DNA of 64,000 nucleotides from Sipunculus nudus (Eukaryota; Annelida; Sipuncula; Golfingiida; Sipunculidae), in NCBI GenBank assembly GCA_026874595.1, contig CM049307.1, positions 48,581,678-48,645,677 on the forward strand. Reading direction: 5' to 3'. The position numbers were made by a program, and so were the translations under genes. Numbering within the stretch: position 1 is the stretch's first letter; each line of letters begins with the position of its first letter. Of this stretch, positions 1 to 64,000 are shown piece after piece. The notes under the pieces were generated by a model. That model did not search any database. It was not told the DNA's origin and saw nothing but the letters and a program-made list of their open reading frames with translations.

Positions 1-515
1 ACCTATCTGACCTTTATAAGCTAAAGGTAATCCCTCGAAGCTCTTATAAAAATAGACCAGAAAACGTTGATATAACTGCACACAGGCTGCTTGTTATGTT
101 TTTATCAACGTGTTTATAATTTATGGTGGCCCATTAAAATAATCAATACAAATTCAACAAGGGCATCTTGAAGCAAGTCAGATAAGCCACAGCTTTGTAA
201 ATGGTGTTTTGCAACAAGTGACCCTTCTACCTCCGTATATATTCAACATACCACATTAGGTTACATGTTTTCACATTTTGTCAACATTGCTGTGTTTACA
301 AACATGTTGTTGATAAACAAGTTCACACATCCCTTGTGAAGGCCTTATAAGAACATTTCACAACCAAACTCACCCTTAGATCATTCATATATATACACAG
401 ACGAAGCCAGAAATCACATAAATTCTTTTTCAAAGGGTAGGTGATTGGGCACCTTTAAGGATATTTCTCCTTTAGTTCATAGACTAGCTTTAAGTCTTTA
501 TATCACAACACCTAC
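1..515. other. AT-rich sequence 3' of the Ly6 exon, nothing recognised
   Basis: Downstream (minus strand) of the Ly6 exon. I looked for a terminal cysteine exon with a GPI tail on the minus strand and saw none. No repeat structure noted. Confidence 0.4.
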
Positions 516-683
516 CTTTAATCCCTTTGATTTTGACACAGAATCTCGCCCGATACCGGAAGTAGCCGACTCTGCACTTGCGCACGAGGAATGGTTTGGT
601 TTCGTTGTTCTCATAAAACTTATCTTCACACGCCCTGTTACTTCCGTCGACTGACTGGCACGAGAAACAGTCAATGGAGAGCA
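516..683 (-). CDS. Ly6/uPAR (quiver-type) three-finger domain exon
   Basis: Internal coding exon of a minus-strand gene. On the minus strand it has a pyrimidine-rich acceptor ending in ATTTCAG just above 683 and a GTAGGTG donor just below 516. It encodes about 56 residues starting IDCFSCQSVDG, with CFSC, RACEDKF, RKCRVGY and ARFCVKIKG. This cysteine pattern (CxxC, then C-E-D-x-F, then C, then FCxKxxG) matches the quiver/sleepless branch of Ly6/uPAR proteins, which are small secreted or GPI-anchored three-finger proteins at the cell surface. The family usually continues with another cysteine exon and a GPI signal; I do not find these between 1 and 515, so they are probably outside the window. 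The exon begins with two bases of a split codon, which fits the signal-peptide exon at 23885-23948. The specific function is unknown. Confidence 0.75.
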
Positions 684-3600
684 CTGAAATATGGCAAAAA
701 TAAATGGTATTGAAAAGCAGGGTTTTAAAGAATAAAATATTAGAAATATATACAGTCATGCAGATAAAATATGAAATTTGTTGGGTTTTTTTTCTTTGAC
801 GACAATATCTCTTTCATTTGAAGGAAGGTAAACATGTATATAATGTGTCCTTATTAAGTCCTCTGTAATGCTAGCTTTTGATACACGGGGCTAGGAATAA
901 TAAATGGATCATGACCAGCCGCTAAGACTCTGGAAATAATGTCGCTGGTTCTAGCGAAGATTCACTGTTTGGCCTTTGAGGCGATGGCAGATACTGAAGC
1001 CCTTCCGGTCCAAAGTGCTACGCCAGGCAACGTTCAGCACCGTAAACCACCCGTTTAAAATAACTTTTCCTTTAATTTATAAGAACTTCTTCATATATTT
1101 TTTTTTTCAAACCAATATGCAGTGATAATTACGGACGAGATTATATTGTCGTCACAGAACGTTAAATAGGAAAACAGACTGATAACTTAACTGATATAAT
1201 GAAATAATTATACTGATAATAATGATTTGATTTTATCTGCATGGTTCAGTGGCTTTCAAATGGAATAAGCACAATGATCATATAAATGGATTGTGAGAAA
1301 GTGCAACTTAATTAACTGTTTTTCTATTCTTCCTTACATGACTTTTCAAAAAGCTCATTATTCATCCGTGCCTTTTATTTTATTTATATTGAAGGAAGAA
1401 GTATTTTGTCCTGAAAGAAATAATCAGTTAATATACATAATATCCAGATAACATTAAAGTATTATTTGATGTAACAGAATACCTTTTTATTCTCCTATTC
1501 TGTCTGCTATATCCAAATAAAATAGAACTTAATAAGACAACTCAGTACGCAGTCATAGCAGAAATTAATGATTATTTAGTATATGTATAGAATGTGATGA
1601 TAGATATAAAAAAAACATGATGTTTAATTTATTCAGCCCATATAAATATATGATACAGGTCACTGATGGACTCTTACAGCATGATAAAAAAACAATAAAA
1701 GCGATAAAACCGAATGGTTTATGACAGCGTGATTTAAAATATATAACTAGACTAGATCTTTTAATATTTAAAAGGGTAAACTGTTACAAAGTAAAAGTAT
1801 GAGAGAAAGAGAGAGAGATGTGATCTGACTGAAAACGTTAATGCAAGTAATATTCAGAGCGGCAACCTGAGTCTGATTAAGAATGGTCAAAAACATCGGA
1901 TTGTAGAAGACAGTTACAATAAAATTAAACAGGACAAACAAATAACATCTGTAGAAACCATGATCCATGGCGGGAACATAATGATCACACACTTGGCTCA
2001 AAACAGTACAGAAAAGGGCCATTATTCACGGACCACGGACATTAACGTGTCAGCCCGAGATTTTCAGGCCTGTATTGTGATTGCTAAATCAGCTTCACCG
2101 TTTACAATGCTTCTTGTTATTTATTTGTCAGCTATGCCTAATCACTGATCTGATGAACAGCTCTATTGGGCTCTTGGAGCTAATATGCTGTCCCTTGGTC
2201 TCTTTTTGTTATTGTTGTAATAGCAATTAAGGGACGTTTAATTAAATAACACAAACTCTCACCGGCGTCTTATAGCGCTTGGCATAAAGCTGCTCTACCC
2301 GCAAGGATAACAAGCCATATTGGCACAGATGGTCCATATAGTTCTTTTGATTTCATAGAATACCAGTCCAAACTATACGAAATAAACGTGAGGATCCAGC
2401 TGTGCATTTCCATATCTTCTTTGTTTATATACCTTTGTTTATATTTCTTTTAGATTTAAACATTATTTATCACAAAGACAAAGGGGAAAAAGTCTGACAA
2501 TTCTGTGGAAAGTCAGCTTTACTTACGTAAGAAACCACATATTTATAATAGAATTTTTTTTATAAAGGATACTTGAATTTAAGACAACAACCGTGTAGTT
2601 CGGACTTGGTTGATCCATATTCGTCCTTCCCTTTTCGCCTGAAGCATACCACATAATTCATCGATTTGATAGAGTACAAGCACGTGTGCCTTATCGAGGC
2701 CAAGAATAAATATTACCAAATACTCTGAGGACAAAAAGATAATAAAGCTCAAATACGTATGCAAAACAGGTAATTTGTGTGATGATGGAAGCATGAGCTT
2801 TATAAAAGCGTCAACTTCTTAAGCGATTGCTTCATGGATATTTTTATTTTTAGACTAATGTTTCATGCATATCAACGTTTCATTGTAAAAAAAAGTGTTC
2901 TAATGTATTAGTACTATTACACTTTTGGACCAGAGGAAATCAATTTCAATGAAATCCAGTGACTTAGACAGATTATTGTCTGATTAATAATGGATAAAGA
3001 AGCAAATTCCATTTAGATCGGCGCAAGTAGTTCAGCAAAAAATCAGGTAAGAGGGAAAATTTGGGAGACTATCTAAATGCGCTCGTAGCGAGCATACTTA
3101 TGCACTTGTAGCATAAAATACAAAGGTAATTCTACATGACTAAACTGAAGTATCAATATCATGTAATTTTCGAGAGTTGGTCGCCCAAATGCTGCAGCCT
3201 TTAGGGTCCACGGATGGATACATCGCCCGTCGAGACGGTCAACGTATTGATAATTCGAAGGAGGGCACGTGTTGCCGTCAATAGACCGGGGGTATTTCTC
3301 CGGCTAATTCATCTATATTCCTTTTCATAACGGCCACGGGCCGTAAAAGAATGCCTTTTCCATGGTTACAGGTACTACATTGATAAAAGCCGACAGAAAC
3401 TCACGGCGTTATGTAGGAAGTATTCAATAATAAAAAAGCTACTTGTCTCACCGAGGAGTGGAGGGCGCGAACGGCCGCCCCACACTCAACAGACCAGTTA
3501 CGTTTGTTCTCTTTCTGGTGCTCACTTCTACATCACTCACTCTGGCTGGCTATATGAAACAACGTCACTCCTCTCCCTCATATTTTTAACCAGACCGAGA

Positions 3601-3954
3601 AGGGTCTGTCATCAAGGTTTATGCAAAGAACTTCAGTTCACTCGATCACTCCAGTTCCAGATGTTAAAGCGGTATTTAGCTATATCACACATAGTTGCTG
3701 CATATCTAACATTAGTTACCTGAGTGGTAAATGGTCCAAATTAACAAAATTAAATAAATGAACGTTTATCACATGTGAACTAAATTCTTTTAGGATCCTG
3801 CCGGTGGTCATGTTTTCCTAACCGTGATATCATAACATTTAATTATTTTAAATAGAGGTTAGTAAAGCTTAGCCAACATAATCACCTGACGTCAATCAGG
3901 TCATAAATGTATTTTAATGTAATTTAGAGTTTTCACCTGATCTTCTGGATGATG
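684..3954. other. Intronic AT-rich DNA without recognised elements
   Basis: No gene or transposon recognised. A slightly GC-richer patch at about 3180-3500 (an ordinary short open frame on each strand) stands out from the AT-rich surroundings, but I cannot assign it. Confidence 0.4.
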
Positions 3955-4464
3955 CCTATTAAAAACATAACATTTATGTTCGAAACTAGACAGCATACAA
4001 AGGTTCGAAGAACATGGATGACAGAACATTTTCTAATACTCTCGCCCGTGTTTGACGTTCAAGGAAACACAGTTGTTATTCGTATACAAGGAATTTGCCA
4101 ACATTTGACTACATGATTTTACATTCACTGCCAAGAGATATTATTTGAAAAATAACCAATTAACACCTGTCTGCTCGAACCACAGCAGCCGGATGTAAAC
4201 AATGGAAGCCTATTAAATAACATAACATTTATGTTCGAAACTAGAGAGCATACAAAGGTTCGAAGAACCTGGATAACGGATCATTTCCTAATACTCATGC
4301 CCGTCTTGGATGTTCAAGGAAACATAGTTGTCATTCATATACATAGAACTTGCCAACCATAAGGCTACATGAATTCACATTCACTGCCAAGAGATATAAT
4401 TTGAAAAAAAAAACATTTAATGCCTGTCTGCTCTAACCACAGCAGCCGGATGAAAACAATGGAA
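3955..4464. repeat. Two-copy 254-bp tandem duplication
   Basis: Copy 1 is 3955-4208 and copy 2 is 4209-4464. Both begin CCTATTAAA, contain CATAACATTTATGTTCGAAAC, then CATACAAAGGTTCGAAGAAC, CACTGCCAAGAGATAT and CCACAGCAGCCGGATG, and end with AACAATGGAA. Mismatches and small indels are scattered (roughly 85-90% identity by eye), so it is an old head-to-tail duplication rather than a recent one. Confidence 0.9.
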
Positions 4465-6723
4465 CAGCAGACGTGAACGAGGACTCCAACAGTGGTTGGG
4501 CCTGTTTTTTTCTACGCATGCGTGATCTATTCTGTCCATAAGTTCCACTGTGTGTAAATGCACAGACAATTTCAATTTCATCGCCAGTTATTATAATCTT
4601 TTACATCAGGAAGAAACACCACTTCATTAACGGTTCTGTTATAAATGACTAAAAAAACTTAAAGGAGATCCTTTTTTGCCGAAAGTGATGTTTCACTGTC
4701 AAGATCTTCAGCCATACCTCAGACGATTATTCGGGGGTTTTATCACTCTAGAGATAAATTTATATCACCTTGCACATACGTTCACCCTAAGAATATACTG
4801 TGCGCACAAAATAATTATGAAAAAAGAAAGGATTCTTTTTCATTGAAACAGGTCCAAAAGTATCAAAACAGCATAAAAACTCAAGGGTATATTGCTTTCA
4901 ACGGGCTGTATGACTATACCAGCAGCTGTCAGGTCGCTGCACCAATCAGACCATTTCTTCCACAGCCCGAGGCCAAGGAAACCATCTGATAAGAGCAAAG
5001 TGGGCACTAGAATACCAACACGGTGGTGATGGAGGGCTTTCTAGACAGAGATTATTCAGAGGTAAAAGAACGATTTTATACCATGCCCATGACACCAGAG
5101 AGCGCTTTTTTGGTCAAGTAAGCTTATCTTGTTGCGGGCAAAATAAAACACACAGTGCACTGTGCTTAACATCGACCCCACAGTGAGTAAACAATTGATC
5201 TGAACCTGCCAGATTTCCCTTATCCTCTGCAGTTAAATTTTTATGCTTATATTTATCTGTTTTAGATAGAAAAAAATACTTCACCTATTCTTTAAGAGCC
5301 TTTAGCGAGACCCCGCTATAGCCACTAGCTGTTTTTATCCGGTCACAAGTAATTATATGAACAAACAAAAAATCCAGAGAACTGGTAATACGTAAAAATA
5401 AAGATCAGAGTGATTGTCACAAAGACAAATACGTTTCTCATACAGTTATCAGTAAAAAATTGTTTTAGCTCTGGCATTCTACTTTGTAACAGCTCAGAAT
5501 ACAGTAAAGGAAAAAAATATATTATTGTACAATATTCTCATGTTTGCAAGATAATCATAACGTAAATATATAAAGTATAAGTCTAATGAACGATAATTAA
5601 ACTTAATCACTTTTAAATCAATTTAAATTAAATAAACTGACAGAAGAGGTCAAGGACCCAACCCTTGAATATATTTTAAGAAACCTTTATAACCGCATAA
5701 AATTGTGATCACGGTTTCGCGGTAAGCAAATAACAATGGGTGCTTCTAGGGCCCAGCTGAAAAGTAACTGAAGGCCGTGGGACCAGGTTCATCAAAGCAC
5801 GTCTTTTCAATTTTAATGTTGAACCATTACCAGTTTTATCGAGTTTGTGGCGACATTTTTTAATAAAAGAAAGCATCTATAATATGAATATCATCCATGA
5901 GTCCACAAGTTAAAACACTGGATGTCGGGCATAAAAGAGGGGAGGTATTGAGCAAAACACTTAATTGTACAACTGCACAAATCTGTAATTTCAGCAGCAC
6001 ATTTTGATTTAGCAGCTGCACAAAGATGGGTCAGTTACACGTTAAAATATACCATGGATCAGTATATGATCTCCCTGAAGGAGACATGTAAAGAATGTTC
6101 CCTTCACCAATATAAGCACCATCAGACCAACTCGAGCTCACTTCGGTTTTTTTTCAGATCAATATCAGAGGTTAAAAAGTGGCCTGGTCGGTAAGGTTTA
6201 TTGCATTGATTGATCCTCGTCAGACCTGTCTTGGATCTTATCCACTTTATATCGATCCAGGTCAAATCTTTCTTGCTCCCCCGGTGTAACAGCCATGCGA
6301 TGTATTCTTGGTCGATTCTTATTAACTGGCAGTAAAAGTATGGTACACCCGATCCTAAATAGCGTTATTATATACTTAAGCAAGGAATCCTCAATAAGTG
6401 AATTTGTTGTGTATTAATTGCCGTTAATCTGGTTAAAGTAACTTCATTTTGATACTGATAACAATCTTACTCATTAAATAACATTCGTCTATTGCAGTGC
6501 TAGCTATCATATGTATTTCTGAAAGAACTTAAAGGTTTCTTATAATATATATTCTCCTAGGTGCACCTTTTATTCATATATTTCACGAAAAAAATAGAAT
6601 CAAGATGATGGGAAGGATGCTAAAACATAACGACGATTGACAGGTTGCCAAAAAATCATGTATTTTTAAACAAATATTTAGTTTACCGCAAATGCACTGT
6701 TGTAGAGTTATACGATATCCAAG
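4465..6723. other. Intronic DNA without recognised elements
   Basis: I see no gene, hairpin element or tandem repeat I can support here. Confidence 0.35.
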
Positions 6724-7033
6724 TTTGTATTTTGAAGATACTGTTACTCTGTAAATACATCATCGGCTACACTCTGATTACTTTGTTTGTATTTAGAATA
6801 TAATGATACTCTGTAAATACATCATCGGCTATACTCTGAAAACCTTATGTGTATTTTGAAGATACTGTTACTCTGTTAATACATCATCGGCTACACTCGG
6901 ACCACTCTGTTTATATTTTGAAGATACTGTTACTCTGTAAATACATCATTGGCTAAACTCTGACAACTCTGTTTGTATTTTGAAGATATTGTTACTCTGT
7001 AAATACATCATCGGCTACACTCTGATTATTACC
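6724..7033. repeat. 62-bp minisatellite, five copies
   Basis: Units start at 6724, 6786, 6848, 6910 and 6972, exactly 62 bases apart. The core reads TTTGTATTTTGAAGATACTG, then TTACTCTGTAAATACATCAT, then CGGCTACACTCTGA. Substitutions occur in every unit (unit 2 is most diverged) but there are no indels, so the register is perfectly kept. Confidence 0.95.
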
Positions 7034-7770
7034 CGCGAGAATCTGAAACAACAGCCAACCATATATATGAAAATTATAAACTCAAAATTATTTTCCAAAA
7101 AGAAAAGCAAACTAAGAAATTGTATGTATCTCATTTGGCAAACTACCGAATCACACTTAATATTTTGAGCCCTACTGCACAAAACAAGTAATTATTGCCA
7201 AAGCGAAATTATCGTCTGCTGACACCATTGTATGACCATCACCGGATTACTTGAACATGGTTATTTTTTTAATTCACGAAGAACTGGAATAAGGTTCTTA
7301 ATAAACTAAAATATAATTATGATCTGTTGTTAAAAATATGCGATTTTGCGGACAACTTTGGTTGCGAAAAACAAAATAAGTTAAAAAATATATATATACA
7401 TGTATTTCGTACAAAATGCATGACGATATCTTTAAGTATTCAGTACTTTAGATTCTTCTCATGATGGAAATGGACTTTTTAGTCCATGTACAAGCTGATT
7501 TGTATGGCAGCCGATTTCGATCATGCAGAACCATGATATTTTTTTCATCCTAATACTCACTTGGTGGTATAAATTAAGAGCTATCCTGGGCAGCTAGCTG
7601 GACAACGCTTCCTGCACTACTCGGTAGGACCTGGTGTTATTATTTAGCTGGTGTAACGATATATTTAATAATTTTCAGAATTGGTAGACACCGCTCGCAA
7701 ACTTTTCCTATCAAATGATTGACTAAAATATATAACAAATCCCGAGCAAATACCTTTCGATATGATTTAA

Positions 7771-8310
7771 AGGGGCCTAATCGCCAATAAAGCATTTTAA
7801 TTAATACGAAAAATAGTTTCGTCCCTTTAAAATGAATTTGTATACGCTAAAATATTGCCCTGACACCGTTTGCATACTACTGTAAACGAGTGTTAAAAAG
7901 AGTGGACCGGGCGCGATCACAGGTGTAAACATAAACACAGCGTGTGCGTCGCCCGGGCCACAACAATTGTCAATCAGGAGATTCCCTGACTGACTTGGTC
8001 CAAAAAAAAAATAATAATTATTAATGCTGGCTGAAATATCGCATATATTTATATTGCGGCTCACAATCGTACCCCCGGTCACGCGGCCTTGTTATGGTAA
8101 ACATTCAAACGTAGGATGTGTTTACCAACACGCAGAGCCATAACAAAGTGTTAAACGACCATATGCGAGGTACTGGGACTGTGTGCTTGGATGGCTTTGC
8201 TGGGAATCTTGTGTATAAAGCAAAACTGAACTGATAGTGTGAAAGAATAGGCGTAATATTGCTCCTGGTTATATCCCTTTAATGAAAGCTCTTTAAATTC
8301 TTTAAAAGTA
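7771..8310 (+). mobile_element. TTAA-type MITE, copy 1 (right end degraded)
   Basis: The left end follows a TTAA (7767-7770) and reads AGGGGCCTAATCGCC. The body matches the element at 34030-34757 in the same orientation: shared blocks include GTGGACCGGGCGCG, CCCTGACTGACTTGG, CCGGTCACGCGGCC followed by TTGTTATGGTAAACA, and GACTGTGTGCTTGGATGG. The other copy shows that the intact right end is AATAGGCCCCT before TTAA; here that end has decayed. It has no coding capacity. The TTAA target and AGGG-type termini are typical of Kolobok-like non-autonomous elements; piggyBac also uses TTAA but usually has CCY termini. Confidence 0.75.
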
Positions 8311-11300
8311 AGCAAAATATGCAGCATCACGAAAGGATGTTGATAATTATCAATATACAAAATTTAAGTTATGCTTTTTCGCGGACCAGCTGCTGCTTAA
8401 AGCATTATTTTGTGACAAGAAGCACAAGCCGCAGGTGTTATTGCAATGTGATATTTCTGTCCTTTTTTATCAATGGAGATCTAGATCGATCTAATAATGC
8501 CCCTGCTACTTCAACCAGCCATTAGAGTGACTACTAGAAACTCTCCCGTCCTTGTCTGACTTGACAGGTCCTGCCGACCAAAGTAATTAAAGACAAAAAA
8601 TTCTTCCTGATGCAACAGTTATTCTTTGTGGGAAGTACTAATGTTCAATAAAGGGACCCAAGCTAGATGGTTCAAGATGTTTTCTGAACTATGGTAATTG
8701 TGTATCCGTTTATGTCTTCTCCCTAGCGGCTTTGTAACCCAGTGTGTATTTGTAATAGATATAAACTAGCTTAAAATAGTAAACTGGTACAAATACTAGA
8801 ATCAGATATTTATAATGTTATGGACAAACTATCCAAAAAGACGCCATACCATTTGATTGACAGTCCCGAAGAGGCATCCCTTAGATTACACTCAAAATTT
8901 ATCTATCTTAATGATACAAGTAATGTATGGTTCCATTTAGGAGGTTATGATCTGACTATATTGACGTTGTTTGTCTCCTGTGACTTGCAGTAGCTTTTAG
9001 CTCTCTGATATCAGGTCGCATCATAATAATCTACCACTGACTTAAATATAACATTGTCCCTTCGATGACTGCGAAAAAACCCTAAATGGTCCCCATTAAC
9101 ATATCCAGCGTAAGGAGGACACAGTTTGGTCAGGTCTTTGCCAAACGGCATTCTCGGAGAAGAAAACAATTGACTAACCAGAATTCGAAATCTTTCACTC
9201 CATGTTTGTTCTTTCATCATGTGGTCTCCCATACCAGATCCATACTAAACGTTTATATATTGGTATAGCTTTGTCTGCCTTTTAATTGAACGCATTTCAA
9301 CCTCTCTATAGTGAGGTGTATGGTGAATATGGTGAATCCTTAAAATTTGCTTAACATTTCATCACTAAGGGTAAATCCTGAAATAAATTGGAATTTGGGC
9401 CTGAACTGTGATTGAAAAGACAATTGTAAGAATTGGAACAGATCTGACAGATATAATATTAAATGACTAAGAATTTTGAAGCCTACGGGCTGAGATGCGA
9501 TAAGTTGTAATAATGTGCAACTGATTTAACCCTAATCATCCACAGAACTGAATGCTCATTAGAAGTTACTGTGCAAAAGTTCACTCCGCAGATCAGTTAG
9601 GATATATCTATGTTTTAATGTGAAGTTGAGCTAAGTGTGGATATGCTAGTTTGCAAAAATTAGATATGCTGCCTTATCTCGCATAAATTTTGTGAATTAG
9701 AACACTTGTCTGGAAATGCTTTTCCATTATAGACTTCCAATCTTTTTAAATGTGTTAATGGAATTTTTATGTATAAAGCCTAGCTGTGCTGTTTTCCCCT
9801 AAACAGATTGCACAGAATAAGAAATCGAGTTTCTTCAAAATTAGTGGAGTGGAGCTGAATTGGAAATGCAAAATCTGAATTGCCTCCCATGTCTGACTGT
9901 TACGTCACCTTTATTTTATTACTATTTCTACTGAAACCGGTGGAGAACGGATAACGCAAGCTGTAAACTCAGATAAATCCCCCCCCCCCCCAATAAAATA
10001 TTCGTGTCCCCGGGAAATACTCGGTTCTATGGCCATCCTCGATTAAATTCACATTCGTGTTATTAAAACCAACGCCATCAGCGAATGACAACCATAACTG
10101 CTTCTTAGTCCGATTAAGATCATAGGGCAACATCTCGTCCATATCTCATTCTTATCTATCACACAGAGACCAAAACAAGGTAGTACTGATACAAAGTTTT
10201 CATGGACAATGAACGTTGAAGATCTGGTGCACCTTTAGGCATGGGTATTTGAAAGGCCTCATGTTTTGTGCACTTGTAGTATGTTCTACTCTGATGAATT
10301 TTCAAATTTAATATGTAGAAAGTGTGAATAAACTTTAAATAAGAATAATATATCACTGGTAAAGTCAAGTGGCGCAACCTAAGCAAGATCAAGACCGACA
10401 TTCACCATAATCCTCCCCTGTAGGTCGAGGATTTCATGCCAGCAAGCCTCTGAGAAACACCAAAACCAGATGGTAATAGCACACCAAGGCTGGAGAGACG
10501 GCATCAGGGACAAGGAAAAATACACCTGTTACCGATACACTGGTCCCAATTAGAGTCGGTCAAATCAGGTAGCCTTTTTCCAATTTCATTAAGCGGTGTT
10601 GTCCTTGGCAATGGTAGAGAAAATCAAGGTTTTCTTGCAAAACAACGAACTGCCTCTGATTTTAACATTTTATTCCTAAAATACATTAAGGGGGTAAATT
10701 GTCTTGGTTTCCTTCCAGTTAAGCCCTTCTAATATTATTTGAAAAGCATGGGGCAATATCGTTTCTTCTAACAAATGTGCCGTTCACTGCTATAAACTGT
10801 TATGAAAGAATGTTGACCTGTGGGATATCAGTACAAATGGTTGCTTACTGATCCCTGTCTAATTTCATTGATTTGATTTGAAAAAAAAGTCGAGCACTTT
10901 TACTAAATGGGAATTCCTCTATTGGTGGAATACCTCACCCTCACCACTACGCTTAGACTTTAAAAAAGTAGACTGATTTAGAAAACATGTGTTTCATAAT
11001 TCCATTTGGGATTCTTGGGAGTCGTCCATTCATGGAAGTTCGGGCACGTGACATAAATAATTTCTTCTTAGGGTCATGGGTCAGCAGATAATGGAGACTA
11101 GTTCTCATCTCATTTTTATACAAGGGGGTAAATTACTTTATGGCTAGGCTCTGCGGGACCAAATTGGAGTGGGGAACAAGTCCATACATTAAATGGCAGC
11201 CTTGAATTTGCTTCTTCGACATTACATAAAGTGATCTTAATCCTGACACAAGAAACCTTTCAGTCCCCAGACTGTCACGGTCGAGCACGGAACATGGATT

Positions 11301-13329
11301 AATGGACGTACAGGCGGCCATCTTCCTAATAGCGTCCGGTTTGAATTTAATCTAATGACCGCCACTAATGGAGGTTACTTAGCCCTAGTCGTCTGCGTAC
11401 AAGCCCCGTCTCGTAGTCAACATTTCTTACCGGATTTAACGGATGTAGTACGCAAAATCTCGTTTCCTGGAAATCAGGTCTTATATCACAGAGGCCAATT
11501 ATACTTAATTTCAAAGATGTTACACCTGCCTCAGAAATCCCGCGAGACTCTGTGCGAGATTAATAAGCATTAGGGCCACATGGCCCATCTTGCCTAATAA
11601 GGAAATTGAGTTAAGTTATTGTTTGAATGGTCAAAATGGACCAACCATGGTCATAAATTAATCATTGAAATTCTGAACCTAAAATCAAAGCAGTAACTCA
11701 TTGATATAAACCTAGATGACCTCTTAACTGAGGCGTTTCAAGGACTGGTTTTGAATACTGGGTGGAGTGAACAAGTCTTCTTTTGATCCCGAAGCAGAAT
11801 TACTACGGACCAATTCTTTATCCGGTTAATTCCTTTCTCGTTGGAGTTATAATACTTCAGGTGCCGCGGGATCACTTTTACTCTCATGAATTCACAGAAA
11901 ATCGATCCAGCCCTTTATTTCCTGTGTATGGCTGCTGTTTGTGTCCTCCACATCAGCAGAATGACGGCGCCTCCAGTCCTTGTTTCACAGTCCCTTGTCT
12001 ACAGGTAACTCATATCAGGTGAAGTATATATAAGGTGAGGGACCTTATCTGACTTATTTTAAATGTGTTCATATATATATAGACTCATTGACTTATTTGA
12101 CACGGGTGGTCGTTTCTACTTAAAATCAAAACCTCTCCCAGTTAGACACTGTGGGACCCCAAGGTTTGCTTGTCTAAACTTTAAAATAAAAATTTGTCAC
12201 ATTTCAAGGAGACATCTCTTTGCATTTCATATGCGAATGCTTACAATATATTACTTATTCAGTGAAAGCCTTACCACGAAAACACCCATGTTTATGTAAT
12301 TTGCCTTGCAACAATTTTTGTCGGTGTGATATGTGACACATATCATACACATATCACATATAGATCACACATATATGACAAATGTGTTACTGGATCACAT
12401 TACCCTCTTCACTTCAATTATACAACCGCCGCTGATGGACATAGAAGCCCGGCGTATATATTGTGGGTGACAGATTTTGACCTCCACAAACCCTTACCAG
12501 CAGAGTCTTACTTTTGTGAGTCCGATTCTGCGCGGTGTGTTGCTTGTATATTTATTGTATATAAACAATGGCAACAGGATTGCACTGAAAACCAGAATAC
12601 AGCTGAATGGATAAATAAATGTTAAGTGAATAAAATTTAGCATAAACGCCCTGATATATTTAATTATTGTGTCTGCATAAATATCTCATAATCCTTATCA
12701 TAATACATTTTTATTTAACAATACTGGTATGTTCCTTTCTTGTAATGCATGTGAACCTTGCTGACCAAGTTTGGCCAAATGGTACAAATTTAAAAACAGA
12801 TGGGTTCATTGCTAAAGGTGACCTGCAATTGAAAAAAATGAACTAGACGGAGTACAAAACCATAAATTATTAATTACCTGAAACCTTTCAAGAATGATCA
12901 GCCTAATTATAATGATACAGTAATTTGATGATTAAAATGTTAATGGAGTATTAAACGTTAATGGATTTGCCCGTGTACAAGCTAAATATTTTTTTTTTGG
13001 TGTTACAACCTGTATTTGAGGCAAAATGTAGTCCTATCCATAAGAGTGAATGGCGTTTGTCATAAAATTATTGACTATTGAGCTATTAGGTGTTCCACAA
13101 TTTGATCATGGCTAGGTTTGCAAGGATATAACTATCGAATGGTTATATTACTTATTTTTTTTGGTGGGGTGGGTGGGGTGTTTAATAAAACAAGTGACCC
13201 ATGGGTCATGACGCTCAGCTTTCTGGGAAGAGATTCGCAAAAGGAAATTTTATCATCTGAATGGTAGTATATACCCATTCAACTGAAGCATCAAACAGAT
13301 TAACCAACAGGCCAAGATTGTGTCTGTAT
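8311..13329. other. Intronic DNA; only a poly-C run noted
   Basis: No supported gene. A 13-base C run lies at 9979-9991. The weak palindromic word cluster around 12327-12385 (repeated CACATATCA/TGATATGTG) is the only other structure seen. Confidence 0.35.
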
Positions 13330-14680
13330 TTATATATCTCAAAAATAGAGGGAAAATGCGTAAACTTAAAAAAAATACAGGTGGCGCCACCAGTCTGCAG
13401 AAACTAATAAAAACACTTAATGGTCAATATCCATGCAAAGAATCATGGTGATCTGTGCATTAGTTGTTCAGATACTTCAGCTTTTGTATCTAATTGTCAA
13501 TTATTCTGAGGGATACTTCGGAGTCCTATAGCTTGAAGGATATGGGAAACAGAGACCTAATTTCAGGTATCCACAGACACTTTTCATGGGCCTCCTTGCT
13601 ATCAAGAATGAAGATTCTAGGTCCAGTTGTTACAATTTGTGCCACGTTAACAGATGAAGGCAACCATAAAGGTGTAAAAATAGAGAAAAATATCCGAAAA
13701 ATTGAATAAAATATAGGTGGCACCACCAGTCTGCAGAAACGGATGAAACACTCCATAATCAATATCCATGCAAAGAATCATGGTGATCTCTGCATTAGTT
13801 GTTCAGATACTTCAGCTTTTGTATCAAATTGTCCATTATTCTGAGGGATACTTCGGAGTCCTACAGCTTGAAGGATATGGGAAACAGAGACCTAATTTCA
13901 GGTTTCCACAGACACTTTTCATGGGCCTCCTTGCATGACAAGAATGAAGATTCTAGGTCCAGTTGTCACGATTAGTACCCTGTTAACAGATGACCACATC
14001 TTTAAATTTCTCAAAAATAGAGAAAAAAAATTGTAAAAATTAAAAAAAATATACAGATGGCGCCACCAGTCTGTAGAAACTGATGAAACATCTCATGATC
14101 AATATGTATGCCAAAAATCATAACCATCAGTGATGAAGTTATCGAGATATTGAAGTTTTTGTATGAAATTTTTTACTATTCTGGGGGGTATTTTGGGGCC
14201 CCATAGCTCGAAGGATATGGGTAACAGAGACCTAATTTCTGGTTTCCATGGAGACTTTTTATAGGTCTCTCAGTGTTTTAAGAATGAAGATTCTAGGTCC
14301 AGTTGTCACGATTAGTACCCTGTTAACAGATGACCACATCTTTAAATTTCTCAAAAATAGAGAAAAAAAATTGTAAAAATTAAAAAAAATATACAGATGG
14401 CGCCACCAGTCTGCAGGAACTGATGGAACATCTCATGATCAATATGTATGTTAAAAATCATGACCATCAGTGATGTAGTTAATGAGATATTGAAGTTCTT
14501 GTATGAAATTTTTTACTATTCACGGGGGTACTTTGGGGCCCCATAGCTTGAAGGATATGGGTAACAGAGACCTAATTTCTGGTTTCCAAGGAGATTTTTC
14601 ATAGACCTCTCAGAATGTCAAGTTACAAGATTCTAGGTCCAGCGGTTACGATGTGTGCCTGGTTAACGGACAGATGGTCG
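13330..14680 (+). repeat. 340-bp tandem core array, four units with GGCGCC palindromes
   Basis: Four head-to-tail units. The marker word GGTGGCGCCACC or a one-mismatch form starts at 13380, 13716, 14056 and 14396, so the period is 336, 340 and 340. Each unit carries CACCAGTCTGCAGAAAC or a variant, a GAGATAT-like word about 88 bases later, CTTGAAGGATATGGG, AACAGAGACCTAATTTC and AAGATTCTAGGTCCAG. Together with the tetranucleotide tail at 14664-14721 this looks like a non-autonomous element with tandem cores. Mollusc pearl/Helentron-like elements have this layout, but assignment to them is an inference. Confidence 0.85.
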
Positions 14681-14780
14681 GACGGACAGACAGACAGACG
14701 GAGAGACGGACGGACGGACGACGGACAAAGAGTGATCACAGATGACTTACATCAGCTGAGCTGAAAATATGTGACATTAG
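14664..14780 (+). mobile_element. ACGG/ACAG tail and 3' end of the tandem-core element
   Basis: The tandem array is followed directly by GGTTAACGGACAG and then by a run of GACAGACAG and GACGGACGG repeats to about 14721, ending in a short unique segment with ATCAGCTGAGCTGAAAA. A tetranucleotide microsatellite followed by a short end with an AGCTGA-type word is the layout I know from pearl/Helentron-like non-autonomous elements of bivalves. The exact 3' boundary is not fixed from this one copy. Confidence 0.55.
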
Positions 14781-14916
14781 ACATAACGATATAACTAGGG
14801 AATATCTCTGCCGAGTTGGTCTCGTCGCTTAAAATACAGTTTAAATCATTCAAGGGCACTCGGAGAAAGGTTCATATTTAGGTTTCCAGGATGCTATGCA
14901 AGGGAATGCTAACTGA

Positions 14917-15444
14917 CAGTGACGTAGGAGTCAAGTCCGGACTGGAAAGCGATTCCAGATTTGAGTCCTCTTTTTCAGGAGGGTTCTGGACTCAGACTTG
15001 TGCTCCGATACGTTGGTAAGGGCTCAAGGTGAATCCATATCGAGCCCAGTAGAATAAAAGCTCTGTCAAAAAATAGAGACATATATGTGAGAACTTCTCA
15101 CAGAATATTACTATAATATAATAATAAATTATATAAAAAATATAATAAATCACTAAAATAATAAGGCTAGCTAAGGATAGATGAGCTAAATGGGAGCTAA
15201 ATGAACGAAAATATTCAAATAAAAGCATGGGTAAACGTACTTTAAAAATAGCCACGATAATCTCAGATTTCCGTATCGAATTTCTTTTAAAAAGACGTTT
15301 TTGCATTAGACTCAGAATAAGAAATGGACTCGGGTTCCAAATGACTCGAAGAAGGTGGACATTGACTCGAAACTCGAGGACTCGAGTGGCCTGGACTCGG
15401 ACTTGCACTGGGACTCGGATAGTGTGGACTCGGCTACATCACTG
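14917..15444. mobile_element. hAT-type MITE, 528 bp
   Basis: Ends are CAGTGACGTAGGAGTC on the left and, reverse-complemented, CAGTGATGTAGCCGAGTC on the right. The 8-bp flanks CTAACTGA (14909-14916) and CTATTTGA (15445-15452) agree at 6 of 8 positions, consistent with an aged hAT-type 8-bp target duplication. Both ends contain dense ACTCG/GACTCG words; the centre is AT-rich. It has no transposase; the two overlapping frames of 138 and 76 codons across it look accidental. Confidence 0.7.
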
Positions 15445-15452
15445 CTATTTGA

Positions 15453-16599
15453 TCTGAGCTTGCATACCGGAACAAACATTCAAATCCATTAAAAATCACT
15501 ATCCATACATTGATCACGAGCTATTATTATCTATAGCCAAGCCATTTGCTCACAGCAATGTAGCATTACCGCCATGATCAAACTCTGCTGCTCATCAAAT
15601 ATTTAGGATGATTATGCCTGAGCTCCGCTCATAGTTTCAGGCCATAGTTCATAAAAAAGGTCTTTATTAGTACTTAGTCCATCGATATCTATACAGGCGC
15701 CATTTTCATAATCAAATTAACAAATGCAGGCAATATTAAGCACAGTTGCTTCCATATAGGAGGTTTGTAATGTACGCATTTTCTAAATTTCACGTCCGTT
15801 TTACTCTTGTTGCTGCTCCGATGCAGAGGGGCCAGAAAGTACTTCTCTGATGCAGAAGTATAACATTCATGTAAATATAAAAAGTGGTCATGTAGTTAAC
15901 AGATAATAAACGTAATTAGTAATGGTGAAAAACGAGATAATACAAAGAATAGTCACGCATGGGTTAATGCGTTGACTGCTTTCTGTTTGTCTCTTTAATT
16001 CAAAAGACTACACCCATTTTCCCAACCGGTATACAATGACCGTGTTATTTATTAAATGTTTGACAGCAAATAGAATTTTGTAACCTCCATAATATAGAGG
16101 TAAAAAGAGTAGTGGGTGGTATACGAAAGTTTACGACATTTTCCTTCTTCCTAAGACGTGGTGGCATGGCTTAACAGATGCGTGGCATTTGTTAAATATA
16201 GTTATCATGGTTTTCAGAAAATAAGCTAAAGCCAGCGCCTATGGTATGTTGTGACTGGCTTATAGACCGCTAATAAGTGTGAAAATAAAATCATTCTCCG
16301 ATATTAAATGTAATAATTACATACATAAAAACTTAAAGAATAGTATTTTGTGGCAAATTAAAGCCATTTTATGCTTGCAATATTAGGCATTGGTCCAAAA
16401 GAAGAAGAAAAGAACTAACGTTCACATTGTTCTCAAATAAAAAATAGCTCATTGCTATAATAGTTAAAGCCGAAAATCACCTGCTCCTTTCCTACAGAAA
16501 AGTGTGTGAGAGAGAAAATACCAGAGAGCATTTAGTATTATTGTCATCAAAATTTCACCTGCTTTATCTTATATATTTTTCCGTCCTATTCCAGAAAAG

Positions 16600-16600
<1 letters not shown>
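15453..16600. other. Intronic DNA without recognised elements
   Basis: No gene or clear repeat seen. Confidence 0.35.

Positions 16601-16653
<53 letters not shown>
16601..16653. repeat. (GA)n microsatellite
   Basis: Uninterrupted GA dinucleotide run of about 50 bases. It forces a run of Arg-Glu codons in the overlapping frames, which are not genes. Confidence 0.98.
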
Positions 16654-16656
<3 letters not shown>

Positions 16657-17611
16657 TGCTTTAATACAGCAAGGGAAATTAATAATAGGCATGCACTGGA
16701 AGCAGCTAAGTGTTGCAGAGGGCACTCAATCAAGTCTGCCAGATCCTGCGGATCGATGTTTGCTTTTCGGGGAACGAGGCAAATATCGAACAGGCGGGTT
16801 GGGGTTAAGAATACTAACTGCAATCCCACGCCGCCGTGTGTCTGTGACGGTTTCCACAGAGAGCGGGCCGGCGGGGTTGTGTTTATTCATGCGAGCCTCC
16901 ATCTAAATCATGCGTGAACGAATAATGTTCGGATGAAATCCTGCATTTATTTACCATGACCTGAACAAAGACTGCAAGGTCAGGCACAATACACATGTAT
17001 ATGGGTGCAATGGACATACCCATAGATTTATTAAATGACCATAGATTAAATTATTCATTATGGTTCAGGAACTGGCCCTTGGTGTATCAAATTTCTTAAT
17101 GTTCGAAAGACTTCGAGCTTCATGCCATGCCAAATTAATTTAATGAGGATAAGATTTCTGTATGTATACTATTAAAAATTCCAATAAAAACGGGAATCAT
17201 GGGGTAATAAACAGCTATGGTTTAAATCTCATCTGATATTTATTTTACGAAAACTTAATCTAAATCTGATAATACAATAAAATGTCTTAACATAATACCA
17301 AAGACATTATTGAGAGTCGTGCAGGCTTCTTCTGGTATCCATAACAACTATCAAACAACTAAAAAAGGTTTTACCTGTTCTAATATTCAGTATCTGAAAG
17401 ATAATTATGAAAAATAATATTTACATAAAAATCATATAAGAAATAGACTTATGAGAACTGTTTGTATCGACGAAGACAAGAGTATTGTTTACAATCTCAA
17501 AGATCGGTATTCTAATGTATTTGTATATTTATAATATCTAATAAAAATAAATATGTTATTTGAACATCAAACTAACCGCTGCTAACTTGGACAAGGTTAT
17601 AACAGTATTAA

Positions 17612-17817
17612 CAGGGGCGGATCTAAGATTTAGGAAAAAGGGGGGTCCAACCCAGGAGGATAAATGAAAACCTTAAAAAATTAGTCTTCAGGTCTGAAAA
17701 GGGGGGAGGGGTCCAGGCGGCAAAATTTTGTCTGAAGCCATTAAAAAAAGATGTTTCTGATGAAAAAGGGGGGGTCCGGACCCACTGGACCCCCCCCCCC
17801 CCCTTGATCCGCTTCTG
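17612..17817. mobile_element. Short MITE with CAGGGGCGGATC ends and G/C homopolymers
   Basis: The left end is CAGGGGCGGATCTAAGA; the right end, reverse-complemented, is CAGAAGCGGATCAAGGGG. Internal runs of G and C and the words GGGGTCCAACCCAGGA and GTCCGGACCCACTGGACC are typical of a GC-skewed small hAT-like MITE. The flanks (AGTATTAA and ATTAAATA) do not form a clean 8-bp duplication. A fragment with the same left end lies at about 52214. Confidence 0.6.
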
Positions 17818-20800
17818 ATTAAATACCAAGCTGCCCCCGGTCTGCTCCTTATGGAGTATTCCAAGCAATAAATCAAAACAAGAAATAAAAAAATAATAAT
17901 AGAATTGAAAGATAAAAAATAGAATCGAAAAGTTATTGTACATGTACTAACGAAAAATATGGACACCATTTATTTTCGATTAATGTATGCCAGTTAGAAC
18001 AATAGACAAGAGGAGAATAATAGAATATTTATACAGTAAAAAATGTACATTAGACAACTCTCGAACATTTGCTACCTTTCTGCTGTTGAAGATACTGGTA
18101 CTTTTGAAGTTTGCAAATATTTTCTCAAAACTGTTTATGTTTTCGGAACTCCTCAACAATTCTTATTGTTTACGCCTGAGCGGGTGTTATTTTTTGGATG
18201 AAAGGAACAGTCCGATCTCAGGGGTAAACTATCTATTTTGCCGAGAACTGCCAGACAATTTGGCAGACGACCGAAACAATATACCTTACCATTAACCATT
18301 TTGAGACAAGAGCTACATTTCTTTGTCTGTCTGTAGATCTATATGGCCTGTTATTTATTTAATGAAGGAAACTATTTTCTCTCTCTTCCTGGGAGGGAGC
18401 CTTCAGAGCAGTATCATTCTAAACTGTTAACTTTATATATCCGTAGAAAGTTGGGTAACAGAATTAAAAAAGATAAAGGCGTTTCTTATTTTCCAACTGT
18501 TCATCTGCCTTTTCTATCTGTCGTCTATCCGTCTCTCTCTCTCTTATTGCCCCAAAGATTCTCTACATAAAATATTTTAAATTGTACAAAAGTTCTTGAA
18601 ATTATATTTTTATGTCATGTAATATTTTATATGTACTAGACTTGTTCATTGGTCGGTCTTTTAAGCTCAATCCGCATTGCAATTGCTCACAGACTCACCG
18701 TTACTACTGACGATATATTTATTCTCCAAACGGTTCCAATTTTCCTTTCTTAAAGCAATGAGATAAACCATTACTTCTTGTACCGAACACACGTGGAAGA
18801 AAGCAAATATAAGAAGAGCTTTACGTGATCATTCGAATGTATACAAGCGTGTATACATATACCAAACAAAAACACGCCAAGTTTTGATATCTTTCTCAAA
18901 TTTATACTGCCAGTGACAAATGAATATAAAAATAACATTGTTGAAACAGTGAAACCTTTCTCGAAATCTTCCCTGAGCTAACTAAATCGGTCAGTTACGG
19001 TGTATGTCCTGAATTTAAATATTGTTAAATTAGATTTAATTCATATGCACATCATAAATAAATAACACCAACACACGAAAGGTTCAAAGAATATATTTCA
19101 TACAAGTTGTACCTATAAATATTCCTTTACACAGGGAGAAAATTGCTCATTTATCAAATCCATAATTAATCTGAATCCATAATTCCTTCATATATAAGTA
19201 GCATCAACATATTAACAGTTCAAAGAATACTAATATATTTTATATACAATAGAGATTAGCCTTTTTATAATTGTTTTCACACAGAGCACAAAACAGCTCA
19301 TTTATAATATTGTATAAATCCTTTTGTTTAACACCATAGTGTTTTTAATGAACGCTGTTGTATCGGAGACCAAAAAACAACAAAACTGATCTGACTAATG
19401 CGGAGGCTTAGTTCTTGCTATTCAAACCACACTTCAGCCATCCATCTCCATTAATTCTCGCAACAAAAGTGCTGTAAAGAAGAGCCCAAATAAATGCCCA
19501 ATACCTGAATCAACGTGGGAGCAAAGCATGAAGTTGCCGGCACATCAAAAGCACATCGTAATAAAACCTGTACCTGCGACGATGAATCAGCCAGATTAAT
19601 AATTAATGTAATCATATTTTGAACCCTGTCTACTGGAGTATGCAGATTAACTACCAGTGTGGATGGCGGCTCGATGAATCAGAGGTTTTGGGGTTGCCGC
19701 AGTGCCCCGTAAAAAAGCATCACTTCTGTCAGAGATTAAAATCAACTCCGTTTTACGCCCCATATTTCCTGTTTTATGTCCAGGCTCTTTTCTCTCTGTT
19801 ATTTTCGTTCCTCCCACACGTTACACACTTCTATTTTAGCTCTCTTTTAAAACTAAAGTGATTTCTATCAAATAACCTCTTTTTAATTTTAAATTATAAT
19901 AAAGATAGTTCATGCATACACTAATCTGTCCTTTGACAAAATGGATTAATTTGCTAATTAATTAAACAGAAAATGATTTAATTGATTATAAACAGAAGCA
20001 TAATTTAAATTAATTTTTTTAGTTTATTTAATTTTTCTAATTTCAATTCCATCACTCTGGACCAATAGTTTCTGGTACATAAAACTGCCTTTGGTGCACC
20101 GAATATGTTGTATGTAAATCACTAATATTATTATTTAATAACATGAAATAGTCATGTACCTAAATGATATCAGTAAAACGGTGTTGTGGTTTATGTAGTT
20201 TATAAAAATATCAAATTTACATCTCACGAATTTTGGATTTACTTGTCTGTTTATTCTGGACGGTTGTTTGCTTACATACACCTGCTACAACATTTAACAA
20301 TTACTCAAAACGTGATTGGTGCATAAGGCCGAATTTCCTCCGGTTAACACGCGGATGATGTCGACAATTCGTTAAAAACAAACCAACCACATTAGTCAGG
20401 TGTTTATTTAAGGTAAGCACAATCCAGCAACATCCCTATATCTAAAATCAGTCAACAAGTTATTTCAAATTCATATGAGAATACATTATTCTAAACCTAA
20501 CACGATTTTCTCCTTTTGTTTGCCTATATTTGAACTTTAAATTCATATTGACATGTTAATTTAACTTTTTTTTAGAAATTTCAAATTATAAGTCGTACTC
20601 TTTTTTAACACCCATTAACAGAAAGCTACTTTATAATGGACTAATATTAAACTACATGACAATTTCTCAAAGTCCATTTTCTTGTTTTCCTCTCTCAAAT
20701 TACAGGTTTTGGAGTTCTTACATGCTTTCCTTTCCCATTGACATTTCCTATGACTTGTACCTATACCAGAAGCTCCGATGCACTCAGAGGTGGTCGTGAC

Positions 20801-23800
20801 CTATAACCGATAGAACGTATTGGAGTCTGATTTAATCTAATCCTATTGGACAGAGGGGTTGAACATGTGTAAGTTAATTCCATGTTCCACTTGACACTGA
20901 TTTAAGAAGATACAGACGCCCTCTGTTGTGATGAATTGACAATTATTGAAGCAAAAACAAAATTACGTTCAGTAAACATTGCCTTATGTCATTACATAAT
21001 GTCATTAACTGTAACGGGAAAGTCGATTTTACCTTTGTTGATCAATGAAAGTCTTTCATTTTTTAACTAAATCACTGGCAAGATGTAAACAACATGGTAC
21101 GCTTATTAATTAAAATTTCTACTGATTGAGTCCGGTATTTAAGGAAAACACTATACAAATGAGGAGGTTGTTATTAAGAACCCTACATTTTGATTAATGT
21201 ATGTTCTCCTGTATATACAAGAACTGAACACGCACAGCAAATACCGAGTGAGGGTCAGGCACAGGCCTATATATATCAAGCACAGCACCGTCAGTGAGGT
21301 TGTTTTTTATAAACATATAGACAGGCATACGCTTTTTACTGAAACACAGCGGGAGTGGACGAATAAACCCAGGTTAATAACATCTCACATTGTAGCTTGA
21401 TAATTTTTATCTTAATGTTTTAGCGGTTATTGGGTACGAACTCCCGCTTTTTACTGGACCATGACTCAGACCTGTCATCTGTCCTCCAAAATGAATTGTC
21501 CCTACATCCCTGCATTCTCGATTCTTGATTGGAAAAACTTTTTTCCCTTTGTTCTACATCATGGACAGGAGTTTGCAGACAAAAGTACAGCATATCGTTA
21601 TAGGGCGAGGCTGTTTATCACCTTAGTGAATCTGCCCATGCAACGATAACTGCACTGCCTGGCATGTATGGTGATTATGATTATAACATCTCTTGATTGT
21701 CTTCAAGAAGACCATTTTCCCTAAGATAATGTACCAGTCCAACTATCATGTATTTCATCTTTTAGTGCTACGAACCAGCTGTCGTGTGTTCTCGTGGGAT
21801 TCTTTGGATAACCATAACAGTACCATTTCCCATATCGAAAATGGTGATGAAAAGGATGTTTTGTACGTTAGGATACAGTGATTTTGTCTTTTGGCAATAG
21901 AATGTACATAAATGATTGTAGCTGAATTGACTGTACGGGCCATATAACCATAAAAAGGCAAGTGCCAATAGGCATCAAACCTGTATCCGCGAAAAGGAAC
22001 ATACAAAATGTCCGAGAATCGGATCATATCCAGCTTATAGTATGCCCACTCTGATATTTTTATTACCAATATTACATTGACCGGCCAGTACAATAATACT
22101 AGCCAACGTCCTCATAAGATGTGTAATGGTGAAACAGCTTTATCCGAGGAATATTGCATCAGATACGAGGATATTGTAGTATCGTATGGTATGTTAACGA
22201 CACTATGTGCAAAAGCCATATCTCGCGTCTCAAATTCAGTGCACAAATTATTGTCCATTAAAATTAAGGGAAAATATTACATCAAAACCGTGGCGTGTTT
22301 CTACGTTAGAAGAACACTGATTGGTGAAACATAGTTAAAAATTGCAAGCACACATTCAAATATTCTCATCAATATTTCAACATTTATGTTTGGCTGAGCT
22401 CAATGGGTTCAGCAATGACGGAGGGTACCAGTCCATGAGAATGACCTAATCACCAAACGTCACAGAACTCCATGGTTACCGACTTCACAGAACAATTTTA
22501 AGCCTTGACTTTGTTTCTGACAATGATTCAGTTAAATCCCAAGGGAAGATAAGTGATATATCTTCCAGTAATTTTCAGACACATTCAACTTCCCATTGTC
22601 TAAGAATGTAGTCATATTCCTGATATATAAAAAAACAGATGCCAACATGACTAAAATAAGCCCGACTATTGTTTTTTCGGCGGTAGGGTGCCACTGAAAT
22701 TTGACAATATTTCCATAAACTGACAGATTAATTCTAAACGGTATGTTGCAATGAAGCATTGGGGTATAGGCCTAATAAAGTATAATGAAAATAAAGCAAT
22801 ACCCCGAAAAACACTATAAAATATGTAATGCAACAAAAATCAGTATCCGAGTAAACAGTCTCTTTTCGACAACATATCAACTCTGTTTAGAAAAAGGTCA
22901 AGGTCATGGGTCACATGCTCAAGCAACTACACTTAAATGCCCCTGATTGGTTGTTTAGTGTCAAAAATATTCTAAAAAATGTAACTATCAAAGTGAGGTT
23001 GCCAACCCATGACAGACGCCATGTCACTTCGCTACAAGTGTCAGAAGAACCAGAAGCATGTAAAATGTAAATGTTAGTATTTGTTATGAAGTTTTACACC
23101 CCATATTTTGCCGTTGGTCCCTCTTCAGCTTTTATGTCATAGTGTGTGATAATATTTAAGTCTATGATAATCGCCAAATTTCAATGGGCACGTACTGGTG
23201 AAACAGACAATAGTCAATGCCAAAAAGGCGTGGTTCAGGATGAAATTATAGTAAATTATATATCTAGTTGTGTTCGTTGATTAAACAACATTATTCCATG
23301 CTTTGAAAGTCCACTGGGATACATATCCATTACCGTACATGTATCATTCATGTTTTATATCTGGTACATTAGGCACACCCTATGCAAACCGTGAGCCCAA
23401 AGAGCAAGTTCCTTAATTCAGTTTTGTACATGTTCTTTGAACGAGTGCTGCCACATTTTTTTAACAAACGTTAAGTAAGTTGTATTTTATTTGATCGAAA
23501 CACGTTAAATTATTTATATATCTATTATCTACAGGTAATGGCCTCTGTACAGTCATGTGGCAACGGTCCCTGGTGTATTTTTGGTCTTGTATAAGTTAAT
23601 GTATTCGTCAAGAGGCAACGCAATACAACACTAGGCTTGCTTGTGTCAAAGTATTGTGTATTAGTTACAAAACCCCTTATATATGACTGATAATTAGTGG
23701 CCTATAGGTCCGAGTAAAATCATCAACATTGTTGTAACAAGTAAATTTTGCAGCCAGGCAAAGTTGGATTAAATAGTATCTAGATATGGATGTTATGATA

Positions 23801-23884
23801 ATTGTAATCATGGCTCGAATGCAGTCTTTCATAGTTACCGTAATTATAATATTGTTGTTGTAATTAAGATAAAACAGTACTTAC
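17818..23884. other. Intronic AT-rich DNA, mostly featureless
   Basis: Apart from a diverged duplication at about 19062-19305, I see no gene, RNA or transposon I can support. Confidence 0.35.
19062..19305. repeat. Diverged tandem duplication, period about 136 bp
   Basis: Two blocks share an ordered set of words: CAACA then GTTCAAAGAATA, then TTTACACAG or TTTTCACACAG, and GCTCATTTAT. The spacing between equivalent words is about 135-142 bases. Identity is low outside these words, so this is either an old duplication or a chance similarity in AT-rich DNA. Confidence 0.4.
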
Positions 23885-23948
23885 CTGAACAAAACAAAGT
23901 GGTCACGAAGAACAACGTAAGAAAGTCGAGTCGCCAACATTCGTCCAT
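23885..23948 (-). CDS. Signal-peptide first coding exon, probably of the Ly6/quiver gene
   Basis: On the minus strand an ATG at 23948-23946 opens 21 codons plus one base, followed by a strong GTAAGT donor. The peptide begins MDECWRLDF and has the hydrophobic core LTLFFVTTLFC, a typical secretory signal. It ends with one base (G) of a split codon. The exon at 516-683 starts with the two missing bases, so the join reads on in frame to a plausible signal cleavage region just before IDCFSC. No other minus-strand exon in between fits as well. Linking the two exons is an inference from phase, order and protein logic, and requires an intron of about 23.2 kb. A possible acceptor (CTTTGTATTTAG) lies about 40 bases upstream of the ATG on the minus strand, so a 5' noncoding exon may exist. 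Confidence 0.6.
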
Positions 23949-24015
23949 ATTCACATGCCGATGACCATTGATGAAATCTTAGGGCTAAATACAAAGGTAT
24001 GTCCGTGAACTCGAC
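23949..24015. promoter_or_regulatory. Putative divergent (head-to-head) 5' region
   Basis: Only 67 bases separate the minus-strand signal-peptide ATG (23948) and the plus-strand ATG (24016). The sequence from about 24060 to 24240 is clearly richer in CG dinucleotides than its surroundings, as expected near an animal promoter. There is no obvious TATA box. Whether the two genes share a promoter or have overlapping 5' ends cannot be decided from sequence alone. Confidence 0.4.
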
Positions 24016-24156
24016 ATGGCGGCAAACTCAACACCGAACTCCTCTGAAATCCAAACAAATAAGGTCAAAATTGAGAGGGAGAGCTCCGGGCCTATCCCGC
24101 CCTGCACTGCGGAAGCAGACGACACGGGTAGCCTCGATTTGCACGAGGACTGGAGT
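24016..24156 (+). CDS. First coding exon of an unidentified gene
   Basis: ATG at 24016 in a good start context (CGACATGG) opens 47 codons up to a GTGAGC donor at 24157. The peptide starts MAANSTPNSSEIQTNK, contains VKIERES (a psi-K-x-E type word, as in SUMO sites) and an acidic stretch AEADDTGSLDLHEDW. The exon ends in phase 0, the only phase that keeps the next predicted exon (25059-25138) open. I do not recognise the family. The frame itself stays open to 24318, but the protein logic and the match in phase favour the earlier donor. Composition is GC-richer than the surroundings. It could be a nuclear or regulatory protein, but that is only a guess from the low-complexity acidic N terminus. 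Confidence 0.5.
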
Positions 24157-25058
24157 GTGAGCAGCCCCGCTGGCCGCCGCTGCCAGATCGGTTTGGCGCG
24201 TGTTGGCTCGCTCGCTTCAGCTTGGCAAGAAAGTGATCTCTGCTTAATTTCCAGGCGTCAGACTGTCGGAGCTTTTGTGTCTAGTCGAAGCCCTGTCGAC
24301 TGCGCCATGTGGTATTAAGTGCAACACCGCAGGGTTCCTGTGTTTAACCAAAGCTTCTTACTGTGGTTTCATGTCTAAATGTGATGTAATTACTTACCTG
24401 GGATCAGACATGTTGTCGCCCCCGTGTTTTCTGAGAAGTAAAAGGAAGTTATAAGATTCTTGACAGCAAGCAATGGAAGGGTATAGATAATGTATAGTTC
24501 TTGAAGAGCTCTGACTGTCCTGAGAGATTTTCAGCATTTTAATTTCTTATTGAATATTTTAACAATAAGAGACTTTGGTGTCCCCACAAGTATACCTGCA
24601 TTCGACATAATTTAAGGCTGGATGGTCATAGCGAAACATTATAAATACTGTTATATGTTAAGCAGCTCAACTTTACTCATAAACAAAATTTAACAAAATA
24701 TATTTAGAAGGAATTTTATGGGAATTGAAAAATAAAATTTCATTTTTAACCATGAAAGAAACCTGATAGAGGAAAATCAAAAGATATTGTTTTGAGATAT
24801 AGTCATGCATGTAGTTTGATATTAGCCCACTATAAAGTGGTTCGTGAGATTAGTTGCTTATAAAATCGTGTACCATTTAAACATTTAATTTTAAAAAAGG
24901 TAAAATTTCATATGAAAATGAGTACACCATTTAAGAAGATGTATACATCATGGATCTAATATCAATATTAAATGACTTTTGGGCTGATTTTAATTTAAGG
25001 TGATTTTACAAGAGATGCTACCTCAGCACATGCAGGTTACGCATCTTTCTCCTTGCAG

Positions 25059-25138
25059 GTGTTGACAGTGAATGTCTTCACCACTGAACCACCTCACCAG
25101 ACGGAGCGCATCGCATTCCGTCTTGCTTTCAACTATCG
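25059..25138 (+). CDS. Second coding exon of the unidentified gene
   Basis: Flanked by an excellent acceptor (CATCTTTCTCCTTGCAG) and a donor GTAATT after TATCG. Of the three frames only the phase-0 one is open; it reads VLTVNVFTTEPPHQ then TERIAFRLAFNYR. This joins in phase to exon 1 (24016-24156). The exon ends after two bases of an arginine codon. The sequence looks like a folded, conserved domain (alternating hydrophobics, few repeats) but I cannot name it. I found no convincing third exon further right; the remaining exons may be missed or the gene may be short. Confidence 0.55.
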
Positions 25139-25230
25139 GTAATTTCCTATCTTTTGATAACACTACTTAAAGATAGCTACTTTCCAACCTTTTCATTAAT
25201 AATCTTTGGCATACACTTTGTATATGTTAC

Positions 25231-25886
25231 CACAGGCGCTTGAATCGCTATTTGTGTTGATATTGGCTTAAATCGTGTTCAATTTACCTTAACAACAGTC
25301 CCCTACCGTTTAATGAGCTGTAAACCATGTTATATCGCTTGCCGGTACTTGTTTATATAATAGATACACAAGGCCGGCATCCAAGTCTGCGGACGAGTCT
25401 GTATCCATTAAGCGACGAGCAGACAGATTTAACCCAGATTACTATTTCCATCGTTATCAACCAATCAGGTGTTAGGTTCCAGGGGGGAATCCCTACTGCT
25501 GACCAAGATAAATGGGGATTTCCTCGTTTGGGGTAACAGCTGCTTAATGGATGCAGACTAGTTACAAATAAGAGCTCATTACAAGTGGAACACTGTGTGT
25601 ATTGGAATTGTTAATGCTTTTATAGAAAGAAGAACTGGCCATTTAACGACTGTAAGTTTCTTCCCTCGAAAATCTTTGAAATATTCGAGAATTTGAATTG
25701 ATTTCTTGTATTATCGCCAACCCACCGCAGACTTGGATGCCGGCCTTGTGTATCTATTATATAAACAAGTACCGGCAAGCGATATAACATGGTTTACAGC
25801 TCATTAAACGGTAGGGGACTGTTGTTAAGGTAAATTGAACACGATTTAAGCTAATATCAACACAAATAGCGATTCAAGCGCCTGTG
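25231..25886. mobile_element. Long-TIR MITE with perfect 7-bp target duplication
   Basis: Terminal inverted repeats of about 162 bp (25231-25392 and 25725-25886) are almost identical: CACAGGCGCTTGAATCGC at the left, GCGATTCAAGCGCCTGTG at the right, with CTTGCCGGTACTTG and GGCCGGCATCCAAG inside. Target duplication ATGTTAC occurs at 25224-25230 and 25887-25893. A second, shorter inverted pair around TCCATTAAGC (about 25406) and GCTTAATGGA (about 25544) lies inside. No transposase. The near-identity of the arms indicates a fairly recent insertion or gene conversion between the arms. The superfamily is not assigned: a 7-bp duplication is unusual. A decayed relative is at 38730-39222. Confidence 0.9.
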
Positions 25887-25893
25887 ATGTTAC

Positions 25894-27063
25894 TTAACTC
25901 TGGGTCACTCTTGCAAAGAAAAGGTTTAGAACGCCGCTCTGATGGATGTATATGAGCTTTCTTATCTACAAGCTGTCAGTAAACACAGCAATGTTGACAA
26001 ACGGTAAAAAGGTAACCTAAGGTGGCTGGTTGTCGAAAGGTCACCGGGTTGCAAGATAGTGTGGGGGCATATGTCACCGAGTAATTTTTCCCTGTAAAAA
26101 GTGGACACCCTACATTTTTGTGATCCTTAGACCTTAAACTTTACAAAAAAATATGGTGCCAATTTTTCTATAGTGGTTTTTGTCATTTTTTCAGGTCAAA
26201 TTTGATTTTAGAGCAAAAATTGAGGACCATTATATATAAATATTTCATACAGAGAGATATTTAGCAACAAAACACCTCAAAATGTTTAGTAAGATATATT
26301 ACATCACAATAACTTAGACTAGACACTCAAATACTGCGTTAAAACGTTTATTACAATATTAGAGAGCACCCGTAGAGCGCAAACCTCCGCCATCACATGG
26401 ATCCGCATCAAGATCCATCAGACTAATCATGAAAATTCATCAGCTGTTGTTTGTCCACCAGTATATTGTTCTACAAAATTTCTTTGATGAATTCATTAAA
26501 AAAATTTATATAGGGACAACAAGGTATCCTTGGGTAGTTTGTGAAATGTACATATGGCGGACCACTTGATGATTTCAGGCAACCTATATCGTATACAGTA
26601 TGGCCTTGGTTTTAACCTTTTCCTTGGTTTGAACCAGTGACTTAATATTTGCTTCCTTTATACATAACATATGAAAATGGCCCTGTTATTCTTCCATTTG
26701 ATATGATTTTGTTATTGCGTCATCCTATTGTTTGATTATTACATCACCAACATCACCATCCGCTCGCTGATAGTGAAGGTATAGAAACCCGTCTCTTACG
26801 GTTAGTTCATCCAAAGTATATTTAAAGGTTCCTGAGGAATTCTAGGGAGTATTTTTATGTTTTGGTCATAATCCAAAAAATAATTTGTAAAATTTTAAGG
26901 CGGATGACTAATTTTTTTTACATATTTTGTGAAGAATAAACAACAGAAAAAGGACAGCTTTGACTGGATTTAGTGCCAGATCCTCACTAACCCAACCCAA
27001 AGTTTTAGGAAATTCTACCTAGTCCACCATTCACAGTGAAATGGAGTACATATTAAGAAGCAA

Positions 27064-27096
<33 letters not shown>

Positions 27097-28562
27097 CTCA
27101 GCTCTGTGCGGGCAATAGCATATCAATTGGGAGCAATTATACCTTCTGTGGAGTAGCTATTTTCATCAGTTATTTACAGACATTTACAGTAGAATGAGAC
27201 ATGTAAAGGACAGATGATCAACATTGAATGAAATGCATGTTTTGCTGCAGAATTCATTAAGGAGAGTGTTTTGAAAAACAAAACAAAGGGACCTTAAAAA
27301 TTTAGAATTTTAGAAAAGTCCTGTTGAAGGAAACAAACTTGAAGTTAATATCAAATCATAACAAAAAAAGTGTCATCATTAGTCATAATGTTATCGAACG
27401 TGTTTACAGTTGTTCTTCTATCCCATCTTTAACCCCCCCCCCCCATGGTCTATTTTTTAATCTAATTTGTTTGGTGGGCCAATTTCTTTTATACATTTAT
27501 GGGAATATGAAACCGAGGCATTCAGGTTATACCAGTACAATAACAAAAACGGACAAATCTTAACAGAAACTATGGTAAAACCAATGGTAAAGTTTAAATA
27601 TAACAATGGTAATTATTAAATGCTGGTTATTGTTGAATTTTTGGTCGCTTTTTCGTTATCCTTAAATGACTTGTGATGGCACAGTGGCTACATAGGCTGT
27701 TCCATCCGTCGGAGCAAGATCACTGGTACAACATTCATTTTTTTTATGAAAATGGTAATCTGTAGACAATGAGTAGCACCCAGCTTGTACTATCTATATA
27801 TAATGCGAATTATGAAATAAAGAATAAACAAAAGTCTATTCTTATATTTTATAAAATCTGACCGATTATGTCATTAAATGCAGGGTATGTCGGATGCAAC
27901 GGCGGAATGTACATCTTTGATTGGAGCCCATGTTTTTTTATCATTTTATACCAAATAATTCCAGACAAAACTTAAGCATTTTATACCTGCTTAACTAATG
28001 CTCGTTTTCCCTTAACTCGTGACAAAGAACAAGTTTGATTTTTTACACAAGCTAACAAAATGACACGTGCCTTATACAATACACAAATGCCTTGAATGTA
28101 ATTAAAGGTTTTTGCATTTCTTTTTGGTTATTGTAATTTAAATAAAGGCCATAAAACAATAACAAAATTGTTTTAGTTATAATATAGGGACCGGTATAGA
28201 GGAAGTCAACATTAAGGTTGTTTTAACAGCACATACAAATTCCCTTTTAAGTACATTGAACTTTTCTGAAACGGCACAAGTTCAAGTAATTTTCAAGGAA
28301 CCAAGTCTCAAAGAATCTGAGCTTAGTTTGTGTTTCTTACTGCTGGTTCAATTTACTGCTTAATGATCTCACCTAAATAATAAATTGTTTTAAAAGTAGA
28401 AATAATTAAATCATTATTTGTACTTTCATTTGGCAAATGTTAAAATTAAATATTAAAACCTGTCTTGTAAAACAATATTTTATTTAAAATGATTTTGCAA
28501 GAAAATACAATTGTGTATGAATGCATCACATCTCTCTCTCTTTCTGTCTCTCCCCTTCTCAC
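25894..28562. other. AT-rich DNA; one trinucleotide repeat, no gene seen
   Basis: Contains an (AAT)n run at 27063-27095 and a 12-base C run near 27430. No supported coding exon for the 24-kb plus-strand gene was found. Confidence 0.35.
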
Positions 28563-28587
28563 CCTCTCTCTCTCTCTCTCTCTCTCT

Positions 28588-28648
<61 letters not shown>
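28532..28648. repeat. Compound (CT)n(TA)n(TG)n microsatellite
   Basis: An interrupted CT tract leads into about 25 TA units and then a short TG run. The overlapping open frames are artefacts of the repeat. Confidence 0.97.
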
Positions 28649-28649
<1 letters not shown>

Positions 28650-28807
28650 AATTATACAAATAGACGGATCAAATTTTGTCAGACATTTTTACTACTACGT
28701 AGTTTCGTGCAACGTGCTGCACTCATCATTGTCTGATTGATTATATAGCTCTGATGTCATACCATTGAACACTCTAGCAGTTGCTGCTTGCAGTAAACCA
28801 TTAGATT

Positions 28808-28808
<1 letters not shown>

Positions 28809-28875
<67 letters not shown>
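28809..28875. repeat. (AT)n microsatellite with one AA interruption
   Basis: About 33 AT units, self-complementary, only about 160 bases from the previous TA tract. Confidence 0.97.
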
Positions 28876-28877
<2 letters not shown>

Positions 28878-28937
28878 CTAAGTATAATGGTTAGTGGTAT
28901 AGTGGTATATGTTAGTCTGTAGTGGAAGTGTAGGTTT

Positions 28938-29053
28938 GGAGTAAGAGTGATGCCTTTCAGATAGACTAATATCAATAAACATGTTACTATCTAAAAGGCG
29001 TCACTCTTACTCTCTCTCTCTAAACACACACACACACATATGTGTGTGTGTGT
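28938..29053. repeat. Two adjacent hairpins
   Basis: The first has arms GAGTAAGAGTGATGCC-type (28938-28963) and GGCGTCACTCTTACTC-type (28986-29013): about 26 paired bases with two mismatches around a 22-base loop. The second is a perfect self-complementary run of CA units meeting TG units at ACATATGT (29025-29052). The pair could be the remnant of a foldback element. Confidence 0.75.
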
Positions 29054-29589
29054 CTGTCATTCATTTTTACCTGAATGTATAGGAAAATTAAGTGTCTAAG
29101 AAACTACACGGGTGGGAGTTACCTTATGGGATAGCTTAAATGACTAGAGATTACCATTGCTTTTCGAAAAAAATTAACACTTATCCCCTGAAGAAAAAAA
29201 ACTGTCAAGGTACATAAACATTTGCAACAGTATGTAAATTATCTCATGCCATTTGTTCATTAGTTTGGCAAAACCATTCCTGTACACGGACTTACAATTT
29301 CCAATTCACCTGTTTCATTCATTGTTATGGTTCTGTGTGTGAGTAAACACAGTCCACGTGTGTATGTGTACCATTAAAAGACCATAACTAGAGGTCGTCT
29401 GTTCTTGCGCGTGCACAACTCCCAAACAAGAAGAAATGATATGGAAGATTAAAAAAAAAAAGATACACTATTGGGACGCTTGAGAAAATCTTGATTTGTA
29501 AAGAAGCGCGGTTTGGTCGCCAGGTGCCATGCGCGCTATGTTTACATTTGTACCACTGATCTCGCAAACCTAACATCATAGCCCACCTG

Positions 29590-29850
29590 TTAAGTGAAGA
29601 ATTGTGCAAAAATGAAAGAAGCAAGAAACTTGGCATAACAGTTGCCCATACCATACTCAATATTTTCAGATATAGGGCCAAGCGGAATTCACTCTATCTT
29701 GGTCAAAATCCAAGAGGGCGGCCAAGATGGCCGCCGGATTATAAAATATCAATATATCCGGTTATATCTGTCCTAGAATGCATTGCAAGTGCACTGTTTC
29801 TATGTTTTCGGGGTCAAGAAATTCATTTATAAGGGTTTTAGGTATGTATT
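29590..29850 (+). repeat. Dispersed repeat rich in CAAGATGG words, copy 1
   Basis: Matches 32780-33045 in inverted orientation: GGCCAAGCGGAATTC, CTTGGTC-AAATCCAAGA, GGCCAAGATGGCCGCCG, CATTGCAAGTGCACT and GAAATTCATTTATA are shared. The word CAAGATGGC resembles the YY1 consensus. Both copies keep a frame of about 69 codons open, but most differences between them change amino acids, so coding function is doubtful. Confidence 0.75.
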
Positions 29851-30380
29851 ATGACTCTATGGTTGAATTCTGGTTTTGTTGAGTTTGAAATTATGCTAAA
29901 TTTGCCTTTGTCTAGCACCTCAAACAGCAAACATAATTTGCCTAGTTTTGCTGAGTAGTTGCATACTTTGTGATTCTTCTCAAATGAAACTGTTATTTAT
30001 TGGCTAGATTTGTCTGTCTTGCCTTGCATTTTCATGCTAATTGTAGAACAGATTCGATTGCAATATTTCATATTTCTTCCTTTTAATTTCCCTTTATTTC
30101 CATGCTGATAAATGTAATTGCTTTGAAGAGGTGATTGCGCAAGAAACTTCTGTGTCAAAATCTAAAATAAAATTAAGAACTTGATATGTCCATAAACACT
30201 AATTATTAGGATATTTGAAACCAACATACATGTAATTAGATTCTGCGATCAACGTAACTTTCATGCAAGAAATTTAAGTGCAATTGGATAATATAACATG
30301 CGTTAATAAAACTATGCTTCCATTTGAAATATATATTATTTTAAAGTATTTCAGCCCTATTTCTGTTTCAATGTAATGAT

Positions 30381-30545
30381 GTGGACAGTCGAGTGGTGAG
30401 ACGCTCGTCTATCTCAAAAACCCCATGCAGATTTGATCAACATCGTTTCTTTCAGAGTGGGTTGTAGTGGTCCTTCCAAGGACGGTTGTTTTCTCCGTGT
30501 TCTCCGATTTCCTCCATCCCTATATATACTACCGAACGCAACACT
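30381..30545 (+). mobile_element. tRNA-headed SINE fragment
   Basis: The head GTGGACAGTCGAGTGGTGAG resembles a pol III A box, and the internal block GTGGGTTGTAGTGG, followed by TCCAAGGACGG and TTCTCCGTGTTCTCC, matches the SINE at 41669-41972 (GTGGGTTGTAGTGG, TCCAAGGTCGG, TTCTCTCCGGGCTC). The B box is decayed and the 3' end is lost. Same family as the 41.7-kb copy but older. Confidence 0.65.
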
Positions 30546-30597
30546 TCGAGCCATGGAGAGGGGCTTGTTTTAATTGTTATAACAAATTGTACAATCC

Positions 30598-30601
<4 letters not shown>

Positions 30602-30643
<42 letters not shown>
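30602..30643. repeat. (AT)n microsatellite
   Basis: About 20 AT units following the SINE fragment by some 60 bases. Confidence 0.97.
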
Positions 30644-30645
<2 letters not shown>

Positions 30646-30664
30646 AATAAAATAAACAATCCAT

Positions 30665-32443
30665 ATAAAATAACGTTTAGCTAGCTTATAATGCGTGCGT
30701 GGCAGGATAAAGACATATAAGAAGCTCACACTTGTCAGATTCTATATGCCTACTGTGTACGCATTGAAATTTTGCTAAAAGTGTCTTTTTCATTAACACT
30801 TCCAATGTTAAAATCCTGTGAAATTTGTTTAATACTGCATTATCAAATGAAAGTGTTATTTGCTGAGCTATATTTTATTATATTAAATTTTCTGCTTTCT
30901 TCTGTTTGATTTCCCTAGAGGCGATGGATGAAAGAAATTTAGCTATTATGTCTGGTTTCAAATTTGGAAAATTCTACGATCAACTTCACATTCATGTAAA
31001 CCTTTGTTAATGAAGTTTAGAAATATCAAATTGCAGTGCTGAAATTTACAATACACATACTGGTAACATGTATTTGAACACCATGCGTGTTTCCAAGGAA
31101 AATCGTATCCATAAATCATTTAGACTACATGCATGCATGACAGGATACGCACATATGTTGAAGCTCACACGTGTTTGATGTACAGATTCTTTGCTTCTGT
31201 TGCCATAAGGTGATGGCTTTCACACTGTATGCTGGCATGAAGACAGAAACAGCACACTTTTAGAGGAGCATAACATGTTGCTGTATGCTACCTTTGTGCT
31301 ATAGTGATGAATGCATGATATACTCAACTTACATGTAGATACCTTTGCAGATTGCTAATATTGTGATGTTATGATGATGCTCGTACAAAATAATAAACAT
31401 GTATCAGTAAAATATCACTACGTTTTGCTGGGATGCCATTTTCGTGATATAAAAATTTTTCGAATTTAACGAGTTGGAATACAGTTTGCATGGTGTTGGT
31501 GTCAACAAAATACTTTCATTTGCTAGTAGTTCATACATGTATTATTAGAATATTTACCACATGTATCAAACTTTAGGGGTCAGTGCTGCCAGTGTTCAAG
31601 CCAGCTTATCGTTGAAGTTTCAGGGATGTATGATGAGGGAATGAAAAAGCAAGGCGCAAGATGGAATTTCGAATTCACACCACAAGGTTGAAAAATATAA
31701 TAAACCCATAGGTTCCAGACATACATTTTGTCTTCATCACCTAGATTATATCAAAATTCAGTACAAAGTTTGGTTTGAGTTTTCATTGACTTGATTGGTG
31801 AATGTAACGGTTCTGTGCTTTAAGCTGCTGTGCTAAGAATTTTCTCTGCTTTATGCCCATATGCAGAATGTTTGGGAAACTTTCATTTCATACCACATGC
31901 TTCATCAAGTGAACATATATCAATGAGAATAGACTAATTCTGAATATTATTCCTGAACATTATTACTGCTGAAGAGAATAGTTTATTACATAAAATTTTG
32001 TAATATTGCCATCAACTTTTTTTCACTTATGCCTGAATATTTTCTTTTAGATCTAACAGGACAATAATGTTTTCTTCTGGTAAATCACACACAATTCCAA
32101 TTTACTAACTATCGGTTCTGTTTATCTTAGGTGCAAGGCTCAGTGCGATCTACAATTTTGCATCATGTGCACATGGTGATTATTTTTTTTTTCAAATAAA
32201 TGTAGTAAATATTTTTTTGTTATTATATTTATAAATACATGTAAGTAATATAAAATGTGTGCATTATGTAAGCAAATGAAGTATTTTAAGCAGTAACGGT
32301 AAATGCAAAGGCAATGTCAGCTTATTGGTAAGGATAATATTACCATATCACCAAAGTAGCGGGTAAATTACAAACTGCACAAGTATCTGCAAGTTTGCTG
32401 ATTCCACATGCATAATCACCACATTACAAATATAGCATATCAA
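30665..32443. other. AT-rich DNA without recognised elements
   Basis: A splice-acceptor-like TTTATCTTAG at about 32131 is followed by a short cysteine-rich frame ending after 15 codons. It is phase-compatible with the exon ending at 25138, but too short and too far away to support as an exon. Confidence 0.3.
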
Positions 32444-32644
32444 GGGGTAGGACGTCGCCTAGTGGTTAAAGCTTTGGACATCGGAGTTGTAGGTGCACAC
32501 TTCGAACTCCGTTCAGTAGGGACGGCTAGATCAAGGAGAGGAGAACCACTAAAACCCACTCCCATAGCAACACCGATTATAGAACCTTCGTCGCCAGTGG
32601 AGAGAGCCGAGCGTTTTATACAACTCAATAAATTGAATTGACAC
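32444..32644 (+). mobile_element. tRNA-derived SINE, second family
   Basis: The head GTCGCCTAGTGGTTAAAGC fits a tRNA D-arm/A box very well, and CACTTCGAACTCCG about 40 bases later is a B-box-like word. The tail ends in an AATAAATTGAATTG stretch. The internal body differs from the 41.7-kb SINE, so this is a separate family. No target duplication recognised. Confidence 0.7.
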
Positions 32645-32779
32645 AGTGTTCAAATATTTGAAATGATCATATATTTTAAATTTCAGCACGGGATTCAACA
32701 AAAAGTTTTTCCGTTCCATGTGCATGAAAAAGTCAATTAAGCACAATTATAATACCATATAAAATCAGATTTCATTCAC

Positions 32780-33045
32780 AGAGTCATTATACTGACTTGA
32801 AACCCATATAAATGAATTTCTCGACCCCAAAAACATAGAAATAGTGCACTTGCAATATATTCTAGGACAAATAACACCGCAAATATTGTTATTTCATAAT
32901 TCGGCGGCCATCTTGTCCGCCATCTTGGATTTCGACCAAGATATTCTGAATTCCGCTTGGCCATATATCTTGAAATACTGAGTATGGTCTGGACTACTAT
33001 TATTCCAAGTTTCATTCATCTTTTATCTTTTACACAATTCTTTTA
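32780..33045 (-). repeat. Dispersed repeat rich in CAAGATGG words, copy 2 (inverted)
   Basis: Inverted relative of 29590-29850. On the minus strand it reads GGCCAAGCGGAATTC, then AAATCCAAGATGGCGG, then CAAGATGGCCGCCG. By eye about 80% identical to copy 1 over about 260 bases. Confidence 0.75.
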
Positions 33046-33109
33046 TGTATGCAGCTTAACCGATGGGAATATTACCGAACTCTTGTTATAGAAACAAAAA
33101 ATGAGTACC

Positions 33110-33345
33110 TGGAGAGGTTTTGAACTTCAAAAATTAAATTTCTTGGCCCAAAAAACATAATAACTTTCTAGCGACATAATAACTCGAGTTATTGACATTT
33201 TTTAATCCGGCGGCCAAGATTTTGGCCAAGATAGTTTATTTTCAGCTTGGCCCTATATCTGAAATTCACCATTAAGCTCCAAAGAGCAGTTTTGGAAACT
33301 TTCATGCTTCTTTCATTTTTTTGCACAATTCCTCCAAATATGGGA
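33110..33345 (-). repeat. Dispersed repeat, diverged copy 3
   Basis: Same orientation as copy 2 and just beyond it. On the minus strand it shares GCACAATT-type start words, ATATAGGGCCAAGC, CTTGGCCAAAATC, TTGGCCGCCGGATT and a GGGCCAAGAAATT end. It has diverged much more than copies 1 and 2, so the family has at least two subfamilies here. Confidence 0.6.
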
Positions 33346-34029
33346 CCTTAACCTCTGGACTATCACTTGTGTACAGGAGTACTCAAATGGTTTACAATGA
33401 AATATTAGCAGATACCATAATATTTTAAGGAGAAAAAAACAAGCTATGTGTATTAAGCATTGAACACTATATGTGTTTATCAAATATACTTGGTATGTGA
33501 ATAGGTACATTTAATATAACCAAAAAAAATTATTTTAGACAATCCCAAACTAGTCAAAGAACTAAGTTTGTGTGTTTAGTATGTAAATACATTCCAAAAA
33601 GAACCTTTCCTATCCTCATGTCCCAGCTTACTTTGTTTATTTTTCGGTCAAAGTTTATTTATTTAACATTTTAAATTCTATTTTAATACAAGCTGAAAGA
33701 CATGTCAAAACTGAATAAAAAAAATTGGCACCATGTTTTTAAGGCTTCATAGAAAGGTGAAGAACAAAAATGCATGGGGTGTCACATTTTTACAAACAAA
33801 ATTTACTCAAGACGAATTTGCTACATATGCCCCCACAGTAAAACGTCCTTTTCAAAACTCAGCTTCATCTTTGCTTGCCGCCAGATGTATACTTGTTGAC
33901 TGTGTTTTCCATTATTTTAGCCCCCCATCTTTTATAAACACACGGATATGAACAAAACGAACAACCTGTCTGCGCTGGGATCGGGGCTTTCTGCCCTCTT
34001 TTTTAAAAAGGTTTCAAGGGATTATCTAA
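33346..34029. other. AT-rich DNA, nothing recognised
   Basis: No supported gene or repeat. Confidence 0.35.
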
Positions 34030-34757
34030 AGGGCCCAGTCACATATAAAGTATGTTTAATTAACATGAAACATAGCGTGTTCTCTTTTTAAAAAATTGGG
34101 ACCTGTAAAAAATATTGAGACCGTTTGCTTACTCCTGTACATGAGTGTTTAAAACATTGGACCGGGCGCGTTCACAGGCGTCAATAAAAAAGCAGCGGGT
34201 GGGGCTATGTGTACGGCCCGGGCACAACACCGTCTGCAACACCTATATCAATAAGGAGATGCCCTGACTGACTTGGCCAATAAGAACGTAATACATGTTC
34301 TCGCTGGCTAAACATCGCGTCTTTAGGTTTCCCATGGACCGGATGCACGGGCTCACTCTGTTCGTGTCATTTCACCTGAGATTCCTAGGCCTATTGTACA
34401 GATCTGGACCGTAATGTCCATTCAGCAGAGATATATCAGAGGACACGAAGGTCCATGTGTATGTATGGACTAGTTTGAAATAGTCCTTGTATGGGATCTA
34501 TCTCGCATGCGCACAATCGGACCTCCGGTCACGCGGCCTTGTTATGGTAAACAGAGACACGTGGACTGTGTTCACTCTCAACGCAGGGTCAAAACAAGGT
34601 GTTAAACAGCCATGTTGAAGGTGCTAAGACTGTGTGCTGGGATGGTTTTGCTAGGAAACTATTATAAAAAGCAAAACTGGATTAATAATGTGAAAGAATG
34701 ATAATAATGTTCCCAATAAATCCCTTTAATAAACGCAAGATATCGAAATAGGCCCCT
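34030..34757 (+). mobile_element. TTAA-type MITE, copy 2 (both ends visible)
   Basis: Left end AGGGCCCAGTC after CTAA (34026-34029), right end AATAGGCCCCT before TTAA (34758-34761). The reverse complement of the right end (AGGGGCCTATT) matches the left end of copy 1 at 7771. Body blocks are shared with 7771-8310 in the same order. Between about 34330 and 34505 this copy holds some 170 bases with no equivalent in copy 1, which is either an insertion here or a deletion there. Non-coding. Confidence 0.8.
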
Positions 34758-35354
34758 TTAAGCTTTCCATATCTGTGCCAATTTATGAAGAATAAAGAGG
34801 AAAAGGCGCCTAGTACGTTTTTCTTAGTTTGCAGCATTTAGCTTTATTTCTAGTTGAATCTGCCGATAGAAGAAACACGTATTAGAATTTATATGTCACA
34901 CTAGGTGACATAAGTTTGATAATAGGAACGCAAAAGAAAAGAAATTAAATGTGGAGAAGGAAACTGTACGTTACGCTCCCCCCGCTGACATCCTTTCGAG
35001 TAACAAGGGGCGTCAATATAAGGGGGATATTCCCATCCCCCCTAACACACACACTTTTGTAGCAAGCGGGGGGTGGTCAATGTAAACATTCCCCACCCAA
35101 TAATATTTATTATATAATTCAAATAAATATATAAATATATGGGATTATAGAATTTGGTTCCATTTATCAGTTTAATATGAAGTATTATATCTAAACCTGG
35201 TTAGGAATTAACTTATGCTGGAAACATAATACCTTATTTCCTAAACCTTATAGGTATTTGTAATATATTTGAAATGTGATTAAGTATATATAATTGAAAT
35301 GTGTCATACAGGCGCTAATATATTTGACATTTGTCATGCATACATAAATTTGTC

Positions 35355-35394
<40 letters not shown>

Positions 35395-37288
35395 CTGCGA
35401 GTCATACCCTACTCCCCACCCTGGAAGATAAATTGACGTCACTGCGTGTAACCGCTGCTTTGTATGGCAAGGTTTTCGGCTGAAACACCAGGGTGCGCAC
35501 AGAATTGTAATCAGAGAGCTGAAAGCATAGTACTGCATTTTGCATCCAACTAAAATTTTTAACATGTGACATTCGTGACCATAGATCCCAGAAAGGGGTT
35601 ATCAGACAAACGGGAGCGAATGTCGCATGTTTAAGATTTGGGCTGGTATTTAACCGTTGCGAGAGAAACTGCACATGGGAACCTACTTAACTTTGCTAGA
35701 AATGCCATTCTGTTGCGCCTCTTGAAGGAGAGGTGTCAAGAAATTCGTATATTATAAAATTAATTCGTTTAAACACCATATTAATTTACTGCTCCGGCTT
35801 GTTTCTCATATTGAACAGAAATATAAAATTCCAAAATCATCACCAGTAACAAATTTATAGGAACATTCGTGGGACAGAATATAGCAAACAGGTGATTTCA
35901 GTCAACCAGCCACAAGTCCATACAATCTCATCTTCTTATTATTGATTACACTATTACAGGTATTTCCGTTGGGACATGTCCTAGCTCATTTGTCCAAGAC
36001 GGGGTTTTCTTTGGCCGGGTTGGTACACGGCCACGTTTTCAATGTCCCGAGCTGGATATACTGGCTAAGTTTCTGATAGATTGCTCTGGGATAGGCACTT
36101 TTCGAAATAATGTAAATTGCTCTGATATTTTTCGGAAATTATGGAAAATATTACTGTTTGGTTTGCCCGGGATTTTAACCGGAGCATTAATCTTTAACCC
36201 TCATCCTAAAAAAGGTAACTTTTTCCTGGAAAATATGTCATTACATTGTATTACATGTTGTCATTGTCACGCGATACTAACACTTGCGCACGCTACATAT
36301 AATATTTTGTGCGTGTGTCCTATACGAGCCACCGCAAAACATATATGTACAATTCTAGTCATTAGAGATTAGTACTGATACTTATCTTTTACACAACCTT
36401 TTAGAGATATATTATAAACAGGTCATAATATAGACAGAAAGCCAGATTTTGAATGAAACTATAACTTTAATAGAATTTCCACTTATAGATTTAGTAATAC
36501 TGTTGGTTTTATCTCGATCATAGATGGTTCCTGATTTTTTAATTATTAATATGTTTTATTATAAAAAAAATAATAAACTGTTAAGCCATTAATACAGATA
36601 CTAACCACAAACGTGTCTTTTTAATTTAATAATTTTAATAATTTTGGCTCGGTGATATTCAGTCCTGGCCAAACCTTCGGACAGTCACAATCGTTCGTCT
36701 TGCAGTACAAGGGCCCATCGGTGGTTATGCATCACCTTATAGCCGCGGCGTTAAATAGGGGCAAGTTTTATATTCCACCGGCCCGTAGCCGGAGCCAGTC
36801 AAGTCAGATGATGTGGTTCAGCGGACTGTGGGGGATTAACAATGAATAACTGTAATTCCACACGCAGGCCAGACCCTTGCACTCATTTTGCGAAGTGAAA
36901 ACCCTGCTCAAAAGTCCTGTCGACACAAGGCTTGAAAGAGAACATGAATTATATATTAACATCATCTGAATTGTAGTCTGGCATTTTCATTTGATTCAAG
37001 CGGCTTGGAAGGCCCGTGACCGTGCACTGGGTTCTGACTAATGCATCGCTGCTATTAAAAGCCATGTACGGCGGTAATTAGCTAACAGTCGCCTCTGGTA
37101 TGACGGGGTATGTACAGGCACGCGTTTATGGTGGTGTTGTTGGTCTGAACGCAGGTATAATTCCAGTGATATCATCTAAGGCATGAGAATCAAAATGCTG
37201 TGTTAATCATAAAAGAACATTGGAGATTATGACATCAATAAGAGTATTATCAATACAATAATTTAGTGATATTAGTAATATAAGTAGC

Positions 37289-37290
<2 letters not shown>
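34758..37290. other. Mixed DNA with one unexplained 158-codon frame
   Basis: Holds C/G-rich patches at 34975-35100, an (AT)n(GT)n run at 35355-35394, and a plus-strand frame open from 35896 to 36371 (see findings). No recognised gene. Confidence 0.35.
35355..35394. repeat. (AT)n(GT)n microsatellite
   Basis: About six AT units followed by about 13 GT units. Confidence 0.97.

Positions 37291-37340
<50 letters not shown>
37291..37340. repeat. (AAT)n microsatellite at the left edge of the palindrome-cored element
   Basis: Trinucleotide run ending directly before the left end CTAGAATACGGG of the element at 37345. The related copy at 40020 has the same kind of run on its left. Confidence 0.95.
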
Positions 37341-37341
<1 letters not shown>

Positions 37342-37344
37342 TAA

Positions 37345-37872
37345 CTAGAATACGGGCAGTCGACAAGCGACTACGTTTGTCCGCCAAACCACAGGAGCAT
37401 GGGTAAAGTAAGGCATTGAATGTTTATGACATAAAAGAGTCCAAATTTGTGGAATCAGTTTTAGCAATTAAACTCCTCATATATGTGCATTTTTTCAACA
37501 AAAACAGATCTACAGATGGATACACCTGTTTATTTGGATACACACAGATTTCAGGCTAATGCGGCAAACCACTCCTGAGGAAAGGGTCATCAATGTATTC
37601 TACGAAAATGGGCAGGTAGGTGGGGCCACCTGTATGATCTACGAGATTACTCTCCAAAATGAATGGACATGCCAAATTTCAGACAAATACATCGAACCAC
37701 TCCTGAGATATGAGCAATTTTCTCCAAAAGCAATCGTACGGATGTATGCCACGCAAAAACAATTGCAGATGGTACCATCAGTATTGAGTACGAGATGGAG
37801 GTAGGTATCAAAGATCTATGGACATGAAAAATTTCAGCCCAATACCTTGAAGCAATACAATACAATGGATAC
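37345..37872 (+). mobile_element. Palindrome-cored tandem element, copy A (short)
   Basis: The left end CTAGAATACGGGCAGTCG, with hairpin AGTCG-ACAAG-CGACT and then TTTGTCCGCC, matches copy B at 40020. The interior holds one clear core unit: GGTGGGGCCACC at 37619 and TGAGATATGAG 86 bases later (37705), plus a truncated CCACTCCTGAG at about 37570 from a preceding unit. The right end ATGGATAC at 37872 corresponds to GGCGGATAC in copy B. It is flanked by AAT-type repeats on both sides. No transposase. Confidence 0.65.
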
Positions 37873-37916
37873 AATAATGACAATGATGATGATGATAATG
37901 ATAATACAGTAGAACC

Positions 37917-38083
37917 TGTCTGAAAGAGCACCTGTCTAATCAGACCACTTGTCTATTAAGACCACCCTTCTGTTAACCGAAAACATTCATGTTGGTTATA
38001 ACGGACCTGTCTTATAAGACCATTGTAAATTTAGACCACTTTCGGCCAATTCCAAGGTTGGTTTTATTTTATAGGTTTCACTG
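37917..38083. mobile_element. Small pogo/Tigger-like MITE, 167 bp
   Basis: Left end CAGTAGAACCTGTCTGAA directly after TA; the right end, reverse-complemented, is CAGTGAAACCTATAAAAT. CAGTRRAACCT-type termini with a TA target are characteristic of pogo/Tigger (Tc1-mariner group) MITEs. Internal GACCACTT words repeat. The right TA is not intact. Confidence 0.65.
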
Positions 38084-38086
38084 GAA

Positions 38087-38112
38087 TGATAATAATAATA
38101 ATAATAATAATA

Positions 38113-38163
<51 letters not shown>
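38087..38163. repeat. (AAT)n microsatellite
   Basis: About 25 trinucleotide units with one AGT interruption; forces poly-Asn or poly-Tyr frames. Confidence 0.97.
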
Positions 38164-38164
<1 letters not shown>

Positions 38165-38729
38165 GGATTAAGAAGTTTCATTGCGATAGTAAAGTATATC
38201 TCCGCCAGGTGGCAATATATTAGTTTGACCGTTTATTAATCACTCGGTTAGTTGGCTTCTCTCTAACTTTATTCAGTAACTTTTTAGTATCAGAATCATG
38301 AACGGATTTTGAAGAAAATTTCAGGTGAGCTAGGGTAATATAATATGAAGAAACCATTGAAGTTTCGAGAAGTTCTGGATCACCATCATATGTCTTAATT
38401 CAAAGGATACTCTGCCATTGTGAAGTAAATCAATTTTTTTTTTGGTTCCCCAATCTGAGTATCGGACGTTAATGCGGTTTCATAACTTTATCAATCTTCA
38501 TTTTGTGAATATTGTCCGGTAAAAATTGTTTGGCAATGTGTAGAAATATTTTGAACATTCGCGTTACGTCATATGTGTGCATAAATATGATCCCTAGAAG
38601 AGGCTATAGTGTCAGAATTAAAGCTCAGTGAGCTGGATACTAGATTTAAAAAGCCTTAGTTCTATCTTAATTGCTGTCATCAAACATTTCGTTTTGGGGT
38701 TTGCCTCCCCCCTCCAAACAAGATTGAAT

Positions 38730-39222
38730 CACAGGCTCTTGAATCCCTGTGGGTGCAAATATTGGCTTAGACAATTTTCAATCAAACATAAAAACAGTTC
38801 CCTACACTTTTCTGGTGGCTGAACCAGTGAATATACATGTTAGTAACTTGTTCACATAAAAAAATACAGGGCCGGCATCTTCATTTGCAACTGCATTGCA
38901 TCCATTAATTTGCAGACCCGCACAGAATGATATGTAATTTTTTGATTAGGCTCTCATAATTATGCGGGATGCCAGCCTATATATATTATATATTTCTTGT
39001 TAAGATAGTCAATCACAAGATGACAAAAAATTCTGTGCCGGAGTACCAATGAATGAATACAATGCAGTTGCATTTGAAGATGCCGGCCTTGTATTTTTTT
39101 TCATGTAAATAAGTTACTTATTCATTTTTAGCGCTTAGAAAAGGGTAGGAGATTGTTTATCCAGTTGATTGAAAAATGCTTTTAAGCCAATATTTGTACC
39201 AATAGGGATTCAAGCGCCTATG
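38730..39222. mobile_element. Decayed copy of the long-TIR MITE
   Basis: Ends CACAGGCTCTTGAATCCC and GGGATTCAAGCGCCTATG match the termini of 25231-25886, as do the internal words ATATTGGCTTA, CAGTTCCCTACAC, GGGCCGGCATC and GATGCCGGCC. The 7-bp flanks ATTGAAT (38723-38729) and ACTTAAT (39223-39229) agree at five positions. The arms are strongly diverged, so this copy is much older. Confidence 0.75.
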
Positions 39223-39654
39223 ACTTAATTTACCTTATAGCTGTAACAAGAATAAATAATAATCCTCCCTCCAAACAAGACTTTATAAAAATGATGACAG
39301 AGCGATCTTTGTTATCTTCATTAGTCAAATTGTGTTGACATTAAAACATTGAAATAGGGCTGTTTTTACTTAACTCTGGTCTGGAAGCGATCGACCGGGA
39401 ACACAAACAGACTGTACCCATATTTGCCGCACGCTTGTATCACTCAAAAAGCACAACGGGGACAATCAAGTAAACATTCTGTGTTTTCTTAACCGTTTCA
39501 TACAACGCTGTATTTTGAAAAGGTAATTAATTACGGTGAAATATGTTTTATTTCCATTTTATTGCACTATGGTTCATGTATCAATGATATCACAATATTT
39601 TTCTGTAGCATTAACGATATCCGTCAGTAATTTGGCATCAAATCAGTTGAACTT

Positions 39655-39810
39655 GTACCTCTTTCACACACAAAACGTTTTCAAACCGGATATCTAGCAC
39701 TAATGCGTGTTGTGTCCATTTTACATGTGGAACAATTTAACAACATGCTTACACAACACAAGCATTTGCGCTTCTGCTGTGACCGAATTGCTGCTGCTTG
39801 AAAAATAGGC
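39655..39810. mobile_element. Fragment of the CCCCTTTCAC-type MITE
   Basis: CTCTTTCACACACAAAACG, TTTTCAAACCG, TTACATGTGGAACAATTTAACAA and CACAAGCATTTGCGCTT match the left part of 41571-42239. The right end is missing. Because it matches the SINE-interrupted copy on both sides of the SINE, it acts as an empty-site reference for that insertion. Confidence 0.65.
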
Positions 39811-39933
39811 CAAACCGGCAATGAAGGCTGCTCAGTGCGCATCCCGCTGTCGGCCAGCTGTCGAACCTAGATGCAAAAGTCTCAGAGCAGAGAGGGGAAT
39901 CATGATTTACTATTGGTAAAAAGTGTTACAGAA

Positions 39934-40019
39934 ATATAATAATAATAATAATAATAACAACAACAGTAATAATCATAATAATATGATGATATTAATAATA
40001 ATAATAATAATAATAATAA
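39934..40019. repeat. (AAT)n microsatellite, interrupted
   Basis: AAT-type run broken by AACAACAACAGT and ATGATG words, ending directly at the left end of the element at 40020. Confidence 0.95.
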
Positions 40020-41453
40020 CTAGAATACGGGTAGTCGACAAGCGACTACGTGTATCCGCCTAAATCAGAGTGGAACGGGTGAAGTGAGGCATGGATTAAG
40101 TGGCAAGGGGAAATAGAGTGAAGTGTTGCATATTAGCATGGATGTCTGCAGCCAAATTGTGTATGAAGGTTGCCCCCCCCCTACCACAAAATCCAGAAAG
40201 CCGTCCAAGTTGTATACATATGCAAAATTTAAGGCAGATAAGTCAAACCACTACATGTATATGAGTGATTTTAGCCCGTGGCAGACAATCAGATGGAAGC
40301 TGAGCAAAAATGGTTGAAAGAAGTATGTGAGAACAATACACATGCAAAACTTTGGCCCAACCGGTCAAACGGTTCCCGAGATATGAGCTTGGATGTCTGC
40401 TGCATAAACTAGAATGCAGGTGACGCCACCTGTCATAAAATCAAGAGAGCTGTCGGGGATGTTTAAACCTGCAAAATTTTAGCCAGATTTGTCAAACCAC
40501 TGCCGAGATATGAGTGATTTTATCCCATGGCAGACAAACAGACAGGAGCTGTGCAAAAATGGCTGCAGGTGGCGCCACCAGTTTTGCGTATGATAAAGAG
40601 CTATGTGAGATCGATACACATGCAAAATTTAGGCCCAATCGGTCAAACGGTTCCCGAGATATGAGCTTGGATGTCTGCAGCGTAAACGTGAATGTAGGTG
40701 GCGCCACCTGTCATAAAATCAGAAAAGCTATCCAGGATGTATACGCATGCCGAATTTCATGTGAATTAGTCAAGTCACTGCAGAGATATGAGTGATTTTA
40801 ACCCAAGGCAGACAAACAGATGGACACTGTACAAACATGGTTGCAGGTGGCGCCACCATTTTTGTGTATGTTATAAAGCTCTCCAAGGGCTACATTTGTG
40901 CAAAAAAATTTTCCTGATCGGTTAAACGGTTCCCGAGATATGAGCTTGGATGTCTGCAGCGTAAACGTGAATGTAGGTGGCGCCACCTGTCAAAAATCAG
41001 AAAAGCTATATAGGATGTATACGCATACCAAATTTCAGGTGAATTAGTCAAGTCACTGCAGAGATATGAGTGATTTTAACCCAAGGCAGACGAACAGATG
41101 GACACTGTGCAAACATGGTTGCAGGTGGCGCCACCATTTTTTGTGTATGTTATAAAGCTCTCCAAGGGCTACATTTGTGCAAAATAATTTTCCTGATCCG
41201 TCAAACGGTTCCCGAGATATGTGGGTTTATGTGTGGAAACAGACGCACAAACAGACGCAGAATGCAGAGGAAAGGTCAGAGGTCAAAACAAAATCGGGGC
41301 GCAGCAGTTCACATGTGACCCGAACATAATCCCAGGTTTCGTAAAATTCCGCCCAGCGGTTACGGAGGAGTTCTCCGGACACCTACGCGGCGGCGGCGGC
41401 GGCGGCGTGCAGCTGAAAACATAGTATCCGCAAAACTCCGTTTTGGCGGATAC
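40020..41453 (+). mobile_element. Palindrome-cored tandem element, copy B
   Basis: Left end CTAGAATACGGGTAGTCG with hairpin GTAGTCG-ACAAG-CGACTAC, then GTGTATCCGCC. The right end is a second hairpin (GTATCCGCAAAAC pairing with GTTTTGGCGGATAC, one bulge), so TATCCGCC and GGCGGATA form short inverted termini. The body is an alternating dimer array: palindromes GGTGGCGCCACC (first one imperfect) start at 40419, 40568, 40697, 40846, 40976 and 41124, spaced 149, 129, 149, 130 and 148. Each is followed 86-88 bases later by GAGATATG. A (GGC)n run lies at 41390-41406. No transposase. The hairpin-bounded, tandem-core layout suggests a non-autonomous rolling-circle or unclassified element. Confidence 0.8.
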
Positions 41454-41454
41454 A

Positions 41455-41501
<47 letters not shown>

Positions 41502-41527
41502 CATTATTATTATTATTATTATTATTA
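41454..41527. repeat. (ATT)n microsatellite at the right edge of copy B
   Basis: About 24 units. Relative to the left flank the motif is on the opposite strand (AAT left, ATT right), so the microsatellites are themselves arranged as an inverted repeat around the element. Confidence 0.97.
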
Positions 41528-41659
41528 ATCTACCTTTCATGTTGATGTATTGTATTCCATTAATACATTTACCCCTTTCACAGACAAAACTTTTTCAAAC
41601 CAATTTGGGGAAAACGTTCACATCTAGTTCCAATTCTTGAAACATTTCACATGTGGAAA

Positions 41660-41668
41660 AATGTAACA
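41660..41668. repeat. Left target duplication of the SINE
   Basis: AATGTAACA; repeated exactly at 41973-41981 on the other side of the SINE. Confidence 0.9.
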
Positions 41669-41972
41669 CTGGGGGATTGGACAGCTGAGCGGTAAAACGC
41701 CCGGCCTTTCCGCTGGTGACTCGGGTTCGATCCCAGGTGCTGCCATGACAGTGGGTTGTAGTGGCCCGTCCAAGGTCGGTAGTTCTCTCCGGGCTCTCAG
41801 GCTTCCTCTGCCTCTCTTACTACGATCTTCAACTCTATCAGCGGCTTCTGCTTTGGCCTTCAATATCTTACCGTAAAACCTAATCAATCTGTCAAACTTT
41901 GTCGTTGCTGAGGGAGCTAGTGCGGGTCGGATTTTCCGCCGACTTCACTTTCAGTCAGTCAGTCAGTCAGTC
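41669..41972 (+). mobile_element. tRNA-derived SINE with intact target duplication
   Basis: The tRNA-related head contains an A box around CAGCTGAGCGGTAAAACGC and a B box GGGTTCGATCCCAGG at the right spacing. It is followed by a central block (GTGGGTTGTAGTGG, TCCAAGGTCGG, TTCTCTCCGGGCTC) shared with the fragment at 30381, a 3' body, and a (CAGT)n tail at about 41950-41972. Perfect 9-bp duplications (AATGTAACA) flank it, so the boundaries are certain. SINEs are copied by a partner LINE; the partner is not identifiable here. Confidence 0.9.
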
Positions 41973-42239
41973 AATGTAACAACATTAACACAAGCATTTG
42001 CACTTGCGCTGTGAGCGAGTTGCAGCTTGAAAATGGGATCTGAAGCGTTCACACGCAAAGCGAAAAAAAAAAAAAAAAACGATTCGCATTCACGGTTTGA
42101 AACCACCTCCTGCACTTGGCAAAAACCGTTTGAAAACGCTTTGGATTGTCTTGTGAAAGCCCTAAAATGCTTTGTGCAAGATCTAAAATGCTTTCAAAAC
42201 AGTTTGATACCGGTTTGCATTTGCCATGTGAAAGGGGTA

Positions 42240-44462
42240 TAAAGGACATAGAAATCTAACTCACATCCTTATGTTTAAATGTCTGAATAATATTCATCGT
42301 ATATGACCGACCGGTTAACTTCTGTTCGTTATAAGTCCACCAACACGACACACAATACAAAAATTATATGTACCCTAACCTCGACTACTAAAGCAGAGGT
42401 CCTATTTTATCGAACACATTATAGATTCTAAGAGAAATTGTCTTTACAAATTGATCACGTAACAGGGCCGACGGAAGCGGTATATATATATATATTCTGT
42501 TAAATATATTCTGTTTATAAATATTCTGTTTCTAAGAAAGGTCTCAAAGGTTCACCTTCTGACACTTTTTGACATGCTGGTATGCTAGTCACTGGCATGC
42601 TGACACTTGTGTACTGGTCCCTATTACATTGTGCTGTTAGCCAGTCTGTAGAAGCATTTAGGCTAGATATATCTTCAGGTGGCTTCAGGATCCTGAGACA
42701 TTATGCAATATATCTAAGGATGCTACTGTTTATTCCAATTAGTGATATTCATGAATGCAATTTTGAACTGCCAAGATAAGATGGTTTATATGCAAAAGGT
42801 AAAACAGTGCCTCAATCCAGAAAACAATTATAATTTTTACAATTTTAATGTCCCTTGAAATTTAAAAAATGGAATCACAATTGAAGAAATGGAATCACGA
42901 AGTCTCTCAACCACTGCTGTGGGCATGCTTGTGATGACAGTATGAAAACTAGCGAAACAGTGAGAGATGCACTGGACACTACTCATCAAATAACCAAACT
43001 AATTAATTAAGGTAGTCACCAATGAGAGATGCAATGCTGCTACCAGTTTAGAACTCCATGGCATCAAACGATGATGAGAATTTTAAGAAGCAAAAAATCC
43101 GGACAACCAGTCCAACCAGGTCTAATTTTTTCTATACCAACAGTGAGTAAGGCCTTCCTTTAACTGAAACAATAACATTTTTATGAGTTTTTTTAAAGAT
43201 AAAGAGAGACTTGATTCAGGACTTTTTATTTGATACAACTGCGAACAATGACAACAACCAGTTAAATCAACAGGGCATTTCTTATTTCGAACAGTTTGTC
43301 AATATGGTAATTGTATATACGAGCAGATTGCTTTTTTCTGAGTGCACAACCATTCCCCTCCGTTATTGTTAATTTAAGTGTAACAAATATGAACGGGATG
43401 CACGGCCCCGACAAGCGCCATATGCAGTAGCCATGACAACATGACACTCAGGCATCTGAAATAAACTGACGGCCATCGTCTTCAGTTCATTCAAAAATCG
43501 ATTTTTGGGGTGACAGGCTGTCGCTATATGTACAGCAAAAGAAAATATATTTTTTATTTTTTTTGTTGAGTCTTTGCAAGAAAATGTTGTTATATGCTTC
43601 TATTTTTAACCTATATTTTTGAAATAAACGGACAATTTTAAATGCTATCAGATCAAAATGGCCTGTCCAATGTTGACAAGCTTCCGACGGGCCTGCGTAA
43701 GTGGCAAAAACCTCCGTTAAGTCTCGAAACTATTATTTCAGTTTACTTTATATTCTGCTGTATTTCCTAGTTCCCTTGTTCTCATTACGTGTCATAGTTA
43801 TATATTTTCATGTTTAATTTCATATCTTGCTGTATCATATTACCATTGTTCAACGTTCATTATTCTAAATTGTATCAATTGTATTGACGAACATCACACA
43901 TATGACACTTAATAAGTCAATTTAGTCATTATCATTCTCGATCAAGAGAGCCTGCGAAATTACGGATAACCAGTGTGAACACTGCATGCCAGTTTTTTTA
44001 ACATGTTCTTTATTCATTTTTTTTACACAACACTGAAATTAAATGAGAAAAATCAAATAACTTTTAAAACAGGGTATCACTTTGTTCAATGGCTAGGATT
44101 TCCTATCACTTTCCGAAAACCAATGTAAATTTTCGTGCATGGGCCCCTTAAATCCTTGGGGCTCCTTGACAGCGCTCACTGCCATGCCAAAGATCGTAAA
44201 TGATCCTGAGAATTAAGGGCTGCGCGTTCCACATTTTAACTCAAAGACTTGAAATGTAATGCAAGACCATTGGCTAGAATTTTACATAAAATCTCTACAT
44301 TATATAACGTGTCGCATGTTTAATTCAATGTTATTTATCTTTAACACATTTTAATTATGCTTAAAAACAAACAAACAAAAAAAAGTTATAAGATATTATA
44401 TGACTAGAACAGACCTTTGTTTACTTCATATATTTAATTTGCCTATACGCTGCACCAAACCA

Positions 44463-44465
<3 letters not shown>
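42240..44465. other. AT-rich DNA without recognised elements
   Basis: A short TA run (42480-42495) and the repeated word ATATTCTGTT near 42495-42535 are the only structures. No gene supported. Confidence 0.35.

Positions 44466-44518
<53 letters not shown>
44465..44518. repeat. (AT)n microsatellite
   Basis: About 26 uninterrupted units. Confidence 0.97.
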
Positions 44519-44519
<1 letters not shown>

Positions 44520-44950
44520 ATATATTAAATATAATATATATTAAATAAATTGACAAATAATGTCATTTCGTATAACATTGTAACAATTTGTATAACAAAC
44601 ATAATGAAAGTGTACTTAAATTGAAATCTTATCACCTCTGCTTTTAGAGAAAATAACGCGGGAAGAATGACATTTAGAAACCCTCCTACACATATCGTGA
44701 GACCGCCATTACTGACACGCAGCAGACGAGACTTAATCTTAAACTATCGACAGAAATTAACGTTATCAGCCGCGACAGAGCAGTACTCGTGTCGTGCCGT
44801 GGCCCAAGTGTATTGACGTGTCAAACCTGTGGACTATCATTTCCTGACAAAAACAGACATAACAAAGATCACGTTCTGGATATTAAACTTCACGGAATGT
44901 ACGGCGTCTGCCTAAACTAATCACCATGGGCGGTGCATTTGTGCAGCTGT

Positions 44951-45770
44951 TCCATTCTTAGTGTTCTCTCTTTTTTTTTTGTTCCATCCCTATTGTTCTA
45001 TTTCTTTTTTTTTTTTTGTGTTGTTCCATCCATTTTGTTCTCTTTATTTTTTCCATGGTGTTGTTCCATCCTTTTTGTTCTCTTTCTTTTTTTCTTTGTG
45101 TTGTTCCATCCTTTTTTTGTTCTCTTTCTTTTTTTTCTTTGTGTTGTTCCATCCTTTTCTTTTTCTTTCTTTTTTCTATGGTGTTGTTTCATCCTTTTTG
45201 TTCTCTTTCTTTTTCCCGCGGTGTTGTTCCATCCTTTTTATTCTCTTTCTTTTATCCATGGTGTTGTTCTATCCTTATTGTTCTCTTTCCTTTTTCATTG
45301 TGTTGTTCCATTTTTATTGTTCTCTTTCTTTTTCATTGTGTTGTTCCATTTTTATTGTTCTCTTTCTTTTTCATTGTGTTGTTCCATCCTTATTGTTCTC
45401 TTTCTTTTTTTCCTTGTGTTTTTTATTGTGTTGTTCCATCTTCATTGTTCCCTTTCTGTTTTCATTGTGTTGTTCTATCCTTATTTTTCCCCTTTTTTTC
45501 ATTGTCTTGTTCCATCCTTAATTTTCTCTTTGTTTTTCATTGTGTTGTTCCAACCTTATTTTTCTCTTTATTTTTTTCACCGTGTTGCTCTTTCCTTAAT
45601 TTTCTCTTTCTTTTATTTTCATTGTGTTGTTTGATCATTATTGTTTTGTTTTTCATTGTATTGTTCCATCCTTATTGTGCTATTTCTTTTTCAGTATGTT
45701 GTTCCATCTTTATTGTTATCATTTTCATCGTATTATTCCATCATAATTCTTCCTTTATTTTCATGTATTT
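44951..45770. repeat. Polypyrimidine minisatellite, unit about 40-42 bp, about 20 copies
   Basis: Head-to-tail units built around GTGTTGTTCCATCC, then TTATTGTTCTCTTTC and a T-rich spacer. The plus strand is almost pure pyrimidine except for the GTG/GTTG core; units vary by T-tract length and drift more at the right end. Because stops are rare in such sequence, three long overlapping frames (up to 264 codons, Phe/Leu/Ser/Cys-rich) run through it. I read these as artefacts of the repeat and not as membrane proteins. Confidence 0.9.
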
Positions 45771-47260
45771 TTCGAGGACCTTATACATACTTTTACTCCT
45801 TGCAAACTAATTACATTCCTAGTTGCAGTTAGAAGTAAAACAATTCGGAAGTTATGCATAGACAGGGATTATATAAGGTATATTAAAGAAAAAGACCACG
45901 AGTCTCTGAGAGGTCCCCTGGCATGCTGGACTTCAGTGTGAAGATTTAGACAGATTCATCTGCGCCAACTCCTAGTCAAACAACTGTCAAGTCCAGACAG
46001 TTAACCGTTGGAATCCAACAGGTTCTAAAGGCCTGCCAAATCACCCTTTTTTAAGAATTTTTTTAAGCAGCACTCATTTTCCTTCTTTTTTTACAGTAAA
46101 AGAGTTCCGAGTTAAAATATTCATCTCTTGCTTTTGCAGTCCAGGTACAACAAGAATGGAACACGTCAAAACCTATGTGTGTGCAAGGGCCCAGCATATA
46201 TATCTCATGTTAGCCATATTATTTTCCCAATCATTTTTTTAACAGAAGGCTTATTTTTCCAGATCACATGCTCTTTTTTTGGTGTGGGTGTGTTTGGGGG
46301 GGGGGGGGGGTGATTACCTGCACCGTGTATAAAAATAGGGTGATATATAGCTTATTCCATGTGTCATATGCTTAACCTAATTAAACTATTAATCTGAGTG
46401 GTTCATCCGGAACAAAACACTGGACACGTACGTGATACATTTGAATCGAATAACAATCCTGGTTATACTGAACATTGTTTCCCAGGATTATGTTACATCA
46501 GACAATCTCTTTAAAATATCTGGACCAACAATGTCTGAACACGACTTTCAACAATGGTGACGGCAGAGGGAGGTTTTTGTCGTGTTCCGAGCCCACGAGG
46601 ACCAGCAACGCTGGTTCCCAAACATTTCATTAACACAATGCCTTCTGTCGGGAAAACTATAACACGTGGGCAAATATAATAACCATTGTGGTCGGATTCC
46701 CCAGGGGACCATAACACACATTATACTCATATTCTAAATAATACAGGGCTCGTCACTGGGACAACCATGTAACATAAGTAAATATAGAAATGAATCTAAC
46801 TGATTGACTGGTTATCCAGCGGAAATAATTTAATTGGCATAACGTGTCTTCTGTTTATATGAAAAACATTGACATTTAGATTATTTTCTTAATGGTTGAC
46901 GGCGCTTTCATTGAATAGAAGTCTTAAATATATAATAAGTTCTTATCTATTGATATTTTCAATCTGAGAGGCTACAGGTTTTCTTGGGAATCTTGCTTGA
47001 GCCCTTGACCTTTATACTGACTGGATACTTGTAGCTCAAATAAAAAGTCCCTTACTCCATATTCATCAATGACTGGTAACATGACATGATTCACCCGTTT
47101 CTAGACAGTATGGTATACCCAGCCAAATAACGCTTACATTAAAATTCCTGCATGTTTAACTGATTTGAAATTTAAGGGCAAGGGTTTTTTTCATGTTCGT
47201 TTCTGAAATATACTTTCCCTGTCAGTTATCTTACTATAAATAACGAATTCCATCTATGAT
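45771..47260. other. AT-rich DNA; one poly-G run
   Basis: A G run of about 14 lies near 46297-46310. No gene supported. Confidence 0.35.
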
Positions 47261-47593
47261 CTATGAGACACCTGCTATTTCCCTCTTTGTACTGATCATA
47301 GAGATAAATAATGGTTTATGATGATCCATAGAATTAATGTGAACACCTATTATTCCATCACTCCATATTGAATATAACGGAGTTACACGATACGACAAAT
47401 ACTTGTTTTCCCATAAAAGTGCTATCCCACCTCTACCTCTGCTACAACTGTCTGTCGAATCTAAACTAGCATTAAATTTTGAGTAAGAATAGTGAAGAAT
47501 TTGAATAGTGTCTAAACTAGAAATATGTATTCTAAGGAATGCTAACCTTCGCCATGTGTCTGTGTTAGGGTGGGGTCTCTGTTGAGTTTGCAT
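47261..47593 (-). pseudogene. LINE endonuclease-domain relic
   Basis: A minus-strand frame of about 110 codons. Its middle reads ISSLDTIQILHYSY, then RGRGGIALLWENK, then SDGIIGVHINS. The G-R-G-G-x-A-x-L-W word followed about 20 residues later by D-x-I-I-G-x-x-I matches the central part of the apurinic-type endonuclease domain of non-LTR retrotransposons. The flanking sequence in that orientation carries stops and no reverse transcriptase was found, so this is a short dead fragment. Family unknown. Confidence 0.5.
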
Positions 47594-49356
47594 TCTTTTA
47601 TCCGGCCCATATTCACAGGTTCAATTGTGCATATATGACTCTACATTTGTAAATTCCTTGATGACGTTCCTGACTCCTGATCATATGCCCAATCTACACA
47701 AAATTTTAATCGATTCTTCATTGACCCATTCCCGACATGCTCTAAATTTCATGATATCCTGTTCATGATTGCATGAGTTATGTTGTGAACAAACACACAC
47801 GAACGGGGATGAATCCATACTCTACTGACTGACCCGATAATGCTCTATCGGTTTGTGTTATGGCGATATTTATATAACAAAAGGTGATACACCAAAACAT
47901 CATCAGTAGGAGATCCAGCAGAGAAGTCATTTCATTGTTTTACATGTATCTAATCGGCTTATTTATCAATGGATATGTGATAATAGTAATCGCAATGGTT
48001 AACCTAGTCTTATACCCAGTTGTGGCTCTGTAGTTTAGGGGGAGGGCATCTTCCCTCCCATCTATGCCCCTGCAAATCCTAAACCTGTCCCACTTTCCGC
48101 CGTGGCCGGTTTTACTTAAATAGCGTATACCCATATTTTCGATATGAGACCTGTGACATCCGGGTTTGCAGCCCTGTAGCCATGAGCGGTTTCGAGAAGC
48201 AGGGAGAGATAGCCCTCACAAGAGTCGATATCGGCGTGAGGATGCGACACGAAAGATCTCCGATCTGGCAGCGTCGTTGCGAGAATGGTAGGACGTGCAT
48301 CGTGGAAATTGGAATAACGATTTTTTGGACCACGCCCAAATCTTCAAATTTTAGGAAACTTCCTAAGGGCGTTGAATTTCAGATGACAGAATATGTCTGT
48401 GTTCAGGCAGAGTTAAAGATAATTGCCGGTTAATATCTGATCTGGCTGTAATGTGCTTTCAAATTGTGCTGATATTTTGGACTGGAAAATATAGACTTAT
48501 AAAATCTAGAGAAACTCAGAAAGCCTGTTTATTGAAATGTAGTTCAACTCTAAACTTAATATCAAACAGTATGACAAATACGATGTTGCACAACATAATC
48601 TTAATTAAACCTGCAACATATAAAAAAAATTGTCTTCAGCTTCATTTTGGCAGTTTTTTTAATTGTTGATAAAATATTGCAAGTTTATTTTCAACGCAAA
48701 ATTGTCACGAGTGGTACGTTCTTTATCAATCGGTTTTCAGACAAGGACTGTTTTCAAATTAAGATTTGTATGCGTTGGCTTGCATGGCTTATACTGGTGT
48801 TGGTCCCTTGAGTTCGTATTGGGGCGAAATGTTGAACCAGACCGATTTTAAATGAAGAGATTTTAAATAAAGAGCTGATTTATCGTTACTTGGCCTTTTT
48901 TTAATCTTTTACATAATATACAAGACGTGTAAGAATGAAGCAAGACTTGCGTAAGACTTCTCGTGGCATAACTAATGTTTTATACTGAATGGTTTATAAC
49001 TCCAACTCCACCGTCCAAACAAGCTATAATCACACCAGGTTGTTCTGTGGCTATATGGTTTGAAAGGTATTATCGAACGGATGTGTACTGCGTGGCCTCC
49101 CTATATCTAGGGATGAATACCAGACTTGCTGACTCCACAACACGTCTCAGAGGGCTCCTGAGAACATACATGACTGTCCAACATTCAAGACTTATTATAA
49201 GAACCTTTATTACATGCATAAATCAAGACCTCAGTTGATCTCGGCTTCATTAAAACAACTTTTTGTTCAAAACAGCTGAAATGTTTTGCACTGGTATGTC
49301 TTAAACGAGCCCAGGTGGACCTTTTAAATCATGGTATAACCTCGATTCTCTATATA
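47594..49356. other. DNA without recognised elements
   Basis: A somewhat GC-richer block at 47995-48330 stands out but yields no recognisable protein or RNA. Confidence 0.35.
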
Positions 49357-49445
49357 CAGTAGAACCTCGAATATCCGAATGCTCTTGGGGGACATATATT
49401 ATGTTCGGATAACTGAAGTAACGGATATGTGAAATAACCCATTTA
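49357..49445 (+). mobile_element. pogo/Tigger-like terminal repeat fragment
   Basis: CAGTAGAACCTCGAATATCC directly after TA is a textbook Tigger/pogo-type terminus, followed by further GGATAACTGAAG and GGATATGTGAAATAACC words. The matching right end is not found; a SINE follows 55 bases later and TTCGGATAAGTG-like sequence reappears at about 49931, so the element may be interrupted. Confidence 0.6.
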
Positions 49446-49500
49446 TCACTATGTTTACTGCGGGTACACGTGAACATGTCAAAGTTCCATTATACTGATC

Positions 49501-49830
49501 CAGTGGAGCGAAGTGGCGTAATTGGTAGGCGCCGGACTTATGACCGCTAGGTTGTGAGTTCGCATCCCGTTCTGACCGCTGTCTGCGCTAAGACTCCTAG
49601 GCAAAGTCTTTACCACAAGGGTGCGCTCTCTCGACCCAGGAGTGAATTGGTTCTGGTCGTGGGAGGGAGGCAAATAACGAATAACCTTCTAGCTCTTGAT
49701 ATGACTGCTTGGGTTGCATGTATGCTCCAAAGGGTGCCCAGGAAAGCTACAAGAATAAACAGGCCTGAAAGACCAGGAAGGCGGTGTAAAGTCGGATGAG
49801 ACTGACATCGTTGGTGATATCAGACTTTAC
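49501..49830 (+). mobile_element. tRNA-derived SINE, third family
   Basis: The head has a GTGGCGTAATTGGTAGGCGCC A-box region and a GTGAGTTCGCATCCCG B-box region with tRNA-like spacing. The body continues with a GC-rich block (CTCTCGACCCAGGAGTGAATT) and ends near GATATCAGACTTTACC. The body is unlike the other SINEs in the window. No clear target duplication. Confidence 0.7.
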
Positions 49831-49898
49831 CTTTATAACGTTATCTCTTCAGAAAATTTTAAATTAGACGCTGCTTCTTTGTCTGCATGGGGCATTTT

Positions 49899-49901
<3 letters not shown>

Positions 49902-49932
<31 letters not shown>
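49902..49932. repeat. (TC)n microsatellite
   Basis: About 15 TC units. Confidence 0.97.
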
Positions 49933-49935
<3 letters not shown>

Positions 49936-52213
49936 TAAGTGAACATCAATCATCCCTGTATCTTCGGAGCTACTGGTAAACTTGGGAAAATATGTTTTAA
50001 GAAATTTCGTATTCTACCTATATCGTTTAATAGAGGCAGATTTCGGTTCGTTATTTTAGGTCAAGATCAAGATTGACACTTGCTCGCTGCACTGGATTCA
50101 GCTTAATGTTGTTCACTACTTTGTTTTCTTTATTTCTTATATGTCTCTTATAGATTTCCTCCGGATAATATTAATTCTTTAATTGCGCATACACGATCGT
50201 TGTAATCGATTATGCAAAGATGCAACCATTTTAATGATTATGAAAGAAAACGACAATTCATTGATATAATCGGCACACCACTAATATCCACAGTCTGGGT
50301 CGTTTAAAATATTTTTTGTTTGGGACCTGACCGGCGAACAGATCACAGACCTATTGTTACACTTTCCGCAGTGAAGAAAAACATAGCTCTTGTGTTTCAT
50401 GTCATTTAAAGGATAAAGTCAGCGTTGACTTTTACGTAATTTCAGTACATCTATCATTTCAACAAAAACTTGGTGTCAGCAGTGGGATGACAGCCCGTGA
50501 TTCATCTTGTCATCGGAATCAACCGCTCCACCAATGAAATCGCTGTCGGCCATGATGGAGGAGATCCTGCGAACATGTATGAGGCATGTTATTTTCTTAA
50601 AATTGTTGTGCCTCAATGGCTGTCCGAAAAAGGTAACTGAATATGACATGTTTTCTTAGCTTAATTGTAATAAAGCTGCAGTTATATCACCCGGAAATGA
50701 TTTAATAATATTGCAAACAAGCTTTTAGATATAATTTTCTATCTATATCACGGTAAAATTTTGGAACAATTTTGTGTATGTGTGAATGTGTGTTTTAATG
50801 CCAAGAACTATATTAAAAAAATCATGAGACTCTTTTATAAAAAAGGCGATGTTTTATTCATATTTCCTCGACGATAATATAGATATCAATTCCGTCGACA
50901 ATCAGCCAAAATTTTATTGATAACTGGTCACACACCAATTACCGATATTTACATTTCTCTTGGTGGCTATATGTCAGACCTAAATGTTATATACCAGGAC
51001 AATCCAAACATTCTATCTGTACATGGGTTAGAAGATAATTAAATGGAATTTATACTATGTTCCTTTGACCTCGACCCAGAATTGATTCAACGAGCATTAT
51101 TCGAAAGACCAGACGATCAAGGATCAGACGAGATCTGGTAGGATCTGGCACAACCAGACGACAAAATGAGATATCAAGACAGCACACCTGCACGGTCAGG
51201 TGATTAGCCAGCTGGGGAAAAGCCAGCAAATTCCCAGTGCAGCTGTCACGCCTAAGGCGCCTGACGTACCGACCTCTGCCCTACCTCTCAGGCATGCATG
51301 GATCCGGGTGACAGATCTGCTGTATCCACATAAAAACAGAATCAATACAGACCCAATCAATATACTGTGGCAGCCTTTTGTTCGCAAGGTTTTAAATTCA
51401 CCACATCTGCGAAATAGGAATTATCGCGAATATAAAACCTTTGTGAATAAGAATTATTCGTTAATTATTCAGTAAAATTCCGTATTACCCTCTATCTTTT
51501 TTTTTGTGAATAAAGGGATAATATATCATTTTATAATATTTCTTCCTATTATAGATCGATTAAAAATTGTATAACAATGTGTTGTTTAACATTCAGATAG
51601 TCTCCTTGTCAAGGAACAATATAAAAAAATCGTAAATTTCACACCTTTTGCTTAACTCTCTTGATACTTTGTTTTCGTCTCTTATATGATGTTAAGCTAA
51701 ACTTAATATAACATATTCCATGGAAGCCATTTTGTGGATAACGGACAGGTAATGTCCATGTATCGTCGAAGTTTTTTATCGGTTATTATGATAAAGGAAC
51801 GTTGAAGTGTATAGAGGTTTTGATCTGGCAAATTTTTGTTTTGGTTTTTATTCTTATTATGTTTTAAAATTCCTATATAAATTTATATTTCTATATATTA
51901 TTTGTTTTTTTTTATTTTTATCATTTTGATACTGTTTAATGAGTTTTTACATTAATGTAACAAGTGTAAATAAAAAAAAAAACCATTTACTCATCAACAG
52001 GAAACGGTACTCCGATAATTTGGTCGGATTCTCAAACCATCCTCCAAAATAATAATCTGAAGATATTTCACATAAGCAATCCCAGAGTAAATTTGCTAAC
52101 TCGGTGACATCTGGTGGAGATTACATAAACGACTGCAGCCGTTCTCGCGATAGGAAAAGTATTTCGCACTGCACGTGCAACCAAGATCTTATTCGACTCT
52201 CCCTCTGAACCCG
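49933..52213. other. AT-rich DNA with a GC-richer island, no gene supported
   Basis: The block at 51120-51400 is GC-richer and has a 91-codon open frame without an ATG start. I do not recognise it. Confidence 0.35.
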
Positions 52214-52290
52214 GCTCGGGGCGGATCCAGGACTATGGGAAAAAAAAAGGGGGGGGGGGGGGGTCCAAACCCAGGAAGACTAATAAGAAA
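52214..52290 (+). mobile_element. Fragment of the CAGGGGCGGATC MITE
   Basis: CTCGGGGCGGATCCAGGA, an A/G run and GGGGTCCAAACCCAGGAAG match the left part of 17612-17817. The right end is absent. Confidence 0.55.
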
Positions 52291-52909
52291 ACCTGAAAGT
52301 TCCCAATTAAATCAAATCAGACCTGAAATATAACGTTCAGTTTAATCTCTCGATAGCCAAGCAAGACTCTGCAGAATTATAATTTGCAAAGTTTGTCAGT
52401 TTTTTTATGAATATCAATTTTGCCGTTAAATGATTACTTGCAAATTAAAAAAAAGTAGGTCGACATAGTGAACATCTATTTAGACCCTAAATGGCGCAAA
52501 ATTTCAATCTGAAATTCATATAATTAAATACTGTATTGAACCCACCGTGATTCATATACAAATATGTGACTGATAAATAGTATTGGCCAATAACATTTTC
52601 GTGTGAATTGCGTAATTTAGTATTTGACTGATCGTTTGATTTCTTTGTAATAATCGATCGAATAAGGAAAGAAGTATATAATTTAGGCGAAAAGTGATTT
52701 TTATATTTTAAATATATGCACTGGAGATTATTTAACTCTTTAGCTGTGGCATTATTGAACATGGCATGCATATTATGCTTATAGATTTAGTGGTCTAGTC
52801 ATCAATGTATGGGTTTGTTTGAATTCCATTATATTGGAGCGACCATAACATGCATCCTAGTGGACGGGAACCAGTCCACAAAAACAAAAAGGAGAAAGAT
52901 TTCTTTTAA

Positions 52910-53892
52910 ATCTTTACGGTACCTGCGACGGTACGGACTAAAACCCGGATGTCGGACGTTAAAAGCCAAGTCAAAGGCCACGTCGGATGCCAGCTAGGCC
53001 GGACGTCTACCTCGAATGCTAAACTCTGTCACAGTAAACACAAGAATCAAAACAAATAGATGGATTTTCAGTGTATAAGTGTGTATAAACATGCTTACAC
53101 ATTTATAAAATTTGATATTATGCGAACCATAAATTGTTCCATATTTACAATGAAAATAAAGTTACGACGTCCAAAAAAATTCATTGTAATCATTATCTGT
53201 GAGATACTCTTGGAATACAATCTTATATATTTATAAGCCGCAGATATTAATTAACATTTTCCATTCTTATTTGTCTCTGATGCAAAATAAAGAGTGCAAA
53301 TGCACGATTATAATGGACTTTCTTATATAATTATTATATTACACAGATATGCACTTAATATAATGATTCCGCTTTAATGTTGGCGTATTGCTTGAAATAT
53401 ACATCTTTGCAGTGTGCATTTAAGAACCGTGAATAATACCGACCAATAAAGGGCATCTCAATTTTGAGAAGCATATGAAATATCGAATGATTTCTTAATT
53501 TATTCTTCGGCTGAGCGAAGAGCATAAACAGTTCAATACCATATGTCCGTTTAATTACAAATAGAAGCAAAATGAACACACACAATTACTCGTTCCTTAA
53601 ACATAATATTAAAAATGCATGATGATTAATAACAAAATATTTCACAGATTTAATAAAAGTGAGCTGCAAGAAATCCTTCCCATCCTCTTCCCTAACTGTG
53701 GGATTTCAATACACATGTATATGTGTGAATCATTTTAAAGTAAATTTGAAAAACCAAATACACACATATATATGTTGATGTTGTTCTGGTTGCTTAATTG
53801 TGTATGAGATATCGAGTTTGACGTCTGGCTTGGCATCCGATTCCGACATCTGACTTTTGGCATCCGGTTTTAGTCCTTACCACCTGCGACAA
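52910..53892. repeat. Possible element with diverged inverted ends
   Basis: GGTACGGACTAAAACCCGGATG at about 52929-52950 recurs in reverse complement at about 53855-53876 (GGTAAGGACTAAAACCGGATG), and both sides continue with CGGATGCC and GGACGT/AGACGT words for about 60 bases. The interior is AT-rich and non-coding. Boundaries and target duplication are not visible. Confidence 0.4.
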
Positions 53893-54671
53893 CACTTCGC
53901 TGAGCTGGATTGTCGGTACGTTGGTCAAATCTGTGGTAAGTATAAATTGTCGGATCTCTGTCACGAATTAGTATTATCCGAACAACAAAAATATAAGGTA
54001 TTCAGTCGAGTGACTTTCCTTTTGATCGCACGGATTGTCAACGGAGATTTAATTCCTACGTCAGATTCCCCTATTATCACCCAACACCAAGGCCAGGGAG
54101 GGTGAAAGCAACGCGTCAGATTCTGATACGATCGGCTGTGGCTCAGTTCTGTGCAAATTTGTTTCAGATGATCTACCCTTTGAATGTCAGCAGTCATACA
54201 GTCTTGTGTATAAAGTAACATAGTTCACCAGAAACCTTCTAAATACCATTTTTAAGGAATCTTCACAACACAGACCCCTGTGCCCGGCTGTGGGTGGGCG
54301 TGGCATATTTTACTCACAGATCTTGATTGACAGGGCGCCTGATTCCAACAAATCCTTCATTCCCTTTCACCATCTGACTTTTTATAACATGCATCAGAAA
54401 GATACTCTTGTTTCTGTCAACTTATTGCAATATTCCATTAAGGAAAGCATCTTGATAATAAGGGAATGTATAGAACGTTCTGGGTCAGTTTCCAACTTGA
54501 GAGCTTTAACACAGTTAATTCAGTATACAATGTAGGCCTAAAAATACTTCTGGCACAGTGAAAAATGCATGTAATAGATAGGTTTCCTTGTGTAAATTTG
54601 ATGTTATAATAAAATCCTCTGCAATGAACAGTTTAGAATATAGATGGTTTCCTTGTAATTATTAAATTAAT

Positions 54672-54766
54672 AATTCAGCTATTCCTTATTATTTATTTAT
54701 TAATAATTAATAAATAAATAATAAGGAATTGCTGAATTCCACTCCCCCAGGGCCCCAGGGGAGTGG
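54672..54766. repeat. Two adjacent strong hairpins upstream of UBE4A
   Basis: The first (54672-54738) begins AATTCAGC and ends GCTGAATT, with AT-rich arms pairing over about 29 bases. The second (54739-54766) begins CCACTCCCC and ends GGGGAGTGG around CAGGGCCCCA. They abut without a gap, about 115 bases upstream of the first UBE4A coding exon. They may be a foldback insertion or a structural element; no function can be shown. Confidence 0.8.
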
Positions 54767-54881
54767 AAATACAGGGGGAGTGAAAATAAGAGATGCTTAT
54801 GAAAGACTGAGTTTTAGTTTCAGTTAATGTGGTTATGTCTATCAATAAACTTGTGTTATGGTTGGTTTCAGGTAGACAGCC

Positions 54882-54978
54882 ATGTCTGGACAAAATCTGG
54901 CTAACAACCCTTTTGTCGCACTCTTTGGGACTGTCAGCCAAGCAGAAGCCTTCAGCAGCAGTTTCAAAGAAGAAAAAG
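54882..54978 (+). CDS. UBE4A: UBE4A coding exon 1
   Basis: The exon itself starts at 54872 after the acceptor GGTTGGTTTCAG, with 10 untranslated bases before the ATG (AGCCATGT context). It encodes 32 residues starting MSGQNLANNPFVALFG plus one base; the donor is AAAAG|GTGAAG. Another frame stays open across the donor, but UBE4A similarity supports splicing. Confidence 0.85.
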
Positions 54979-55114
54979 GTGAAGTATTTAAAGTTATATT
55001 TTATTCTGACTGCATTCTATTAAATTTGTTAGCTATATTTATATATTGTTACACACATATATATATATATATATATATCCTACTATATATAGTAGGTATA
55101 ATCACAACAGAATC

Positions 55115-55178
<64 letters not shown>

Positions 55179-57592
55179 TCATAGTTATATATATGATCTT
55201 GTTGTGATTAATCTTACTCAGAGCAGACAGACAGAGCCCTGAATGCAATACTGTACATCAAAGATCAAGTGATAATTTAACATGTTTGCCTAACTAAAAA
55301 CTTATTTTATGTAGAAAATCAAGTATGCATCTTCAGCTAATGCAAGACATTACGTGCGTAATTGGGCGTTATTTTCATTCACCCTGTATATTATCTGTAG
55401 TATTTATCATCTTTCTGTGTATGTTCTTTATATTGCAGCTCATGAAATATCACAGACAACTACCACGAAAACTACAGAGCAACAATCTGAGGATGTTGAT
55501 GCTCAGAGGGAGTTGCTTATAAGTAACATAATTGAGCAGATTTTTCTCATCACGTTAGATCCAGGTAAGTGCAGTTACAGAATATGCAGCATCAAGCCTT
55601 CAACCACAGTGGTGTTTAAATTAGACAATTTTTTTTTTTAACTTTTTAAAATTCACTTCCTTTGTCAGATTCTCAGTCCCATTGATGCAGTACTGTATAA
55701 ATATTTAATTTTATCTTGATTTCAAAACTGTTTGCAGTTAAAATAAAATAAATATTATGTAATTTGTCTTGGGTGCAGTACAGTTTGCTGTTCACAATCT
55801 AGTCCCTAGATTTCTGCAAAAATAAATATAAAAAGTATGTTTTTTTCAGATCCAGATCCAACTGGCCTCAGACCTGCAAGATGTGTGTTTTTGCAAGAGG
55901 TTCAGGAAGGTCAAGGTCAATCACATCTGGACATGGAATGCTTAGAACAGGTGAGTCAAAGGGGGGGGGGGGGGAACTTGTGGAGCTCATACCATTTGCA
56001 AAGTCAGTCATCCAGGACACGCCAAAATGAATTTTAAAAAAATTCCTAACCAATCTGCCTCCAATGTGTTTTGACCTTGATCACATTTGTACTTAGTGAA
56101 ACAAGAAACAAGTAGAGTCACTCTCATTCATCATATAGTCCATTTCATCACCTCATGTCCATCTGTTTTTGGCTATGAAAAATTTTATTTGTTAGATTTC
56201 AAGGAAGACCCTGATAGTTTTGGGTTTAAAGCACCTAATTTTCAATAAGGTAAATAAATACCTAACTAATACCTTCTTTAAGAAAGAGAATTATTTAAAA
56301 TTATGAGAAATCAGTCTATATTTTACAACACATCAGACCCACTTGTGGCAGTCAAAGTCATTAGTCACAAGCAAAAATAACCTCAGTTGACAGCTGCTGA
56401 TTGGATGATGTCACGTAAACACTCTAAAAAATAAAACCGGCAAAAAGAAAGGTGGCTACTCATGCTGGGACACATCTGATCTGTTAGATCATCAGGAAGC
56501 AACAAAACAGTTGTGAAATGTAAACTGGAGATTTATTGTAAAATTTTTTATTGCCATATTAGGTTGTCACTTCCATGTGTAGTTTTCTTAGAAATTGTTG
56601 AAAAATATAAACTTTTATGAAAATTATCTCTAAAAAACAGGTGGACACAGGTTGGTGGAACAGACTATAATTGGTTGATAATAGTTAGGGCAATATGGAC
56701 TCTGATAAGAGAGTGAAATTTTTCAACAGCTGTATAATATAATAGTGTCCTAACATAATTTGAGGATTTGGGCACAGTCCAGGGAAAGTGTTATTCCGCT
56801 ATAAACTTTGCTGATACACATCCCTTTGCCACCAAACTAGCTCTAAGATTCTCATCTGGACACTATCCTATAAGTTCTTTGCTGTCACATTCCAGCACTC
56901 TTATCAAACCATGATAGATTTCATTCTGCAGCCAGTTCCTTGAAACTGCTTATGGGAGCTGCAATTTTTTTGTACACAGTAAAAATGGACCTCAAAGGTT
57001 GCATTTTGAAATTATGGGTATACCACTAGTTAAAGTAATTTTCATATTCAGAACTTCAGTGTTCAGATTATCTACAAATAACATTCTCAAATATTGCATG
57101 TTTGACAGACTTTATGTGGCAAGTTTCAAATATGTTCACTTAGGTAAGGTGTCTAAGAGAAAAAAAAGGACAGATGTTTTATAATACATTGCCCAGAGCT
57201 CAAGTTCAGCAGCTTTTATGGCCTAATCACATTATTGAAATATGAATTTTTGTTTTTGGAATGAAAGCTGTGCAAATTGTGAAAATACTTGTTTATCTTT
57301 TGTAAGGATGTTTGTTTATCTGTTGTAAGGATGTTTTTGAATATTTTATCTTTTTTTTATGTTTTAATTCTTTGTGAAAACTTATAAGAAAGTCTTTTCT
57401 AGAGTTATATGTTTATCTTTTTAGGCTGTATTTGAACGTCTGATGCTTGCTTCTCCTGGGGAGCTTGTTGTTAATACTACTGGAAATAAGAGGCCTAGTC
57501 CAGGACTAGCTAGTCAGGCTGGTGAGTCCAATATACTGACGTACCTGTACCAGAGCTATGTCAGAGCACAAAACATCAAAACAGATAAACAG
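54882..57592 (+). CDS. UBE4A: UBE4A N-terminal part (ubiquitin conjugation factor E4 A), four exons
   Basis: Spliced coding exons are 54882-54978, 55439-55564, 55850-55950 and 57425-57592: 492 bases, 164 codons, phases 1, 1, 0, 0, all with GT/AG borders. The protein opens with an NPFVALFG word like the NPFAALFG of vertebrate UBE4A. It continues with IIEQIFLITLD, ARCVFLQEV, LDMECLEQAVFERLML and ILTYLYQSYVRA, matching in order the N terminus of UBE4A (IFLITLD, RCVYLEE, LDM-EQALFARLLL, CYLYSCFQRA). UBE4A is a U-box E3/E4 ligase that extends ubiquitin chains; the E4 core and the C-terminal U-box are on exons to the right of the window. An acceptor at 54870-54871 shows that at least one 5' noncoding exon exists. 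The next intron is more than 6.4 kb and holds nested transposons. Confidence 0.9.
55055..55173. repeat. UBE4A: Two (TA)n tracts in UBE4A intron 1
   Basis: Runs at 55055-55078 and 55118-55173 separated by 40 bases that include a short CTACTATATATAGTAG palindrome. Confidence 0.95.
55439..55564 (+). CDS. UBE4A: UBE4A coding exon 2
   Basis: Acceptor TTTATATTGCAG, donor CCAG|GTAAGT. The Ser/Thr/Gln-rich start (ISQTTTTKTTEQQ) is a disordered segment; RELLISNIIEQIFLITLDP is the conserved part. Confidence 0.9.
55850..55950 (+). CDS. UBE4A: UBE4A coding exon 3
   Basis: Acceptor ATGTTTTTTTCAG, donor ACAG|GTGAGT. Encodes the conserved ARCVFLQEV and the segment up to LDMECLEQ. A 13-base G run begins only about 10 bases inside the following intron (55961-55974). 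Confidence 0.9.
55951..57424 (+). other. UBE4A: UBE4A intron 3
   Basis: Intron of 1,474 bases. Apart from a poly-G run at its start and a short GGATGTTTGTTTATC/GGATGTTTTTG duplication near 57307-57340, nothing recognised. Confidence 0.6.
57425..57592 (+). CDS. UBE4A: UBE4A coding exon 4
   Basis: Acceptor TTTATCTTTTTAG, donor ACAG|GTAGGT. Exactly 56 codons, phase 0 at both ends: AVFERLMLASPGELVV through NILTYLYQSYVRAQN to DKQ. In the family the next residues continue straight into the E4 core; that exon is not within the window. Confidence 0.88.
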
Positions 57593-58814
57593 GTAGGTGC
57601 TATGGGTCTTCTTAATCATATGTATTAACACACTTATTACACAGTGAAGCCCACTTATTGTCATATCAGTGGTGCATGCATAAATTATGATAATAACCGG
57701 GATTTGACATTATCCCGGCTTCAACATCAGTGTACTTTTGAGTCCTAAAAGAGGCGTCATGTCTCGTATGATATTAAATAAATTGTCAATAAACAGGAAA
57801 CAGGAACGTTTATGAATATTGTTATTGCACAACGGCATTTCAAATTACGTTTATGCACACCTGAAATTTATTTCCTGTAAGTTTTATGCCACCTGCCGCA
57901 ATAACTGACAAAAATCCGACTTGCCAAAAGAAAGAGACGTAGCGTCTGGGTCATGAGGTAAAATTTCTGGAAATATGCACAGTTATAACGTAATTTGTAA
58001 CCAACTATTTTACTAAATAATACTTTGCCATACTATTGCGCCTTATTTTCCGGATATCTTATTAATGACTCAAACTTCCATGATCGTTTTTATGACAAGA
58101 CTGTTCAGGGAGTGGACATCGTCATGCCATTGTCAACTTTCTGAAGTTTCTCCGCGATTGAGGTTTTTGACCGGGTATCTCCTCCAGTACTCACAAATCC
58201 TCCAGCTTTCAGTTGACCCTTAAAGGTGATGTCCAATCGCAAGAAACGTTTAGAGCTTGTGCTTTATATCATCTCGGCGAAATGTCACTGAAGTTTAAAC
58301 CGCGGCCTTTCAAAGGCTAGGAGTAAATTATGTATGATATGTGATTGAAAACATCGCCCTTGTTAATGTTCGAAGAAAAGCAATAATCTGGATTACCGTG
58401 GTATCTTAAAGGCCGGGTTTCTGAACCCCTTGGTTCAGACGGTATTCCCCTTTGAAACATAATAGGTCATGTGACTGTGACTGACAGCTTGAGTCTGGGC
58501 TTATCATGTAGACACCAGACTCAGCACGTGGATATCTGGTCTGTGTTTTGGTACTGGTAATGTGTGGGGGGGGGGGGGGGTGAATCATTAATAAAAATTA
58601 AGTGTTCTTCCTGGAAACATGTAAATTTCTATATAATATAAAGATTTGGGGCTCAGGATGGCATGCAGCAGATTAAATGATAAACTCTTCAAAGTTGTAG
58701 ATTTTCATGCATTGAAGTATGTCACACAACAGTACAGTAACAAAAATAAATGCACCATATTTACCTGATTCAATTTTCTAAAAATATTGTGGATAAAATT
58801 AAAAGTCCAGATTC

Positions 58815-59426
58815 TCATTCCCACATATGTCCCATATATGCACTGCCTCCAGGACTGGGCAGCCAGTCTCTCACCAGTTTCAGTACACAGTTCGGCATGA
58901 TATCCCTCCTGTGATATACATACTTCTTCTTTCGTGGATCTCTATTCAGAGCCTGCGACTTCCTCTCCAGATAGGCAGGGTTATTCCATACACCCCAGTG
59001 GTGTAACATCGTCCAGAAAAACCTGTACTTGGCCTTTCTCAGCTGACTGTTTCTGTCATGTGGCAATCTGCGCCCTTGTGGCCACCAGCCCTGCTGATTA
59101 GTGCGGTCAGTGATGCAGGGAGAACAAAGACAATGTGGACATTCAGCTGCCCCGGGCCTGTGCTGTGGGATCACAGGCTCATCTTGCTGGTCATTACTTT
59201 CAGGTCCCTGTGGGATCACAGGCTCATCTTGGGGGTCATTACATTCAGGTGTATGTGAATCCCCATCACCCTGTGCACCTGTGGTTTGTTGTTGTTTACA
59301 CAATTCCTGCAGCTCCTCTACAGTAGCCAGTTTGACATCCCAACCACTATGTCCAAACAGAGCATTGATGGTATCTTGTTGCTCATTTGTCACTCACAAT
59401 GCCATTATTTTCATTCCTTCTTCCAT
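58815..59426 (-). pseudogene. Accessory ORF of the Kolobok element (P2X7-like domain candidate)
   Basis: Reading on the minus strand from an ATG at 59426 the frame starts MEEGMKIMAL, meets a TGA at 59396-59394 and continues VTNEQQDTINALFGH to the stop at 58815. Features: an N-terminal Gln/Glu segment; a duplicated spacer (DEPVIPQ twice, 16 residues apart); a cysteine cluster CPHCLCSPC; a Trp-rich stretch KYRFFWTMLHHWGVW; and a C-terminal block RRDIMPNCVLKLVRDWLP ending YMGHMWE. The order (Cys cluster, aromatic stretch, IMPxCVxxxVR, Y-x-G-x-x-W) resembles companion ORFs of invertebrate DNA transposons and, more loosely, the P2X7 cytoplasmic ballast domain. The P2X7 link is tentative. Function unknown, perhaps DNA or partner binding. 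Confidence 0.5.
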
Positions 59427-59853
59427 GATAATAATTCTAATGTTAGCTATCTCTAGAAACAAGTCTGAGAGTTTCTCTGATCAAATTGAGAATGTAGACC
59501 CTGCCAAACTAGGCTGTATCAGCACTGACTAAACTTGATATAACCCTTATCTACAGCAGGGTCAGTGTGTGTCACCTACCCTCAACATGGTAAATATCCT
59601 GTGTCAGTCTTACTAAGTGCAGGGCCAAAATGTCCCCTTATCTGTCATTATGGTCATGTCTGGTCCCCTAGCATCTCCTCCAGTATCATTAATCAGCATT
59701 CCAGTGTTAATGGGTATTAATGAAGATGTTGAAAGATATATGTAAGGTGCAAGTAGGTCCAATGGAAGGCAGTAAAAACACATGAACACTCAGTCACTTG
59801 TTTGACGCTGATACAACTAGACACAAATTTTAGCTAAACTTTACTATTTGAAT
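59427..59853. promoter_or_regulatory. Divergent spacer between the two Kolobok ORFs
   Basis: 427 bases between the outward-facing starts of the accessory ORF and the transposase. It presumably held the promoter or promoters for both; no specific box is convincing. Confidence 0.35.
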
Positions 59854-61470
59854 ATGGCAGCAGAGAGAATGCGAAAGCACAGATCCCTACATGGGAGACA
59901 ACCAAAATTCCAACTGGAGTGTCCAGGTGACAGTACTAGAAAGGAAAACCTACTCCACAAATTAAGACTAATGAAGAAAGAGTTGCCAAACAAATCTGTG
60001 ACAAACACAGACACACTGGAGCTAGCACTTGATTTCTGGCTGGAGCACAACAACAAAATTCAGTCAGATAGGCAGGGTGAAGGCAGTGAAAAAAATGTGC
60101 CCTCATCATATGTACCTGTTTCAGCCAGCGGCGTCAACCAGCCTATGTTTGCCACCACAAAAGACGCTATACAGAAACTGGTGAATCAGATTGGTGCACA
60201 TAAATGTTCGTGTAAAGAAGACCTAGTTTGGAATGACTATTCTTCATTGGGCCACACAGCATTTATCAAATTTACCTGCAGTGCCAAGCACCAGATTTCG
60301 TCGGGAGCATCACCATATTTACCTGATGGCACCAGCCTTGTCAACCTGAGATTTGCCTATGGTTATATGACAAGTGGGATGCTACCTTCACATTATGAAC
60401 GTTTTGCTGAAGCTGCAGATTTTGGACAGATAGGACATACCCGTATGACAGAGATGGTTGCCACCTTTAGTGACTGCGTGAATGAGAAGGTCCAGGATTC
60501 TTGTTATACAGCTCTTCTTGAGGAGATAGGGAGTTATGAGGACCTCACAGAGGGTATAACAATCATAACTGATGCTCGTCATGGGGGTAGAAAAAATGCG
60601 AAAGACACTGATGTTGTTTGCATCGGCTATCAAACTCATAAAGTTCTGAGAAATAAACATATAACAAAATCAGATGAGACTACTACCCAAAAACATGAGA
60701 GAATTGGTACAGAGCGATTATATAAATATTTTGATTAAGAAAATTTAGAGATTGGTGTACATGCCCATGACAACAGCGCAACAATAAATAAATTTATAAG
60801 AGAAGAAAGGAAGTTCACAATAAACCAGAATGACACCTGGCATGCTGCCTGCTCAGTGAAGAAGGCCATGACAAATCTGACAAGAGGGGCAAACTACAAG
60901 CATGGTGTGACTTGGCACTGGCAGCTCAGTGATAAAGCAGGGTCAGTAAGGACACATTTTCATTGGGCCATGAGGAACTGCCAGAATGATCCTGACCAGT
61001 TGCGGAATCAACTTGATAATATTGTTAATCATTATCAAAATGACCATGCTAGATGCAACAAATCTTCACGGTGCAAAACTGACCCTCATTATGAGCCATC
61101 GAAAATTATCCTCACATATTTGAAAGCAGTTGAGCTGATGTCAAAAGTGATAAAACAATCTGCTGTATACAGAATTGCTTTATCGTATGCATTGGCACTA
61201 GATACTTATTATGTTGAAAGTTTTAACAACGTTTTAAACATATTCCATGATAAACGGATAGTGTTTGGAAACACTCAGTATGAGATGCGTACTAACTTGG
61301 CTATTTGTCACTGGAATGAGAATGTTGACAGGCCATGTACCAGCAGGTGGAACCCTGAGCAAGCTGAGGCTCCCAGGAGGTCAGCAGGAAAAAAGAACCT
61401 CAAGCCTGCTACTTATACTTATAGAAATAACATATGGACACGTTGGATCTCTAGATTTTATACATCATAG
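59854..61470 (+). pseudogene. Kolobok-type transposase with one internal stop
   Basis: The first ATG is at 59854 (MAAERMRKHRSL; a TTG six bases earlier is not a start). The frame is open for 294 codons, has a TAA at 60736-60738, and continues in the same frame to 61470: 539 codons including both stops. The N-terminal basic, helical segment is a likely DNA-binding part; four cysteines or histidines in HKCSC...FTCSAKH could bind zinc. The catalytic region has DARHGGRKNAKDTD, HKVLRNKHITKSDE, then after the stop GVHAHDNSATINKFIR, DTWHAACSVKKAM, NHYQNDHARC and YYVESFNNVLNIFHDKR. The spacing and words (D-x-R, H-D-x-x-x-x-x-K, D-x-W-H-A, E-x-x-x-N) fit a Kolobok DDE transposase. The stop lies between the first and second catalytic aspartates, so the protein is inactive as read. 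Confidence 0.7.
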
Positions 61471-62038
61471 CATCTGACACTTGCCCAAAATTATATTTAC
61501 ACAGTACAAAACAGGACTGGACTGTTATATTTCTAGTATTTCACCTAATGTTCTTATGGATTGTAATACATGTATGCCTTTTATATATCAAGTTGGACAA
61601 AGTTACATTTCAAAATATTTGGTAAGTTACATTTTTTTATAATCATATGAATAGACTGGAATGAGTGAGAATGTGGACCCATAACAACAGCCATGTGAGT
61701 TTGTTTATAAACAAAGAGGGTGACTCAGGGCTTGCTCCTGATTGGCCAATCATACTGCTTTGCACCTCCCACCCGGCAAATTTGAACTGGGGCTGGCTTG
61801 AGCAGATATATTTAATTGTATTGTATAAACAACATAAGCTATGTCAAAACAGATAATGTTATCAAGTCCTTTGTAGTATTAGGAACATGTCTGCCAAAAT
61901 TCAGCTCAGATAACATCTTCCTTCACAGCTAATATTCAGAATACAGTAAGAGCCCAAGTGAACAGTTGCAGATATTATGTTAAACTCCATGTTGCCCAGT
62001 AACGCCCCCTGGTATTTATAGTGGAACCCGGTCTTTAA

Positions 62039-63044
62039 GATATTAATTAGCTAAGTGACGAGGAGTGACTCGCATACATCACTGCACTTGCCAGTCCCAC
62101 ACAGGTGGGAGATGCAATCGCTTGATACGCCTTACCGATTACAGGCTCTTGGCCTCTTTGATCGCCGTATCAGTGTTTGATGTGATATTAACTGCGAACT
62201 GGTATCACTGTCAAGGGTTCAAAGCATGACAATAAATGGGATTATGACAATATTCCATGATGTTAAACGGTCAGATTTACCATTGTTTATATAGGAAATG
62301 GTTTGGGATTTCAGATTTATGTGAAAATAAGCGGGATTTTCTATTAACCGATATGACACAAAGTGGGCTTGACTGTATATACCGACCATGATGCACACTT
62401 CATTTAAGTATGGAATTCCTTTAAATCATAGATCAAGCTAATTTAGAAATTGAAACTTTTTCATTCCAAATACAAACAAACAATGATCCAGCAATACAGA
62501 ATATAGGGTACAAGAACAAACTGATATGAAGACATTTGAATAACAGTCAATCTTAAAGTATTTAGAAGCAAAGGATAATATACATTTCACTAGCATAGTT
62601 CTGATTGATAAATGCTTGACAGGAAGTTCTGATTTATCAAAGGAAAAATTCAGACAAAACAATCCTCATTTAAACTGATAGAGAATGCATTTGTCAATAA
62701 AATTGATACCTTTGCATTTTTTAAATGAAAATATAGAAATTACTCTTTCCTGAGGGTAGCTCTGTCATAGGTTCAATATTTTACGTATGATTCTGGTTAA
62801 GAAAAAAAAGGTTCTCTGTCATGAATGTTTAACATTCAGCTGTCTGGCAGTGTATTTATCAATACTGTGGTTGGCCTTTGGTGAGGGTGACGAAAACATG
62901 ATATTTCCAAAATGGAAATTATCATGAAATAAAAAATGTATAAAATTCCCATCCTACACAGATAAAATAGTCATTCATTTAGTATTACTTTATTTGCATC
63001 TTATCCATTTCTATAGCATTAGAGGAAAAAGACTGATATTTTAA
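62039..63044. other. Remainder of the outer element and AT-rich intron
   Basis: 62039-62377 is the right arm of the outer TA element. The rest is featureless intron sequence as far as I can see. Confidence 0.4.
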
Positions 63045-63780
63045 AAGATAACAGATCTTTTTATGTTACCTGTAAATCAAAGATTGGTACATTATAAATA
63101 TGAATCAAATTTTGATTTCCAAAGTAATTAAATAACATGCATATTTTTTTATATGCCCGTCATACGATGGAGTATTATGGTATACCAACCGTCTGTCCAT
63201 CTGTCCATTAACTTTTAGTGTCACCCAGTAACTTACTGGAGCTTTGATGGATTTTCATGAAACTCACCAATACTACTAACCAACAGATTTTCTCACCTGA
63301 TTTCGATTATGGGCATCAGCCACGCATATTTTAAAAGGTCATGGGTAACTAGGTTACTTTGTGGTGTCACCACGATTACTTAGAAAAAATATGAAAGATT
63401 TTGATAGAATTCATCAGAAATGTTAATCAATGAAATATCTCACCTCAGTTCTATTTCCAGCAAAAACATTGCATATTTAATGAGGTCAGAGGTGAGCACC
63501 CTTTGAAGGCATCTTGGTGACTAACCTAAAGTCCTGTGGATTTTCATGAAACTCCTTATACACATTTACTAATAGTTTCTCACCTGAATTACCTTCTCAT
63601 AAAAAATGTGCGCATATTTAATGAGGTCAGAGGTCACCAGATACATGACAGGCATATTATGCACATTTTAGTGCTCTTGTTATGTTATCTGTAAATCAGA
63701 GATTGGTATTATAAATAAATAACAGGTCTGTTTTGTTACCTGTAGATCAAAGATTGATATATTTTTAATCATATGAAATC
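63045..63780. repeat. About 51-bp repeat units split by an inserted element
   Basis: GTTACCTGTAAATCAAAGATTGG at 63065, GTTATCTGTAAATCAGAGATTGG at 63684 and GTTACCTGTAGATCAAAGATTG at 63735 are copies of one unit; the last two are 51 bases apart. The element at 63151-63657 lies between the first and second copies. Confidence 0.7.
63151..63657. mobile_element. Non-autonomous element with ATATGCCCGTCAT ends
   Basis: Left ATATGCCCGTCAT (63151-63163) pairs with right ATGACAGGCATAT (63645-63657). Inside, GATTTTCATGAAACTC, TTTCTCACCTGA and GCATATTTAATGAGGTCAGAGGT recur about 290 bases apart, so the body is a partial tandem duplication. No coding capacity. The words CGTCATACGATGGAGTATTATGG resemble a widespread mollusc repeat, from memory only. 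Confidence 0.65.
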
Positions 63781-64000
63781 TTTTATATATTATCTGCCAA
63801 CAATGAATAACTATTAGTTCAATGTTCTATATGGTTATTGTCAAATTGTGTGAGCATATTAAATACATCACTTAATAATTGAAATACTATGTATATGTTA
63901 CTTTATAATGAGACAGCAAAAAATGAAATTTGGAGAAACACTTAAAAAGTGAAAATTGAAAAAAAAAATAACTTGTAAATATTCAGCCCATCTGAGTAAA

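Follow-up and report, generated by a model that had tools for sequence, protein, structure and literature searches.

A palindrome–GAGATAT module in the tandem repeats of probable non-autonomous rolling-circle elements of Sipunculus nudus

The 64,000-nucleotide stretch of Sipunculus nudus DNA analysed here (the window) carries three tandem arrays, one near 13 kb and two within the copies A and B of a transposon-like element (Table 1). The palindrome GGTGGCGCCACC has 11 matches in the window with at most one mismatch, all of them inside these arrays; when up to three mismatches are allowed the count rises to 21, versus 5.44 expected (100 shuffles, the largest giving 13). GAGATAT is found 27 times versus 10.09 expected. 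It lies 85–90 bases downstream of the palindrome in nine of the 11 cases, while CAGATAC takes its place at 88–89 in the other two. The background frequency of GAGATAT is ~0.0017 per 6-base slot, a value derived from the window rate with the modules included. The near-constant distance claimed in an earlier note on this DNA is thus confirmed, and its four coordinate pairs are all correct. The internal strings that it had placed between the two words, ATGCAAAATTTAGGCCCAAT at 40.6 kb in copy B and ATGCCAAAAATCATAACCAT at 14.1 kb in the 13-kb array, are also where it put them.

The spacing is 86 in A1, and 86, 88, 86, 89, 85 and 90 in B1 to B6. In the 13-kb array it is 88 in 13c and 13d, and CAGATAC is found at 89 in 13a and at 88 in 13b. 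Spacing in copy B tracks the monomer type: it is 85–86 in B1, B3 and B5, the units followed by 148–149 nt, and 88–90 in the remaining units B2, B4 and B6. Consecutive palindromes are 336, 340 and 340 bp apart in the 13-kb array and 149, 129, 149, 130 and 148 bp apart in copy B. The difference in unit length that had been noted (340 versus 149/130) holds, as 336–340 versus 129–149. No self-similarity was found in the 340-bp unit that would make it a dimer of 170.

Table 1. Coordinates of arrays, elements and modules in the window
Feature	Position	Strand	Remarks
Tentative 3' end, 13-kb element	13195..13220	.	palindrome TGACCCATGGGTCA 13195-13208, then GCTCAGCT 13213-13220; non-significant alone
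13-kb array	13329..14642	-	340-bp unit, 3.9 copies; TRF
(GTCY/GTCC)n-type microsatellite	14666..14727	-	ACGG/ACGGACAG on +; adjoins 13-kb array; TRF
Tentative 5' subTIR/IR fold-back, 13-kb element	14752..14764	.	TCAGCT-g-AGCTGA; non-significant alone
GGTGGCGCCACC, ≤1 mismatch, 13-kb array	13380, 13716, 14056, 14396		
GGTGGCGCCACC, ≤1 mismatch, copies A and B	37619; 40419, 40568, 40697, 40846, 40976, 41124		
Module 13a	13376..13477	+	palindrome 13380
Module 13b	13712..13812	+	palindrome 13716
Module 13c	14052..14152	+	palindrome 14056, GAGATAT 14144
Module 13d	14392..14492	+	palindrome 14396, GAGATAT 14484
Copy A	37345..37873	-	same family as copy B; right boundary approximate
Module A0 (fragment)	37546..37579	+	GAGATAT lost
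Module A1	37616..37714	+	palindrome 37619, GAGATAT 37705
Module A2	37764..37859	+	palindrome GATGGTACCATC at 37768, GAGATAT lost
Copy B, non-autonomous rolling-circle (HINE-like) element with array	40020..41454	-	CTAG 3' end, hairpin, subterminal inverted repeats, 5' IR
CTAG, 3' terminus of copy B	40020..40023	-	next minus-strand base T
Copy B 3' hairpin	40031..40049	-	19 nt, 7-bp stem, 5-nt loop; 11 nt from end
Copy B 3' subterminal inverted repeat	40051..40060	-	GGCGGATACA, 10 bp
Module B0	40165..40269	+	spacer kept; palindrome and GAGATAT decayed
Module B'	40313..40388	+	palindrome region deleted (~29 nt); GAGATAT retained at 40378
Module B1	40414..40515	+	
Module B2	40564..40665	+	
Module B3	40693..40793	+	
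Module B4	40842..40944	+	
Module B5	40972..41071	+	
Module B6	41120..41223	+	array stops just past its GAGATAT
(GCC)n microsatellite near copy B 5' end	41387..41407	-	short; seen in sequence, absent from TRF list
Copy B 5' fold-back	41424..41453	-	subTIR + complementary IR
Copy B 5' subterminal inverted repeat	41445..41454	-	TGTATCCGCC, 10 bp

Copy B has HINE-type anatomy and shares its left end with copy A. Subterminal inverted repeats (subTIRs) are found at both ends of copy B, a short palindrome is located between the 3' subTIR and the 3' end, and the 5' end carries an inverted repeat (IR) complementary to the subTIR followed by the short (GCC)n microsatellite. The 5' fold-back has z -6.07 (fragment 41420-41460, 0 of 200 shuffles as good) and the 45-nt 3' end fragment z -2.30 (3 of 200). 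The 3' subTIR would be ~31-32 nt from the 3' terminus if the CTAG is that terminus, as against 38–60 bp in the mite HINE-Mo families. Copy B has the CTRR terminus with a 16-20-nt palindrome ~11 nt from the end that marks the 3' side of canonical Helitrons; their 5' TC is absent, the 5' end being TTGTATCCGCC on the minus strand, with an uncertain exact terminal base. HINEs insert between two T bases without target duplication; the insertion site of copy B has T in its 3' flank, an ambiguous base at the 5' boundary, and flanking triplets that are inverted. To its left copy B is bordered by (AAT)n and to its right by (ATT)n, a pattern that a single microsatellite as insertion target fails to explain. 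No Rep/helicase helper gene was seen in 15 scanned ORFs, out of 58 ORFs of at least 85 aa in the window.

Copy A has an intact 3' end (CTAG and the hairpin with one change), while its 5' end is degenerate or truncated: GGATAC alone remains and the end is not recognisable. The left ends of A and B are identical at 40 of 45 bases, and the two copies are therefore assigned to one family. This replaces the earlier count of three different elements by two families and corrects, for the left ends of A and B, the view that the element ends differ. The ends of this family are of the form CTAG/hairpin/GTATCCGCC.

The minus orientation given to the 13-kb array is inferred from the side on which its microsatellite lies, the same as in copy B. 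In having a (GTCY)-type microsatellite at the side of its array the element resembles several Cg_HINE. At its putative ends an 8-bp match lies next to a 14-bp palindrome, non-significant alone. The only end-to-end 10-bp inverted matches with at most one change are three overlapping ones near 13007-13019 and 14830-14842; they lie away from the tentative ends and look like chance.

The module probably represents a single collinear stretch of ~100 bp, and its collinear homology between the 13-kb array and A/B is supported but not proved. Spacer profiles derived from A/B, with both words excluded, score best at exactly shift 0 in all four 13-kb units among five shifts tried, both for the right half (45 nt anchored on GAGATAT/CAGATAC) and for the left half (36 nt anchored on the palindrome). 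After correction for the five shifts, 5e-4 to 3.4e-3 of window positions, which include the A/B modules themselves, are as good for the right half and 0.027 to 0.051 for the left; being copies in tandem, the four units are not independent of one another. With the palindrome included, each of the 13-kb modules is recovered by the A1/B1-B6 profile, with E from 9e-8 to 3e-5. The 13-kb-only profile recovers five of the B modules, with E from 2e-5 to 0.013, but is weak for A1 (E 0.48) and for a partial B1 (E 1.9). When the palindrome is removed from the A/B profile, three of its four best matches outside A/B are still 13-kb units near the expected register (E 0.053, 0.16 and 0.82, the fourth unit not being among the matches listed), the best match on the reversed window having E 0.34.

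These results have to be weighed against convergence or chance, under which the spacers would be unrelated and the 13-kb array would have no more than two short words in common with A/B. Such a reading gains from the spacer-only A/B profile, in which both words are off: it finds 13-kb units at E 0.17, 0.31 and 1.0 and an unrelated site at 61881 scores better (0.13). In the reciprocal direction, even with E up to 5 allowed, the 13-kb spacer-only profile fails to recover any A/B module, and the 13-kb profile lacking only the palindrome finds them at E 0.38 or worse. Pairwise spacer comparisons with the words excluded are mostly non-significant: chance segments align as well with the 13-kb spacer in 292 of 500 shuffles and 441 of 1830 genomic segments for A, and in 164 of 500 and 332 of 1830 for B-even; for B-odd the counts are 31 of 500 and 5 of 1830. 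Support for common descent from the spacer alone is moderate. The coincidence at shift 0 in both halves of all four units, and the register of the palindrome-less matches, make chance quite improbable. The earlier note's idea of one module spanning several elements is supported as to common descent and corrected as to the number of elements.

The spacer-only A/B profile recovers 11 A/B modules at E < 0.1, seven of which are its own training rows. Four decayed modules (B0, B', A2 and A0), some without palindrome or GAGATAT, come in addition to those previously noted. A0 has E 0.00087 with the palindrome-less and 0.07 with the spacer-only A/B profile. A possible palindrome relic of this fragment, GATGGATACACC at 37515-37526, has four changes and lies too close. 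Among the 11 modules the palindrome is exact in five, has one change in two and four symmetric changes in one, and is decayed, deleted or unrecognisable in B0, B' and A0; GAGATAT is lost in B0, A2 and A0. Modules that have lost a word sit at or beside array edges.

The earlier note had also asked if the palindrome changes less than the spacer. Numerically it does: between-group identity is 0.91 for the palindrome, 0.93 for GAGATAT and 0.45 for the spacer with the decayed unit A2 left out, and within groups it is 0.90–1.00 for the palindrome and 0.76–0.77 for the spacer. One explanation is functional constraint, a transposon Rep protein or a host DNA-binding factor recognising the palindrome and/or GAGATAT at fixed spacing while the spacer drifts. 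The A2 palindrome fits this, its symmetry being perfect despite four differing sites (chance 0.003 for four random changes, 0.03 if all are transitions). However, modules were ascertained mostly through the palindrome, and the words are lost in the modules listed above. Including A2 lowers the identities to 0.82 (palindrome) and 0.66 (GAGATAT) versus 0.46 (spacer), and GAGATAT reaches just 0.81 within the 13-kb group. The A2 symmetry test is post hoc and concerns a single unit; without any selection, quasi-palindromes corrected by template switching would show such symmetry too. Constraint of this kind is rated rather unlikely. It is likewise unlikely that palindrome-(85–90)-GAGATAT functions as a cis-element to which the rolling-circle machinery or a host factor binds, kept across element families amid turnover and acting as a portable signal for tandem amplification. 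Some of the palindromes contain what we take to be E-boxes (CAGGTG/CACCTG), some have a string AGGTGGCGC that presumably resembles part of a CTCF site, and an AATTTCA...GAGAT stretch may be likened to the 3' tails found in some retroelements.

The tandem organisation in units of 130-340 bp, together with the string CTGATGA present in part of the 13-kb units, could also suggest a small structured or self-cleaving RNA, such as a hammerhead-bearing tandem retrozyme. No Rfam match reaches the gathering score in the window. Over 13000-15000 there is none even with E as high as 5, and none of the five sub-threshold matches in 37200-41600 overlaps a module. Eight folds (four modules, both strands), computed with DNA parameters only, have z -1.39 to 0.41. 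At the sensitivity of the Rfam and folding tests this reading is rejected, and we regard it as very improbable.

A scan of viral contigs for palindrome-N62-90-GAGATAT gave three stretches, with GAGATAT at 76, 86 and 84. They were taken as chance matches: the parts inspected look like phage coding DNA and show no resemblance by eye between the words. One of them (L003), the only one checked in this respect, has two short, unrelated tandem repeats. A viral scan for CATGCMAAATTTCA...GAGATATGAG gave one AT-rich stretch, also taken as chance; the part inspected has no upstream palindrome and no tandem repeats. Module patterns have no match in the genome contig collection; the viral and prokaryotic collections have little bearing on animals. 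In the literature collection searched, the 12-mer palindrome occurs in one paper, which concerns a bacterial chitinase; five longer module words occur in 12 papers, none of them apparently about repeats.

We consider it probable that the module is the old core of a satellite-like monomer residing in two families of non-autonomous rolling-circle transposons (Helitron superfamily, Helentron-associated HINE/Pearl type). The module would be the conserved core of a tandem-repeat monomer placed mid-element; A and B are two minus-strand copies of one family, and a second HINE-like element, oriented alike, would carry the 13-kb array as its repeats. A helper with Rep/helicase may have moved the elements by rolling-circle copying. 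The ancestral monomer would have comprised the palindrome, ~75 nt and GAGATAT, and arrays may have expanded via rolling-circle or unequal exchange. Outer monomer parts would since have been replaced or diverged, the core remaining recognisable. That the two words are better kept may possibly stem from a part they play in copying or in tandem amplification, or from a protein that binds them.

The elements can be compared with known systems. The DINE-1 and HINE-Mo elements, of which some copies carry tandem repeats and which show T-rich insertion, have subTIRs and a 3' palindrome like copy B, which differs in ending additionally in CTAG as canonical Helitrons do (PMC4067079). DTC84 of Donax trunculus is a modular element that contains tandem repeats and in which a palindrome is conserved, features found here too, but its palindrome lies near the repeat junction, and the arrays described here do not end on the palindrome (PMC5139131). 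The BIV160/Cg170 satellite family is large and has diverged monomers that keep two well-conserved motifs, and the Pearl element CvA carries repeats related to it (PMC5139131); the likeness to our modules is one of description. Two BIV160 primers match the window outside the arrays with 6/25 and 5/21 mismatches at best, no better than chance (8 and 5 mismatches on the reversed window). Cg_HINE of Crassostrea gigas has subTIR, complementary IR and microsatellite in the left flank, a central satellite-like array, and in the right flank a subTIR followed by a palindrome; several carry (GTCY)/(GTCC)/(GTCK) microsatellites, and the otherwise dissimilar monomers CL1/2/10/13 and CL4 have two relatively conserved segments in common (PMC7492417). 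The flank layout, central array, (GTCY)-type microsatellite and segments common to dissimilar monomers recur here, again compared by description; unit lengths are 129-149 and 336-340 bp, unlike the commonest class of 160-180 bp in the oyster (PMC7492417). Two conserved segments common to HINE or satellite repeats are thus already reported in oysters and clams, and the present case is a further example. It provides an alignable repeat core common to rolling-circle families, which bears on the origin of satellite DNA from transposons. Were a genome-wide survey to show that selection maintains the two words, the role in satellite amplification that has been suggested for conserved motifs would become testable.

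The palindrome GGTGGCGCCACC occurs, with at most one change, 11 times in the window, always inside three tandem arrays located at 13.3 kb (the 13-kb array, four 340-bp units), at 40.4 kb and, in a shorter form, at 37.5 kb. Allowing up to three changes gives 21 matches versus 5.44 expected. GAGATAT is found 85–90 nt downstream in 9/11 cases and CAGATAC at 88–89 nt in the other two; the coordinates reported previously for both words were correct on recheck. Their distance in copy B, the repeat-carrying element at 40.0 kb, tracks monomer type, being 85–86 nt where the unit is followed by 148–149 nt and 88–90 nt in the others. All results are drawn from this single 64-kb window, which is AT-rich (GC 0.33–0.40 in 4-kb steps) with many microsatellites. 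Its repeats, together with an interrupted Mutator-like transposase, suggest animal DNA.

Individual features of the arrays and their surroundings (positions within the window)
Position	Feature	Observation
13007–13019, 14830–14842	13-kb array flanks	the only flank-to-flank inverted matches of 10 bp having one change or none; away from the candidate ends; look like chance
37515	module A0 (copy A)	candidate palindrome relic, four changes
37768–37779	module A2 (copy A)	GATGGTACCATC; changes all symmetric relative to GGTGGCGCCACC, palindrome still perfect
38858–39100	inverted repeat	arms 90 nt, 81% complementary, separated by 63 nt; looks like a MITE; sub-threshold Rfam MIR530 match within it probably reflects the fold only
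39936–40019	copy B, left flank	(AAT)n
40310–40320	module B' (copy B)	about 29 nt spanning the palindrome missing relative to B2
40809–40825	one copy B unit	CAGACAAACAGATGGAC, similar to the GTCY-type repeat beside the 13-kb array
41455–41527	copy B, right flank	(ATT)n
44979–45717	tandem array with a TTGTTCCATCC-type unit of 40 bp	18.5 copies; no match in the module profile search
59821–61470	two neighbouring open frames split by a stop	match consecutive parts of Pfam Mutator-like transposase (PF20700), one just under and the other just at the cut-off

Multiple alignment delimits a module of ~100 bp with few gaps, extending from the palindrome to just beyond GAGATAT. A profile of modules A1 and B1–B6 alone matched all four 13-kb modules (E 9e-8, 7e-7, 1e-5 and 3e-5), while one of the 13-kb units alone matched five B modules (E 2e-5 to 0.013) and, partially, A1 (E 0.48) and B1 (E 1.9). 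The palindrome supplies much of this two-way signal. Without it the A/B profile gives three 13-kb units at E 0.053, 0.16 and 0.82, the fourth not being among the matches listed, and its best E in the reversed window is 0.34; three of its four best matches outside copies A and B are 13-kb units, about 3 bases or less off register. Removal of both words leaves 13-kb units at E 0.17, 0.31 and 1.0, with position 61881 scoring better (0.13). The best E in the reciprocal direction is 0.38 without the palindrome, and no A/B module is matched at E up to 5 without both words. The clearest test of the shared module is a shift test in which spacer halves, the left anchored on the palindrome, the right on GAGATAT or CAGATAC and both words excluded, were scored ungapped at five shifts. 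Shift 0 was the best in 4/4 13-kb units, for left and right halves alike. After correction for five shifts, the fraction of window positions scoring equally well was 5e-4 to 3.4e-3 (right) and 0.027 to 0.051 (left), positions that include the A/B modules themselves, the four units being non-independent as tandem copies. The earlier note's "one ancient module" is thus partly supported, in that collinear descent of the 13-kb and A/B modules is likely, but pairwise spacer alignments of 13-kb units with copy A and with B2, B4 and B6 are not significant. The pairwise score with B1, B3 and B5 was equalled by 31/500 shuffles and 5/1830 genomic segments. Among A/B modules, 0 to 3 of 500 shuffles were equally good, which clearly points to shared descent.

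Between groups, identity without A2 is 0.91 in the palindrome, 0.93 in GAGATAT and 0.45 in the spacer, the latter lowered by scoring gap columns as differences, and 0.43 upstream and 0.34 downstream; with A2 the first three values are 0.82, 0.66 and 0.46 (B0, B' and A0 were left out of this alignment). Since modules had mostly been picked via the palindrome, a list was also made from the spacer only, whose A/B profile finds 11 modules in copies A and B at E below 0.1, seven of them its own training set. The palindrome is exact in B2–B6, has one change in A1 and B1 and four symmetric changes in A2, and is decayed in B0, deleted in B' and unrecognisable in A0; GAGATAT is missing in B0, A2 and A0. 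The expectation that the palindrome changes less than the spacer is borne out numerically by the identities, for modules mostly picked via the palindrome. Units with lost words sit at array edges or next to them, a distribution that homogenisation of inner units fits as well as selection. No RNA family was found on any module by Rfam search of the window and array regions, and eight module folds were nothing unusual (z -1.39 to 0.41, DNA parameters). Descent combined with array homogenisation within rolling-circle elements is the likeliest account of the module; a role of the two words in copying or protein binding is possible but unlikely.

Copy B, read on the minus strand, starts with TTGTATCCGCC and its complement GCGGATAC, a fold-back (z -6.07; 0/200 shuffles equally good), after which come a short stretch of GCC repeats and then the array. 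Its 3' end carries GGCGGATAC, a 19-nt hairpin, and CTAG 11 nt from the hairpin, then T (fragment folding z -2.30). The flanking triplets are inverted, so that simple insertion into one microsatellite fails to explain them. Copy A (37.3 kb, minus strand) has no recognisable 5' end, and its 3' end is identical to that of copy B at 40/45 positions. The two copies are therefore one family, which revises the previous view of three different elements. A (GTCY)-type microsatellite flanks the 13-kb array on the side expected for an element of copy A/B orientation. The left terminus of such an element may be the TGACCCATGGGTCA palindrome accompanied by GCTCAGCT, and the right one TCAGCT-g-AGCTGA. These candidates are no more than suggestive, since the 10-bp inverted matches between flanks fall elsewhere.

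Copy B resembles Helitrons in its CTAG end but lacks the 5' TC that canonical ones have. Its end features follow the order outlined for non-autonomous Helentrons (HINEs), with subterminal inverted repeat, inverted repeat and microsatellite on the left and subterminal inverted repeat and palindrome on the right (PMC7492417, PMC4067079). The full-text literature searches did not turn up the pair of palindrome and GAGATAT, though published consensuses may be given in supplementary or figure material outside the text covered. According to the respective papers, oyster HINE monomers of four clusters have two relatively conserved segments in common with a fifth, being otherwise dissimilar (PMC7492417); BIV160 and Cg170 are among the members of a large family that keeps two well-conserved motifs despite divergence, and DTC84 has a conserved palindrome near the repeat junction (PMC5139131); an array of one type occurs in different Helitron elements (PMC12628747); and many oyster satellites are linked to Helitrons (PMC8268682, PMC11136912). 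The module sharing described here belongs to this already reported kind, motifs common to HINE and satellite repeats.
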